Assembly (NCBI GenBank): GCA_023375675.1
Contig: JALQBC010000002.1
Span: 62,001-126,000 of the forward strand
Direction: 5' to 3'
DNA length: 64,000 nt
Source: Cytospora piceicola
Lineage: Eukaryota > Ascomycota > Sordariomycetes > Diaporthales > Cytosporaceae
Shown here: positions 1 through 64,000 of the stretch, piece by piece
Layout of the letters: the number at the start of each line of letters is the position of its first letter
How positions within the stretch are numbered: the stretch's first letter is position 1
Notes under the pieces: model-generated
Told to the model about the DNA's origin: nothing
What the model saw: the letters and a program-made list of their open reading frames with translations, nothing else
Database searches by the model: none
Translations under genes and position numbers: made by a program

Positions 1-904
1 GCCTCCCAGCCAGCACGGTGCGTATCTAACTGGTTACGTTCACCGGCATCCTTGCCGCCAACCCGCAGATACTCGGCCAAGTGAATGAGCAAGTGGGATA
101 TAACACAGGACGGGAGAACTGGAAGCAACGGGGACGGGCTTTGCCAGTCTTTCGGGGGAAGACACACCACACTCGCGTCTTGCAGGCTGAGCTGAACGGC
201 CTGGTCAATCATGGAGCCGGCGTCGTCGCCCCCCCCCCCCCTGGACTGCGGAAATACGACATCAAGATCAAATGGTAGGCTGTCAAGTTGACTTTACACA
301 GGTGTGTAACTTAGGTTCAAGTGAACATATGCTTCCATCATTTCACAAGAGTCTACCCTAGGGTACGTAAATATTCAGATTTCCTTCCGACCAGAAACTT
401 GTCGCCAGTCAAAATAACAGGTAAGCCTCGATATCAACTCGTTATTGATTGCCTTTTCGAATTTGTATCTCGGGTATCAAAAGATAATTGTCGTGGGGCC
501 ATGGATAATCACCGCCACCGTCAACCTAGCCAGATTCTACTAGGGAAGAGGTTCGTCTGATTCAAAAGGGTTGTAGAACGCCCATTGGACAGCTAGGTTG
601 TTTGGTGAGCATTTAAACCAGGTTCCAGAGACTTGGCCGGAGAACCAATCACCGGACCCAAAGGCGCCGGTAGTCAGCATTGCAAGTAATACTGAGAAAG
701 CGTCGGCGTATGCGAGACTGCAAATGGGAATCATATTCAGCTACAGGATATAACTTGCCGCTCATTGGCTGGAGAGTATTTTCAAGCGAGGGATATCGGG
801 CGCATACTTACTATACTGTGTCGTTACCATTCACGAGATTCTGAGTTATATCAAAGCTTGCCGCAAAGTGGCAAGTTCCATTTCCCTACTTCAGAGTTAG
901 CTGT
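1..904. other. Intergenic, no supported gene
   Basis: No reading frame here has a convincing start, composition or domain. The one landmark is a run of 13 C at 229-241. The short open frames are of the length expected by chance. Confidence 0.5.
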
Positions 905-1246
905 CTACAGTCTCGTGTATATTGACCAAACTTGATATTGACAAGGCTGAGCAGGGCTATCAGGTACCTCGAGAGGCAACCAATATTGTGAACCATCACT
1001 GTTCCAATGGTCAATGACCCAGTATCCTCGGCTCCAACTGTTCAGATACCCGAGTAAATTTTCGCAGTCCATCCGGAGAACTTTGCTTCCAGGTGTTATC
1101 TTTGGACCATTGACTCCTCCGGTAGTCCATTGCTCATTACAGGACCAATTGCTGTCTATCTGCCCAAATGAGTCGTACCAAACGCGAATGCCTGAGGACG
1201 TACGAGCCAGCCCAGCGAATACAACGCCGGCGAGCATGAACTTCAT
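905..1246 (-). CDS. Small secreted protein, unknown family
   Basis: This is a 113-residue intronless frame with a true ATG at 1246. The N-terminus (MKFMLAGVVFAGLARTSSG) looks like a signal peptide with cleavage near residue 19. The mature part of about 94 residues is rich in Trp, Ser and Gly and has three cysteines (about residues 36, 60 and 102), so a simple two-disulfide fold is not supported. I do not recognise a family. Size, signal peptide and isolation in a gene-poor stretch resemble fungal small secreted or effector-like proteins, but that is inference. Prediction rests on ORF coherence only; a longer multi-exon gene cannot be excluded. Confidence 0.5.
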   Translation of the reverse strand: MKFMLAGVVFAGLARTSSGIRVWYDSFGQIDSNWSCNEQWTTGGVNGPKITPGSKVLRMDCENLLGYLNSWSRGYWVIDHWNSDGSQYWLPLEVPDSPAQPCQYQVWSIYTRL

Positions 1247-4200
1247 TTTGTGAGGGACTGCGCTGACAGAATAGGTCTCGTATGGATAAGAAGAGCTGAA
1301 ATCTTTGGCTTATTCCGTTCGTGCGACGCTCAAAGGTTTGGAAATTCTGACTGGTGTATGTCGAGGCTGGCAGAGGTCCTTGATAGAACCAAAGGAGCGG
1401 ACAAACCTCGCCTCTAAAATTGATTTTAGGTAGGTATAAGAATCAAAAAAGTCATGATTCACTGTCACTACGTACTGTGATGGGCCTTGGAATGCCTGGG
1501 CAGCCATTCTTTTCCGTGATTTGGCGTCGTTCAACCAGGTGTCATTACAGTGATTGCATAGTCACAAATATATACCAATTTAAGCCATAGTAACCCTGAC
1601 GCATTCAGTACTGTGATGAGAATGGACGCATGCCCGACACCATGGTTCCGAGCGATGCCAGTAACTCGGGAGAGATTCACAAATTGATGGCTCACCATAG
1701 TATTGTATCAATGATCGTTGCGACAAACCAAGGACATGACGAAGTTCAGTTTCTTCAGGGGACACCTTCTACGAGACCACCAGCTTTGGCATTTCCAGTG
1801 GTGCAGGTACGTTGATACCGATTAATTGATAGGGTAGCTTAGTAACGTAGCGATTGCAAATAAGATCCTATTTAGGAGGGCTGACGTGGTCAAGGCCTTT
1901 CGCCCGTCTTGCTTCCGGATCGGGCAATAGACTTCACCTCGTGATTGATGGCTGCTGCCGTCATCTTTGTAGCGCGTCAACTGGTTGCATGTCGTATTCA
2001 TTGATGGAAAAGGCGAGTCACTCATATTATCTATCATCATTAAAGTGAAAGTACACCGAATGATAGCGTGTATCCATTCATTCGAAAAGGAAGGTCAATA
2101 TGTCTTTGCCATTAGTAGGATGTCACGAGCCCACCCATGGTCAAGTCAAGTCCGACAAGCATCAGCTGACCATCATGAGACACAATGATAATAAAGGCAA
2201 TGCGTCAACCCTGTGCCCAAGTGAAGGGTGCATACCTACTTGGCAAGTCCCTAAAGGCTATCCAGACTTTAGCCATTACATTTGTTCTGGGATTTAGCTT
2301 GGGGGAGGGGGGTAAAATGTTTGTATTGGTCAACATCTCAAGGATTACCTAGGCCATTTATAGCATGAAGGTGTAAAATAATCTCATACTTACACAAGTA
2401 CCTGGGTAGGTATGTGACTCGTCGGCTCTCTTCACAGTACGAAATGTATAGTAAGCTTGGCGAGCTCTAGCGGTATGACGAGTAAGTGGCAAGAACAGTT
2501 GACGACAGTTTGGTGCTGTCGAGGGATACATGAACTGAACAGCTGACCGTTCCATACAGGAACCGATGAACATTCAAGGATGGCCAACTCTTCGTTGTTT
2601 TCTTCTGATACCTTGACTCAGCATGAAGTCAACGAAGCTCCTGTTGATGCGCTTGCTGTCTCGCCAAGGGGTGAAGCAAGAATAGCTCTTTGGACTACAG
2701 TACTGTCTCACAGACGTGGGACACTCTGAGGGAGTAGACAAGTAGACCAAATTGGCAACCCAAAAGACTGTTTCTAACATCTGGCGTATTGGATATCTTG
2801 CCTATAACAAAGGATATGCTGGTCCCCTGCCCGGAGTTTCTTTTCTGTTGATCACCTATAAGACTGTTGAATGAAAACTCCGAGCCTCGCCGGAACGCTT
2901 GACTCTGAACATCAAAGTGTTCAGGGAAATATCTGTGGCTTTCGCAAACACTTGCCAGTAACTACACCAGGTCTGCACATTCACCGTGTCTATGCAGTCC
3001 ACGTGTGAGGGCTGTGCATTCTAGACCGCGGTCGGAAAGCCGAGAAGCAGGATGTAGTATTCACATGCATCCATCCGAGGCAAAGATTACTAGACCACCA
3101 TGGGATCAGTAGTCTTCAAGCCTCATCATCAAGTATGGATGCAGTAGGATTCTGAACGGTCCTCGCTCTCAGGCAACCACTACCTTGTTGAGGGCATTTG
3201 AACGTGGAGGAAAGGGCAGTGCAGGAAGGATGATGGAACGCGCTTCCAAGCGCCATCCTGCATGCGCTTGGGGATGAAGGATCAGACACACACTTACACC
3301 AGATGGAGCTGGATCCCCGTCTGCGCGGCCACGTGAGCGAATAAGAATATGATGAATCGAGAAGATAGTGCGACTTGGCACGGACTGTCGAACTTCCTGC
3401 GAGTACAGGCGGCCAGTTCCCGGTATACTATTTTGCCGCGCTTGACGCTCCAAGCGCGAGGGAATCACGACTGGCCCCGAAAACTCCATGCGGACGCAAG
3501 CGATATAACGCACGGGGCGAGGACTCGCTCTGTATGGAGACATGCGTGGTCTCTGGGTAGGTCTAGAGCTTTCTCCTCGATGTCGACATGACCCTTGATG
3601 ATGTGCCATGTAGGTTGTTCCGACATATCTTGTCTTGACTCCACTGCCCGCTGCTGACTTCACCCAAAAGAGGCGGAATAGCCGGATGGCGTGCGCCTGG
3701 CTGCAAAGGTGGGAGACGGAGCGATCATCTCAACTTTCAAATTATCCTCCGAAGCCCAAGAGCCTGGATTGGCCAGGCCGTGTCACCTGTCTGGTTTCTT
3801 AGCCCGAGCCCACATGGACGTTTACGACAGCCAAGGGCAAACGTCGATACAAACAACGACCTAGAGTGTGGCATCCGCAGTGTTGTCTCGGATTCAGAGG
3901 ATGAAGAAGGCAGGATGCCGCTGGTAATGACGAGAAGAATCATGTTCCATAGTGGTCAGCCTGGTGTATGGGAGCCCACACTATAATCCCTCGTGGCAGA
4001 GCACGGGGTCTGTAGCAGGGGGGGGGGAGGGTTGGAGGGGTGCCTGGTGTCTGCCTCGAATAAAGGAACCTCTTTTAGTGATGCGAATCGACTGTTCTGG
4101 GAAAGCAGAAAAGTGATCAGTCAATGTCAGACCAAAAACCGACCCCAGTTCGGCAGCAGTGCGGCACAGCTTGCAGATTTCACGCTTCCCAGATCTCTGA

Positions 4201-5009
4201 ATATGCCACCGTCGGTAGATGACGTCGCAGTCCACGGTCACGTGTCCCCGGTATTGAGCCTCAACCAGACTTTGAACCAACCTTGGGACTTGGGAGAGGT
4301 GAAGAGGTGAAGAGATGAAGAGGTTGGTGGCTCATGACCTGCCTGCAGGAGGGGGGGGGGAGCTGACTGGTGTTGGAAATGGCCGAGAGTTGCTGATGGA
4401 GTTTGCGAAGAGAAGACCGGTGCAGAGCAGCAAATGATGCCTCACATTATCAGGCCGGGAAAACATTACCGGTAGTCCTTGTACGTGTTAATGTGAACAC
4501 GCATGGCTGGCTGGATTGTGGATTGTAATTGTGGGGATTTGTCCAAGGCTTGCGGTCAAGAATCGATATATCAATCTACCTAGCCCAGCTACCTAGGTAA
4601 TTATGTAGGAATTACTACCGTGATATGTTGTCTACTGTCTCCAACAGTGGGCTATAGGTTGACTGGTTACGTACTTAAGTAGGTAGCTACATACTGGGGT
4701 TGTACTGTGTACTGTGTAATGTAACGGCAGCCACTTGCACACCGGCCACCGTACACCGTATGCAGTGTACCTAGGTATGTATGTATCTAGGTGTCTAGGT
4801 ATGTGAGTGAAGGTCGCGTTCCCGGCCGAGTGTGGTGTGGGTGACATCTTCGGGTCTCGAGTCCGAGTCTGGATCGGCGCCCATCACCCCCCGTAGCTCC
4901 ATAACCACTGCGATGGCGGGGTTCGGGGTCCTTTGGTGACAGGCCAGCCTTGCTTGCAGCTGCTGCCAGCTCGCCCGTTACGGGTGATGATGAGGCTTTT
5001 TTCTTTGGG

Positions 5010-5058
5010 AGAAATTGGAATAATAGGAATAATTGGAATAAATTGGAATAATTGCAGA
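5010..5058. repeat. Short minisatellite, GGAATAATT-like unit
   Basis: Four to five imperfect copies of a GGAATAATT/GGAATAAATT unit lie side by side here. It lies in intergenic DNA and shows no link to a gene. Confidence 0.7.
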
Positions 5059-7211
5059 GTTCACATGCACCAGGCCGAATAGTGCATGCACTCATCCCAA
5101 AACGGAACCAAGAAACGGCGGGTGAACGTGTGTGGTGCATCCGAGCGTCATGCCGCCACTCGTTGTTTTTCTTCCGTTTTCTTGTTCTAAAAATGTAAAA
5201 AGTATTGTCCAATGTCCAGCCACCCATGTCAGTCGTGCCTTCCCGATCAAGCTAAGTTGTTGTACCAGGCAGCCCCGGTTCTTCAGCCGCTTGAGCGAAT
5301 CGAAAAGCTTGTTTTAGCCGCGCAGGTTTGCTCGTGCAGCAAGGGTTTCCACAGAATTAAACAGCAACCGAACAACGAGCCAACAGAAACAACCCCTCGA
5401 CCTTTGATCCGCGTCTGCATGCAACGACATGCCAATGTCTCTCTGCAAGGGAACAATAATCGACGCTCGACGCTCGACGCGGTTGTACCCCAACAATTCC
5501 CAACCCCCCACCTCATCACGGCCATAGACTGACTGACTGACTATGAACCCTCGGATCATGAGGCCGTTCTCTTCCGCTGTGTTGTCGAGGACCCTGGGTG
5601 CATGCACGGTGTGACAACTACCTACATGGAGCTTTCCGAGCTTGGAGCTGTCCGGACTTGGAGCTATCGAAGTCAAATTCCGAACACGACAGCATAATCT
5701 GCCCTAGCTGCCCGCCCCTTCAACAGCTTCGAAAGCTCGTGAGGACGACAACTTGGGAGGGGAAGGAGAAACCATCCAAGCAAGTGATGATCAGTCCTGG
5801 GGATGAACCCACCAAAGCTGTCAAGAGACCCGCCTGATCTTGACTGAGCCTTGTTCTGTCTGCCTCCCAAAGGCAGGCCTTTTTTGCTTGCACTGTGCCG
5901 TCAGTGTTTTTCCGTGTTGAGGGCGGTAACACTCACTTACAAGCAAGCCTTGCCGCAACGGATCGGATATCTCACCTTCCCAAAGGGCTGATTGCGAGTA
6001 GCGATGGTCATCAATATTACGACTGTCGACGATACATCACCTCTCGCAGTGAATAAGCGACCCTCTGACTCCTCTTTACCCCCCCCCCCCCCTGTTCAAG
6101 CCATAGGCACTTTGGGACGGGAGGTGGCACACGCCAGACCGAGACAACTGGAGCTGTGGTATCCTTGAACATCCACCGCGATCTTCACACCCCGGTCATC
6201 ATAGACGAAACCACCCTCCTCCCGTTGGTCTTTCTGCCCAATATGTCTATAGTGGGTTAGAGCATTTGGCCTGACGAGAGCCGCTTGTCAGACTCACGAT
6301 GCGGCTCTTGCCTCAAGCTGCCTGTCCAACTCATCAATGTTGGTTCTCTACTCAGCAAGGCGCCCCCCGTCCCATGACCCTCTCTGCTTTTTTTCCTTTC
6401 CTTTTCTTTTCCGCCTTCCCTGCCCTAGCCTACTTATCCTCCCATGAGCTAATGTACCTTTCGAAATTTGAGTTGGCCTTCCGACGGCGGCCATCCAATG
6501 CGATACACCCCTGTCCCACATATGTACATCTGCCTCGTCTGCGTGTATGCAACCTTCCTGCATGCTAGGAGCATCAACCTTGTTCCTCCATCTTCATCTC
6601 GAAGCCCAGAGACCTTCTCTAGTCTCTTTCCCCGGTCGACCGGGGTCTAGTGACTCTGTTTCTTCATTTTCCTGTGCGCCACAGACCCTTTTGGGATGTG
6701 GATGGCTGCAGTGTCCCGGCTACGATGCCGGAGCATGTCTGGTTTTCCTGCTTACCTTGCCGCCGAGCGCAGTACATAATGGACGCGGAACCCTGTCTCG
6801 CATGCCAGAAGTTAGAGCTTCATCTACCTCAAACTTGGGAATTATCGCAATTGTCGTCTCTCGTGTTTGGGAGTGCGTGAACGTCTTCGCCCCAACCTTG
6901 TCTCACTCTGCTTCGAACCATATGCTACACCACCGTTTCTTCTTCCCAGTCAATCTATTCCTATTGTGTACGGGACGTCGATATAATTGTGAGACCTCCG
7001 CGACTTCACCGTCCTCGACTGCCTGCTCTGGTCCCAATCCAAGGCTTTCAAATCTGCATCTACACATACCTGTCTTGAGGCCTTGAATCATCTCCCAGTA
7101 TTCAATCCTCTACCTCAAGCCTCTGGGTACTGTTGTCCTAAGCGCCCTGGGAGTTCGAGGTTGATCGAAACGCCACCTCATAATTATATTATACGGACCA
7201 CTCCGACCTCA

Positions 7212-7226
7212 CCCCCCCCCCCCCCC
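7212..7226 (+). repeat. Poly-C tract upstream of the DUF3455 gene
   Basis: Fifteen consecutive C end about 37 bp before the ATG, in the probable 5' leader or core promoter. Such runs are length-unstable; any effect on expression is only a possibility. Confidence 0.6.
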
Positions 7227-7263
7227 AAACCTCACCCTCCGCATCTCCTATCTCCTTGCCACA

Positions 7264-8145
7264 ATGCAATTCTCAAAATCAGTAATGTTGGCTGCGTGCC
7301 TCGTATCGGCAGCGGTAGCAGTACCATACCACAGACGCGACTGCACAGATCCAACACCGACGCCTACTCTTCCAAGTACGGGATGTAAGTCACTATCCTA
7401 CGTGCCTAATCTCCACATTGAAAAGCCCAGGCCGGAGTATTAACGCCAAACCTCAGCCACCGACCTTCCCAGCCCATCCTCCAACCTCACACTGAAGTAC
7501 ATCGCCATCGGCCACGGTATCCAAAACTACACCTGCGCATCCACCGACGCAACGGCGGTCAACATAGGCGCCCTTGCCGTCCTATACGACATCACACCAC
7601 TTTACCCCGGCACACCCTCCACAGGCCTGTCATCGGATGCTTTCAACGCCCTCTCCTCCACCGTCCTCTGGAGCCAGGACATCCCCCTGAACCTGGTCGA
7701 CCCAACGGCCGGCAAGTCGGCTAGCACCGCCACCTCTCATCCCGAGACGGACTACGAGGCAGACGCCAGCGACCCGTTCCCCTCGCCCCCCACCGACCTC
7801 TCCCTGGGCAGCCGCGGGATCGCTGCCAAGTTTCTGGGGCACCACTACTTCGACGCCGCCTCGTCCCCGACCTTCGACCTCTCCGCCGCCGGGCTGTTCT
7901 TCAGCGGCCGCAAGGCGGGCGACGTCAAGGCGCCCGCGGGCGCGGACGCCGGCATCCTCGGCACGGGCGCGGTGGACTGGCTGCAGCTCGGGGACAGCGG
8001 CCGGGGGCTGAGCGTGGGCGTGAGCGTCGTGTACCGCGTGGAGACGGCCGGGGGCGTGGCCGAGGCGTGTTCCGTCAGCGGGGTGAACCCCACCGGGGAG
8101 GTGTTGAGCGTGCCATATGCTGCTCAGTACTGGTTCTATGGGTGA
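7264..8145 (+). CDS. DUF3455 family secreted protein
   Basis: Two exons, 7264-7384 and 7457-8145, give 269 residues. The intron (7385-7456) starts GTAAGT and ends CAG, and joining keeps the frame. The N-terminus (MQFSKSVMLAACLVSAAVA) is a clear signal peptide. The mature protein carries the family hallmarks: LKYIAIGHGIQNYTCA near residue 55, a GALAVLYD segment shortly after, GTGAVDWLQL in the second half, VYRVETAGG and a C-terminal VPYAAQYWFYG. These match the fungal DUF3455 family, sometimes labelled malate dehydrogenase-like; no enzymatic activity is established that I know of. The predicted product is extracellular. A 15-C tract lies about 40 bp before the ATG, which has the context CCACAATGC. 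It converges with the MAP kinase gene. Confidence 0.87.
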
Positions 8146-9149
8146 GAAGGAAGGGGCTGGACTGGCCCGGCGCTGTTGAGGGCGTCGTGGTGATGGGAGG
8201 GTGAGCGTTGCTTGGACTGTGACGTGGGGAAAAGGAACAGATGAAAACAAATGGAAATTTGGAATGAATAATGATAAGCTGACGTTCTTTTGGAGGAAAC
8301 CTTTCTTTCTTCTGTATATTTTTAGTTGCATCGGTCAGAGCGATGCAACGGACGCAGTAGGTTATCCAAACACTGTATAGCTGTGAGCAGGATGAACGAC
8401 GGGTTTGAGAAGGAAAGCTAGCAAGACATAGTAATGAACGAGATCCAACTGGAGAGTAGTACACGGCATCATCCGTGAGCCCAGTGAGGGTCGTGCGGGA
8501 AAAATGACTGGTCGTTCCGTAATCTTGGTTCGGGTCTCCGCCGGCGCACTTCCTACCCGCGGTTCTCTGACCCTGGTACACACACACATGCCAAGGGCCG
8601 AAGATAAATCGTCAAGTATGCACGTGCTAGTGGTTACTCCTGAGCGGCGCTGCGGCACCGTCCAAGAAGACAACACACTTCGTTGTACATGCGTTTGTTC
8701 AAGAAATGACTTCGATGATAATATGCTATGAAAAACGTTAATCCAGAAAAGAGATGGAGACCACTCCGCCGCCATTTGTCATCTCATTGTCGCGCCAACA
8801 TCTTGCAGTTCCTTGTTTTCTGTCCGTTTAGACATCTCGCCTTGACACCACCACCAGCGCCAGATAACGAGACCGCCGGGTCGGGCAGCTGGCTTTCTAG
8901 CTCCAGCCGCTGCTCCAGCTTCCGCATGACCTGCTTGAGCCTCTTCTTCCCCTGCAGCCAATAGTCACCTCCTTGCTTGGGGCTGAGACCTTCAAGTGCA
9001 AAATCATCATCTTCCATGTCTTCGCTATGCTCATCCAGCGCGCAACACTTATCAACGTCGTCGTCGTCATTATCGTCATCTATCTCCGAATTCTGATTTC
9101 TCCGTGTCCACCACAGCTGCACGCCCTCGGGCGTCAAAGGACAGAGACT
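8146..9149. other. Convergent intergenic region
   Basis: This lies between the 3' ends of the DUF3455 gene (plus) and the MAP kinase gene (minus) and should hold both 3' UTRs. On the minus strand a stop-free stretch of about 120 codons continues in the kinase frame after its stop codon (see findings). It contains an acidic Asp/Glu run and a Lys/Arg-rich stretch. I do not annotate it as a separate gene. Confidence 0.5.
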
Positions 9150-10712
9150 CTATCTCCTTCCATCAGCACCAAGGGCCAAGTCTCCCTCGAGCCCATGAGG
9201 GTTGTGGCCCATATACTCCTCCGGCCGGGGATCTTCCGTTGTCCATTGGCCTTGTTGGCCGCTAGGCATGGGGATCTGACCCGCACCGGCCTGCAGCGCG
9301 GCCTGCTGGCCACCGTTCTCTCCAGCGACGGTCCGGACGACCTGTCTGAACCGGAACACCTCCTCAAGGATCATCTTGCGCATTTCGCCAACGTCCTCCA
9401 CCACCTCGAAATCGAAGTTGAAGGTCGTGGGGCAGTCGGGCTCGTCGGATGCATCGTGCCATATCTGCAGGTAAGGGTGCTCGAGGGCCTGCTCGACAGA
9501 GATACGCGAGGAGGGGTCGAACGCCAGCATACGGTCTAGCAGGTCGAGGGCATCTGGGTTGGCGTTGGGGAAGAGCGAGCCGAAGGGCTTCTTAGGCATG
9601 TACGGCAGGTTCCTGACATATTCCTGGGCGCGAGGCGAACCGATACGCGACAACGTCTCCTCGTTAGGGGTGCCGAGGATATGCAGGATCTGGTTGAGCT
9701 GATCGACATAGTCGCGTCCCTTAAAGAAGGGTCGCCCACCGAGAAGTTCTGCAAGAATACAGCCTACCGACCAAACATCGACTGGAAGGAGACACATTGT
9801 CAGCAAGGGGGTATGCATCGTCGAAAGGGTGATCAACTCACTAGCTTTGGTGTAGCTCTGGAAGCTCAACATAATCTCCGGGGCTCGGTACCATCTCGTG
9901 GCTACATATTCGGTCATGTAGCCAGCATTCTCCTCGGGGTCAACAGAGAAACCACGAGCCAGTCCGAAGTCACAAATCTTGAGCTCGCAGTCTGCGTTGA
10001 CCAACAGGTTTCCGGGCTTCAGGTCACGGTGCAGCACGTTCGCTGAGTGGATATATTTGAGGCCGCAGAGGATCTGGTAGATAAAGGATTGGAAATGGGC
10101 GTCGGTCAATGGCTGGCCAGAACGGATGATTGCCGCAAGATCGCACTCCATCAGTTCTGCATGAAGGTACCTTTTTGTTAGCACACTGTTCAACGTCAAT
10201 CTCGAAAAGGGCAGATAGCAAGCATACCCTCGTAGAGATACGTCTCGTTGAAGTTATCGGGACGGGGAATGTCCATATCATACAAGCAAGTGATCTGCTC
10301 CCCATGTTGCGGTCAGCCATCCATGTCTTCGTCTTCGGTATGTAGGTATATCGTGCATCCCAAGTGGAGTACGAGGGTTTGGCTGCTTACGTTGCGATGG
10401 CCTCTGAAGTGCTGAAGGAGCTTGATCTCGCGCAAGGCGCGCTTGGCCAGGATTTTCTTGCTGAAGACATTGGTGACCTTCTTGATAGCAACACCCTCAT
10501 TGGTCTGGCCGTTGACGGCAGCGCTAGATGCTCGAAAGGAGTTGTCAGTCCACAGGATGTTCCAGAGGTTGTTCTGTCGAATGTTAAACGGGAACTCACC
10601 AGACGATACCGTAGGCTCCCTGACCCAACTCCTTGGTAACGGTGTACCGCTCGTCCACGATGAAGTCCTGGTTGAACACCTTGAAGACTTTACGGCCTTG
10701 TAGATCCGCCAT
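9150..10712 (-). CDS. SLT2: Cell-wall-integrity MAP kinase (Slt2/Mps1/MpkA type)
   Basis: Five exons on the minus strand: 10712-10600, 10523-10391, 10294-10228, 10156-9842 and 9781-9150. All four introns are GT-AG, the phases agree, and the product is 419 residues, close to the usual ~415. Visible motifs are the glycine-rich loop GQGAYG (30-35), the ATP-binding lysine in VAIKK (52-53), the catalytic HRDLKPGN (147-154), DFG (167-169) and the TEY activation motif (186-188). The substrate-site region WYRAPE follows, with a common-docking-like acidic stretch late in the kinase fold (DASDEPD). The C-terminal tail is Gln/Gly-rich. This ERK-type Ser/Thr kinase is the terminal kinase of the Bck1-Mkk1/2 cascade controlling cell-wall stress responses, conidiation and, in pathogens, infection. 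TEY plus high overall similarity to the Mps1/MpkA subfamily separates it from Hog1 (TGY) and Fus3/Kss1 types. Confidence 0.96.
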
Positions 10713-12419
10713 AGTGTCTGGTGTTGGAGATTCCCTTGATGTACGTGTACTTGGTGTCTTCGATTAGGACCCTTGGAGGGGTTTTGCGCGGGTGCGGAGG
10801 TATAAAGGGTCGACTTTGGGGTGCGCCTAAGACGATATCCGGAACGGTCAAAGGGCAATGTTCCAAACAAAGGAAGGCCGCTTCGGGAGGGCTTCTGGAA
10901 GATTGAGCGAAGTGATGTGGAAGGAGAGAAATAGTCCGCACTAGCAAAGCGTCAGTCCGGAGATTCTGGTTATTGGAGCACGGACGACAGGGGCAGGGGA
11001 ATTCGAGGGGTAAGCACTTGTAATGATGGGGGAAGGGGAGCTTACAAGTTCGGGCGGTGATGTTCACGGAAACAAGATGATGGAAGACAGACAGCTCCTG
11101 ACGTCGAAGCAGAAAGAAGTTGTTGGGGTCTACTAATAATAATGCTCAGATGAAGACTACCTGTCCCTTCAGACCAGCTTGGTAGTAATACTCCAGTCAG
11201 TCAGCAGTCTGAAATGGTGGGCGAGGTGAGATTCTGGTGGATGTGGAATGTGGAGGATTGTGGATGTGGATGGACTGCCTGGAAGTGCCTGGAGTGCCTG
11301 AAGTGCAGCAACGGCCTGACTGTGTGTGACCTGCCCGACCTCTGCCTTGTTGACTTGCGACAGGACAGACTGACAGACAGGATAGGGCGAGTTGAGAGGG
11401 AGGGGAAACCTCAAGGTCCCCGCAATAATCCACAGCCCCGCCCCCTCAGGAGGGACCAGTGGACCTGTACCGTTTCCTGCCGTTGGCTAAGCCCACTGTA
11501 AGCCGGGATCCACTGTGCCACCCCTCTGAGCCGCACAGCCGCACAGGGTAAGGTCGGTCCCAAGCCTCTGGCAAGCTCGTCTATGATTTGCAGGTGCCCT
11601 GGACATGTGCATTTCCGTAGCCGCGCGACAAACTCGGCCCTCTTTAAGATGCTGTGCTGCAGTGGACGGATTATTAGGTAATTTCAAGGTACGGATTACT
11701 TCCACAAGGTTGGTCCCTCTACTTCAAACCATGGTTTTGCCAACAATCTACCGGCCCCAAGGGTGTGATGGAGACGAAGTTTAGATTTATCAGCAGGAAG
11801 GCAGTGAAGGAATCCAGGTCTGACTACCGGGGCCTTTAGCCATTGCAACCCCACATCGTTGGATCTGGATTGAGTAGACTGATGATATTAGTCCTCGGTC
11901 CCTGACCAACAAGACACCTCTTCCAATGCCTGATGAGTATGAGCAGGGTGGGCAGCATGGATGGGCTACGGATGACACCCTTCAAGCTTCCAGTCTTGGT
12001 GCAAAAATCATCAGGATACATCTACCCTTCTACCATCGGGCTTTGACCGACGCGGTCTTGCGTACATTCGTCCACAACCGATGATGGCCAAACGTTCAAC
12101 GTTGGGGGCCGTTCGTAGCGGTGGTAGATAGGGCTGACTTGCAGTAGTAGCTCGATCCTACCTGTCACTCAACGTTCGCCCTTGCCGGTTGGTGTGCATT
12201 GCGATCGCAAGGGCAGGTCCCTGCGCCCTGCGGGAACTGGCTTGAACTCTGGTTGGTCTCGACTCTAGAACACGTCTAGAATTCATTTAGATCCTTGTGG
12301 TATCTCAAACATGTGACAGGTCTATCAATCACAACGCCGCAACCCTCTCCTCCGGCCCACCTCGTAGTGGTATTGGCATCTGCTTCCTTCTACTGTGAAC
12401 AACGGGCGCTTGCATCATC
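10713..12419. other. MAP kinase promoter/leader and intergenic DNA
   Basis: No gene supported. The part next to 10712 must contain the 5' leader and promoter of the MAP kinase gene. The remainder separates it from the 3' end of the phosphatase gene, which is transcribed in the same direction. A near-palindromic CTAGA-rich segment occurs near 12265-12285. Confidence 0.45.
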
Positions 12420-13024
12420 CTAATCCTCCTTCGGTGTTACGTCCGGGAAAGTATCTTGGAGGAAGTTCTTGGAGAACCTCAGACACTGCTGGTATGTTCT
12501 CTCGAATCCATCCAGAGCTCCGTACCAAGGGTCTTGGACGACCTCGGCCTTGCCCTCGCCCGAGTACTCGCCGAACAGCATCACCTTTGCTTTTGCATCG
12601 GGCTTGTTCTTGTGCATTCGCTGGAGGTCGGAGAGGTTGTTCCGGTCCATGGCGAAGATGTAGTCGAACGTGTCGAAGTCTTTGATGTGTACCTGCTCTT
12701 CGTTTCAGCGCTCGCTTTCCCTTATGATGCCCTTGTCATGTCATGTCATGTGCAAAGGCCTCTGCGGTTGATTGTCCCCACCTTGCGCCCTCTGTGTACG
12801 TAGTCTGTGATGCCGTGCTCCTCCAGCGTCGCCATGGTTCGGTCGTCAGGTCCCTCGCCAACGTGATAGGCACCGGTCCCGCATGAGTCGATCTTCTTAA
12901 TGCGGTCCTGGTATGGTTCCTGTTTTGCCAGCGACTGGAAAATTCCCTCTGCCATGGTCGACCGGCAAATGTTGCCTAGGCAGACAAACAGGACGGAAAC
13001 GGGTCTGGGTTGACGCTCAGGCAT
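12420..13024 (-). CDS. LTP1: Low-molecular-weight protein tyrosine phosphatase
   Basis: Two exons, 13024-12782 and 12692-12420, give 171 residues. The intron has a GTGGGG donor and CAG acceptor and leaves the frame intact. The N-terminus carries the signature VLFVCLGNICRS, with the catalytic cysteine and arginine of CX5R at residues 15 and 21. The acid loop is DPWYG (Asp135), where most relatives have DPYYG. SCGTG and the paired FAMDRNNL segment are also typical. The family hydrolyses phosphotyrosine in the cytosol with no metal. Length is normal (about 155-170). The ATG at 13024 is the first in frame. The intron contains a short GTCAT repeat. Confidence 0.94.
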
Positions 13025-15011
13025 CGTCGGTCGTTTGACAGGAGGGAGGGTATGTCGGTTCGGTTTTTCGGTTTCTAGGGAAGATTTTGAATATATTGGC
13101 AATAAGGTATGTCCCCGAGGTAGGCTAGAAAGTCAAGATCTTCAATGTTGTTGTCTTGATTCTTTCGAGAAAGACAAATTGTCGACTATGATGACTTATC
13201 GATCGGAAGCTGCGACTGCAAAGTGCTCGTTGCTTTGCCGTTCCCCACGATGACGAGATCAGAGCCCAAACTTGAACCCCTCCAACCCAAATTAAGCGGG
13301 GCTGTAGGGGCAGGCAATTTGCTGCCCTGCTGGAGATCGATTCAGCCCTTCCACCTAGCCATCCACCCCAGCGATCATTCCTTCTAGATCGTCCTATTAA
13401 TGACAGGCTGTCAAGAAATGCTTTTGTTTCCTCTTGGTCCTCTTGGATAGTGAATGGTTCCATTTGAGAAGACCCCTGGATAGGGGACATGTGAAGTCAG
13501 AACCAGTTCTGTTTTAGTGAAACATATTTCCCCCACATCGAAGCTCGAGATAGATGGTAGCTGAGGAACAACGCGTTCGCTCCTGTTGTTTCCTACCCTT
13601 GGGTACGAGAAGAACTAGCTTGATGCATAGCAGGTACTGTCCACGGGTCTGTATTTACCCGCCTAGACCTTGCAACAGACCCAGGTGCCTATAGGCACCT
13701 AGCTTTAGGCACCTAGGTACTTCAAGGAGTCAAGTGGTCTTCCAAGGTTATATCGCATCTCAAGTATGTACAATGATACCGCCACTTCTAGTGCTGCCCC
13801 CTTTCCCGGCTGAAGACGACCCAATCATGCTCGGAGTAGCTAAGTCGTATTGGGATCGTCCCAGGTGCCGAAGCTCTATTTCGCGAAGTCGCGAAGAACT
13901 CCAGTATTTGAGCGGTAGCCTCACTTGTAACGACTTACAGTGTACGATGTGCTAGTGATGTAATCTAATCCCGGAAAGGCCCTTTACAATTACCTAGGTA
14001 GCTTATGGGCATCCAGTACAAGCCGCTATTTAGCAAGAGTCTAGATGTCTCAAAAGGCACCTGGGATCGCCTATCCGCAGAGCTGGATTACTTCCGGACA
14101 AAGGACACCTGGGCATTGTGAGCATAACTTGTGGAACTTATACACAACAACCACAGCCCCTGCCGTATTTAGAGCTACGATGGTGGCTGGACTAACTTCT
14201 TGCATATAGCGAAATATTATGCAAACGGCCGTTCTCCGGAGCATACATGCCCCAGAGTACTTAAGTAGTCTTGAGACTTCAAGGTGCATTCGGACAGCGG
14301 CCATTACTTAGAGCCTTGGGAGGTGAAAGAAGACAAAGGAAAGCAATACGTAGCAGTGAATAATCATTTACATCGATACAAGCCTAAGCTCGCTATCCAC
14401 ACAAGCATAAAAGCCTTTACAAAAATCAGTGCCAGTACCACACAGGTCAGGGAGGATATATTACTGTTACCTGAGAGCAAACCGTCCCATACTTTGAAGT
14501 TTTTAGTTTAGCTGGGTACGTCAAAATTGGGAAACAAATAGTGTGTGCTCTTTGAATCAAATATGATACCAACATTCAAAAGCAAAGACAAAGGCTGCAG
14601 GGACAGCAAAATGGTTGAGCAGGAGCTAAAGGTCAAAAATAAAGCAGAACCGTACGCCTTGAAGATTATACATCGTATGTATGTTCCGGTACTGGTCCGA
14701 GCAACGTTTGAATACAGAGCAGCTCCTGGTTGATGCCGACTGGATGAAGCTGATAGAAATCTGTGGCATTGATAGACCGAGAGTGGCCAGGGATGGAAAA
14801 TAGGCATGGGCCAAACAGATTTGATAGATCTTGGCAGAGAACAATCGAGTCGACTGAACCTTACACGTACACGTGGAGCCCTTTGCTGTAGAATCCAAAA
14901 GATTATGGCCAAGGAGGGAAGTGGTTTCAAAAAGACTTCAGCCGATGTCTCAGTATATATCTTGTTGTTAGCCATTGCTAGAACCAGAAGTTTATTTATA
15001 GTAATTACCTG
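13025..15011. other. Intergenic region left of the giant element
   Basis: No gene is supported. The stretch has normal CpA/TpG content and is not RIP-mutated. It includes the promoter of the phosphatase gene, a nested set of AGGCACCTAGG-like palindromes (about 13683-13720) and moderately AT-rich sequence approaching the element boundary at 15012. Confidence 0.5.
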
Positions 15012-15044
15012 ATTTGTTCACTGATTTCGTATCGTACCCTCAAT
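15012..15044 (+). repeat. Left outer terminal inverted repeat, 33 bp
   Basis: Identical, 33 of 33, to the reverse complement of 57548-57580. It keeps CpA and TpG (for example TTCACTG) and so was spared by RIP, unlike the DNA just inside. The host sequence outside ends AATTACCTG. Confidence 0.92.
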
Positions 15045-15270
15045 TTTTTTAGCGTATTAAGAGATCTTAAGTAATGCCTAAGTCTATATATATGCCAGGC
15101 AGTAGTCGTGCCTTAGTCCGTATATATCGTAGGGCTTTATTAGTAGTTTAGGGTACGAAGTAAGGTTATTTAGAAACCTTAACCTTAGGAAAAGGGGTAG
15201 GGGCTAAGGGAGGGGGGTGTTTAAAACGTATAGGCCTTAACAGGGCGGAAGGGTATGTGTAGCCTATGCT
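15045..15270 (+). repeat. Left inner terminal inverted repeat, ~226 bp
   Basis: The reverse complement matches 55691-55920 with scattered mismatches, most of them C/T or G/A transitions expected from RIP. It includes a conserved AGCGTATTAAGAGATC block, a GGGGTAGGGG/GGGAGGGGGG-rich stretch and GTGTTTAAAAC. Together with the outer 33 bp it makes a TIR of about 260 bp. Confidence 0.88.
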
Positions 15271-15595
15271 AATTATAGTCTATCGGATTTAAATAAGATA
15301 TAATCTTTATCCTTACGTTTAAACTATTTACCTTTTATATCTGATCTATAGAACGAAAATGTAACCGTACTTTAAGCTTATTCTAAAAGATAATAACTAT
15401 ACGGATTATAGTAATACAGATTTCCGTTACGATACCCGTTAGCATTTTACTATAAGCTTTAAGGAGGGTACCGTAGATATAGACGGCGCGTTAGTAGTAT
15501 CCGCTTCTCCGAGTTCGGCTATACTATATATATTATTAATCGCTAGTATCGGAGATCTCTTATAAACGTTAGATAATACTCTTAACCGCGTATAA

Positions 15596-16960
15596 GTTTA
15601 CTACGGAATCGAAAAGTCGGACTATAGAGAAATACGTATAAAAATCGCCCTTTACTTCCTTAAGATCGACTAATAATACGGAGCTGAGATAATAGTACCT
15701 GACCTTGCTAACACGCTTAATATCGTATAGGACCGGCCGAATATATTAAAGAAGTAGGCGAAGAATAAGTTCGGTAGCGGTTAGTAGAAAACTTAAAAAG
15801 TAACAGAAACTATAGTCCGGATTATCGAGTCTTTTTTTACTTAGTATAGTAAAGTCGTTTTACTAACTGGTGAGATTTTATATATAGTATTACTAAGTTA
15901 ACGACGTTACCCGAACTTCTTTATTAGAAACTGCTTCGATCGGCTATTATCTGAAAAAATACAGAAGGCCGACCGGGAACGGTATACAGAATACAGACTT
16001 TTATAGACTTAATATAACTATATCCTTCCGGGACTGCTCTCTTACGGCCTTTTCCCGGATAATAAGATCTTTAACGTATATAGTATACGGCTTAGAGAGA
16101 TCTTAAGAAGCTATTAGGCTAACGGAAGAATTAAAAGGGAGCTCTTAAAAAGCTTTAAGATAAGAACGCGAGAAGTCGACGGCTATAGTTTACTGCTAAA
16201 GCCGTAGAGTATTCAGGTTTGTAGGTATAGAGTCTTATACTATATAGATATTATAGTAAGCTTTTAGCTAGGTATAAGAATAAATTTCTACTACCGATAA
16301 GTATCGCTAAATAAGTTATAGTAAGGTATTACGTAGGCCCGATTTAAAGGTCGTAAACGGGGTAGGCTTTTTATATAGACTAGGTATACGACTAGTAGAG
16401 ATATAAATATATAAACATAAAAGGCTAGCCTTACTACGAGTTCTTAAACACTAAGACGGTTTTTTTCGTCGTCCGGGCTAGCTTTACTCTCTTTACTCTA
16501 TAACGCTTTAAGCGGCGAAGGTAGGAACTACTTAGAAAGGGTTAGCTGCGGTATCTCTCTTAACTAATATAACTATATAGACCCGATCTTATCGAGTATA
16601 GAATTATCTTTAGCCTGCCCCGACCTTAATAATAACGGTATTTTAATAGCTTTTACGATAAGCTATACTATAATTATAAGCTTTTCTGATTACTGGGATT
16701 ACCGTACGGCCGGATAATCCCCTATATCGCTTAGCTACCTAGTTAGTTGTAAAACCCCTTTTAGTTAATTAATAGTATATAGTTAAGTAGTATAGGTAGA
16801 GATCCGAGCTTTATAGCGTTTCGGGTTAAATAGCTTAAAAGAGACCGGCGACCTTTAACTAAAAGGTTATAACTAACGATATAAAACGAAGATCCTCGAT
16901 AAAGCTTAAACTTAGGTTTAGCCTTTATTATAATATACTTTTTTAGCGAAAGCCTTCGAA
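15596..16960 (+). pseudogene. Decayed reading frame, unknown product
   Basis: Reading TAA/TAG as mutated Gln or Trp, one frame runs 15596-16300 (about 235 codons) and a second, shifted frame 16420-16960 (about 180 codons). Composition is protein-like, with mixed basic and hydrophobic segments. It is the first gene inside the left end, the position where a Starship would carry its captain recombinase and other elements often carry a transposase. I searched by eye for a tyrosine-recombinase R..H..R..Y pattern and saw none that was convincing. The shift could be an intron or an indel. Confidence 0.45.
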
Positions 16961-17806
16961 TAAGTACTAAAACTAAGGAAAGAACTAATATATATAAAGA
17001 TTTAATATAATAAATTAAACTCGTAGTTAGTATATAAGACAGAGCGTATATATAATATATAAAAGTATCGAGTAGCGATATAAGCTAGGTTACTATAATA
17101 GGTACTAAGGTTATATATATAATTAACTAATAAGTATATTAATATAAACTAGGTTATTATACCTGTATATTAATATAAAATTAGAAGACTTAGTTCTGTT
17201 CGGGATGCTTTAGCTTTACTAAAATAAATACTTAGGTAGATTATATAATAGAAATTCTTCTTCTATTAATATACCTACCTACTTATAAGCGTTTATATCC
17301 GGGAGTTTTCCGGATCTTATACGTTTATTAAAACCCTTTAAACTAACACCGGTTATATATAAATAGTAAGCATTAGCTAACCGTAAGTATAGAAGATCGG
17401 TTTGTGTTCTCGTTTATTAAGACTTAAGTCGATTTACTAGAGCTACGTTACGAATCTAAGAAATAGAGTAGTAATTTCGAATTTCTAGGTTATACGTTTA
17501 GCTTAACCTGAAGATTAATTCGCCGCCTTTTGTACTTATAGACGAAGTTTGCGATAAATATACTTCTACTAGCGGATTCGAGAGCCTTATTATCTTCGAG
17601 AGTAAGTATATCGGCGTAAAAGTTTAAATATCTTTTTTATAAAGCTAAGTTAGTATTTTAACAGGTATTACTAGCTAAACCCGAGGTACCGACTATATAA
17701 CTTTATACCTATACCCTTTATTACTCGTATTTAACGCCTCGAACCTTACTATATAAAAAAGCTATATAGCTGTAAAAGCCGGTAAGGACTAGTTTACGTT
17801 ATAAAT

Positions 17807-18480
17807 CGAACCTTTCGAAGAGAGATAGACGAATAATAAGGACGATAATAAACAGTAGGAGCTACAGAAGGTAACTATTAACCGAATAACGAGTATCGAG
17901 GAGTTTTACAGATCCGTTAGAATAAGGCCCGAAGATTAATTAAAAAAAATATATTAAAGTACCCGACGCTTCTTATAGCTAGGTATCGCTTATTCTGACT
18001 TTCTTAGCGAGTAGTTAAAGAGCTATCTTTATAGACTAAAGCGACCCTTCGAGTTAGTTTTTAATATAGCGGACTATATTCAGATACTAGAGAAAGTATA
18101 CGGCGTTAGAATTAGCGAGTAAGCGGCGTCGAATAATCCCGGGACTAATTCCTTAGTTAAACAGCTATAGATTACCCTTCTTTAAAAAGCACCCGACGAG
18201 AATTTAACTAAACAATCCCGGTCTTTAGTCGAAGAAGTTATTACGAAACCGCTATATAGCGAAGCTACGTTCGATAAAATAAAATTAACGTTAACTAAAG
18301 CTTAGTAAGACTAGTATACCGCCTAAAAGGCTAACGCCGAAGAGATAAAGTTACTTATATTTTAGTTAGACTAACTCTTTACCGAGAACTTATTTTAAGA
18401 TATTATAATTAAAAGTTTACAATCCGAACTTACTAGTAAGTATAGTAAACGCCGGACTTACTAGTAACTATATACCTTAC
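17807..18480 (+). pseudogene. Decayed frame, coiled-coil-like, upstream of kinesin
   Basis: A frame of about 225 codons with only TAA/TAG interruptions is rich in Glu, Lys, Leu and Gln and looks helical or coiled-coil. The string VRIRP near the middle resembles the first beta strand of kinesin motors, but the residues around it do not fit well and the spacing to the P-loop (over 650 bp) is too long without introns. It may be a separate gene or an upstream exon region of the kinesin gene. Confidence 0.4.
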
Positions 18481-18638
18481 TACGGAAAACGATTCGCGTA
18501 ATAGCTCGCGTGCGTTTGTTACCTTCGAGGAAATATATAATAAGTAGAAAGAGCTAGAGTATAAAGCTAAGATAGGGAGTGTTAAATATTTATATAAGGC
18601 AGCCCCGGGAATAAAGTAAAAGTTTTTAATTCGACCGA

Positions 18639-19850
18639 GTGTTTTAGCTTTAAAGTAATAATTATAAGGTTTTCGAAAAGACACTTTCGCTTATCCGCTT
18701 AACGGCTATAGAAGGCGCTTATTCCGTTATTATAGCTTATAGTACTTTATTAACAGGAAAGTCTTATACCTTTAAAAAGACCGATAAAACATTATCGCCG
18801 ATACTTAGTATTATTTATCTTATAAGCTTTAAGATCTTCGATATTATCTTACTAGAAAGTACTATTTATATTAGTTCTCTTTATCTATATAACAGCGAGG
18901 TTTAAGATCTTTTAGTGCCTTAGAAGTAAAGGAAATTAGACATCCCTTCGATATAGAAGGTATAGATCCCGAACTCTAAGAATAAGCGTGTCGGGATAGT
19001 ATAAAACCTTATCTTTTTATTCGACTTTATAGTAGTAAAAACAATTATATCGCTAACGCTTTTAAACCTGTAAAGCTCTCGTAGTTATTACTTTTTTATA
19101 GTTAAAGTCGTTATTAATATAAGGGATCCGAGTAATACTAGTTTAAGACTACTTATATTTATCGACCTTGTAAGAAACGAAAGCCCGAAAGAAAGCGGTA
19201 TTAAAAGTTAATAGTTTAAAGAGGCTAGATCGATTAACGGTAATCTATTTAGTCTTAGCGAGATAATTCGCTAGTTACGATATAATCGAACACCTAATAC
19301 TAAGCAGTTAAAGCTTACTTAGCTTGTCGCCGGTGTTATAGGCCTCGGTTTAAATATAGCTATTAAGAACGAGGTGTTTTTACTAACGACGATTAACCTA
19401 GCAGATAAGTATATCTTAAAGAGCTTACGCACTTTAAAGTTTACCGAAACGATATATAAGATTTAGTTTACGGCGGCTTATCTTAGTTACAGACGTTACT
19501 AATAAAACTATAAAGGTAGCAGGAATATCGACTACGACTAAAAGGGCGTAAAGATATCCTTAAGCGATATATAGTACCTTTTTACTAATATAAATCGATA
19601 ATCGGATAAGTCTTTATTTAGTTATATTCCTAGCTTTAGTAGTAACTACTTTAAATAACCTATATATAAGAGCTATTTAAAGATCCCCTTTATATATTAA
19701 TATTATTTATAAGCTAGCAATATTCTATAATATTCAACCGAGAAATCTTAATTATAAGGTAACAGAGTTTATAGTTATAGACCTCGCTATAACGTCCTAT
19801 ACGCTCGTTTACGAGTTACGCCGTCGACCTTTTTAATAGGTACTAAAGTT
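18639..19850 (+). pseudogene. RIP-inactivated kinesin-like motor protein
   Basis: One uninterrupted frame, apart from about a dozen TAA/TAG codons and no TGA, reads through a kinesin motor domain to 19463 and about 130 codons beyond. Landmarks in the right order: NNYKVFEKT; AY followed by a P-loop that reads TGKSYTF (about 18753-18773); LYNSEV preceding DLLVP, as in the YNE-x-x-DLL segment of kinesins; switch I SSRSYYFF (from 19074), where H has become Y as CAC to TAC would give; switch II FIDLVRNES (from 19158); NRTPNTKQLKLT, matching the PYRDSKLTRLL region; and LKFTETIYKI at the neck. Kinesins are ATP-driven microtubule motors. The first strands of the motor (about 40-60 residues) are not in this frame. 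Every stop is explained by C-to-T or G-to-A change. It is certainly non-functional here. Which kinesin subfamily it derives from cannot be told. Confidence 0.83.
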
Positions 19851-19879
19851 ATATATATCTACTGACCCGCGTTAAAGAA

Positions 19880-20530
19880 CGCTTTACTTAAGGTCTACTT
19901 ATTATAAAGCTAGACGGCCGAGGAAAGTAGCTATAGTCGTTCCCTATAGCGAGATCGCCTTACGAACGGCTTTATTAACTTTTAAGTTTTAATTATCTTT
20001 CTTATCTTATATAAGCTTTCCCGCGAATATACAGAGATAAAGCTGTTAGTATATATCGGATAAGGTAAATAAGGTAATCGGTACCGTACCTCGGGATATC
20101 GGGGTAAAAACGGCTCTAATATTATTATATATAGGTACTTCCTTAATAGTTATAACTAGCTATTACTCCTTCTCCTGTCTAAGCTAAAGCCTACGTTTTA
20201 CCTTACGTCTCTCCCGAGCCTTAATAGTATCCTTATCGGGATAACTAATGCTATTATAGTCTTTAACGTAGTATAACGAGCACTCGGGACTATCGGATAG
20301 GTTTAGCTAACGTAACATCTCCTTTTACGATTGCTTAACTACTACGGCTTTCGCTTTACGTCGGCGTTGTTACTTAGTATAGCGTCTCTTCTCGGCTTTC
20401 GTTTACGATAAGTTAGTCTTTTTACTAAACTAGATTCTTAGGTTCTTATCTTTACTCTTATTTTAAAGCCGTCTTTAGCCCCGCTAAGAGATAAGGACTA
20501 ATGTTTCGCTAATAAGTAGTGGTTATTTAT
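19880..20530 (+). pseudogene. Decayed reading frame, unknown
   Basis: Just downstream of the kinesin frame, a stretch of about 210 codons has protein-like composition, rich in Leu and Ser in its second half. A short VYIGQG string recalls GIY-YIG nucleases, but the rest of that domain is not visible, so I do not assign it. Confidence 0.3.
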
Positions 20531-20939
20531 TATAGTATTACTAGTTTATAACGACTATAGATTATAATTAGCGTAAATTAGGTAGTCTTATTAAAGAGCT
20601 TAAGTAGCGAAAATAGTACTAAAGTTAGGTAAAAACACTAGAACCTTATAGAATAATTTGTTAAGCTCTTTAAGAGATTGTATATACTATATATAATAGA
20701 TACTTATATAAAGCGGCTAAGTTAGTCTATATATTAACTAGTAACTTTTAGATCCGAGTCGCTAGCTAAAAAACTAATATATATATACAAGTCTATTAAC
20801 GCGGTAGCTAGTAGTACTAAACCTACTAACCTTACGTCGGTATCTTTTAAAAGGTATCTCGAATACTCGTTTTAATCACTTTTTTTACTTAGATAAAAAC
20901 AATATATAACGAAGTCTTACTGCCTATACTTATCCCGAC

Positions 20940-21290
20940 GTAATTAGACTTAAACATTATCCTTTTTTTATCTTTTTACCTTTATTTTTATAGCCGACGG
21001 TCGTTCGAGAGTATAGGTCTTTAGGCTTACTCTTAATTAACCTTAACGTAACAAGGCCGGTAGCTTTTAGTCCTTTATAAAGGTTACTCGCCTTTACGAT
21101 ACTATAATATCCGTAGGTAACTAAGACTCGAATAAACTCGCTACCTTTATCGAGGTAGGCGAGAAATACTTCGATTATAACTTTATAGAGATCTATAAGA
21201 TATTTTTTTTTCCTTACTACAGATAATGCTATCTTATCCTTAATATTATTCTTATACCCTCTATCTTTAGCACTATCCTTATTATAATAA
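20940..21290 (-). pseudogene. Decayed reading frame, lysine-rich, unknown
   Basis: About 110 codons on the minus strand read without any internal stop, which is remarkable in this RIP-mutated sequence. The product is Lys-rich and ends in a basic cluster (KNKGKKIKK) resembling a nuclear localisation signal. No family recognised. Confidence 0.4.
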
Positions 21291-21691
21291 CGCCGGATTA
21301 AAGTAATATCGAAGTATATAGTTAGGTTACTCGCTAGGCTGTTCTATCGATTCTATAATAGCGATTAGTAGATATAATAATAAATAAGGAATTATATTTT
21401 AACTATCTTTCTGTAGCTAAAACTAGCGAGATATCTGTAAATAAAAAGTACGATCTCGATATATAGCGCGTAACGTATAATCGACAGACCTTAAAGTAAG
21501 CTCTTCCTTTACCTACGTAAGGCGAGCACGACGAATTACAGCTTAAAGGCTATGATTTTATCCTTTAAGGTCTTAAAGACATTTCTCTAGATAAGGATAG
21601 CGCAGAAGAGGCGGTAGTTAAAGACTAGAAAAACTTTATAATAGTATTAAACGAATATTACCGTAAAGCTACCCCGGAGTAGGAAAACACT

Positions 21692-22820
21692 AATAATTTT
21701 CCTATTAACGATAAACTTATAGACTATAATATACTCGGTAATAACAGTACTTATAGTTACACGCCTAATAACGACGGGAAGGACTATAGCAATATCCTTA
21801 TAAAAGGCTCGGCTACTATAGTCGAGGATAATACTAGCGATAATCTAGATAATACGACTTACTATAATACCCTTTCCTATCCCGGTATAGAATACTACTA
21901 TACTAAAGACTCGTTTAAACACGTAGTTAAGATAATATTTAAATATACGATTCTTAAGTAGAAGAACTATCGGCTTACAGTCTTCGACTAATAAGGTTAT
22001 AAAGACTTCTACTAACTAATATTAAAACACGGGTTAAGTAAGACCGAGATTATAGATAAACCTACTATTTAAACTGTAAAAGAGCCTATTACGAATAAAG
22101 TTAATAAGTCTAACGCTCTTTAGCATTAGCTACGTTTAAGACTTAGCTCTACTAAGCTAATTAGGCCGTCTAGTTATAAGGCGGACTAGGAGAGAAGTAT
22201 CTCGAGAGCAGATATAACAGAGAATATTAAAGTATAGTCCGATAGACTATATACTTGAGAAGAGTTTAACGTAACTTCTAAACTTATTTATATATATATA
22301 AAGGCGAGAAATAGAAGACCTATACTAGTATTATATATTAAAGCACTAAGTTTAAACTATCCCGATATTAGTATAGCGAATAAGGATTAGGTTACTCGAC
22401 TACCTAGCGGTTAGCTAAAAGAGCTAAAGATTTTACTAAAGGATTAAGAAGCTAAAAGCGCTTTTAAGTTAGTAAGGAGTAGCTATACCGAAGCTCGTAC
22501 CGAAAAGCGAAGAGCGACCTTACCCTTTAATAATTACGGGAGAAGAAAGAAAGCCTGCGTACAGAATTATAGCAGCTTACCAGATAAAAATGCCCTGTTC
22601 TTTAATATTTACCCTAATCTAGATAATACTTTTAATTCCGAAAGAGAAAAAACTATAAATATTATTAAAACAGAGTAGCAGGCTAGAAGTTACCGGACTA
22701 AAGACGATGCCAGCTAATTATACGACGGACTATTAAAGATAGATATTAAAGTAAAGAAAAGTCACGCTACCCTACTTAAAATAGTTATTAGTGTTAGCGC
22801 TATAGCGCTACGATTTTAAA
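21692..22820 (+). pseudogene. Decayed reading frame, ~375 codons, unknown
   Basis: A single frame can be followed for about 1.1 kb. The N-terminal third is Asn/Asp/Thr/Tyr-rich, the rest mixed with basic clusters (RRKK near 22540). Stops are TAA/TAG, with one apparent TGA near 22255. No family recognised. Confidence 0.45.
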
Positions 22821-23039
22821 TCTAAGATAAAGTAGGATTTAGGTAATTATTAGTACTTACGCCTTTAGTAAGTTAACCTTAAAAGTTAATAATATATTCT
22901 TAAAGGACTACTAACTTTAAGCTTAGATATATATTTAATACTATTTACTAGACTTTTGTTTATTTCCTTTTTAAAGATAAAAAAGTCTCGCTTCCGGTCG
23001 TTTTTAATACTACTTAAAGAGAAATTGCTTTATATCTTT

Positions 23040-23400
23040 AATCTCTCGTATTAACACACTTATATTATAAACAAGAAGCTAATAATACGACCCCCCCCCC
23101 GGTATATTAATACGGCACCTATCCCCCGAAACTCTTAAAGTCTATACTATATATCGAGCTAAAGTATAACCTCTTTATTGCCTTTCTAAAACACCTTAAC
23201 TAGTCCGTTAATATAATAGAGATCGAAAGCGCCTTAAGCTCGCCCTCGAGCTTATTAAAAAGGTTTAAATATATAAAAGAATTTTACTAATATAAGTGTA
23301 TCGCATTTCTCCCTTTATAATAGGCTTTATAGAAATATTATATACGTAGCCTAACTTATCCGGAAGTTAAATTAAAGGATAGTCGAATAAATATTAGACT
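23040..23400 (+). pseudogene. Short decayed frame, unknown
   Basis: About 115 codons of protein-like sequence spanning a run of 10 C at 23091-23100 that reads as a Pro stretch. No family recognised and the extent is uncertain. Confidence 0.25.
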
Positions 23401-24783
23401 CCTGTCTAGTATATCGCGTATTCTACTAACTATTATTAGGCTTATAATGCTAACTCTGTTATAAATAGAGATTCTCCGGACGTAAAACTTCTGCCTACAT
23501 CTCTCTTTTTCTCCCTTAGTCTATACTATTTAACGCTATTAACGCTATTTTCTGTAGAAAAACGTAGACTAAGTATACTAATCGCGACGGAAGTCTTAAA
23601 AACACTTATCAGACAGCTAGTTATATTATAAAGGCCCTTTCGAAATAAACAGAATATAAGGGAGAATATAAATCCCGCGGGATGTATACCGCCGAATATC
23701 TTATTATTGCTATTACAGATATTATACGGTTAAAAACGCGAGCGAACGTTATAAGCGATACTCTTAATAAGCTACTAACCTCGTTTAAATATCTGTAACT
23801 TTAAAGCCTACCGTAGACGGCTAGCTATACGGCTCTAATACTTCGATTATAAGATATATAAGGGCTATAACCTATAGCTTACCTTTAACGAATCTAAACG
23901 TCCCCGTCGGCGCTCTTAATACTACACCCATTACTAATCGCTCGATAATACTAAGATCCGAAGAGCTTATTACAGTTATATACGTTATAGATCGATTATA
24001 TAAGACAGCCTACAGGTCTTTTATCTAAACTACTAGTAATATCCCCTATAGCCCTACGTCTTTTATCGAATATTCTACTCTAACTTTAACTCTGCGATAT
24101 CCCTCGCTTTATATAATCTACGACTTCTTACCTAATATGTTTATAAATCCCGGTTTATCTAACGTTTAGTCGGCCTATTTACGGTTAACTAGTATATTTA
24201 TTAGTCGAGTATTATAGCCGCTATACTAAGAACAGCTAAGGTATTGTAAAATTAAACGTTATAATTACCGGCGCTTATATTAAGGCAGCTTAAGAATTAA
24301 TCTAACTCTTACCTATCCTACTTTATAGTATAATAAGTACAGGTTTAACTAAGTAAAGCTTTAGTAGAATAGGTTAAATAAGTGAGTTTATTCGGCTTTT
24401 ATAGTAGATTAGAATATATAGTAATAGATGTATTTAATTAGTAACCCGAAGGGCCTTATTACGTAATTAAATCTCTCTCCCTTACGTAATCAGACTTTTA
24501 GATTTATCCCCCCTCTCGATAAACTAAAATATTAAGGAATTTTACGACAATTTCCACTTAACCTACTCTTACCTATCTTATAGGCTTTCTAATAGATTAA
24601 TTAATTATATAATAAGGCTTTAGTAGAATAGGAATATAATAGAATATATAGGCTAGAATTTATTTACCCCCGATATTATATAGGTTTAAGTAGGATTGTT
24701 TCCTAGCCTGTTTATATAAAGGTATGCTTTTATATAAGTACCTGTAAGGCGGGCGCGTCCTTTCTTATATACCTTTTTATATA
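23400..24783. other. Element interior, no frame I can defend
   Basis: AT-rich RIP-mutated sequence. Near 24360-24620 a 15-16 base segment (CTTTAGTAGAATAGG) occurs twice in direct orientation. This may be a spacer or promoter region ahead of the JmjC frame. Confidence 0.35.
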
Positions 24784-27258
24784 AACGAAAATCCTTATAA
24801 GCCGTTAGCGATAGATTATACTAATATTATAAAGACTAGAATAGATATAGAAACCGACTTTAATAGCCTTAAAGCGACTATTTTAAAGGCTTTTAAGTTA
24901 ATTAAAGAGCTTTCGTCTTCTCCTTAGTATAAAGGTCGATCCTTTATAAACGTTTTAAATATAAGTAACTTAGTACGGGCTGCGTTAACCTAAACCGAGC
25001 TTAAAGAAGCTAAGCTTTAAAGACTAAAATAGTATACCGAACAGTTTAATACGAAAGTAAAAGACGCCTGTAATAGCCGCTAAACAACCGTGTTATTTAT
25101 ATATAGGAACAGAATATTTATAAAGGCTAACGACGTATCTATATAAGCTACCTAAACAGCCCGTATTAATAATATCGACCTGCTAGGTATAACATTAAAA
25201 GACAGCGCCCGACAGTTATATACCGACAGAGAAAGGCCTTTATTAGCATCGATAATACTTAGCTATACAGGAACCGAAAAGAGTACGACCCACCCCCTTA
25301 CTAATAACGAAGACTTCGATATATATAATTTCGTTACTGCAAGAAGCTACTTTAATAACGGGAGAAATATAGCCTTTACGAAAAGCGATAGCTAAAACGG
25401 CAGAACTAAGACTTAACGCCGTAGCGAAGTACTAGAACTATCGGTAGAAATAAACAATCGTATAATACTATCGGGGGACGCGATTAAAAATATTAGTAAC
25501 CTTAAAGGCGTTATAGCTACCGGTACAGAACCGGTAAATCCGATATTAGCTATTAAGACAGGGTCTTTATCTATAAAGGAAATAAATAAAACACTAAACC
25601 GACTTTTTAGGCTAATAACCTTACCGTTAATAATAACGCGAGAGCAGATAAAGGCGAATCTAATAGCCAGACTTAAGGATCTGTATAATGATAACTAGTT
25701 ATAAGGGAAGATTAAATATAAAGGCCTACCCTTAGTTAACCTTCTTTCTATCCGGCGTTGTATAAGGGTGTTTTAAAAGCAGCACGGCGTACTGTTCGCT
25801 GTCGAATATATTAAAGAAGGAAAGTATTTAACGCTAAGAGACGTAAATATAAAAGGATTTAATTACCCGCTCTTCTATATAACGGATTAACGGCTAACCT
25901 AAAAAGAAGCCGACAGACTCGTTTAAGAAATAGCGGATTTTCTATTAACTATACCTATTCCGTATTATGTAGGCGATAGGTTTATAAATGATTTCGACGG
26001 AATTTTAAAAAGCGACCCTGTTTTACGTTGCTTACGTAATTTAAGACACGAATAGAAAGGTATTAATACAACGTACTTACACCTAAAGGCTAAGGGGTTA
26101 AGTATAGCTATCTACTATAAGGACGGGTTTTTACGGTTGTATAATATTATACTTACAGGGTATAAACTCTAGGTCTTTATAAATAATAACTTTAGTAAGG
26201 ACTTTAAGCGTTAGGTTACCGGCTTCGAACTCTCCGAAGGTTAATAAAACCGTATAAATATAAACGACTAGTAGCTCTGCCGTTTAAACTTCTTCTCTAT
26301 AACGTAAATGCTAGTAGACGAGGGTATAAAGTTCGAAGAGTATATTACTAGGCTTAAGGAGATAATTATAACTGTACCGAGGCAGTATTATTAGGTGCTT
26401 AACCTTACGGACTGCTTAATAATCTCTATTAATTTTATATTAAAAGGTAAGCTATAAAAGGGCTTAGATAGTTTACCGCTCTTCCGGAAGAGCCCTTTAT
26501 TTAGCCTTAAGGGACAGAAAGTTAAAGAAATACTAGCGTAAGCTTAAGAGGCAGGGTAAGGCGCGAGCTGTAACTAACTAGGCGGTGATAAAGACTAGTA
26601 GGAAGACTAACAGAAAGACTAGCTAAACTGTAAAATAACGTATAGAGTAAAACAGTTATCGATGGCGAAATAGCGTTCGTCGCAGAAGCGGAAAAGCTAG
26701 AGTAGGGGTTACCTTAAACGCTATTTAAAAAGGCTGAATTATTCTATAGGACGGCCACTAGCGATAAGCCCGGAAGTATAACCTTAACGACTGTATAAAG
26801 ACGTATTAGGTAATATACGAACAGAAGATAATGTTATAAACTTAAGACTAGCAACCTTAAAAATATCCCTTTAACAATAGTAAGATAAGTACTTTAAGGT
26901 TATCTGCGAACGCGAACCTTATTATAACCTCTCCTTTACTCCTTCTACTTAAAACGACGAGATCGCCGGTATTTTACTTACCCTGCAGAGCCGTTCTATA
27001 GTAAAGAATCTCTAAGATATTATTAAAAGCTAGAAAGGCTAAAATACCTGGCTTAAAAACCTTCTAAGAAGTATAAACGAAATAGAGAAGGAATCTCCCG
27101 AACTTTTTACTCCTCGTTTTATAAAGCTTATCGCTTAGTCTTTAGCCTAAGGCTGTCTTAACGCTTTAATAAACGTATAAGGTATACTAAGATTATTTCG
27201 TATTCTTAATAAGATATTCGGATACTTTAAACGGCTAAACTCCTTCTACTTTTAAAAA
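24784..27258 (+). pseudogene. RIP-inactivated JmjC-domain protein, ~825 codons
   Basis: A single frame runs for 2.47 kb with only TAA/TAG interruptions. Near codons 425-550 (26060-26430) the sequence follows the JmjC order: TTYLHLKAKGLS, then AIYYKDGF at 26107-26130 where the metal-binding HxD/E would sit (His to Tyr by CAC-to-TAC), YNIILTGYKL*VFI, then VPRQYY*VLNLTDC (from about 26374) and ISINF, equivalent to the PGxYHxxxNxxxxxxxNF end of JmjC domains with its second histidine. JmjC enzymes are Fe(II)/2-oxoglutarate dioxygenases, often histone demethylases. The N-terminal 400 codons and C-terminal 250 codons have no domain I know. The domain call rests on pattern order, not on intact catalytic residues. 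Confidence 0.62.
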
Positions 27259-29179
27259 ATACGAGACGAACTAAGCTTTAATATTAATTAGATTAGTAAA
27301 AGAAAGATCGGGACGTAGCGGATAAGGGGTAAGCAGCTAAACTACCTCTCCTTAGACTCTTTATAATATCTGTCTATATTTTACCTTTTACCTCGAGCTA
27401 AGTTAAATGCTTTTAACGTTAAGTAAAAGACTTTGTTTACGATAAGGTGTTAGGATAGTAATATTCCTTAACTAAATAATCTTTTAAAAGAGCACTACTA
27501 CTCTCGATATTTACTAAAGATTATAAGCAAGGTTATTAACCTGATTATAAAGGCTCGCCCTTTTCCTTAGTCTGAATAGAAGGTAGCGCCTAAAAAATTA
27601 ATTATTACGTTTAACGGAAGACAGTACGAAGAGGTATTAAAATTACTTCGACCGGCCTTATATTAGTCGGAGTAATTAGTAGTAGTATAGTTAAGTATCT
27701 GCTTTTTAAAGCTAAGCTATTTTTAGACTAAAAACTAAAAAATTAAAAGATACTTTTACTTAAATTAAAGCGTATAAAGAATATATATAACTTAAGTGCT
27801 TAAGTACAGGTATAGGCTATTTATCGGACGGCGATAATAAAGAAGCGCTTAACAGTAATCTTAACGCCTCTCGCCTAATTACTAATTATCGACTAAACAC
27901 TTAGGAGGTACTTAGGTACTTTAAAGATATAGAGCTATATACTTTAGTTAATACGGTATAGTTTACTTTAATTTAGCTAATATAACGTTGTTACTTAAGC
28001 TTATATTCTCTCCGAAACCGAACACGAGTATAACATTACCGACCTATCCCCTTCCGAAGATAATATACCGCCTTTAGTTTTAGACTAGAGCGATTAGTAC
28101 GGTAAGGGTATATAGCTAAAATAATACAGACGTCTTTAAAAGCAGGTATACTAAGTAACTAACTATTCCTTCCTAAAGCTTAATATAGAACACTTAAAGT
28201 CTTAACAGGATCTTAGGTATTTAATAGCAGTCTGTTAGCGCTTTTAAAGCGGCTATCGGCAGTTTACCGCTACTCTGTTCTATTAGTTTTATTAGGAGTT
28301 TATACCGGTTTTATTACGAATTTCCGATTCTATACCCGCCCTTACCGATAGTAAAACTCTAAATAAGGTTATTATAAACTAAATTTTATATTATCCGGAT
28401 CCGAAGACAATATTCTAAACTAGATAGATAAGCAGCCGAACCGAAATTATATTTACTAATATAAAGCTTTCTTAGATTAATATAATTTCTACTTATTAAA
28501 ACTAAGAACTAAATCTATTTTCGCATTCTATAAAGTAAATATATAGGTAATATAATATAAGAGTTCTTAGCCTGTTACCCCGAGATATATAAGGGAAACT
28601 TAAAACCTAAACGCATTTCCGAAATACGTCGTTACTAAGTCTCTGTTTATAAATATAAAAGTCTATTATTAAATCGAGTATATATTTAGTATAGTAAGGC
28701 CGAGGTTAAAGAATAGTCGGAAAGAAGTAGAAGGGGCTAAAAGGTAATTAGATATAAAATAAAAGAAAATTATTTTATAATACGAAGACAGGTAATACGT
28801 TACTATCGGGGATAAGATATTATATATTAGTTTTTTCTATTTTAGATTAGAAAACTAGTAGTATATAATAAATATAGTAATACGAGCTTTAAGGCTTTTA
28901 GGATTCTTTCGGTTACTAAACTGAATCCGGCTAATTTATCCGTAATACCGACGTTTTTAAATGTTTATTATATACGTACTTAAGTATATACTCTTTTTAC
29001 TATAACGTTTATCTTCTAAGAGAAAGTTTATTTCGTAACGGAATCTACTATCCCTTTCTATAAGTTCCTTTTATATATTCTGTAAAATATATTCTACGTA
29101 TATCGCTCCTCTGTTAACTATAGCGGAAAACGAGATTAAATAAAAGAGGGCTGTAGGTAGTAAACTTTAAGTACTTTAT

Positions 29180-30560
29180 AAGTAACACATATATATATAC
29201 AATATTAACTTCGTACTAACAGTAGTTTAAGAAGACTTACAGATATATTATATCGAAGTGTCGTAAAGTAGTAAAGCCGCCGGAACCTTTTCTTAAAGCC
29301 TAAAGAAGATCTTAGCTCTAATGCTAAACAACAAAACCCTTAAGCTAGACATTATTCGCCTTACCCTAGAGCTCTTATCTACAGCTATATTTATCCGTAG
29401 CTAAGTACTGGTACTTAAGGAAATTCTCTCGCTATACACGTAAGCTAACCTAGGCTAATCCGCTAAGTATTTCTTCTCTGCCTACCTTCGTATCGTAGCA
29501 GAGAAGTAAGAGGAAATCGTAAAGGGTTATAAGCGAGGAATAGTCTCTAATTTTTAAATTAAGGTGTGTAAGCTAATATACCTCATTATTAAGTCGTATA
29601 CCTATAGCAGTTAAGGCAGATAAAAAAAATAACTAATAAAGGTATACTTACTAACCCGCTTAAACGTCCGCTATAAAGTCTATAGGTTAATATCGGGTAT
29701 CGGGATACCGTAATACCTTAACTTTCGACCCTGTTATATAGTATAACGGTAAACACTTACACTTTATTTTTAAACTACTTACGTATACCGGAAGTCGTAA
29801 ACGCGTCGACTATTAATATAAGTTAAACTAAGTCTATAGTTATATCTCGTAGTACGCGGGGGAGGTAGGCCTTAACCTCGACCTATACTATACCACGGCG
29901 TATTAGAAAAGAACGATAGCCGTACGATTACTTTAAATCTAGTAATATATAAGAGGACAGCCGCTAGCCTAAACACTATAAGCGGAACAAGTACTACTTT
30001 AAGATACGTCTATACGGTAACCGATAAGTAAGAATCCGGCCGGGCTCTAAATTAACTACGGTACTAAAGGTCCTCGAACGCGTTCTATAAGATATACAGA
30101 CGCTTATAGTAATACAGCTCGGCTAATATACTATTTAAGCCTAAGTATTTATAACTAATTACAGAGGTAACTATTAAGAAAGCGGGTCGACTTTAAGCCT
30201 TCTTAAAACTAAACCTGCGGGAAAAGAGCCGTACCCGGTTTAGCTTAATATATTACTATAGAGACTTATTAGGCTATTCGTTAAAACTACACCTATAAAG
30301 CGGCTATCCTATCTACGATTACGGAAATAAAGGCTAGAGAAGAAAGAGAAAACTTAACTCTACGTTAAGTTACGAATTTAGCGATTAAGTATATCCCCGG
30401 AAAGGTAGCCTTAAAAGGTAGCCTTAAACGAATTACACCTGCTTAAGGAGAGTTTTTCGGGAAAATACTAGGCTTTTTTTTCGATAATAACTATATCGGT
30501 TCTAGACTATTAGAGTTATAGTATAGGTTTAAAATAATAGAAATAAAAGAGGTAAAGAAG
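29180..30560 (+). pseudogene. Decayed reading frame in two phases, unknown
   Basis: A frame of about 190 codons (29190-29760) is followed by a shifted frame of about 270 codons (29750-30560). Composition is protein-like (Leu, Lys, Arg, Tyr). The junction could be an intron or an indel. No family recognised. Confidence 0.4.
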
Positions 30561-30879
30561 TAATTATACTCTTTCTTTAATACTAACCTACGTAAGAGAA
30601 TAGCTTAAAGAAAAAGCTAGCTTAGCTTATTTAACAGAAAAGAGTTAATATTATAAAATAGAATTAAGAAGTGTTTAAGATAGTAAATAATATAAGTATA
30701 CTAGTATATTATAAAACCCTCCTCTTTAGTAAACTAATAATACAACCTAATAAAAAAGCTACGAAGCTATAAGACTAAGTAATAAAATATAAAAAAACCG
30801 TAGTTTTAAGTACGACAGGTAAGCAGGGAAGAGGATAAAGGCCGGGAAGTATTAAAAGAGCGGCTATAAGGAGAATACG

Positions 30880-31500
30880 CTCTTTTTAAATATCTTTCTC
30901 TATAGTTTTATAATACCGGTTATTTACTGTAGAGTAAAAGGGTACGAGCCGGTATAAATTATATATCGTATCGCGTATTTTACGATAATTAGTCGTAGCG
31001 GCTTTTAACTCCTTATTATCTTTAATAACCGGTATTAACACCTCGTTATATATACGGCGTTGCTTTTTATCTTCGAGAAAATATACTATACGGTAAATAC
31101 CGAGTACTATTATTTCGACGTTTTCGATGTCGTTTCCTGCCTTTACCTTTTAAACTACTATACGTACGGCGTCTCGTAGCTTTACGCCGGGAATCGTAAA
31201 GTCGGCCTTGAAAATTACATATAAAAAGCCGAACACGTCGTAGTTAATCGACATACTATAAGGTATAGAAATTAGCGCGGCGAGATATATATATAAGTTA
31301 TAGGCCGTCTATATCTAATAACACGTGTCTTTGTAATTAATAGCCGGAGCCGTAACTAAACTCGGAATAACGCCTGCCGTTATCCTCGTTAACAGCCTAA
31401 AACTAAAGTATATAATATATACCGTAATTGTAACGAGGATAATAAGAGGGATCTTAAACCTTACTTTCCCGAGATTAATAGTTACCCGAGCGCGGTACGT
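30880..31500 (-). pseudogene. Decayed reading frame, minus strand, unknown
   Basis: About 200 codons. The upstream part is hydrophobic (possible membrane segments). A retained ATG at about 31253 starts a C-terminal stretch of about 125 codons that is acidic and Lys-rich with a single stop. No family recognised. Confidence 0.38.
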
Positions 31501-32039
31501 AACTTTAACTAAGTTAAAAACGTATTAAAACAGGCCGTAGATAATGCCGAGGACTATATCCTTAGCCTTATTATCGCTAGTAGCGAGAACACGGCGGAAA
31601 GTTAGTATTTAAATAATAAATAACGTTATATAAAAACTAAAGGACAGACTTACCGAGGTCGGAGTATAATTCGAAAGTCGAAATTATTTATTTTATTATA
31701 GGCTCTTATAAGGCCTATTGCTTAACTAGAAGGTTAAAGGCTTAAGGGTTAGCGGGACTAGCGGATTAAGACGAACGAGTGTTATCTGTTATAAGGAGCG
31801 ATCCTCGAAAGGTTATATTATAATATATAGTCTTTTCGGCCTTATTTGTCTCTACGCCGGTATACTTATAGGCATCTTATCCTCCTCTGTCTTTAAAGTC
31901 CTATTCTAACCTTAAAAGCTAGCTAGTTCTTAGTAAGGGTATAAGCTTCCTTAAATACTAAACGGTTATCGAGCCCGATAACTTAGATATACCTAGGCTG
32001 TTAACTAATTTAAAATAAAGAAAGATATTAGACATCTTA

Positions 32040-32900
32040 ACTAACTAAAACGCGCTTAGTTACCTTTACCTTTTTTATTCTCGGAGATAGCTGTTTAAGT
32101 ATGAAATCCTCTTATATTCTAATCTATAGCCTTTTTAGACACTACTAAAACTTATTTAAATATCGCATTCCCTCTCTGCTTGATATAGCGGAGATAGATA
32201 TCGATAAGCTAACGTCGCTATAACTCGCCCTTTAAGCAATCCTTATTAAAGAGCGGCTTACCCCTTCCGACACACGCCGTTAAAAAAAGAATATAACTAG
32301 TTTTACGCCGATAGTAAACTTTTAAAGATTTAAGACCGGAAGAGACGACACCGATAAAGAGATCTATACCTTAAGTACCGATATTCTCCGGATAGCTGTC
32401 TACTATAGACTACTCTGTTAAGACCGAGAAGGGGTATAGATATAAAACGACTTCGTTAGCGTATATAAGAATCCTTAGTAATTAAAAATAGCTTTCGAAG
32501 CAGGTATCGTTAAAACTATAAAGTCTATTTAGTATAGTAGGGGTACCGGAAAGGATAAAAAGTATACAGGTATAGGCAGAAGCCTTACTATACTACCGCC
32601 GGCGGATATTATTAATATATAAAGGCCGCCCGCTGCGGGAATAAGCCTTTTTAAGATTACTTTAGAGTAGCCTTTAAACGATAATCCTTTTTTAGTAACC
32701 GTTAACGGCGTAAGTAATAAGGACGGTATCGTTATACTATCTATAAAAGCTTGTATTACTTCGAGTAAAAGACCTACATTACCGTCGTCTTCTACGAACA
32801 AAGTAGCGAATAACTCTTTATTAAAATCTGCGGCCGGTAATATAAAGATAAGGAAGAAGATAGGTATACTTAGTCCTTCTAAGGTAAAGAAGTAAACTTT
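32040..32900 (+). pseudogene. Decayed reading frame, plus strand, unknown
   Basis: About 285 codons with TAA/TAG stops only. The product is hydrophilic with KTGRDD and basic C-terminal clusters. A fully open frame of 152 codons exists on the opposite strand (32529-32987), but its Leu/Ile/Phe excess looks like the antisense shadow of this Lys/Asn/Ser-rich frame. Confidence 0.38.
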
Positions 32901-33169
32901 TATAAGGTCGTCTCCGGCTATTATATATCGTAAAAAAGACGCTAGTGCTCTTTCGAAGTCCGCGGCCTTAAAGGCTAACCTAAACATTAGCTTTACGACC
33001 TTTTAAAATCTACTTATAACGGCTAAGCTACCGTTTAAAAACGCGGTAACGTTATAGGCGTTTAAGGATACCGCGAACGTTATTATAGACTAAAGACGTT
33101 CTTTAGCAGCTAATACTAGTAAGCCTTTGTCTGCCTCGGATACGAAGATATACTATAACTTAAAGGAAT

Positions 33170-34200
33170 AAGTATAGCTCTTTAAGCTACTCGCTATAAG
33201 TAAGTTAGGCGCCGACGGATAACGGCGTTTAAAGGCGTTATAGTACGAGTTTTAATTAGCTATAAAAGCGGCATTTGTAGTAACCCGGGCGGCTAGCTAT
33301 AACGACTAAAAGGCTCTGTTATAAGCAATATTATATACCCGAAATATAGGAATAAGCTTTCTAAGTAAGAAAAGGGCTTATTTCGTTCGTCGTTCTTTTA
33401 GACGTCGGAGAGGAGTAAGGCCGGTTAATAAGGAGGCTTAGTATAAAAGGAAAATAAAGACTATACTTATAGATAGAGCACGTACTCGGCCGTTACCGAT
33501 ATACCTTAAAATCGCTAAAAAGATAGATATATTATAGCTTATTAGTAGCTAAAAGACTAAACTAAAGACACTATCCTTATTTTTTAAACTACTATATTTA
33601 AAAGATACTCTACTGTAAATTAAATGTTAAGATTCGAGTTTAACTTATTAACTTATAAACCTTTTTAAAGAATATCTTTTAGTTAGTTTTTTTTAATTAA
33701 CGTTATTAGCGCTAGTACTTGTCTTAATATTAAGTCTTACTATACTTATACTACCGGCCTTATTATAACGACTGTATTTTAAGAGTTTACTCGAGGAATT
33801 ATAAGTATATTTAACTTCTTAAAAGAATAATTACTTATATACGCCTTATATTATTATCGAAAAGTTAATAAATATATTATATTATTATCTAACTTCTTAA
33901 TACTAAGGTTATTATTAACTTTATTATATTATATATTATATAATAAAACTATAATATTAAGAACTTTAATAGTTTCGTGTAGTAAGCTAGCTAAAGAGAA
34001 GTGTAATATATATAATATATATAAAGAAGAAATATCGGAGCCTTTTATCGGCTACTTAAAGGTTCTTAGAATAAAAGTGCTTTATACCTTATATTAGGCT
34101 TATTTTAGTAAGTAAGAGAAGCACGGCTATATAAAAAAGGATTAAGATTAATATAAAAGTTATCGAGTTAAAATAAGCTTTACTATCCTTTTTTTCTTTC
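33170..34200 (+). pseudogene. Decayed frame(s), basic N-terminal part, unknown
   Basis: The first 130 codons contain a striking basic block (RRSFRRRRGVRP, about 33385-33420) like a nucleic-acid-binding or nuclear-import segment. After about 33560 the frame shifts and continues with hydrophobic, Tyr-rich sequence. No family recognised. Confidence 0.35.
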
Positions 34201-34359
34201 TACTATCTTTAAATATAGTAGACTCTTTTAATAGATAATTATTTTAATCCGATACTTGAATATCTGTAAAATACGCTATAGGCGTATATATTATCTAACT
34301 GCTTACCTTCTCTGTCGTCTGTAAATAGTATTACCTTATTAAGTTATCTTTTTAATTTA

Positions 34360-34760
34360 GCTCTTCTAATATAATATACCTTCGCGATCACTTACTTTTC
34401 GTTAGCAGGTAGGTATCTATAAGACCGATAACAGTTCGTTTACTATACTAGCTTACGAGAGGCCTTTCGCTTTAGATCTACTTAACGGCCCTTTAGCTCT
34501 TTCTACCTTTCTAAAGCACGATACGCTTTAACTACGAGGTTCTTTAGCGCCGTAGTAAGAATATCGATATCGTTGTCTTTTAAAAAGGTCGTAGCTTTTA
34601 GGTCGCGGTATATCTAGTTAATAAAACCGAAAGCAGCCTTCGCGTCCGACTCCTCGTTCTTAAAGCTTATTTCGTACTCCTTTACCGGCTTTTATTCCTT
34701 TTCGGCTTTATAGCAGACCGACTCGCTACTAAAAACTTAAGCTTTTTATACGTTTATAAA
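34360..34760 (-). pseudogene. Decayed reading frame, minus strand, unknown
   Basis: About 130 codons read on the minus strand as a mixed charged, probably helical protein (KNEESDAKAAFGF, LKDNDIDILTTALKNL). More decayed minus-strand coding may continue toward 36000. No family recognised. Confidence 0.35.
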
Positions 34761-36416
34761 AGATCTGCGCCTGTATATACAGGTATAGCGTTTATATATA
34801 TTATAAACGTTAGTAATTATATCTTTTACCGACTTAACTATTATAGCTGTAAACGTCTGTTCCTTTTTTAGATTTTTTAGCAGATATACGTTTCCTTTTA
34901 GCTCTGCGCGGCTACTACTAAAAAACTACTAAACCTAGCTAATTAGGCCCTAGAAAAAAGGAGCGAAAGCGGTATTATCCTAAACGTCGTACAGCTAGAC
35001 TTCTACCGAATATAGCCGAAAGTCCGAAGTATGTAAGCTATACGCTATATTACTCTTATAATTAATACCGATTATATAAGCTTAAAGGTCTTTTAATACT
35101 GTTACTTTATTGCGAAGTGTTTACGGTTAAGGTCTGTCTTTTAAGATATCTCGTAAGCTATTAGTCGATAGCAGAGTCGATTACGCTCGGCGGAAAAGCC
35201 TTTTAAGCTCCTTTATATTGTATCGGAGCGTTTCGAAAGACGGAGTAAGTTAAATTCGAGCGTTAAATAGTCGTATATCGCCGGAGTTAGTTTAGACGCC
35301 TACTACTTTTAAGTCTTTACCGCGGCCGGCTATTACGAAGGCTTAAAGGATAATAAGAAGTAAATATCTTAAAGCTAGTAATATATAGCTTATCTTCGCC
35401 TTACTATAGCGCTGCTAAATACCTGTTATATCGCGATCTTTACTAGTAACTACCTTATTTATATCGCTATCTATTTCGCCGTCTTGTACTTTATTATTAT
35501 ATACCTAGCTATCCCCGGTCTCTCGACGTCCGGCTTTCTTATAGTAGTAGCCTTTATTACTGTTAATATTAACGTTAATATTAAAACTGTTAGTTTAGAC
35601 TATCGGCATTCGCTTTTGTTAACGCTCTTTTTAACGGCTCGGTTTTACTAACCGGACTATTAGGTATTATCTTAAGTTACTATAAGAGTTTTAAAGTATG
35701 TATTCGAGGCAGACTAGCGTGTTTTCGGCTACTATATTGTCTACCTCGTTTTAAACGTCTCTTATTAATATATCGGCTTTTCTGTTTACTCTTTAGTAGC
35801 TTTAAGAGTTAAGGTTATCGCTGGCGAAGTCGATATTAAGTATTCTCTTATCGTCGGAATCTATCTCGGCGTATAATAGCTTCGCTACGTTAAGTATAGT
35901 ATTCTATAAGCCTTACGAAGGGTAAGAAAGTTATTGTAATTTCTAAACCGTGTTTCTTATTATAGCCGGTTATAGTAAAGCTTATATTTAGCTATATAAG
36001 TATTTAAGTAGGCTAGAGAATTCGATAAAAGAGTAAACGAAGATATTAGTAAAGTTTTAATATCCCCGCCCTTTATTATATTCTTTAAGTACGTATACTC
36101 GGCTATACTAGTTTATAAGGCCTTGTTTTAAGTATAGTATACCTAAGGTAAAAACAGTAAGAGAAGATTAAGAATTATTTATATTTAACTACGTAAAACG
36201 GTAAATATGAAAATAAGGCTTTAAAGTTAAAAAACATTTTTAGCTAAAAGTATAGCTTTAAAAGTTTAGCTGCCTTAGTCTTATTTTCACTAGCTACGGC
36301 TATAAAGAGTAAGACTATTTTTATATAGTCTGAATTAGATAACCTGCTCGATAATATTATATAGCCTGCTATCTTTATCTAAAAACATTATCTTCTTAAA
36401 GAGTAGTATCCCTTAG

Positions 36417-36440
36417 CTTTAAATCCGACGGGATTTAAAG
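36417..36440. other. Palindrome inside a non-coding gap of the element
   Basis: CTTTAAATCC and GGATTTAAAG are separated by GACG: a perfect 10-bp stem with a 4-base loop. It lies in a stretch (about 36130-36790) where I see no frame, between minus-strand genes. Confidence 0.6.
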
Positions 36441-36809
36441 TAGAAGGCTATATACGGGTTGCTTCCTCTCTCTTACTAGGCTAAACCCTATATTTCTTAG
36501 CCTTATTGTCGAAATAGGCTTAGCTAGTAGGGCTTTAATTCCCGTATCGGAGAGTCTATATAAGGCTAAGGCTAGTTAACGTAATAAGGACTTAATACCC
36601 GTATTGAAAATTCCAGATAGGTTTATAGTTACTTAACGTATAAAGGAAAGGCTGCCTTATTTTAAGGTAGCGTTATCCTTACCTTACGTTAAGGTATTAA
36701 TAACCCTATCGACTAGTACTATCGGGGCTATAGCTGGTTAATATAATAAGGAAGAAGGGGTATTTTACTATAAAAGTAAAGTTTATAGCCGAGCTTATAT
36801 CTAAAATAC

Positions 36810-37785
36810 CTGTATTAGTATATAAGTTTTTAAGCTACTTACTTATTAATAGACCTATATAGATATACCTTCTTATTAGTAGACTAATAGTAATCCCGCC
36901 TTAAAAGGTATACCCTACTCTATTAAAAATAATAAAATATTAGGTAACGCTATCTATCGGCCTATCGGAATTCTCGGTAGATAATATATATTTACCTTTA
37001 TTTATACGGCCTGTTTAGCTAGTATTTAAGTAGTAAACTATATTTTTATTTAGTTTTTGTAAAAACTCGAGAAAGTCCTGCGAGTTATTAGCGGTACCTT
37101 TTAACTCGGTAAGTAAGTTATTAAAAATAAATATCCCCTTTTAGAAACTGTACTGTACGAAAGCGATATATACCGGTACGTAAGATAATAAGTAAAGATT
37201 AAGTATATATATATCGACGCCTTCCTCGTTTACCGTATTATAAATACTTCTTATATTTTCTAGATTAAGCTTTTTTATATCTAGCTTACTAAAGAGCAGA
37301 TTAAAAGGGTCGGGTTAGTTAATAGCTTTAACGGCAGGTATATTTAAAACGACTAGATCGTTTATATTAATATAATACTTCGTAAGTTATAGCTTCTTGT
37401 ATTAAGGGCGAAATCTATAGCTATATATTTACCCTCTTTATCCTTACCCTTTTTATTCTTAAAAGGACGAAAACGTATAGATTTACTATAGCCGAGACGA
37501 GACCTTTTAGCTTTAATAACCCCCTTTTTCTACTGCTTAATAGTATTAATTCCCGAAGCCGAGATTACTTTATCTTTAAGCACCTTATTTGCTTTACCGG
37601 TTTTAATAAAGCTATTTAAATCCTTTTCGCTTCTGTTATATATACAATTATTATTATCGTCGTTATCGTTTTTACTATCTTATCCGCTTTAGTCTTCGTT
37701 ATCTCTGTCGTCTTTATCGTTTTCGTTATCTTTATTATCGTTATCGCCGTCGTCTTATTTAAGCTTATCGTTGTTTTATAGAAGG
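36810..37785 (-). pseudogene. Decayed minus-strand gene with acidic linker, unknown
   Basis: Toward 37785 an Asp/Asn/Glu-rich low-complexity segment (about 37640-37785) leads into a basic segment and then, in another phase, a clean frame of about 185 codons (37370 to 36810) with a single-domain look (Leu, Asn, Tyr, Ile). The domain has no family I can name. Confidence 0.4.
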
Positions 37786-38489
37786 GTAGTCGGAGGCTCG
37801 TTAGTTTTACTTATATAAATATTAACTTCGAGGGGGTTTTAGTAATTATAAGTAGGTAACCTTTACAAAAGGCTTTAGCTTTCTGCCTTTACGTTAGTCG
37901 ATACTCGGCTTATTTCTTCCTGTACCTTCTTTTAATATTCGATACCGATATTTCTACGTTTAAGTCCGAAAGGTATATTCTTTAGCTCTTATTATATCCT
38001 CCTTCGATATTAAACCCCGATATTTCTACGTCTAAGTCCGAGATATATGTTTTTTAGCTTATAGTAAAAAACGTAATAAAACAGCTAACTTTTTATTAGG
38101 TAGATTAAATATTCCCGGAAGATTTTATTATACGCAGAAATTATATAATATTATAAATAATAAAAACCTTTTATTTATAAGCGTTAGCTTTACTCCCTTT
38201 ACGCCTTAAAGGAAATATGTTTAGTAATCTAAAAATATAAACAGGACTTACTTCCTTTACCTTCGGTATAACTTTACTATTAAAACTTACGGAATTAGAC
38301 TAACATAGTATATTTTTATATACCCGATTATCGCGGAATAGCCTTAAATTAATATTAAAAAACACTTCCTTTATTATAGCCTTAAGATGTTATAACTAAT
38401 ATCTTAAAATAATATCCTAATACGCTATAGATTTCGGCGACTAAATCTAATATAAGATAAGATCGAAAAACTTAATACTAAGTAAGTAA

Positions 38490-39330
38490 AAATCCTTAGT
38501 CTAAAAGAGATACTAGAATAAGAGCAGCTATAGACGTTAGAGAATATCGACCTATTCCTGTGTAATATATCGTAGTTAAAGCCGAGAGAATATGTCGACC
38601 GCCGTAGAGTTCTACGATTAGATTTACTACTAGATATCGTTAGTAATTTTAACGTTACTTAAGAGAGGGGATTAGACCTCTGAATAAAAGAAGAGCTTAG
38701 CTTAAAGAGGTTATAAGTTTTAGATAGGCTCTTTATACTTATATCTTCCGAAAGGCTTTTAATTAGTGTTAAGTATATACAGCTCTTAAACTACTTAAAT
38801 ATTTAACTAGTATAAGATAAAGAGAGTCTATTACTAAATAAGCGAGGAAACCTTCGGCGGACGGACAGACTAGTATTAGTAAGATACCTTGCGTGCCTCT
38901 TTACGCCGCGAGAGCTATCCTTAAAAGTTTAGTAATACTAGGTCCGGCTAGCCGAATATATAGGTATAAATATCGCCTTTCGCGATCTTACCTACTGTCT
39001 ATATACTAGCGTTTTATATCTTACTTTATAGAATTAAGGTATCGACTTAAAACACCCGGAGTACGTCCGGATCTTCGATTGTTAAATTATTTAAATTCTT
39101 TTTAAGTCTGTTTACTAAAATCGGGTTACTTAGTTATCTCTTATCTAGCAGTTTAATAAAGTTTAATCTGAAAAGGTAACCTGCTTAGGCGATAATAAAG
39201 ACCTGTATAAAGAGCTAACTTAAACGTTAAAAGTATAACTTAAGCTTAATCCGGACTCGTTCGAGCTACTAATTATAGATCGTATCTTAGTAAGGGAAAC
39301 GTAATTAATTCGGATATATTATAATATATA
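38490..39330 (+). pseudogene. Decayed reading frame, ~280 codons, unknown
   Basis: Leu/Arg-rich, probably all-helical, with TAA/TAG stops and one TGA. No family recognised. It is followed by a second, strongly basic frame at 39425-39920. Confidence 0.38.
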
Positions 39331-39424
39331 GCCCTGTTAACAGGTTTATAGACGTTAAGCTAAAGTACCGATTTACTAAATAACACCGTCGTTACCGATT
39401 AAGCTTATATTAATTCTAACTTTA

Positions 39425-39920
39425 TATCTTTAGTAGTAAGCCCGAAAGCGAAGAGGCGGAAGACGAAGGAGGTAGATCGGTCGGCTTTTAGCTATAAGGG
39501 AGTTATAAATATAAAGAGGAAAGGGGGGGTAAAAGGGAAAGTCGACTAGGTAAGGTTTACCGTAGGTTTTAAACCCCTTAAGGAATAGTTACTCGATAAG
39601 CGTAATAAAGATTCTTTAAATACGTAACAGGTAATATCTTTATAAGTCGGTATTAATATAAATAGCCTTCGTGTAAAATATAGAATACTATTAAAATAAA
39701 GGGACTTTACTAAGGTCGGTAATAATAGGGATATAATTTAGACGTTAGCTTTAAAGTAAGAGGTCTTAAATCAGTATAATATCCCGACTTAAAAAAAACA
39801 GAAAAGGCTTCTGCTTATCGCTAGAAGACTCGGTTTAAAGACTAAAGGAGATCTTACTAAGTTAAAAGAAGTACTACCGAAGAAAACCTAACCGGATACT
39901 ATAGCTATATAAGTTAATAC
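39425..39920 (+). pseudogene. Decayed basic protein frame, unknown
   Basis: About 165 codons that are very rich in Lys and Arg throughout (KAKRRKTKEV near the start, KKQKRLLLIARRLGLK near the end), suggesting a nucleic-acid-binding or nuclear protein. No family recognised. Confidence 0.35.
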
Positions 39921-41349
39921 GGTAGCAGCTTTTTATTTTATACTAAGACTAGCCTTTATAGTAAATAAAGGGATTTACCGGCCTTTTTAACGTATAAGAA
40001 GAACTTTTCTTTTAGTATATTTATAGGGACTTTTTTAATTAATAAGGATCGATACTACTAAGACGGGCTAGCCTTGTTTATAAAGGATATTCCCTTTACC
40101 TTTAAACTTAATAGGTCGACGTTTTAAAATCTAAAACTATAGATTCTTATAACTAATATTAATATATATACTAATCTATTATATACAGATAGTAAATACT
40201 TTCGACTTAAACTTATTAGAGACTTTTAATTATTAAATTCTAATATTTTCTAAGGTACTTAGAAAAAACGGTATCCTCGATATTAACTAGCGTTCTAGTA
40301 AATAAAGATCTATATATAATACTACCTTAACTACGTAAATAAGCTCCTACGCCTATAACTATATATATACATTATATATATCCTTATTAATTAGAGGTAC
40401 TTTTACTTAACTTAGCTCGATTTATCTCTATCTGCCGGCAATATAACCTAGCCGATAACAGAATATATATTAGTAACTAACCTGTTAAGTAATCGAGGTA
40501 ATAAACCCGTTATAAGCTTTAAAGACTTAAGAAGTACTATAAAAAAGATAGGTTAGAAGGCTAAACATGTATACGAATTAATCGATAAGAAACACTACGT
40601 ATATAATACGATTTATTAGATAAAGGTACTTAAGGGCTATACCTTATACGATCACCTTTTTAAAAAGCTTACCGATAGAACCGACTTTACCGATATTAAG
40701 AAGCGGGACCTTATCGAACACCTCGGTCTAAAGAGATTAAAAAAAACCGAGCTATAACTAATAATCGATAATATACTGCTAATCTATATCTTAGTAAGTT
40801 ACTTATAGCTTAAAAGAACCTTTCGACGTAGAATTACTAATTACCGCTATAAAGGGCGAGAAAGTAAGCGAATTAAACTTAAAGGCTAGCTAATAAGTAT
40901 AAACTGTAACCGGCTAAGACCGACTAGCGGTTTCTCTTTAGTTTTCTATATTAGACTTAGATTAATAAGCGAAATATGTTTACTTACCCGGCTAAAGTAT
41001 ACTACTATCTGTATAAAATATTGCGGTAAAAGCTTTATAAGAAATGTGTTTACTAAGGTAAAGCGCTTAAAGCCGTTTAGTATTCCGGAGCGTTAGCCTA
41101 AAAAGATTACGATATTCTGTTTCGAATATTACTAAAAATTACCTTTAAAAGAGCTTACGATAATTAGTAGTAAATAACACTTATAGAGTAAGTTTAGACG
41201 TTAAAACCTTTAGACGTAACGAGAATATACTAGCTATCCCGGGTTTACTAATATAAGTCTTAAAAGATTAAAACGACCTCCTTAAAACCGGTCTTAATAT
41301 ATACCTTTAAGTATAGGCCTTATATACTATAACAGATAATTAGTAAAGT

Positions 41350-43808
41350 TAAAAGAAGTAACGAACTACCTAGTATATCCGTAGTAGAGAGCGTATAATA
41401 AAGGCCTACCTATATAATATAACGTAGTATATTTATAAGGGCGGATACCTTTTTTAAAAGGAGAGCTAAGGTATTACTTAGTATATTTAAGCTATAAACA
41501 CAATAGCGCCTTATCGGTATAGTAAGAACGCCGGTTTCTTTTAAAATGTTTTATAGTATGTAACACTACCCGGGATAAATAGGGATAGCTAACTTATTTT
41601 TTTTTATTTTTTTATTTTTTTATATATTAAATACTATATTATATAGTTTTATTTAAAAAAAAACGTAATATTTAAAATAGCCTCTTATAAAGGGTAATAT
41701 TAAGGCTATTACTAACCTCTTTAGAAAAAGGATCTTAAGGCAGAGCCTTCTTAAGGTTAAGGTTATTCTTTAAGGTACCCTCTTACATTAGTCTTCCGAC
41801 TTACTAGGTATAAAAAATATAAAAACCTGTTTTATTTAAAGGTATAGGAATTTAAAAAATAATATGTTTTAAAAAAAACCGGTGTTTTTAGCTATCTTTA
41901 AAAATAAAACGTCGGGACTAAAGCACGACTAGTCTAGATTATATAAGCCTAAAGAAGAGAACTATTTTAAGAAGGCTAATAAAGGTATATAGTTTTCCTA
42001 TAATATCTTTTTTATCTTCTTATACGACGAAAACAACTCGGATAAGCTTTAAATATATCGGAAGTGCTTATCTATCCGGAATTAGTACATTAAGTTTAAT
42101 ATATAATATTTCCCTAGTATATCTTAAACATTAAAGTAAGTAGGTAAAGATAGTACTTAAGCAGGGCTAGTTTAAGTGTATTTTATTAATAAAGTTTCTA
42201 TAATAATAAAACCTAGCTGGTATAGTTATTATATAGAGACTTTCTTATAACTATATAGTTTTATACGGTTACGCCTTTTACGCTATTACATAGGCTAAAG
42301 TAGGTAAGGGGTTATATAGTAGAGCTGCCTTATTATTTTTAAAGTTACGTTAAAGCCTCTGACTTTAACCTTTATTATACGGAGTACGTTATTTAAAAGT
42401 AATACAGCCTAAGTGTTATATATATAGGTTTAAATTTATCTGTAGATTAATAGCCTAATTAGGTAAGCGGTTAAGCTTACCGCCGGTAGGGTAGCAGAAT
42501 TAAGCCGCTTAGCTTATAAATAGATTATTATAGTACGCGGTAGTATAATCTTTACGGAAAGTTACTTTACTACTATAGCTATACTATATTTCTTTTAAAT
42601 AACTAGATTTATAAATACCTGTTTTTATACTTAACTTAATTAATACTATTATAAACTAAAATTAAAAAACTATAATTAAAATATTAAATATATTAAATAT
42701 ATTTATTATATATTTATTATAATATTATATTTATTTAATATAAATAAAGTACTTAATAGAGTTTAATAAAACGTAGGTGTATATTTAGAAAATCCGGAAA
42801 TACTAGGAAATAAAATCGAAATAGGTATAGAATTTTCTTATTAGGACGGGTACTTATTAGCGATAAGATAAGACTATACGAAAACTTTAAAAATAAGAAT
42901 ATCTTTTATACTCTTTTTTTAAGAAAGGAAAGACGTATAAATAAAAAAGTAAATTTATAGGTATAGTAAGTATAATATATAGTATTTTATAGTATTTTTT
43001 ATTTATTTTATTTACTTATAATAAGCTAGTAAATCGAGATATTCTTCCGATTTAAGTTATTATTACTCGGTTTTAAGTGTATATCTATTAACGATTTTTA
43101 ACTTTCCGCAGAGATTATACTGTCGCGCACTATAATTACTATACTAAGCTTTACGATACCTTTAGACTTAAAAAGAACAGATATAAGTAATACTACGATA
43201 GATTTAAACGATCGATCGTAATATGTATATATAAAGCTTATCTAATATTATCTATATTATTATATATTTAAAGGTAGGAGCGGGGAATAATTCTATCTGC
43301 TATATTTTAGTTTAATTAGATATAAAAGAACTTAATATACCGAATAATATCTTAGTATATTTATTAACTATATCCGCTAACACCTACTAATCTAATATCG
43401 ATCCGATATATTAAGAAGTAAAAGAAAAGAAATTATGATTTTACTGCTTTATAACATCTAATGGATATAGCTAACTTTAGATGTCGACCGATTAGCTAGT
43501 ATAATGCTTATATGTTACGCCTTTTTTCTTTCTATTATATATGTTACCGGCATCTATTAGGAGGTTAATAACTACGTTTACTGTATAGCCTTAAGTTTAG
43601 TATAAGGTAACGATACTTAGTATAAATTAGCTTAGACTGCTTAAGTAGCTATATTTTTCTGTCGGTAAGGCTTATAAGGATTTGCTTTACTAGTATTATT
43701 ATCGGGCTTATATAGAAAGTGTAAGTAAGGTGGCTATATAATTCCTTTATAAGAGGGCCGGAGGCTTTAGAAATCCGTAACGCCGCTGTTATCGATCGGG
43801 ATATAATT
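41350..43808. other. AT-rich element interior without evident genes
   Basis: This is the longest part of the element where I find no followable frame. It includes T-rich runs (41600-41625) and a nearly pure A/T stretch at 42655-42750. It may be a spacer, or coding sequence too decayed to see. Confidence 0.4.
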
Positions 43809-43950
43809 ACTACTCTTGCTCTTGCTCTTACTCCTACTTCTGCTCCTACTCTTGCTCTTACTTTTACTCCTGCTCCTACTCTTGCTCCTGCTCCTGCTCC
43901 TGCTCCTACTCCTGCTCTTACTCCTGCTCCTACTTTTACTCTTACTCTTA
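43809..43950. repeat. CTNCTN hexanucleotide-type array
   Basis: About 23 tandem hexamers of the form CT(T/C)CT(G/A/T), mostly CTCCTG and CTCTTG. The plus strand reads as a run of some 45 Leu codons. The minus strand can be read as a Glu-Gln or a Ser-Arg dipeptide repeat. It keeps many CTG/CAG sites that RIP has removed elsewhere. Confidence 0.8.
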
Positions 43951-44150
43951 GATACTTTACTAAAGAGCTTAATCGGTAACGTAAAGGGTTATAGCTTAGA
44001 ATAGAGCGGTTTTAAGTGTATCTAGTAAACAACCGTCCTTATATTACTATTCTTTAAGCAGTTCGCCTTAAGTAAGTTTTAAATAGTACCTATCGTAGGC
44101 TATTATTTACTAAAGGTATTAGTTAAGATTATATTATTAACGAGAGGTAT

Positions 44151-44970
44151 AAGGGAAGAACTAGTTTTTTATATAGATAAATATTATAAAGAGGAAATTA
44201 GTAATAACTAATCTTTTTAAGATATACTTCTTATAATATAGGAACTTAAAGTTCGCCTTTTACTCGAGGCCGATATTAGCGCTATATATAAACATAATCT
44301 CTTTATTATAAGCCGTTTCTATAGAACTTAAAGCCGCCTCGAGTAATAGAAATAGGTAATTGAAAAGGTACGAATAAAAAGGCTCTTCGACTTTTAGACT
44401 ATAGGAGACGAGTGTTTTATATACCGAAGCTCTTTAAATTATTACACCCGCCTTTTCTATACCTGTTAAAATCGATTCCTGTATTATACGCTTAATAGTC
44501 TTGAGATTTAGCGCTTTTTTACCGAAGATATACTTAAAGTAACTTTAGACTATAAGCGGTAATGCCTTACTATAACGAGTAGGTTAATAGCTTTTATCTC
44601 TTAGGTAATATATACTATATACTGCGAAACCTTTTTAAACGTTAAAGATATTCTTTTTTAAGATATTAAAACGGCTACTCGCGCTTATACAAAGGCGTAG
44701 TACCTTTAAATTATATTATATATAGCGAAAGGATATACCGGTATTATATTTTAGTCTCTGTCCGCTATATTAGAGTACGTTAGTTAGGGTAGTGAATTTT
44801 AAGTTAGAAAAACACGACGTTATAATAGTACTACGAAAAGGGAAAAGATAATCCTTAACGCCTTTTATTTTCTCTTTTAACGTTTTACTTAGTTAGAATA
44901 GTAGCGGAAGATAAATATTCCGGAAGCGGTATCGGTTATCGGGGTAACTATTACCGTCGGTTAATAATCC
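44151..44970 (+). pseudogene. Decayed reading frame, ~270 codons, unknown
   Basis: A clean frame with TAA/TAG stops only and an aromatic-rich composition (Tyr, Phe, Trp-like stop positions). Probably globular. No family recognised. It begins shortly after the CTNCTN array. Confidence 0.42.
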
Positions 44971-45149
44971 GGAAAATATCTAATATAATAAGTATACTTA
45001 ACGTAGTAAACTCTATAGAAATACTTATTAGATATTAAAAGGATAGTAAAAGCGAATAAGTATTTAGGTCTGCTATCGAATACTTTAGTAATAAATAAAT
45101 ACGACCTTAACACTATTATAGTAAGTATTTAAATACTATATTTATACGT

Positions 45150-46080
45150 ACTTAATATCTAACTTAGTATTTAAATAAGATAATAAAGCCGATCTTCGCC
45201 TTCTTTTTTTACTGCTTTAAGTACCTACTTCTTTTATCTCCTTAAGAATTCGCGTAATATAATATATCGAAGGTATTCGGAATACAGCCGATATTACGTC
45301 GATTAAATAGCCGTAGTTATAATACTAGTCTGTAATCTACTCTTTAGCTTTATTCGAAAACTCGTATTTATTTTCTTTTCTTTAAACAATAAGTTACTTA
45401 TCCGGTAGCTATATAAGTAAAACCTGCTTTATTTCTTTACCTGTTCTGTTCTTTCTAACGAACTTTATAAGCTGTATTTCGTAGTCCGAAGTATTAATAC
45501 TATAACTTATAGCCTCGCTTATATTACCTAGCTTATAGCCTTTCCGTTACTTATTGTACTTTATAGCTAAAGGCTAAGGCGTAACGATTTTACCGTTAGC
45601 GACTATTAATAAAGCTTAATCCGAAGATAGTAGTATAACACCGGTAGCTTACTTAGTCGACTCGGGGTACTAGCTAGGTATCGCCTATAGGCTTATATTA
45701 TATATAAGCCGTACCTGTTCCCCGAATACTTACGATATCTTAACGTATACTAGCTAGAATATATTACTCGACAGAATACGAGACTAAAACCGATTTAGCT
45801 ACTATTAATACTATTTAGATCTACGGCATCTGTTTACCTTAATATCTCTAGTAAAGATAAACTCTAATACCGCAGAGGTTATCTATACTTTTACGCCGCT
45901 TTTAAAAGGCTTAAATAAACGCCCCTATCCCTCCCCCTTCTGTAGATTAGTAGTTAAAAAGAGTTCGGTTACTATATCCTCGAATATATAATATAACGCT
46001 CCCTTTTAAGCTTTAAGAAGAGTTATAACAAATAGGTAGCAGAATATCGCTTTATAGCAGTAGTTATAAGGCTCGAGGCC
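45150..46080 (-). pseudogene. Decayed minus-strand gene ending in a basic cluster, unknown
   Basis: About 305 codons in one frame, TAA/TAG stops only. The C-terminal part contains SSKKRRRRS, a likely nuclear localisation signal. No family recognised. Confidence 0.42.
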
Positions 46081-47234
46081 TTAATTCTAAAGGGTTTTAT
46101 ATACCGTTATATATAGGATAGAGAGTTCGGGATCGTTAGGCTTTTATATTCCTGTTTTACTAACTTCTCGAAGCTATTAGTTCCTCTCTTCTATTCCTAT
46201 CCTAGCTATATAATCCGTCGTTAAGAAACGTTTAAAACGTCCCGAGTACTCGAAAAGGCACGGGATATACCTAATACTATACTTACTTTCGTTATAATAT
46301 TATACTCTATCCTCTTATTAAAGTTAAGACTAATATAGGCTAATATAATAAAGTAAAGGAAAAGCTATATAACTAACCTCGTTTAGCTATTTAAAGTAGT
46401 AGATATATTCTTAATACTACCTAATCTTATTCTCGCTAATCTGTAGCTCTATAAGCTTCTTAATTAAGTACTAGTTGCTTTTTTAAATAGCCGGAGCTAA
46501 ATACTATAGTACCCTTCGAAACTTTTAAAAGTCCTTTAAGCTCTTTACTTTACCTATCTCGTATACTTCGCTTATAGTTAAAGGTAGTTATTTTATAATA
46601 TTCTAAGCCTAAGTATCTGGGTATAATTAGAGTATATTATAAAAGGTAGAAGGAAGCGTTATCAGCACTATAATTCCAGGTATAAAATAACGAAAATAAA
46701 GTTTAAAAATAAGGATATAAGTAAAAGGTATCTACCCGTTTATTATTAGTAGATAATATAAAAAGCAGGGCTGCCCCGGGCGCTTTAACCGTTAAAATAA
46801 ACAGTAGCTACTTCTACTTAATAATGAATAATATAGATTATACCCGGAACTACTTATACTATTATACTTTATATTATTTACTAAAGTCTAATATTAGGTA
46901 GTATCCTTCCGGCTTAAGTATTTAGAAGGCGTTTTAGACGTTTAAAACAGCGTCGCCGTACTTAAGCCGACTACGCGATAGTAAAGCCCGGGATTAGAAA
47001 TACTAACGACAGTAAATAATAGCTCTTAATATATACGATACTATATAATTATCTCTTCCCTTATTATTTAATAACTTCCTAGCTAACGTAACCGCTATAA
47101 TACCTTTAGATAATTTATTCTACGAGGTCGTAATATAGTAAAAGGGTAATACAGATAACTTTTTTAAAGCTTATTTAAGCCTCGTAATTAAGGCGGTATA
47201 CTAAGGCTTACCGCTTAACTAATATAGACTAGTA

Positions 47235-48060
47235 GTATCGGCCGTTTACTTAACGCTACTAAATAATAATATAGACCGACAGACGATAACGTTTTATATC
47301 TTTTTTAGAGAACTTTGCTCGGCTATAGAAAGGTCGCTAACCTACTTCGAATTTTTTAAGGCCTTTAACTTAAACTTTAAGTATAACGCTACACTTCGAT
47401 AGTATTCTATATTTTATAGATATTTAATTACGTCGGTAGAGACCCGTATAGACGTTTATAGGGAACTACTCTTTAACAGTTATTACTATACCGTCGAAAG
47501 GCTACTATATTACTATAAGATGTTAGAAGCGTAAGGCGGCTTTATATATAATCCTCTTAGCCGGAAGTACGATCTTTAGTTTTATAAACTAAGGTTTAAA
47601 TTTAAAAACCGTATCCCTATAGGTATATTAGTTAATAACTATATCTAAGTGAGTTATCGAAAACCTAATTATATAATTTAATATATAAGAGTAAGAACGG
47701 CGCTAACGCGAATATAAATTATAGGGCCGGCGTATTTAGCTTAGTAAGGCGCCCGAAAACGCTATAGATACTCGGATAGATAGGCTTTTACGAAAGCTTA
47801 AGGATAAGACCGAACTATATATATTAGCTACGTTATATAACTTAACCGTTTAAAGACGGCCGGATACTATAGAGTGTCGGATAGACAGCCTTATATAAAA
47901 GCTTAAAGGTAAGGTAGAGTTATACGTGTTAGCTACGTTATATAACCTAACCGCTTAAAGACGGTCGGATACTACAGAGTGTCGGATAGACAGTCTTATA
48001 CGGAAGCTTAAAGGTAAGGCAGAGTTATATATATTAGCTGTATTATATACCTTAGCTTCT
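47235..48060 (+). pseudogene. Decayed frame ending in 35-residue tandem repeats
   Basis: About 155 codons of aromatic-rich protein sequence are followed from about 47765 by three tandem copies of a 105-bp unit. Each copy encodes 35 residues around ECRIDSLI.KLKGKAELYVL. Copy spacing is exactly 105 bp between GAGTGTCGG occurrences at 47872 and 47977, so the array stays in frame. No family recognised. Confidence 0.5.
47765..48057 (+). repeat. Tandem repeat, 105-bp unit, three copies
   Basis: The second and third copies are close to identical; the first is more diverged. The period is divisible by three, consistent with a protein repeat that expanded before RIP. Confidence 0.75.
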
Positions 48061-48849
48061 TAGGTCTAGATATCCTTTTAAAAGACTACGAAAAGTAAGG
48101 TAGCTGTTTATTTAAATAAACGGTAAATAGACCTTATATTTTTATATATAAGACTTAACTAATTAAAACCCTTTAAAACTATAGTAAGTTAATATCAGCT
48201 TTAATAGTAAGTAAGTATAAAATATATATTACTTTTCGGCGTTTTATTGCCTTAGTTTTTCGAATTTTAAACAGGATAAGGCCTTTAACTATAATAAGCT
48301 TTTAGGTAGAACGTAAATATGTTATAGCCTTTATTATACGGTATATCTTATATTAGCCGATGTATTAGTAGTGCTTTTTAAATATAAACTAAGCTTAATT
48401 TCTTAGTTAATAGTTCTATTTTAATCTAATTCTAGTACTTAAATATACGTATTTAAGTATCGTAAGCAGAAAGCTTCTTAAGGTTACTTATAAAATAACT
48501 AAGCACTTACCTAGGTAAGTAAGTAGGTATACGAACTTATATAAATATAGCCTTATATATAATAATTTACTTTTCCTTAGTAAGTTTTAGGTAAGATAAA
48601 TTATTCCGATAAGCTGCGATATAGATAAGAAGAATTACTCTAATTACTCTTCCTTTTAAAACCGGCATTATAATAACTACTAGTAATACGTATAAGATAT
48701 ATACTTAAGGCCGAAGAATAAAAGAACCGGTAGCCGAGAAGTTACTATTAAAGTTCTCTGTAAGTTTAATAATACTCCGGGAGAGTAGAAACTATAATAT
48801 ATAAATACTAAACTATTAATACGATATTTACTAACGGGGTTTTAGTTAC

Positions 48850-49660
48850 TTACTATACTATCCGGATAATTATATTAAAAATATTAATCCTTACCTCGCT
48901 CGGGCTTTTTAAGTCGCCGATATTATAAAGGCCGGGATAACTTATATCCTAAACAGTAATAGCTGAAAGTATAACCTTATTCTAAAGAATAATACCTTAC
49001 TTCGAATCGACTACCTCTTTAAATAATAGCGGTATATACGGTTCGGGAGCACTAACTTACTTAAAGAGCTCTGTAACTTTAAGTCTACCTTTAAGATCGG
49101 AGACTAAGATTATTAGTTTTAACAGTAGAATCCCGATATAATAAACCTTAGCTTTTAAAATAACATCTTAATTAAAGACGTTAACAGCAGAATCTATTTT
49201 ATCTTTAAGAAGAAGGAAATAAGTAGCGACTTAAATATTATATATATATAATAGGTATAAACGATATAAAACGTATACCTTACACTCTTTAGTAAGGATA
49301 TATATTAATAAGTTCCGAACCCCTTCGCCTTTAACGGTCCGGCAGTACGTAAGAAACCTATACGTCTACCCCGAACCTTAGATATATAGCTCGAAGTCTT
49401 TATAACAGAGGTAACAGAGTTAAACCTATTCGATTACGAGAATTATAACCTATAAAGACTCGAGCTAAGATTCTTAAAGGGGGTAGGTAATAGTAAAGGA
49501 AGCCCCCGGAATATAAAGTAAGGTTAATCTAAAATTAGCTTCCCGAGGTCGTATCGACTAGTATTAATTTATATTTTTAAGCTATTACTATAGGGATTAC
49601 TTTAGCTACTTTCTCGATCTTATTATATACTAGTATAGTACTTTGTAATTATATAAACTC
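48850..49660 (+). pseudogene. Decayed reading frame, ~270 codons, unknown
   Basis: One frame with TAA/TAG stops and a single TGA, protein-like composition with Asn/Asp/Leu/Lys and a KKKE cluster. No family recognised. Confidence 0.4.
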
Positions 49661-50556
49661 TTTTTTCGATATAGTAAATAAAAAGTAGATAGGTACCGGT
49701 ATTTAAACGTATGTAGCTACTATATAATACTTAAGATTAAAGGAAAGCTTTAGAATAATATAGAGTTTAAAAGGTAAGAAAAGGGTATAATATAGTCTGT
49801 ACTATATATTTTATAGCTTTTTTAATCGCCGTAGTAGTAAAAGCGGAGAAAAGTAAGTAGTATACTATCTTTACGCCTAATAATAATAGCAGATTCCTAT
49901 TATATAGGAATTCTTTAAAATCCGACTAACTATTTAAATCCTTTCTTTTACCTACTTACTATACCGACGAACGAAAGCGATTAAAGACTTATCGCTAAAG
50001 AAGTATATCTATCTACTATTCTTTAAAGGTAAACGATACTAAAGACTAACTAAACGTTATATAAGGTGTCGGGATCGATAACTATAACGAAAACTTAGTT
50101 TATAAAGTACTTTATAAGTAAAAAGGGAACGTTAATTTTATTATTAAAAATAAGTAGTATTAGCTATAATTTTATACTTATAAGGGTCTACGGCGTTATG
50201 CTAAATATCGACTATTTTAAAGCTTAGATTAATATAAATATAATAATCTAATAAGGATATATTATAAACGGTATAAAGACTGTTAGATACCTATACTAGG
50301 CGGCGGCGTAGGCTTTAAGTAGCTAAAGATATATCGCTAGGTTTATCGCGGTCTAAATGTATATTCCGTCTAACAACTTACTTAAGATAGCATACTACAC
50401 TATCTTCTTTATAACTACCCCGGATATATAGTCGAAAAGATAAAGAAGCATCTAATAATAAGGTAAAGCAGGTGTCGAGGCCGGCGGCGCGACTACTTAA
50501 GCGGAGGATCGCTACCGAAGGGTTAAAACCGGTAGTTATTATAAAGGTATAACGTG

Positions 50557-52279
50557 TACGAATTTACGTTCTACTTTACCGTCTTTAGTATATATATTTA
50601 TAAAAGCGTATATAATCCGCTGTAGCTTAAAGAGACCGATATACCGGATATAACTAAACCTTATATAGCCTAGTACCGCGACCTCGCTACGCCGTACAGG
50701 CTTTATAGATTTAGCGGTAGCTATATCGGCGACGACTTAAAGGGAATAATCCCGGAAAATATATATAAGGCTAGTTAGTATATACCTTACTCTACGAACC
50801 TTAAAAGCGTACTAGGTTTAGCGAATACGCTCTTTAGCTTAGTTTAAGATTTAAAACGTTTATTATTTTCGTTGTAAGGGCTTTCGAACGAAAAGGAAAA
50901 GGACGAAAGTAACCTTAACGTATATTATAACTCCTGTCGATATATCCTATACTAACTATACGTTTATTAGTAAGCCTATATTAAAAGCTTAGTAGCCGAT
51001 GTTAAAGCGTTAGTAAGTACTTTTTTATACGGCGTAATATAACTTTATTTAACTTAGCTCTAATATAGTATAAAGATATTAGAAGAGAAAGTCGAACGCG
51101 TCTGTAAGGAATATTATACTTAACGAAAGAAGAAAAACAACCTTATTCTTAAAGAAAAAAACATATATATAAAAAAGATTATAATTAGCCTATATTAAGG
51201 GGTAGGATAGAAGTACAGGTTTATTACCTGTTAGATAAGAACGATAATTAACCTTAATACTACCGTGATAGTAGCTAAGGATTTTCGGTAAAGAGTATTA
51301 TAGGTACTCGTATATACAGAGTGCTAGCAGCTATAATCTGCTATCTATACTTAGATAACGCAGGGTAAGTATAGCGTAGATAGTACGAGACTATATCTAT
51401 ATAACTCTTATCGCTAGCTAGTTTATAACGGTATCGATTACGAAAGATATACGGAGTTATAAGTAAAAAAGAGACTTGGGGTAAAAAAGTCGTAACTATA
51501 GAAATATAAGGCTCTAGCCTTAATTAATACTCGACGTATTTAGGATATCGTCTCCCTCTAAGATATATAAACATTCGTTTTAGCGTTATAGCGATAGCTA
51601 AGTCGATTTTAGTTATATTATATAACTTAAGTAAGGATTTCCGAGGTAATTTTTAACGGTCCTTTAAAGGTTAAAAACGTTTTTTTAGTCGATACCGAAA
51701 TAATATTAGTAAATTACCGCTTAAAAGTCTTTAAGCTCGCCTTCTTTAAAGCGGACGATAGCCTTATATTATACTTAACGATCGATTACGGTAAGAAAAT
51801 TTCCGAGTTATATAAAAGGCTCGAATACTAATTTCTAAGCTATATTATTAAGATATACAGATAAAGTAATAAGAACTTAACCTACGCTTTACACCTTATA
51901 TATAAAGCGACTTTAATCGAGATAGCACGGAATTTAAACAAGCTCGGACTCGGGCTGCTTAGTATAATTCTTATCGAATAGTTTAAGAACAGGTAAGACT
52001 AGTAAGTATTAAAGGCTCTCTATAGAGAACAGAATATTCCGGCCGACTACTCGTAGGGTAAGGACTTCTTAAGGATATATAGCTACTAAGGCCTAATAAA
52101 CCTTAAGACTTTTTACTACCTTTGCTTTCCGGAAGGGCTACTTTGCGAAAAGCATTACCGGACGATATAAGATGTTAAGAAACTATACTAGGTACTCTGT
52201 TACCTAATTAGGACTCCTTTACGATTCCGAGAGTAGGTGTAGTAAGAATATATTATTTATATTAAACGTAGCCGAAGGT
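50557..52279 (+). pseudogene. Decayed reading frame, 574 codons, unknown
   Basis: A single frame runs 1.72 kb with no frameshift, and I saw only TAA/TAG as stops. The protein starts with an aromatic-rich region, has a Lys-rich helical middle (about 51060-51180) and ends with a Cys-containing segment (about 52110-52200) and a basic tail. It must be a major protein of the element. I do not recognise the family. Confidence 0.5.
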
Positions 52280-52744
52280 AGAATACTAATTTTACTACGA
52301 AAATTATAAATAGCAGATAGTTCTACTCTATTTTCCTGTAGTAATAGATAAAAGATATTTTTATATATTCCTATTAGATCTAATATAGCCTGTTTTCTAA
52401 TCTTCTAATAGTAGTCCCGTATTATTCGTACCCTACGCTCTATTCTAAAGATATACTTTTCTACGCCCTTTCGCTTACCTAAACGTATATACGTCTTTAA
52501 TTTCTTTCGCTATCTAGCTTATTTTAATACTATTATAAACCCTATTGCTAAATCGGTAATTATATAATAAGGTAAGTAAGGTAATTATCGTTAATAAACG
52601 GTCTTTAAAAAGGGTTATATCTTCTTTATTAACGATACGCTTAAGCTTTTCTTTTAATAACGTAACTACTCTACCGGTACCGCGTATAGTAACGTCTTTA
52701 ATCTTATATCTAACCTTATCTTTAATCCGTTAATTCTATAGAGT

Positions 52745-55393
52745 TTGTGTAAGCTAAGACTATACCTATTAAGTCTTTTAGTATGTTTTCGAGGCTGTAA
52801 AGAGGAGGAGAAGGTATTTTACCTAAAGAGCGTCTTAGGTATTAATAAGGTTATAAAGACTTTATCGGAGACGATACCGCTTAATATATTTAAGAAAGAG
52901 TTCTTTTATATCGCCGAGCTTTTCCGAAATTATAGTGATTTCTTAGCCGGCCGACGGCCGACGTAAAGCTACTACCGCGCCCGACGTAAAGGTAGTAGCT
53001 TAAGATAGCGTTAAAATACGTAATAAGGTTTTAGTTATAAGGGGGTATTAAAGATAACGGATAGCTTTGTCTTTGACCTTATATCGAATTTTACCGTTAA
53101 GATTATTTATATAAGCTGTATTAGTGTAAAACACTACTTTTTTAAGCTTTGTAAAAAATAATCTGTATTTAGAATATAACTCTTTAATTAGTTTACCGTC
53201 GAATTAAATATAGGCGGTCGAATTAGCGTGCTCTTTTACCTTCGAAACGTTACGGAATTTTTATTTATAGCTAGGTCTTAAGTAAAGAGTCGATTCCCGC
53301 TTTAACAGGTTATTCTTATAATAAGCAAATATATAAGTAGCTATATCCTTAGTCGTAAAGAATCCCGATATCTTTTTATAGCTATAAGGGTACGGGTAAG
53401 GCTTTAAACTAGTATATCCTTATAAATACTGTCTTATAGTAAACTTACTAAAAAAATAGTAACTGTAGCTCGGCTTTATAAAACACCTAAAGGTATACCT
53501 CTTTTTAGTATATAGTTACTTTACCTTCTTTATAATCTCTTCTTTATAGTCTTTATAGTATTGCTTTTACTACTTCGCGAGCTCTTCTTTATAGTCTTTA
53601 TAGTACTACTTTCTGTGCTTTACGAGCTTTTTTTTATAGTCTTCGCGATATTTCTTATTCTTTTTTAGAATCTCCTCCTTATAATCCTTATAGTACTGCT
53701 TTCCTTAATTCGCGATCTCTTTTTTATATTTTTTATAATACTGCTTTCCCCGCTTTACGATCTCCTTTTTATAGTTTTCGTAATATTTCTTACTCCTTTC
53801 CGTAATCTCTTCCTTATAGTCCTTATAGTACTGCTTTCCGTACTTTATAAGCTCCTTTTTATAGTCCTTACGATATTTCTTATTCCTTTCTAAAATCTCC
53901 TCTTTATAGTCCTTATAGTACTGCTTTCCTTAATTCGCGATCTCTTCTTTATATTCTTTATAGTACTACTTTCCCTGCTTTACGATCTCCTTCTTATAGT
54001 CCTTATAGTACTGCTTTCCTTACTTCGCCTACTCTTCCTTATAGTCCTTATAGTACTGCTTTCGCTATTTCGCCTACTTTTCCTTATAGTCCTTATAGTA
54101 CTACTTTCGCTATTTTACTATTTCGTCCTTATAGTCCTTATAGTACTGTTTTTTATATATAGCCTTAATTACTACTTTAATCCGTTATAACTATAGGATT
54201 TTAATTACTTTAAGTAGCGGGCTACGTTAGTTAATACTACGCTACTACTTCAGCTTATTAGGGACTGTTAGGATAAGGCCTAAGTAGTTTATTACGAGTA
54301 AAGTATTATTCCGATTATTACAGCTATTATAGGTTGTAAGCCCGGAAGAAAAAACTACTTCGGCGATCTGTATAACTAAAAAATAATAAATAACGTTTTA
54401 GTACTCTTCGGCCTTTTCGGCTAAGTAATAAAAGATATATACTTACTATAAAGGTAACCGTTTATATACGCCTGTTTTTAGATCTTTTTAAGCGATTAAA
54501 CTCTCGAAATATTATATAGGAATCTGCTTACTATTTTGTACTTTTTCCCTAGTAAGCTAACGAGATTTAACGCTATTAATACTAAATCCTAACCTATAAT
54601 AAATATAATAATGTTACTTATTATCTATAAGAAGTAACGCCTCGATATATAGTCTTCTCTTCGAAGGAAGCGGCTCTTTTATAAGTATAGGTATAATATC
54701 TAGTATTTATTTTAAGCTTAGTCGGAATATATTACGCTAAAATAGATTAAGGATAAGCTGCCTGATTTATTAAGCCTACTATTACGACGTCGATAGCTAG
54801 ATAATCGCTAACAGTTTATAAGAGACTGCTTTATTAGCGAGATTAATATATCTCTGTATAATCTATACGATTCCCCTTTTAAAAGGCTAAAGAGTCGATT
54901 CTTCTTAATAAAGAACGTGATACTATAAAAGCTTAGTAATATTATCTTATAGCTTTAGTAGACAGTTAGTCCCTTTTTAGTCCGGAATCCTGTTATACTT
55001 TAAGAAAAGTAGCGATATAAAAAGGTCTTCTTTTTTAAGGCCTTTATTATATAATTCTCGGATACTTAATTAGAAGATAGGTCGTTTAAATATCTTATAC
55101 GGCTTATTTCTTTAAGGTTACTTATTAGACGTATTCTTTTTAGCCTCGGCCTTTTCCTCTTCTTAATCCCTATCGTCCTTTTTATCTTCGTCTTCGTTTT
55201 CGTATTTTAAATCTCTTTTATTTAAGAACTCGACCTATGCTTTAATATACTTTAGCCTTATATCTACGGGTATAAGGTCGAGGTCTTACTTTTTTACTTT
55301 TTTATTAGCTAGAAGGTTAAGGTATAGCGCTTCTTTTATAGTGTCGAGGAGACTACTTAGATCCTTATCGTCGGAAGTAGTTATAGCAGACAT
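52745..55393 (-). pseudogene. Decayed ~880-codon gene with intact ATG and 15-residue repeats
   Basis: The start MSAITTSDDKDLSSLLDTIK at 55393 is intact. From there one frame continues leftward for about 2.65 kb with only TAA/TAG interruptions. After an acidic-basic segment (about codons 65-90) and a large globular region comes an array of about fourteen 15-residue repeats, consensus close to GKQYYKDYKEEIAKx (54150 to 53520). A C-terminal region of about 240 codons follows. The charged repeats should form a long helix or coiled coil. It is the last gene before the right inner TIR. A fully open 73-codon frame on the plus strand (52745-52966) is its antisense shadow. No family recognised. Confidence 0.58.
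53520..54150 (-). repeat. 45-bp minisatellite, ~14 copies, protein-coding
   Basis: Tandem copies spaced 45 bp apart, each containing CTTATAGTCCTTATAGTACT or a close variant, coding on the minus strand for a Lys/Tyr/Glu-rich 15-residue unit. The array stays in the frame of the surrounding gene. Confidence 0.85.
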
Positions 55394-55690
55394 TTTAAAT
55401 AATACTAATATTATAAGGTAGTTAGATCGGTAGAGTAAAGACTATTTAAAACGATTATATCGTATATTAGCTTTATCTTTATTAAATAGTAATAAATATA
55501 AAAAAAACATTACTATTATCTCTTACCTAGCTTATTATATTATAAGTATACCTATATAAAGTAAACCGACTTTTATATAATTAAAGTACCTAGTAAGTTT
55601 AGGCTCGAAATACGGAATTTATTTATTATTAAACCTCGATTATTAAAAGGTTACTTTTATAAGATATAATAATACCTTAGGGTATAGATT

Positions 55691-55920
55691 ACAGCACAGG
55701 CTATATACACCCCTCCGCCTTATTAGGGCCCGTATGTTTTAAACACCCCCCTCCCTTAGCCCTTACCCCTTTTCCTAGGGTTAAGGTCTTTAAATAACCT
55801 CACTTCGTACCCTAAACCACTAATAAAGCCCTACGATATATACGGACTAAGGCACGACTACTGCCTAGCATATATATAGACTTAGGCATTACTTAAGATC
55901 TCTTAATACGTTAAAAAAAA
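55691..55920 (-). repeat. Right inner terminal inverted repeat, ~230 bp
   Basis: Inverted partner of 15045-15270. Blocks shared after reverse-complementing include ACGTATTAAGAGATCTTAAG and GGGAGGGGGGTGTTTAAAAC. Differences are mostly transitions. It stops at a run of eight A (55913-55920), exactly where the left copy joins the outer 33 bp. Confidence 0.88.
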
Positions 55921-56033
55921 CTAGGGAACGGCGGTAGGACCGCCTGCCGAAAAGGCCTTCCGTTAAGAAGGATAGGAAACTTAATAGCTACTTATTTAGA
56001 TAGTTAGATACGCTGCTTAAGCTGCTCCGGATC

Positions 56034-56068
56034 CGATAGAGTAACGCCTTTCGGGCGTTACTCTATCG
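56034..56068. other. Perfect 15-bp stem hairpin
   Basis: CGATAGAGTAACGCC and its exact reverse complement flank a 5-base TTTCG loop. The stem would be a stable hairpin in single-stranded DNA or RNA. It contains no CpA or TpG, so RIP could not have disturbed it. Confidence 0.85.
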
Positions 56069-56092
56069 TCTCCTCCGCAGCCTTAAGCGGCG

Positions 56093-56688
56093 AGATAATT
56101 AACTAACTAACTAACTTACTAGCTATTTTACTAACTAACTTATTAGCTAACTTACTTATATACTTACCTACTTACTTACTTACTTAATAACTATATAACT
56201 AACTTATTAGCTATTTTAATAGCTAACTTACTAGCTAACTTATTAGTTAACTTACTTATTAACTTACTTACTTACTTACTTACTTAATAATTATATAACT
56301 ACTTTACTAGCTACTTTACTAGCTACTTTACTAACTACTTTACTAGCTAATTTACTAGCTAACTTACTTACTTACTTACTTAGTTATTTATTTACTTACT
56401 TACTAGTTAATTTAATAGCTAATTTAATAGCTAACTTTCTAACTAACCTACTTACTTACTTATATACTTACTTACTTACTTACCTACTTACTTACTTACT
56501 TATTTACTTATTTAATAGCGAATTTACTTACTAGCTAATTTACTAGTAAACTTACTTACTTACTTACCTACTTACTTACTTACTTACTTACTTACCTACT
56601 TACTTACTTACCTACTTACTTACTTACCTACTTACTTACTATCTAACTTACTAACTAACTTACTAACTAACTTACTTATTTACTTACC

Positions 56689-56722
<34 letters not shown>

Positions 56723-56936
56723 TTTACTTATTTAATAGCGAATTTACTTATTAGCTAACTTACTAACTAACTTACTAACTAACTTACTTACCTACCTACT
56801 TACTTACCTACTTACTTACTTATTTACCTACTTGCTTACTTATTTACTTATTTAATAGCGAATTTACTTACTAGCTAATTTACTAACAAACTTACCTACT
56901 TATTTACCTACTTACTTACCTACTTACTTACTTACC

Positions 56937-56970
<34 letters not shown>

Positions 56971-56998
56971 TTTACTTACTTACTTACTTACTTACTTA
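56093..56998. repeat. (CTTA)n tetranucleotide array with CTAGCTAA variants
   Basis: About 900 bp of CTTA/CTAA/CTAG tetranucleotides, with AATAGCGAATTTACTTA interruptions recurring near 56515, 56735 and 56855. Those interruptions indicate a higher-order unit of roughly 120-220 bp. Confidence 0.9.
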
Positions 56999-57547
56999 AT
57001 TCGAATCTAAAGGCTTATATAAGCTTTCGGTAAAGAAGAAAGGAGGGAAAGGCTAGGGTTCGGGTTAAGAACTTAAGAAACCTAAGAAACTTAAGGAATT
57101 AAAACTATTAGCTTTAATAGTAAGCTTACCTTAAAGGCTACGATTTAATTAAATATACCGTTTAATAGCCTTTTTTTTATAGATTCAGATTTAGGTAGGT
57201 TCTTTTTAATTAGATTAAAACTCGAGCGTGCATCTTAGTTCGAACCTAAGGTCTTCCGTAAAGAGCCTTATCGTAATCGGTCTTATCGTAGGCCTTAAAG
57301 TGACCGTAAGCCTTCCGGCAGGCATTAAAAGGTCTTACAATCTCTAGTTCTCTTAGCCGTTCGACGGCTAAAATCACTGCTTTCAGCATCTAATCAAATC
57401 CGAGAAACGGGTGCTGCAGCGAATCAGCATGATTATAATTCAGAGCTAATCAGAATTAAAAACAGGTGGCATAAATCTCAAAGGCAACAATTTTTCTATA
57501 TGCTCGCCCGCCTTGTAAAACAAACATCAACCTTCCTAACGGAAGGC

Positions 57548-57580
57548 ATTGAGGGTACGATACGAAATCAGTGAACAAAT
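57548..57580 (-). repeat. Right outer terminal inverted repeat, 33 bp
   Basis: Exact reverse complement of 15012-15044. Host sequence resumes with TGACATGCATTC. Confidence 0.92.
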
Positions 57581-59565
57581 TGACATGCATTCAATGCATG
57601 TGTTCGCTATGTCAGGGACAGTTCCCAGGGTTGTTTCCGAAACAATCACACCTTCAAGTGGGAGGGCAGAGGGGGGAGGTGTTGCCCCGAGTACGGACAT
57701 GAAGACAAATAGCATCGAAGTGAAATTCTCAACATCACCCGTCAGAACATTGATTCTATAGTCTCTGCTGCGGAGTTAGTGAGTAACGAGTTGAAGCTTT
57801 GAGGCCGGGTTAAGCGCAAAAGAAGGAAACGTTGGAAAATCTTAACATTTCACATAGAAGGACGGTGAGAATAAGATTCATGACGTCTACAACAGTACTT
57901 GCAACGAGCCCAAAACCATCTGAACAGCCTTGTAGGCACACAGCACTGACAGTCTTTTATGTACTATTCGGGAAACTTGCAATGCCTGGAAAAGGGCTCT
58001 ATTTATCTATCTCCGCTTTAGAATTTCGTATATTCCAACCCCTGAAGATGAAACACAGATGTCGAATGATCACGGAAGCACGAGTAGAGGGACCAATCGA
58101 TATTAAAGACCCTGGGACATGCTAGCCTTCATCAAAGTACTTCCAAAGTTGCTATTTGATATGGGAACTAGAGGTGTCTCGAGCGTGAATAAACTTGGTC
58201 AAGCTTTATTTATTGCTTGAAACCAAGGAAGATCCCCCGCATCCTCGCTCTGCTTACTATTACCCTTGTACCTCGGACTAGTTCTACCAACTTCACAGAT
58301 GATATTCTGGCTATTCTTTGGATAAGACTGTCAAAAACCAACGGCATTTTCAACGTTGTCCTGGACTTTCCGTTTCCAGTGATCCTAGGCCATGAGTTAT
58401 AATTGTTTACTTTCCCATTCATGTACCCCAGTTCTACTGTTCCAGATGTCCAAACCCGGAACTTGTTGTGCTTTCATTAGAACCCCCGGGCCTACAGCCG
58501 TGACACTGTTTACTTCAATTCTCTGTCTTCGCACATGTAAAGCCTGAATATTCGACGACATCCAAATAGGAAGCACACGAAGGAAAACCAGCTGTGAGTA
58601 TACCCCTAATTACATAAAAAAAATTGAAATTGTCGTTTCAGCCGCAGAGCGAATAGTCCACTTGCTGCCCTACAAACTGGGGCTCTCTACCGAAATTGCT
58701 CACTTGCAAGCAGCCACAAAGCTTGTCTTCCGTTAGGCCAACGCACATATGGTATGACAGGGCTCCAGAGTCAGGGGGCACGCATGCCTACCGCGTGCAA
58801 GGATCTTTTGTGTACGAGCTAAAAATAAATCTTCCATATTGAAAGAATACAATGTGAAAGATCTCATGAGTGCGAGTGCCGAGCAACTTCGCTAGTTTCC
58901 AGTGAGAAAGCAATCTCTCTGATATATCTAGGTAGATGCCGACCAAGTTCCGACGTCGCTGGCTAGCTGCTGACGACCTGGGGAGGCCAAAACCCTCACT
59001 TTTGTTGGCACTGGTCGACCTTTAAGATGCATGCAGAGGAGGTCCGTGCTACTCTCATCTCCCCCGGCCAAAGCCGACTGCCCAATTTGCGGGTCCATTC
59101 GTCGCAGTGTGCCAACTTTCAAGGTGTGTCTGTCAAGGCGGAACGGCGGAACAAGGCATTTGTCTTCCCCCTTTCAGCACAAGTAGGATGGCAATGAGTC
59201 CAGACTCTTGGGGGACCGGGATTAGAACATGGGGATGGGACATGGGTTTGTGGGCAGATAGTATCCGTTGTTCACATCATCATCCACTTAATATTAGATT
59301 TCGGCCGTGGAAACCACAGGGGCAGTATATATCCTGGGGGTTCCGTCGGTCTCCCTGCTTTGCCCTCTCGTCCCTTATTTCTTGACTTCGTCCGTTGTTA
59401 TCACTTACAATCGTGTCACCCTCACACTCTTTTCAACCGCGTAATTCAAGCAAATTCGCATAATTCAACAGTCGAGCTCTGACATACGCTCTTTTCGGGT
59501 ACAACTTCATCATTACTACCCACCCCACACTAGTTCTGTAGCTACCTCTACGACCCACAATCAAT
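57581..59565. other. Intergenic region right of the element
   Basis: Normal CpA/TpG content, no gene I can support. The right part includes the promoter of the CFEM gene; a TATATAT at about 59324-59330, about 240 bp upstream of the ATG, is a possible core element followed by a CT/CA-rich leader. Confidence 0.45.
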
Positions 59566-60124
59566 ATGCAGTTCAAGACGATCGCCATCTCTGCCTTCTT
59601 CGGCCTCGCTGTCGCGACATCCTCGACCGACGTCAGCGACCTGACCAATGAGCTGCCGTCGTGTAGTCTCCTCTGCCTTGTGTCGGGAGCCTCGTCTGCT
59701 GGCTGTGGCGCAACTGACTACACCTGCGCATGCGAGAACGAGGCCACCGTCACCTCCGAGGCCACCAGCTGCTTGAAATCTGCTTGCTCTGCATCTGAAA
59801 TTGGCAGTAAGTTACCCCCCTCCCCTCACCCCGTTTCCCCTGGCCCTTTTTTCAGTCAAATATTGACCTCAACGCCTAGCCACCAAAAGTGTAACAACCC
59901 AGATCTGCGACGCTATCACCGGCGACAACAGCACCACTTCCAAGGCCGAGACTGCTTCCAACTCTACTATTAGCAGCAGTACCACTTCATCCACCCCCAC
60001 GTCCATGAGTTCCACTGCCTCTCCTTCCAGCACTACCGGTTCCAGCGTCGGCTCTCGTCCTGAGCTCTACGGGCTTGGGCTGGCGGTCATTGCTGGCCTG
60101 ACCGGTCTCACGGTTCTCGCCTGA
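59566..60124 (+). CDS. CFEM-domain protein, probably GPI-anchored
   Basis: Two exons, 59566-59806 and 59880-60124, joined at a GTAAGT...TAG intron, give 161 residues. MQFKTIAISAFFGLAVATSS is a signal peptide. The CFEM domain follows with eight cysteines in the expected order: PSC, LLC, AGC, YTC-AC, TSC, SAC and QIC after the intron. A Ser/Thr-rich linker (about residues 100-140) leads to a hydrophobic C-terminus (LGLAVIAGLTGLTVLA) typical of a GPI-attachment signal. Fungal CFEM proteins sit on the cell surface or are secreted; some bind haem or iron, others act in host interaction. Which role applies here is unknown. It converges with the thioesterase gene (378 bp between stops). Confidence 0.9.
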
Positions 60125-60502
60125 GAATGCTAGCACGCATTGCAGCACAGTGAGGTACTCGTGTTCTCTATTTATGAATTTTCCAAAACTTCTAATATAT
60201 GGGAGCACATGCATATTGTAGGGCTGGTGTGGGTTCTGGGACATGTATAAACGGTTCGGGAGTCTAAGACAGCACAAAATATACCAGTGGCGATGGGCCT
60301 TACTAGATGTTCAATTATAGAAGAACAGGATGCCTGTTGCTACTGAAATTACATGGAATTTGTCTTTTGAAGACATCTATACATCTATCTTGTCTATAAT
60401 TTATACTTCTACCTCTACCAAGTAGCGCCATCCCCTGACCCAAACACTATCCAGCCAAATCAACATTGAAGGCATTGAATACTTCCAGAGGTTGTACCTC
60501 CT
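60125..60502. other. Convergent 3' region
   Basis: Lies between the stop codons of the CFEM gene (plus) and the thioesterase-fold gene (minus); should contain both 3' UTRs. Nothing else seen. Confidence 0.5.
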
Positions 60503-61632
60503 CTAGCCAGGGAAGAACCGTCCCAAGGCTCCACCTTCACCGCCGTCAAACAGCCCATTGGTACCATCCAGGGCCGCAAACTTCTCGGCATACTTCATGC
60601 CTTCCCGTCTTTGCCACTCCATCCTGGCCCAGTCCCACTCGCCCTCCGGGCTGAGATCGGCGTCCCCCACATCCTGTGCCTCGTCGCCGACCTCGTTCGG
60701 GCCGCTCCTCCAGCCGCCAGGCCTCTCGGGCAGCAGCCCGCTCTGCTCCATCAGGATCGACGGGTTCACCGTGAATCGCCCCACCTTGAAGACGTACTTG
60801 CTCACGGCCGTGGCGAGGACATACTTCTGGAAGTCCTGCCCCTCGCCCTCGGCCGTCGCCGCCGTCGCGGTGCCCCTCCGCAGGGGCCCGAACCAGCTCT
60901 TGCTCCCGCTGTCCCACGCCGTCGGCCTGACCTTGCCCTTGACCACGAAGTGCGTCAGGATGTAGACCCACTTCCGGTCCCAGGCCAGGATCCGTGTCCA
61001 CATCTCGTACCCCTGATACGGCGCGAGCTCCTTCTTGAAGGTGCAGAACACGCCGCCCAGCCCGATGGCCATGCCGCCCTTGGCCACCTTGCCCTCCTTG
61101 GTCACGACGACCTTGGTCCTCGCGTTGTCTTGGAGGGCGCGCACGCCGTCCCGCAGCAGGTGCGTGACGCACTGGCTACGGGCCACGTCCAGGTCGGAGA
61201 AGTAGGTGCTGTTGGACTTGTGCAGGTTGTAGTCGGTCTCGAGGAGGGGCGTGTACGAGGACGTGATGCCGTAGTGGAAGAGCATCTGGGGCTGCATCTG
61301 GGCCGGGCGGAGGAACGGGAGGTAGTTGCGGATTATGGCGCCCCAGACTCGGAACTAAAGCGCGAGGAAGGGGTGTCAGCCGATTGGTGGACGGCGTGGT
61401 TGTGGCAGGAGATGATGGAGGGGGGAGGGGAGCTTACAGTCCAGACGAAGGGCATGTTCTTCCAGTTCGCCACGACGAACAGCGCCAGGAGGATACGGCT
61501 CGTCCGGCCTGGGCCAGTGACGAAATCTGTGGCCAGCGTCTTCAAGTCGATGTGTAGCAGCGACATGCTAGCAATGCCTACGGCGCCGACGCCCAGGGGC
61601 AGGAGATAACCCAGCGCATTTGCGGACGCCAT
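60503..61632 (-). CDS. THEM6-like thioesterase-superfamily membrane protein (4HBT_2)
   Basis: Two exons, 61632-61438 and 61354-60503, give 348 residues; donor GTAAGC, acceptor TAG, phase 0. The N-terminus has two hydrophobic segments (about residues 8-28 and 46-64), probably membrane anchors. The hot-dog domain follows, with the family hallmark LETDYNLHKSNSTYFSDLDVAR near residues 105-126, then FCTFKKELAPYQGYEMWTRI and FVVKGKV. Fungal members are often mislabelled capsule polysaccharide biosynthesis protein. The fold hydrolyses or binds acyl thioesters, but the substrate of this group is not known. The C-terminal part is hydrophilic. The second exon is GC-rich. Confidence 0.85.
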
Positions 61633-61655
61633 TGTGTTTATCTAATAGTATGGCT

Positions 61656-61874
61656 CTATTCTTGCGGGAGTGATATCACCGTGTCTCTGTTGCTGGAGGT
61701 CTTCCCAGAGGTCGGCGCAGGGTTGCGAGTGCTGAAGAATCGGCGGATATATTGTCGCAGGGAGCCAAACAGCAGCACGATGATGACGACAACCCAGAGC
61801 GGCGCAGAACGAAGCACGCAGGTGATTGTGGTGCCGCACTTTGCGAGGAGGGAGGGAGAAGAAGGATAGGGCAT
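61656..61874 (-). CDS. Possible small membrane protein or upstream ORF
   Basis: A 72-codon frame with an ATG at 61874 ends 24 bp before the start codon of the thioesterase-fold gene on the same strand. It contains a convincing transmembrane segment (APLWVVVIIVLLFGSL) followed by a basic stretch, and a Ser/Thr-rich C-terminus. The frame is open further upstream without another ATG. It could be an upstream ORF in the leader of the next gene, a separate small gene, or chance. Confidence 0.33.
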   Translation of the reverse strand: MPYPSSPSLLAKCGTTITCVLRSAPLWVVVIIVLLFGSLRQYIRRFFSTRNPAPTSGKTSSNRDTVISLPQE

Positions 61875-63854
61875 CACCGGGAGGGAACGGAAAGGAAAAA
61901 TGGGGTTTTGGCTACGATATAGAAAGTCGTGGTGGCCCCATCGCGTCTTCTTTACTGGCGTCGAGCTTGAATTCTTCACAAACTTGGAAATTGTTGGGGC
62001 CGACGACAGGCCATTTTGGAGGTGAGCACTGGAGCTTTCACCATGAGTGACCTTGGATGGTATCGAGGTTACATGTATTCCGAGGCCATGTCTGTTAAGT
62101 ATCTAGGTACTCAAGTCTTAAGCACTAAGGAAACTCGCCGATGCAGGTCCCGATATCAAGCCGAGGCTCATGTAGAAACCGGCCCATGACACGTTCGTCC
62201 AGCCCCCTACCTCACGCTTCGACCCTCTGCTCTCAGACTGTTCGACGGTTGTCACATAAGCCTTTGTGGAGGATCTTGAAAGCTACTTGGACTTGGATAC
62301 GACAGCTTTCGAGGAACTAGGCTTCCCTCTTCAGAGTATGGTTCTATTGACAGTTTCTGTTCATCCGGTCATCGTCGTGGGTAGCTGTGAGATTGGTCTC
62401 TGAAGGGCATCTGCCTCTCTGCCTTTCCCATACAAGACAACAGCCAAGGGCATCACCATGTTTCGAAACAACTCAAACGACGCTCAGATATTTAAACCAA
62501 GCCTTACAAACAGATGGGTCCTTGTTCGATTTCGCGACCGGACTACTTCAATTGCTTTGGTATCATATCTTTATATTGGAAGCAGACAAGGTCACCAGAG
62601 GTTATGATTGATGCAGACTTTGTCCATTGGTTTTCTTGCACCCCCCCCCCCGTTCTGATCTGAGCTAACCCTGACCCCGACAACGTCGAGCTCTTTCCGT
62701 CTCAGCCCTATCACTTCGCTGGTTTCTTCTCGTCTGTTTCATGCCAACGTACGCTTGGTAATTTCCCAGGGTGAGCTTGAGTCTAATAATTTGTGCCTTG
62801 AGTAGCATGCCGTATTCTTTTCTATCTTCCAGGACAACTCTCTGTCACTGAAGCCCCCGGTCTCCGAATAGCTGCCGGCTTGGTCGTGATGACCGGAATT
62901 TGGTGCATGTGTTTCTTGGGATTGAAACATTTGTGACAATATCAAGAGGTGTGTGTATGGTCTCGGTAGCAATCGAAATAAAGCTTACCACATGCCTGCA
63001 AGTTGGAACATAAAATCATTCCAGAAGGTAAGGCCGTGGCCCGGCCCGTGGATGATGAACCACAACACCTCAACCTAGGTGCTCAAGTCAAACACGACGA
63101 CGACCTATACGCAGATGACGGAGGTAGCTTCACTTAGACATAACAGGTTGGCTTTTGAGTCAACTGGTCTATATCATTTACTTGACTCTAGGGTTGTCCA
63201 AATACTGAGACATGTACAACCTCAACCGTATGAAGAAGAATAAAGATAGATGCTATACATATCCAATTAGGTATTTTACTTGGATTGTTTAGCGGCTTGT
63301 CATGGAAACCTCTGCTCTTTCATTGCTACAGTTGACTGAGGGCCACCATTGTGGTTCTTTCCTTGTCTGAAGAGTACCTAGGTAAATCGATCACAGTCAC
63401 CCAAGTATTTTATGGGAGATTTGCCAGCAAGGAAGGGTACCTGGGTACCTGGCAGACCTTCTTTTTGGGTCCTTCCTCCCTCTTTGGGAAGCTACTTGAC
63501 GCTGCAACTACCTGGGCAGGTATTCAGGCAACACCAACTGACCAGGCACCCAGCCTACATCATTTGAATCCTGGGGTCTTTACCTGCATCAACTAAACTC
63601 TTTGTCTCCTCCCTGCCTTTCTCAACAACGTGGCAAACGATTTCGTCTCTTGGCCATCTACTTCAACCATCCGTCCCTCCATCTTCGCCAGCCTTACGCT
63701 TCGACGCGTCAACCGAAGCAGAAGAAGATAGGTGGAGACGCGTACGAAGTCAATTACGAGAACAGGTGCAAGATTCTTAATCCAACTGCCTACCCACAGT
63801 TTTACAAAGCCTAGTCACTGACAAGCACGTCTAGCAAAGTAGCCACACCATACG
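61875..63854. other. Intergenic, no supported gene
   Basis: The open frames here are short and lack domains. Contents noted are a run of 11 C (62641-62651) and ACCTAGGT-like palindromes near 62100 and 63375. The CT/CA-rich sequence from about 63600 is likely the leader of the gene starting at 63855. Confidence 0.45.
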
Positions 63855-64000
63855 ATGCCTACAAACAGCGAACCCACGAAGGCCAAGGCCGCTGCTGAAC
63901 CTGGCTTGGCTCTTTCAGCGTCAGAGGATCGACTTACTCCCTACCCTGCCACTGATACCACTGCAATGACTGTGCGATCCGACAAAGATCGTACGAGGCA
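63855..64000 (+). CDS. Start of a gene cut by the window edge, unknown
   Basis: An ATG at 63855 opens a frame that stays open to the end of the window (48 codons). The residues are hydrophilic, Ala/Thr/Pro/Ser-rich (MPTNSEPTKAKAAAEPGLAL), like the disordered N-terminus of a larger cytosolic or nuclear protein, or of a transporter with a long N-terminal tail. The rest lies outside, so the product cannot be named. Confidence 0.5.
   Translation, partial: MPTNSEPTKAKAAAEPGLALSASEDRLTPYPATDTTAMTVRSDKDRTR

What the first reader, a model, noticed from the sequence alone, without database searches (positions are those of the whole stretch)
15012..57580. A 42.6 kb giant element defined by a perfect 33-bp TIR, of no class I can name
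Seen: identical 33-bp inverted ends, abrupt composition change, dense decayed genes inside, host genes undisturbed on both sides. Known: most fungal DNA transposons are a few kb; Starships are this large but are defined by a captain tyrosine recombinase and short direct repeats; Polintons are 15-40 kb with long TIRs and carry PolB, integrase and capsid genes. None of these hallmark genes was recognised. Inference: a large cargo-carrying TIR element, possibly undescribed, that inserted as a unit and was silenced by RIP.
Basis: partly seen in the sequence, partly recalled or inferred. Interest (0 to 1): 0.9.

Follow-up and report, generated by a model that had tools for sequence, protein, structure and literature searches.

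The report
RIP-silenced 40-kb fungal inverted-repeat element
A roughly 40,000-base stretch of mutated, silenced DNA in a fungus-like genome looks like one large mobile element with matching inverted ends; it carries the remains of a kinesin motor gene and a JmjC gene, but nothing that identifies how it moved.

Summary
The perfect 33 bp is the outer tip of a ~258-bp terminal inverted repeat (TIR). The right TIR is split, 33 bp from its outer end, by a 1.63-kb high-copy repeat (55920-57547). Aligned with the left TIR, all 19 mismatches in the first 259 columns are transitions, so the TIRs were probably identical before RIP. The TIR was found nowhere else in the 43.6-Mb assembly. Strong RIP starts at the left TIR and ends 200-300 bp inside the right end. 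Four interior stretches, 24.9 kb in all, have no second copy in the genome. Without four dispersed repeats the unit is about 39.7 kb. It carries a decayed kinesin gene (E 1e-27) and a JmjC gene (E 2e-6). No Starship captain, reverse transcriptase, integrase, PolB, capsid or DDE transposase matched. Best reading: a large TIR-type DNA transposon with cargo, once duplicated, then silenced by RIP. Its mover and superfamily are unknown; the target duplication is at most 'TG' (1 in 16 by chance); no empty site could be examined.

The parts
15012..15270 (+). Left terminal inverted repeat, ~258 bp; outer 33 bp perfect and not RIPed
   Evidence: 19 of 19 mismatches to the right TIR in columns 1-259 are transitions
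57548..57580 (-). Outer 33 bp of the right terminal inverted repeat
55693..55919 (-). Inner part of the right terminal inverted repeat
55920..57547 (.). 1.63-kb high-copy dispersed repeat with (TTAC)n core, inserted in the right TIR
   Evidence: (39 of 191 candidates scored); other copies begin near 55919/55920 and several end at 57539-57553
18597..19460 (+). Kinesin motor domain, RIPed, 15 in-frame stops; frame continuous from about 17.4 kb; class unresolved
   Evidence: (97.3 bits, E 1.1e-27)
24781..26493 (+). JmjC-domain gene remnant; JmjC match at about 26257-26436
   Evidence: 21.4 bits, E 3.6e-4, stops as X; 28.6 bits, E 2.1e-6, stops as Q/W; cut-off 24
15566..16966 (+). First coding-like frame inside the left TIR, where a transposase might be expected; no family match, unusable structure model
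21116..22807 (+). Coding-like segment by codon signal, no family match
32179..33090 (+). Coding-like segment by codon signal, no significant family match
34287..35594 (-). Coding-like segment by codon signal, no significant family match
36715..37988 (-). Two adjacent coding-like segments (36715-37371, 37386-37988), no significant family match
54929..55387 (-). Coding-like segment near the right TIR, no significant family match
20794..21111 (.). Solo LTR of a family whose LTRs lie about 11.9 kb apart elsewhere
41580..41896 (.). 317-bp dispersed repeat
42529..43136 (.). ~607-bp MITE-like dispersed repeat with inverted ends
15010..15011 (.). TG on the left side of the unit; possible 2-bp target duplication
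   Evidence: 1 in 16 by chance
57581..57582 (.). TG on the right side of the unit; possible 2-bp target duplication
   Evidence: 1 in 16 by chance

Best explanation
One large DNA transposon with ~258-bp terminal inverted repeats and cargo genes (a kinesin, a JmjC protein and several unidentified genes), originally about 39.7 kb. Shown: the TIRs, their transition-only divergence, their uniqueness in the genome, RIP confined to the unit, and the kinesin and JmjC remains. Inferred: a transposase, its own or supplied by a partner, recognised the TIRs and inserted the unit, possibly at a TG; the unit then existed in at least two copies in a sexual cross, was mutated by RIP from end to end, and its other copies were lost. 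A 1.63-kb repeat entered the right TIR and a solo LTR and two short repeats lie in the interior; their order relative to RIP was not determined.
For: TIR match over 259 columns with 19 of 19 mismatches transitions; TIR at only these two places, 3 of 3 candidates scored and 2 exact 33-bp matches; RIP edges at or near the TIR ends; 24.9 kb of interior in four stretches matches only itself; kinesin and JmjC; codon signal in 13 segments against 0 in 4 simulated sequences.
Against: No transposase of any known kind matched in six frames at E<=0.01 or in chosen frames at E<=10. Only one copy exists, with no empty site seen. The possible target duplication is only 2 bp. 11 of the 19 TIR mismatches are transitions outside the CpA/TpG context that RIP prefers (counted). 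The right RIP edge lies inside the inserted repeat, not at the TIR tip.
Confidence: 0.65

Rival explanations
1. A Starship whose captain has decayed beyond recognition or was deleted, with inverted repeats at its ends.
For: Size and many-gene cargo fit; Icarus, a 294-kb TIR-ended putative Starship without a captain, has been described (PMC9594970, passages).
Against: Genome-wide DUF3435 search found only two RIPed fragments, both on contig C51 (35 and 33 bits, 7 and 4 stops), so RIPed captains are detectable and none lies here. No Starship accessory family matched either. No direct repeat longer than TG.
Confidence: 0.12
2. Not a transposon: an AT-rich RIPed block of another origin, such as a centromere, an introgressed segment or a rearranged tract, whose inverted ends arose by a separate event.
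For: AT-rich blocks of this size form some fungal centromeres (recalled, no call). Single copy; no transposase found.
Against: The ~258-bp repeat exists only at the two edges of the tract. An inversion with a staggered break would not be expected to leave 258-bp near-identical arms inside the RIPed tract (inference). Kinesin and JmjC frames and codon signal persist inside.
Confidence: 0.16
3. A virus-like element, Polinton-like or an integrated fragment of a large DNA virus, with inverted terminal repeats.
For: Long inverted ends, size, and apparently intronless kinesin and JmjC frames; kinesins in some giant viruses (recalled, no call).
Against: No PolB, integrase, capsid, packaging ATPase or other viral hallmark profile matched in six frames at E<=0.01; the one coronavirus-nucleocapsid match (E 6e-4) is low-complexity noise by my judgement.
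Confidence: 0.07

Closest known systems
ToxTA (formerly ToxhAT), 14-kb cargo DNA transposon of wheat pathogens (PMC12506042, passages)
   Same: TIR-bounded unit carrying host-type genes; 2-bp target duplication (TA there, at most TG here); RIPed copies with later nested insertions
   Different: 14 kb and 74-bp TIRs against about 39.7 kb and ~258 bp; TA target; different cargo
Icarus, 294-kb TIR-ended putative Starship of Pyrenophora tritici-repentis (PMC9594970, passages)
   Same: Large, TIR-ended, no captain found
   Different: 294 kb; carries genes with DDE endonuclease domains and many retroelement genes; the paper's text has no mention of kinesin or JmjC
Starships
   Same: Large cargo-carrying units in filamentous ascomycetes
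   Different: Defined by a DUF3435 captain as first gene and by direct repeats; neither found here
Polintons/Mavericks
   Different: No PolB, integrase, protease or capsid profile matched; no 6-bp target duplication

Membership tests
Class II TIR (DDE) transposon, superfamily open | Terminal inverted repeats at both ends | tested here: met
   ~258-bp TIRs, right copy split by a repeat
Class II TIR (DDE) transposon, superfamily open | DDE transposase gene | tested here: not met
   No transposase profile in six frames at E<=0.01 or in chosen frames at E<=10; heavy RIP limits sensitivity, and a non-autonomous element need not carry one
Class II TIR (DDE) transposon, superfamily open | Target-site duplication | tested here: inconclusive
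   TG on both sides, 1 in 16 by chance
Starship | DUF3435 tyrosine-recombinase captain as first gene | tested here: not met
   the two genome hits are on contig C51
Starship | Accessory genes such as DUF3723, patatin-like phospholipase, ferric reductase, NLR | tested here: not met
   No such Pfam family in six frames at E<=0.01
Polinton/Maverick | PolB, integrase, capsid genes | tested here: not met
LTR retrotransposon | Reverse transcriptase and integrase between direct LTRs | tested here: not met
   Ends are inverted, not direct; no such profile; only a solo LTR of another family at 20794-21111
RIPed sequence | CpA/TpG depletion over the unit against the flanks | tested here: met
   0.019 against 0.141 and 0.138
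Regional centromere | CENP-A chromatin, one per chromosome | not testable with these tools

The most novel reading that the evidence does not exclude
A founding member of an undescribed superfamily of ~40-kb fungal TIR transposons that carry their own kinesin and JmjC genes. The motor would favour the element's segregation, much as kinesins drive maize Ab10 (PMC12941216, passages), and the JmjC protein would counter chromatin silencing. Both roles are speculation.
Probability: 0.17. Interest if true: 0.85.

Novelty: new variant of a known kind. Interest (0 to 1): 0.55.

Why it matters
Most very large cargo-carrying elements described in filamentous ascomycetes are filed as Starships (from the papers listed). 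A ~40-kb unit with long TIRs and no captain would suggest a second kind of vehicle that can move many genes at once. The case also shows how a decayed element can be recognised: end repeats that differ only by transitions, a RIP footprint that covers the unit, and an inserted repeat that hides one end. A kinesin as cargo of a mobile element is unusual and could be tested for a role in segregation.

Tried and rejected
Considered: a 42-kb inversion with a staggered break duplicating 33 bp. Rejected because the matching arm is ~258 bp and lies inside the RIPed tract. Considered: nested ordinary transposons. Rejected for the tested part, because four stretches totalling 24.9 kb have no second copy. 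Caveat: only 39 of 83 and 39 of 191 candidates were scored, so a diverged copy of 31100-41580 or 53500-55690 could have been missed; one search also shows a weak 71% match of 33797-33970 to contig C66 and short matches of about 42436-42538 to several contigs.

Led nowhere: protein searches with the first frame and the JmjC gene found nothing at E<=0.01, although each scored only the ~8000 candidates sharing most words. The kinesin search returned 41 proteins, all carrying the kinesin Pfam domain and none closer than 28% identity. The kinesin class stays open: the best solved-structure hits are kinesin-14 type (KCBP 63.5 bits, KIFC3 60.7), but fungal heavy-chain and family-5 kinesins score alike (61-62 bits; the best, unnamed, 65). 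Structure models of two frames are useless (mean pLDDT 33), so no fold search was run. A first coding-signal model collapsed onto tandem repeats; the masked version was self-trained on the same sequence and its null is only first-order, so its counts are optimistic. PDB search of the JmjC frame gave one chance match at E 0.53. Whole-window tRNA and Rfam scans gave nothing. Seven paper searches listed no paper that I could recognise from its title or abstract as describing a kinesin/JmjC TIR element; I saw listings, and passages of PMC6431247, PMC9594970, PMC12506042, PMC12941216 and PMC12720139, no whole text.

Full report
What is there. The window is bases 62001-126000 of contig C14 (2.14 Mb) of an unnamed 43.6-Mb assembly in 99 contigs. 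Between 15012 and about 57.3 kb the sequence is strongly depleted in CpA and TpG (0.019 against 0.141 and 0.138 in the flanks), the signature of RIP. RIP is a fungal process, so I take the host to be a filamentous ascomycete (inference; no species was identified). RIP in the unit is as strong as in the LTR family of the same genome (0.007-0.033 in the 15 copies measured, of 30 such loci fetched).

The ends. It is part of something longer. A 238-bp inverted match joins 15033-15270 to 55693-55930. A high-copy repeat begins at about 55919/55920 and in several other copies ends at 57539-57553. So the right TIR was cut 33 bp from its outer end by a 1.63-kb repeat with a (TTAC)n core. With the outer 33 bp and the inner piece placed side by side, the right TIR aligns to the left over 259 columns with one extra T at the insertion point and 19 mismatches, all transitions; beyond column 259 the similarity ends. 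By my count from that output, 8 of the 19 lie in the CpA/TpG context that RIP prefers and 11 do not. The two TIRs were therefore probably identical before RIP. The outer 33 bp stayed perfect because strong RIP stops short of both tips: the change-point intervals are 15020-15126 and 57286-57378.

One unit or many. Four interior stretches totalling 24.9 kb (15270-20780, 21200-24480, 24500-31100, 43960-53500) match only themselves in the genome. Dispersed repeats inside are a solo LTR (20794-21111), a 607-bp MITE-like element (42529-43136) and a 317-bp repeat (41580-41896), besides the 1.63-kb insertion in the right TIR. Without these four the unit is about 39.7 kb. Searches of 31100-43700 and 43960-56090 were saturated by these repeats (39 of 83 and 39 of 191 candidates scored), so a diverged copy of 31100-41580 or 53500-55690 is not excluded. 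RIP acts on duplicated DNA (established knowledge). A single-copy tract mutated from end to end implies that another copy once existed and was lost (inference).

Genes. Six-frame scans of the whole unit with stops as X found a kinesin motor at 18597-19460 (+; 97 bits, E 1.1e-27) and a weak JmjC. The kinesin frame runs about 2 kb without a change of frame, with 15 in-frame stops in the motor; of 18 kinesin matches in the genome it is the only one with more than one stop. Reading the stops of the JmjC region as Q/W gave 28.6 bits, E 2.1e-6, over the cut-off of 24. On the minus strand only two families matched, Transformer and coronavirus nucleocapsid (E 2.6e-4 and 6e-4), which I regard as low-complexity noise. 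A codon model started from the kinesin frame and then self-trained marked 13 segments above 12, against none in 4 simulated sequences. Several interior tandem repeats have periods that are multiples of three (45, 105, 72, 30, 27), which fits coding sequence. The other segments matched no family significantly. The first frame inside the left TIR, where a transposase might be expected, matched nothing, and its structure model is unusable.

How it most likely works. A transposase that binds the TIRs, own or borrowed, moved the unit; this is inferred, since none was found. A TG on each side is compatible with a 2-bp target duplication but has a 1-in-16 chance of being accidental. After insertion the unit was duplicated at least transiently, was RIPed, and lost its sister copies. 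The order of the short repeats relative to RIP was not determined.

What it is not, as far as tested. It is not shown to be a Starship: a genome-wide search for the captain family found only two RIPed fragments on contig C51, which also shows that the method can detect RIPed captains. It is not shown to be a Polinton or a retroelement: no such gene matched. RIP limits the sensitivity of all these absences; the kinesin and the C51 captain fragments are the only positive controls, since a planned control on a RIPed LTR element could not be fetched. A centromere could not be tested. The nearest published comparisons are ToxTA and Icarus (passages), which share inverted ends and cargo but differ in size, target and genes. 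Seven literature searches listed nothing that I recognised as matching; the library holds only open-licence papers.

Verdict. A large TIR unit is favoured at about two in three. Naming a new class would need a transposase or intact relatives.

Noticed in passing
57583-57601: A near-perfect palindrome, ACATGCATT-C-AATGCATGT, lies 2 bp outside the right TIR tip; perhaps a target feature.
   Followed up: no
L080-L082 (G000 contigs C69:49748-50548, C60:152424-153263, C83:23152-23592): Low-scoring kinesin-like genes without stops on smaller contigs; the element's motor resembles them only weakly (tblastn E 0.08 or worse).
   Followed up: partly
55920-57547 and loci L057-L075: A high-copy ~1.6-kb repeat with a variable (TTAC)n array of several hundred bases in its middle.
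   Followed up: partly
L078, L079 (G000:C51:181911-182709): The only DUF3435 (Starship captain) matches in this genome, two adjacent RIPed fragments.
   Followed up: no
53535-54152, 47772-48054, 37910-38053: Tandem repeats with periods 45, 105 and 72 bases, all multiples of three, inside the RIPed unit.
   Followed up: no
L005-L034: An LTR family whose paired LTRs lie about 11.9 kb apart in many places, for example on C57, C18, C1 and C34, heavily RIPed.
   Followed up: no
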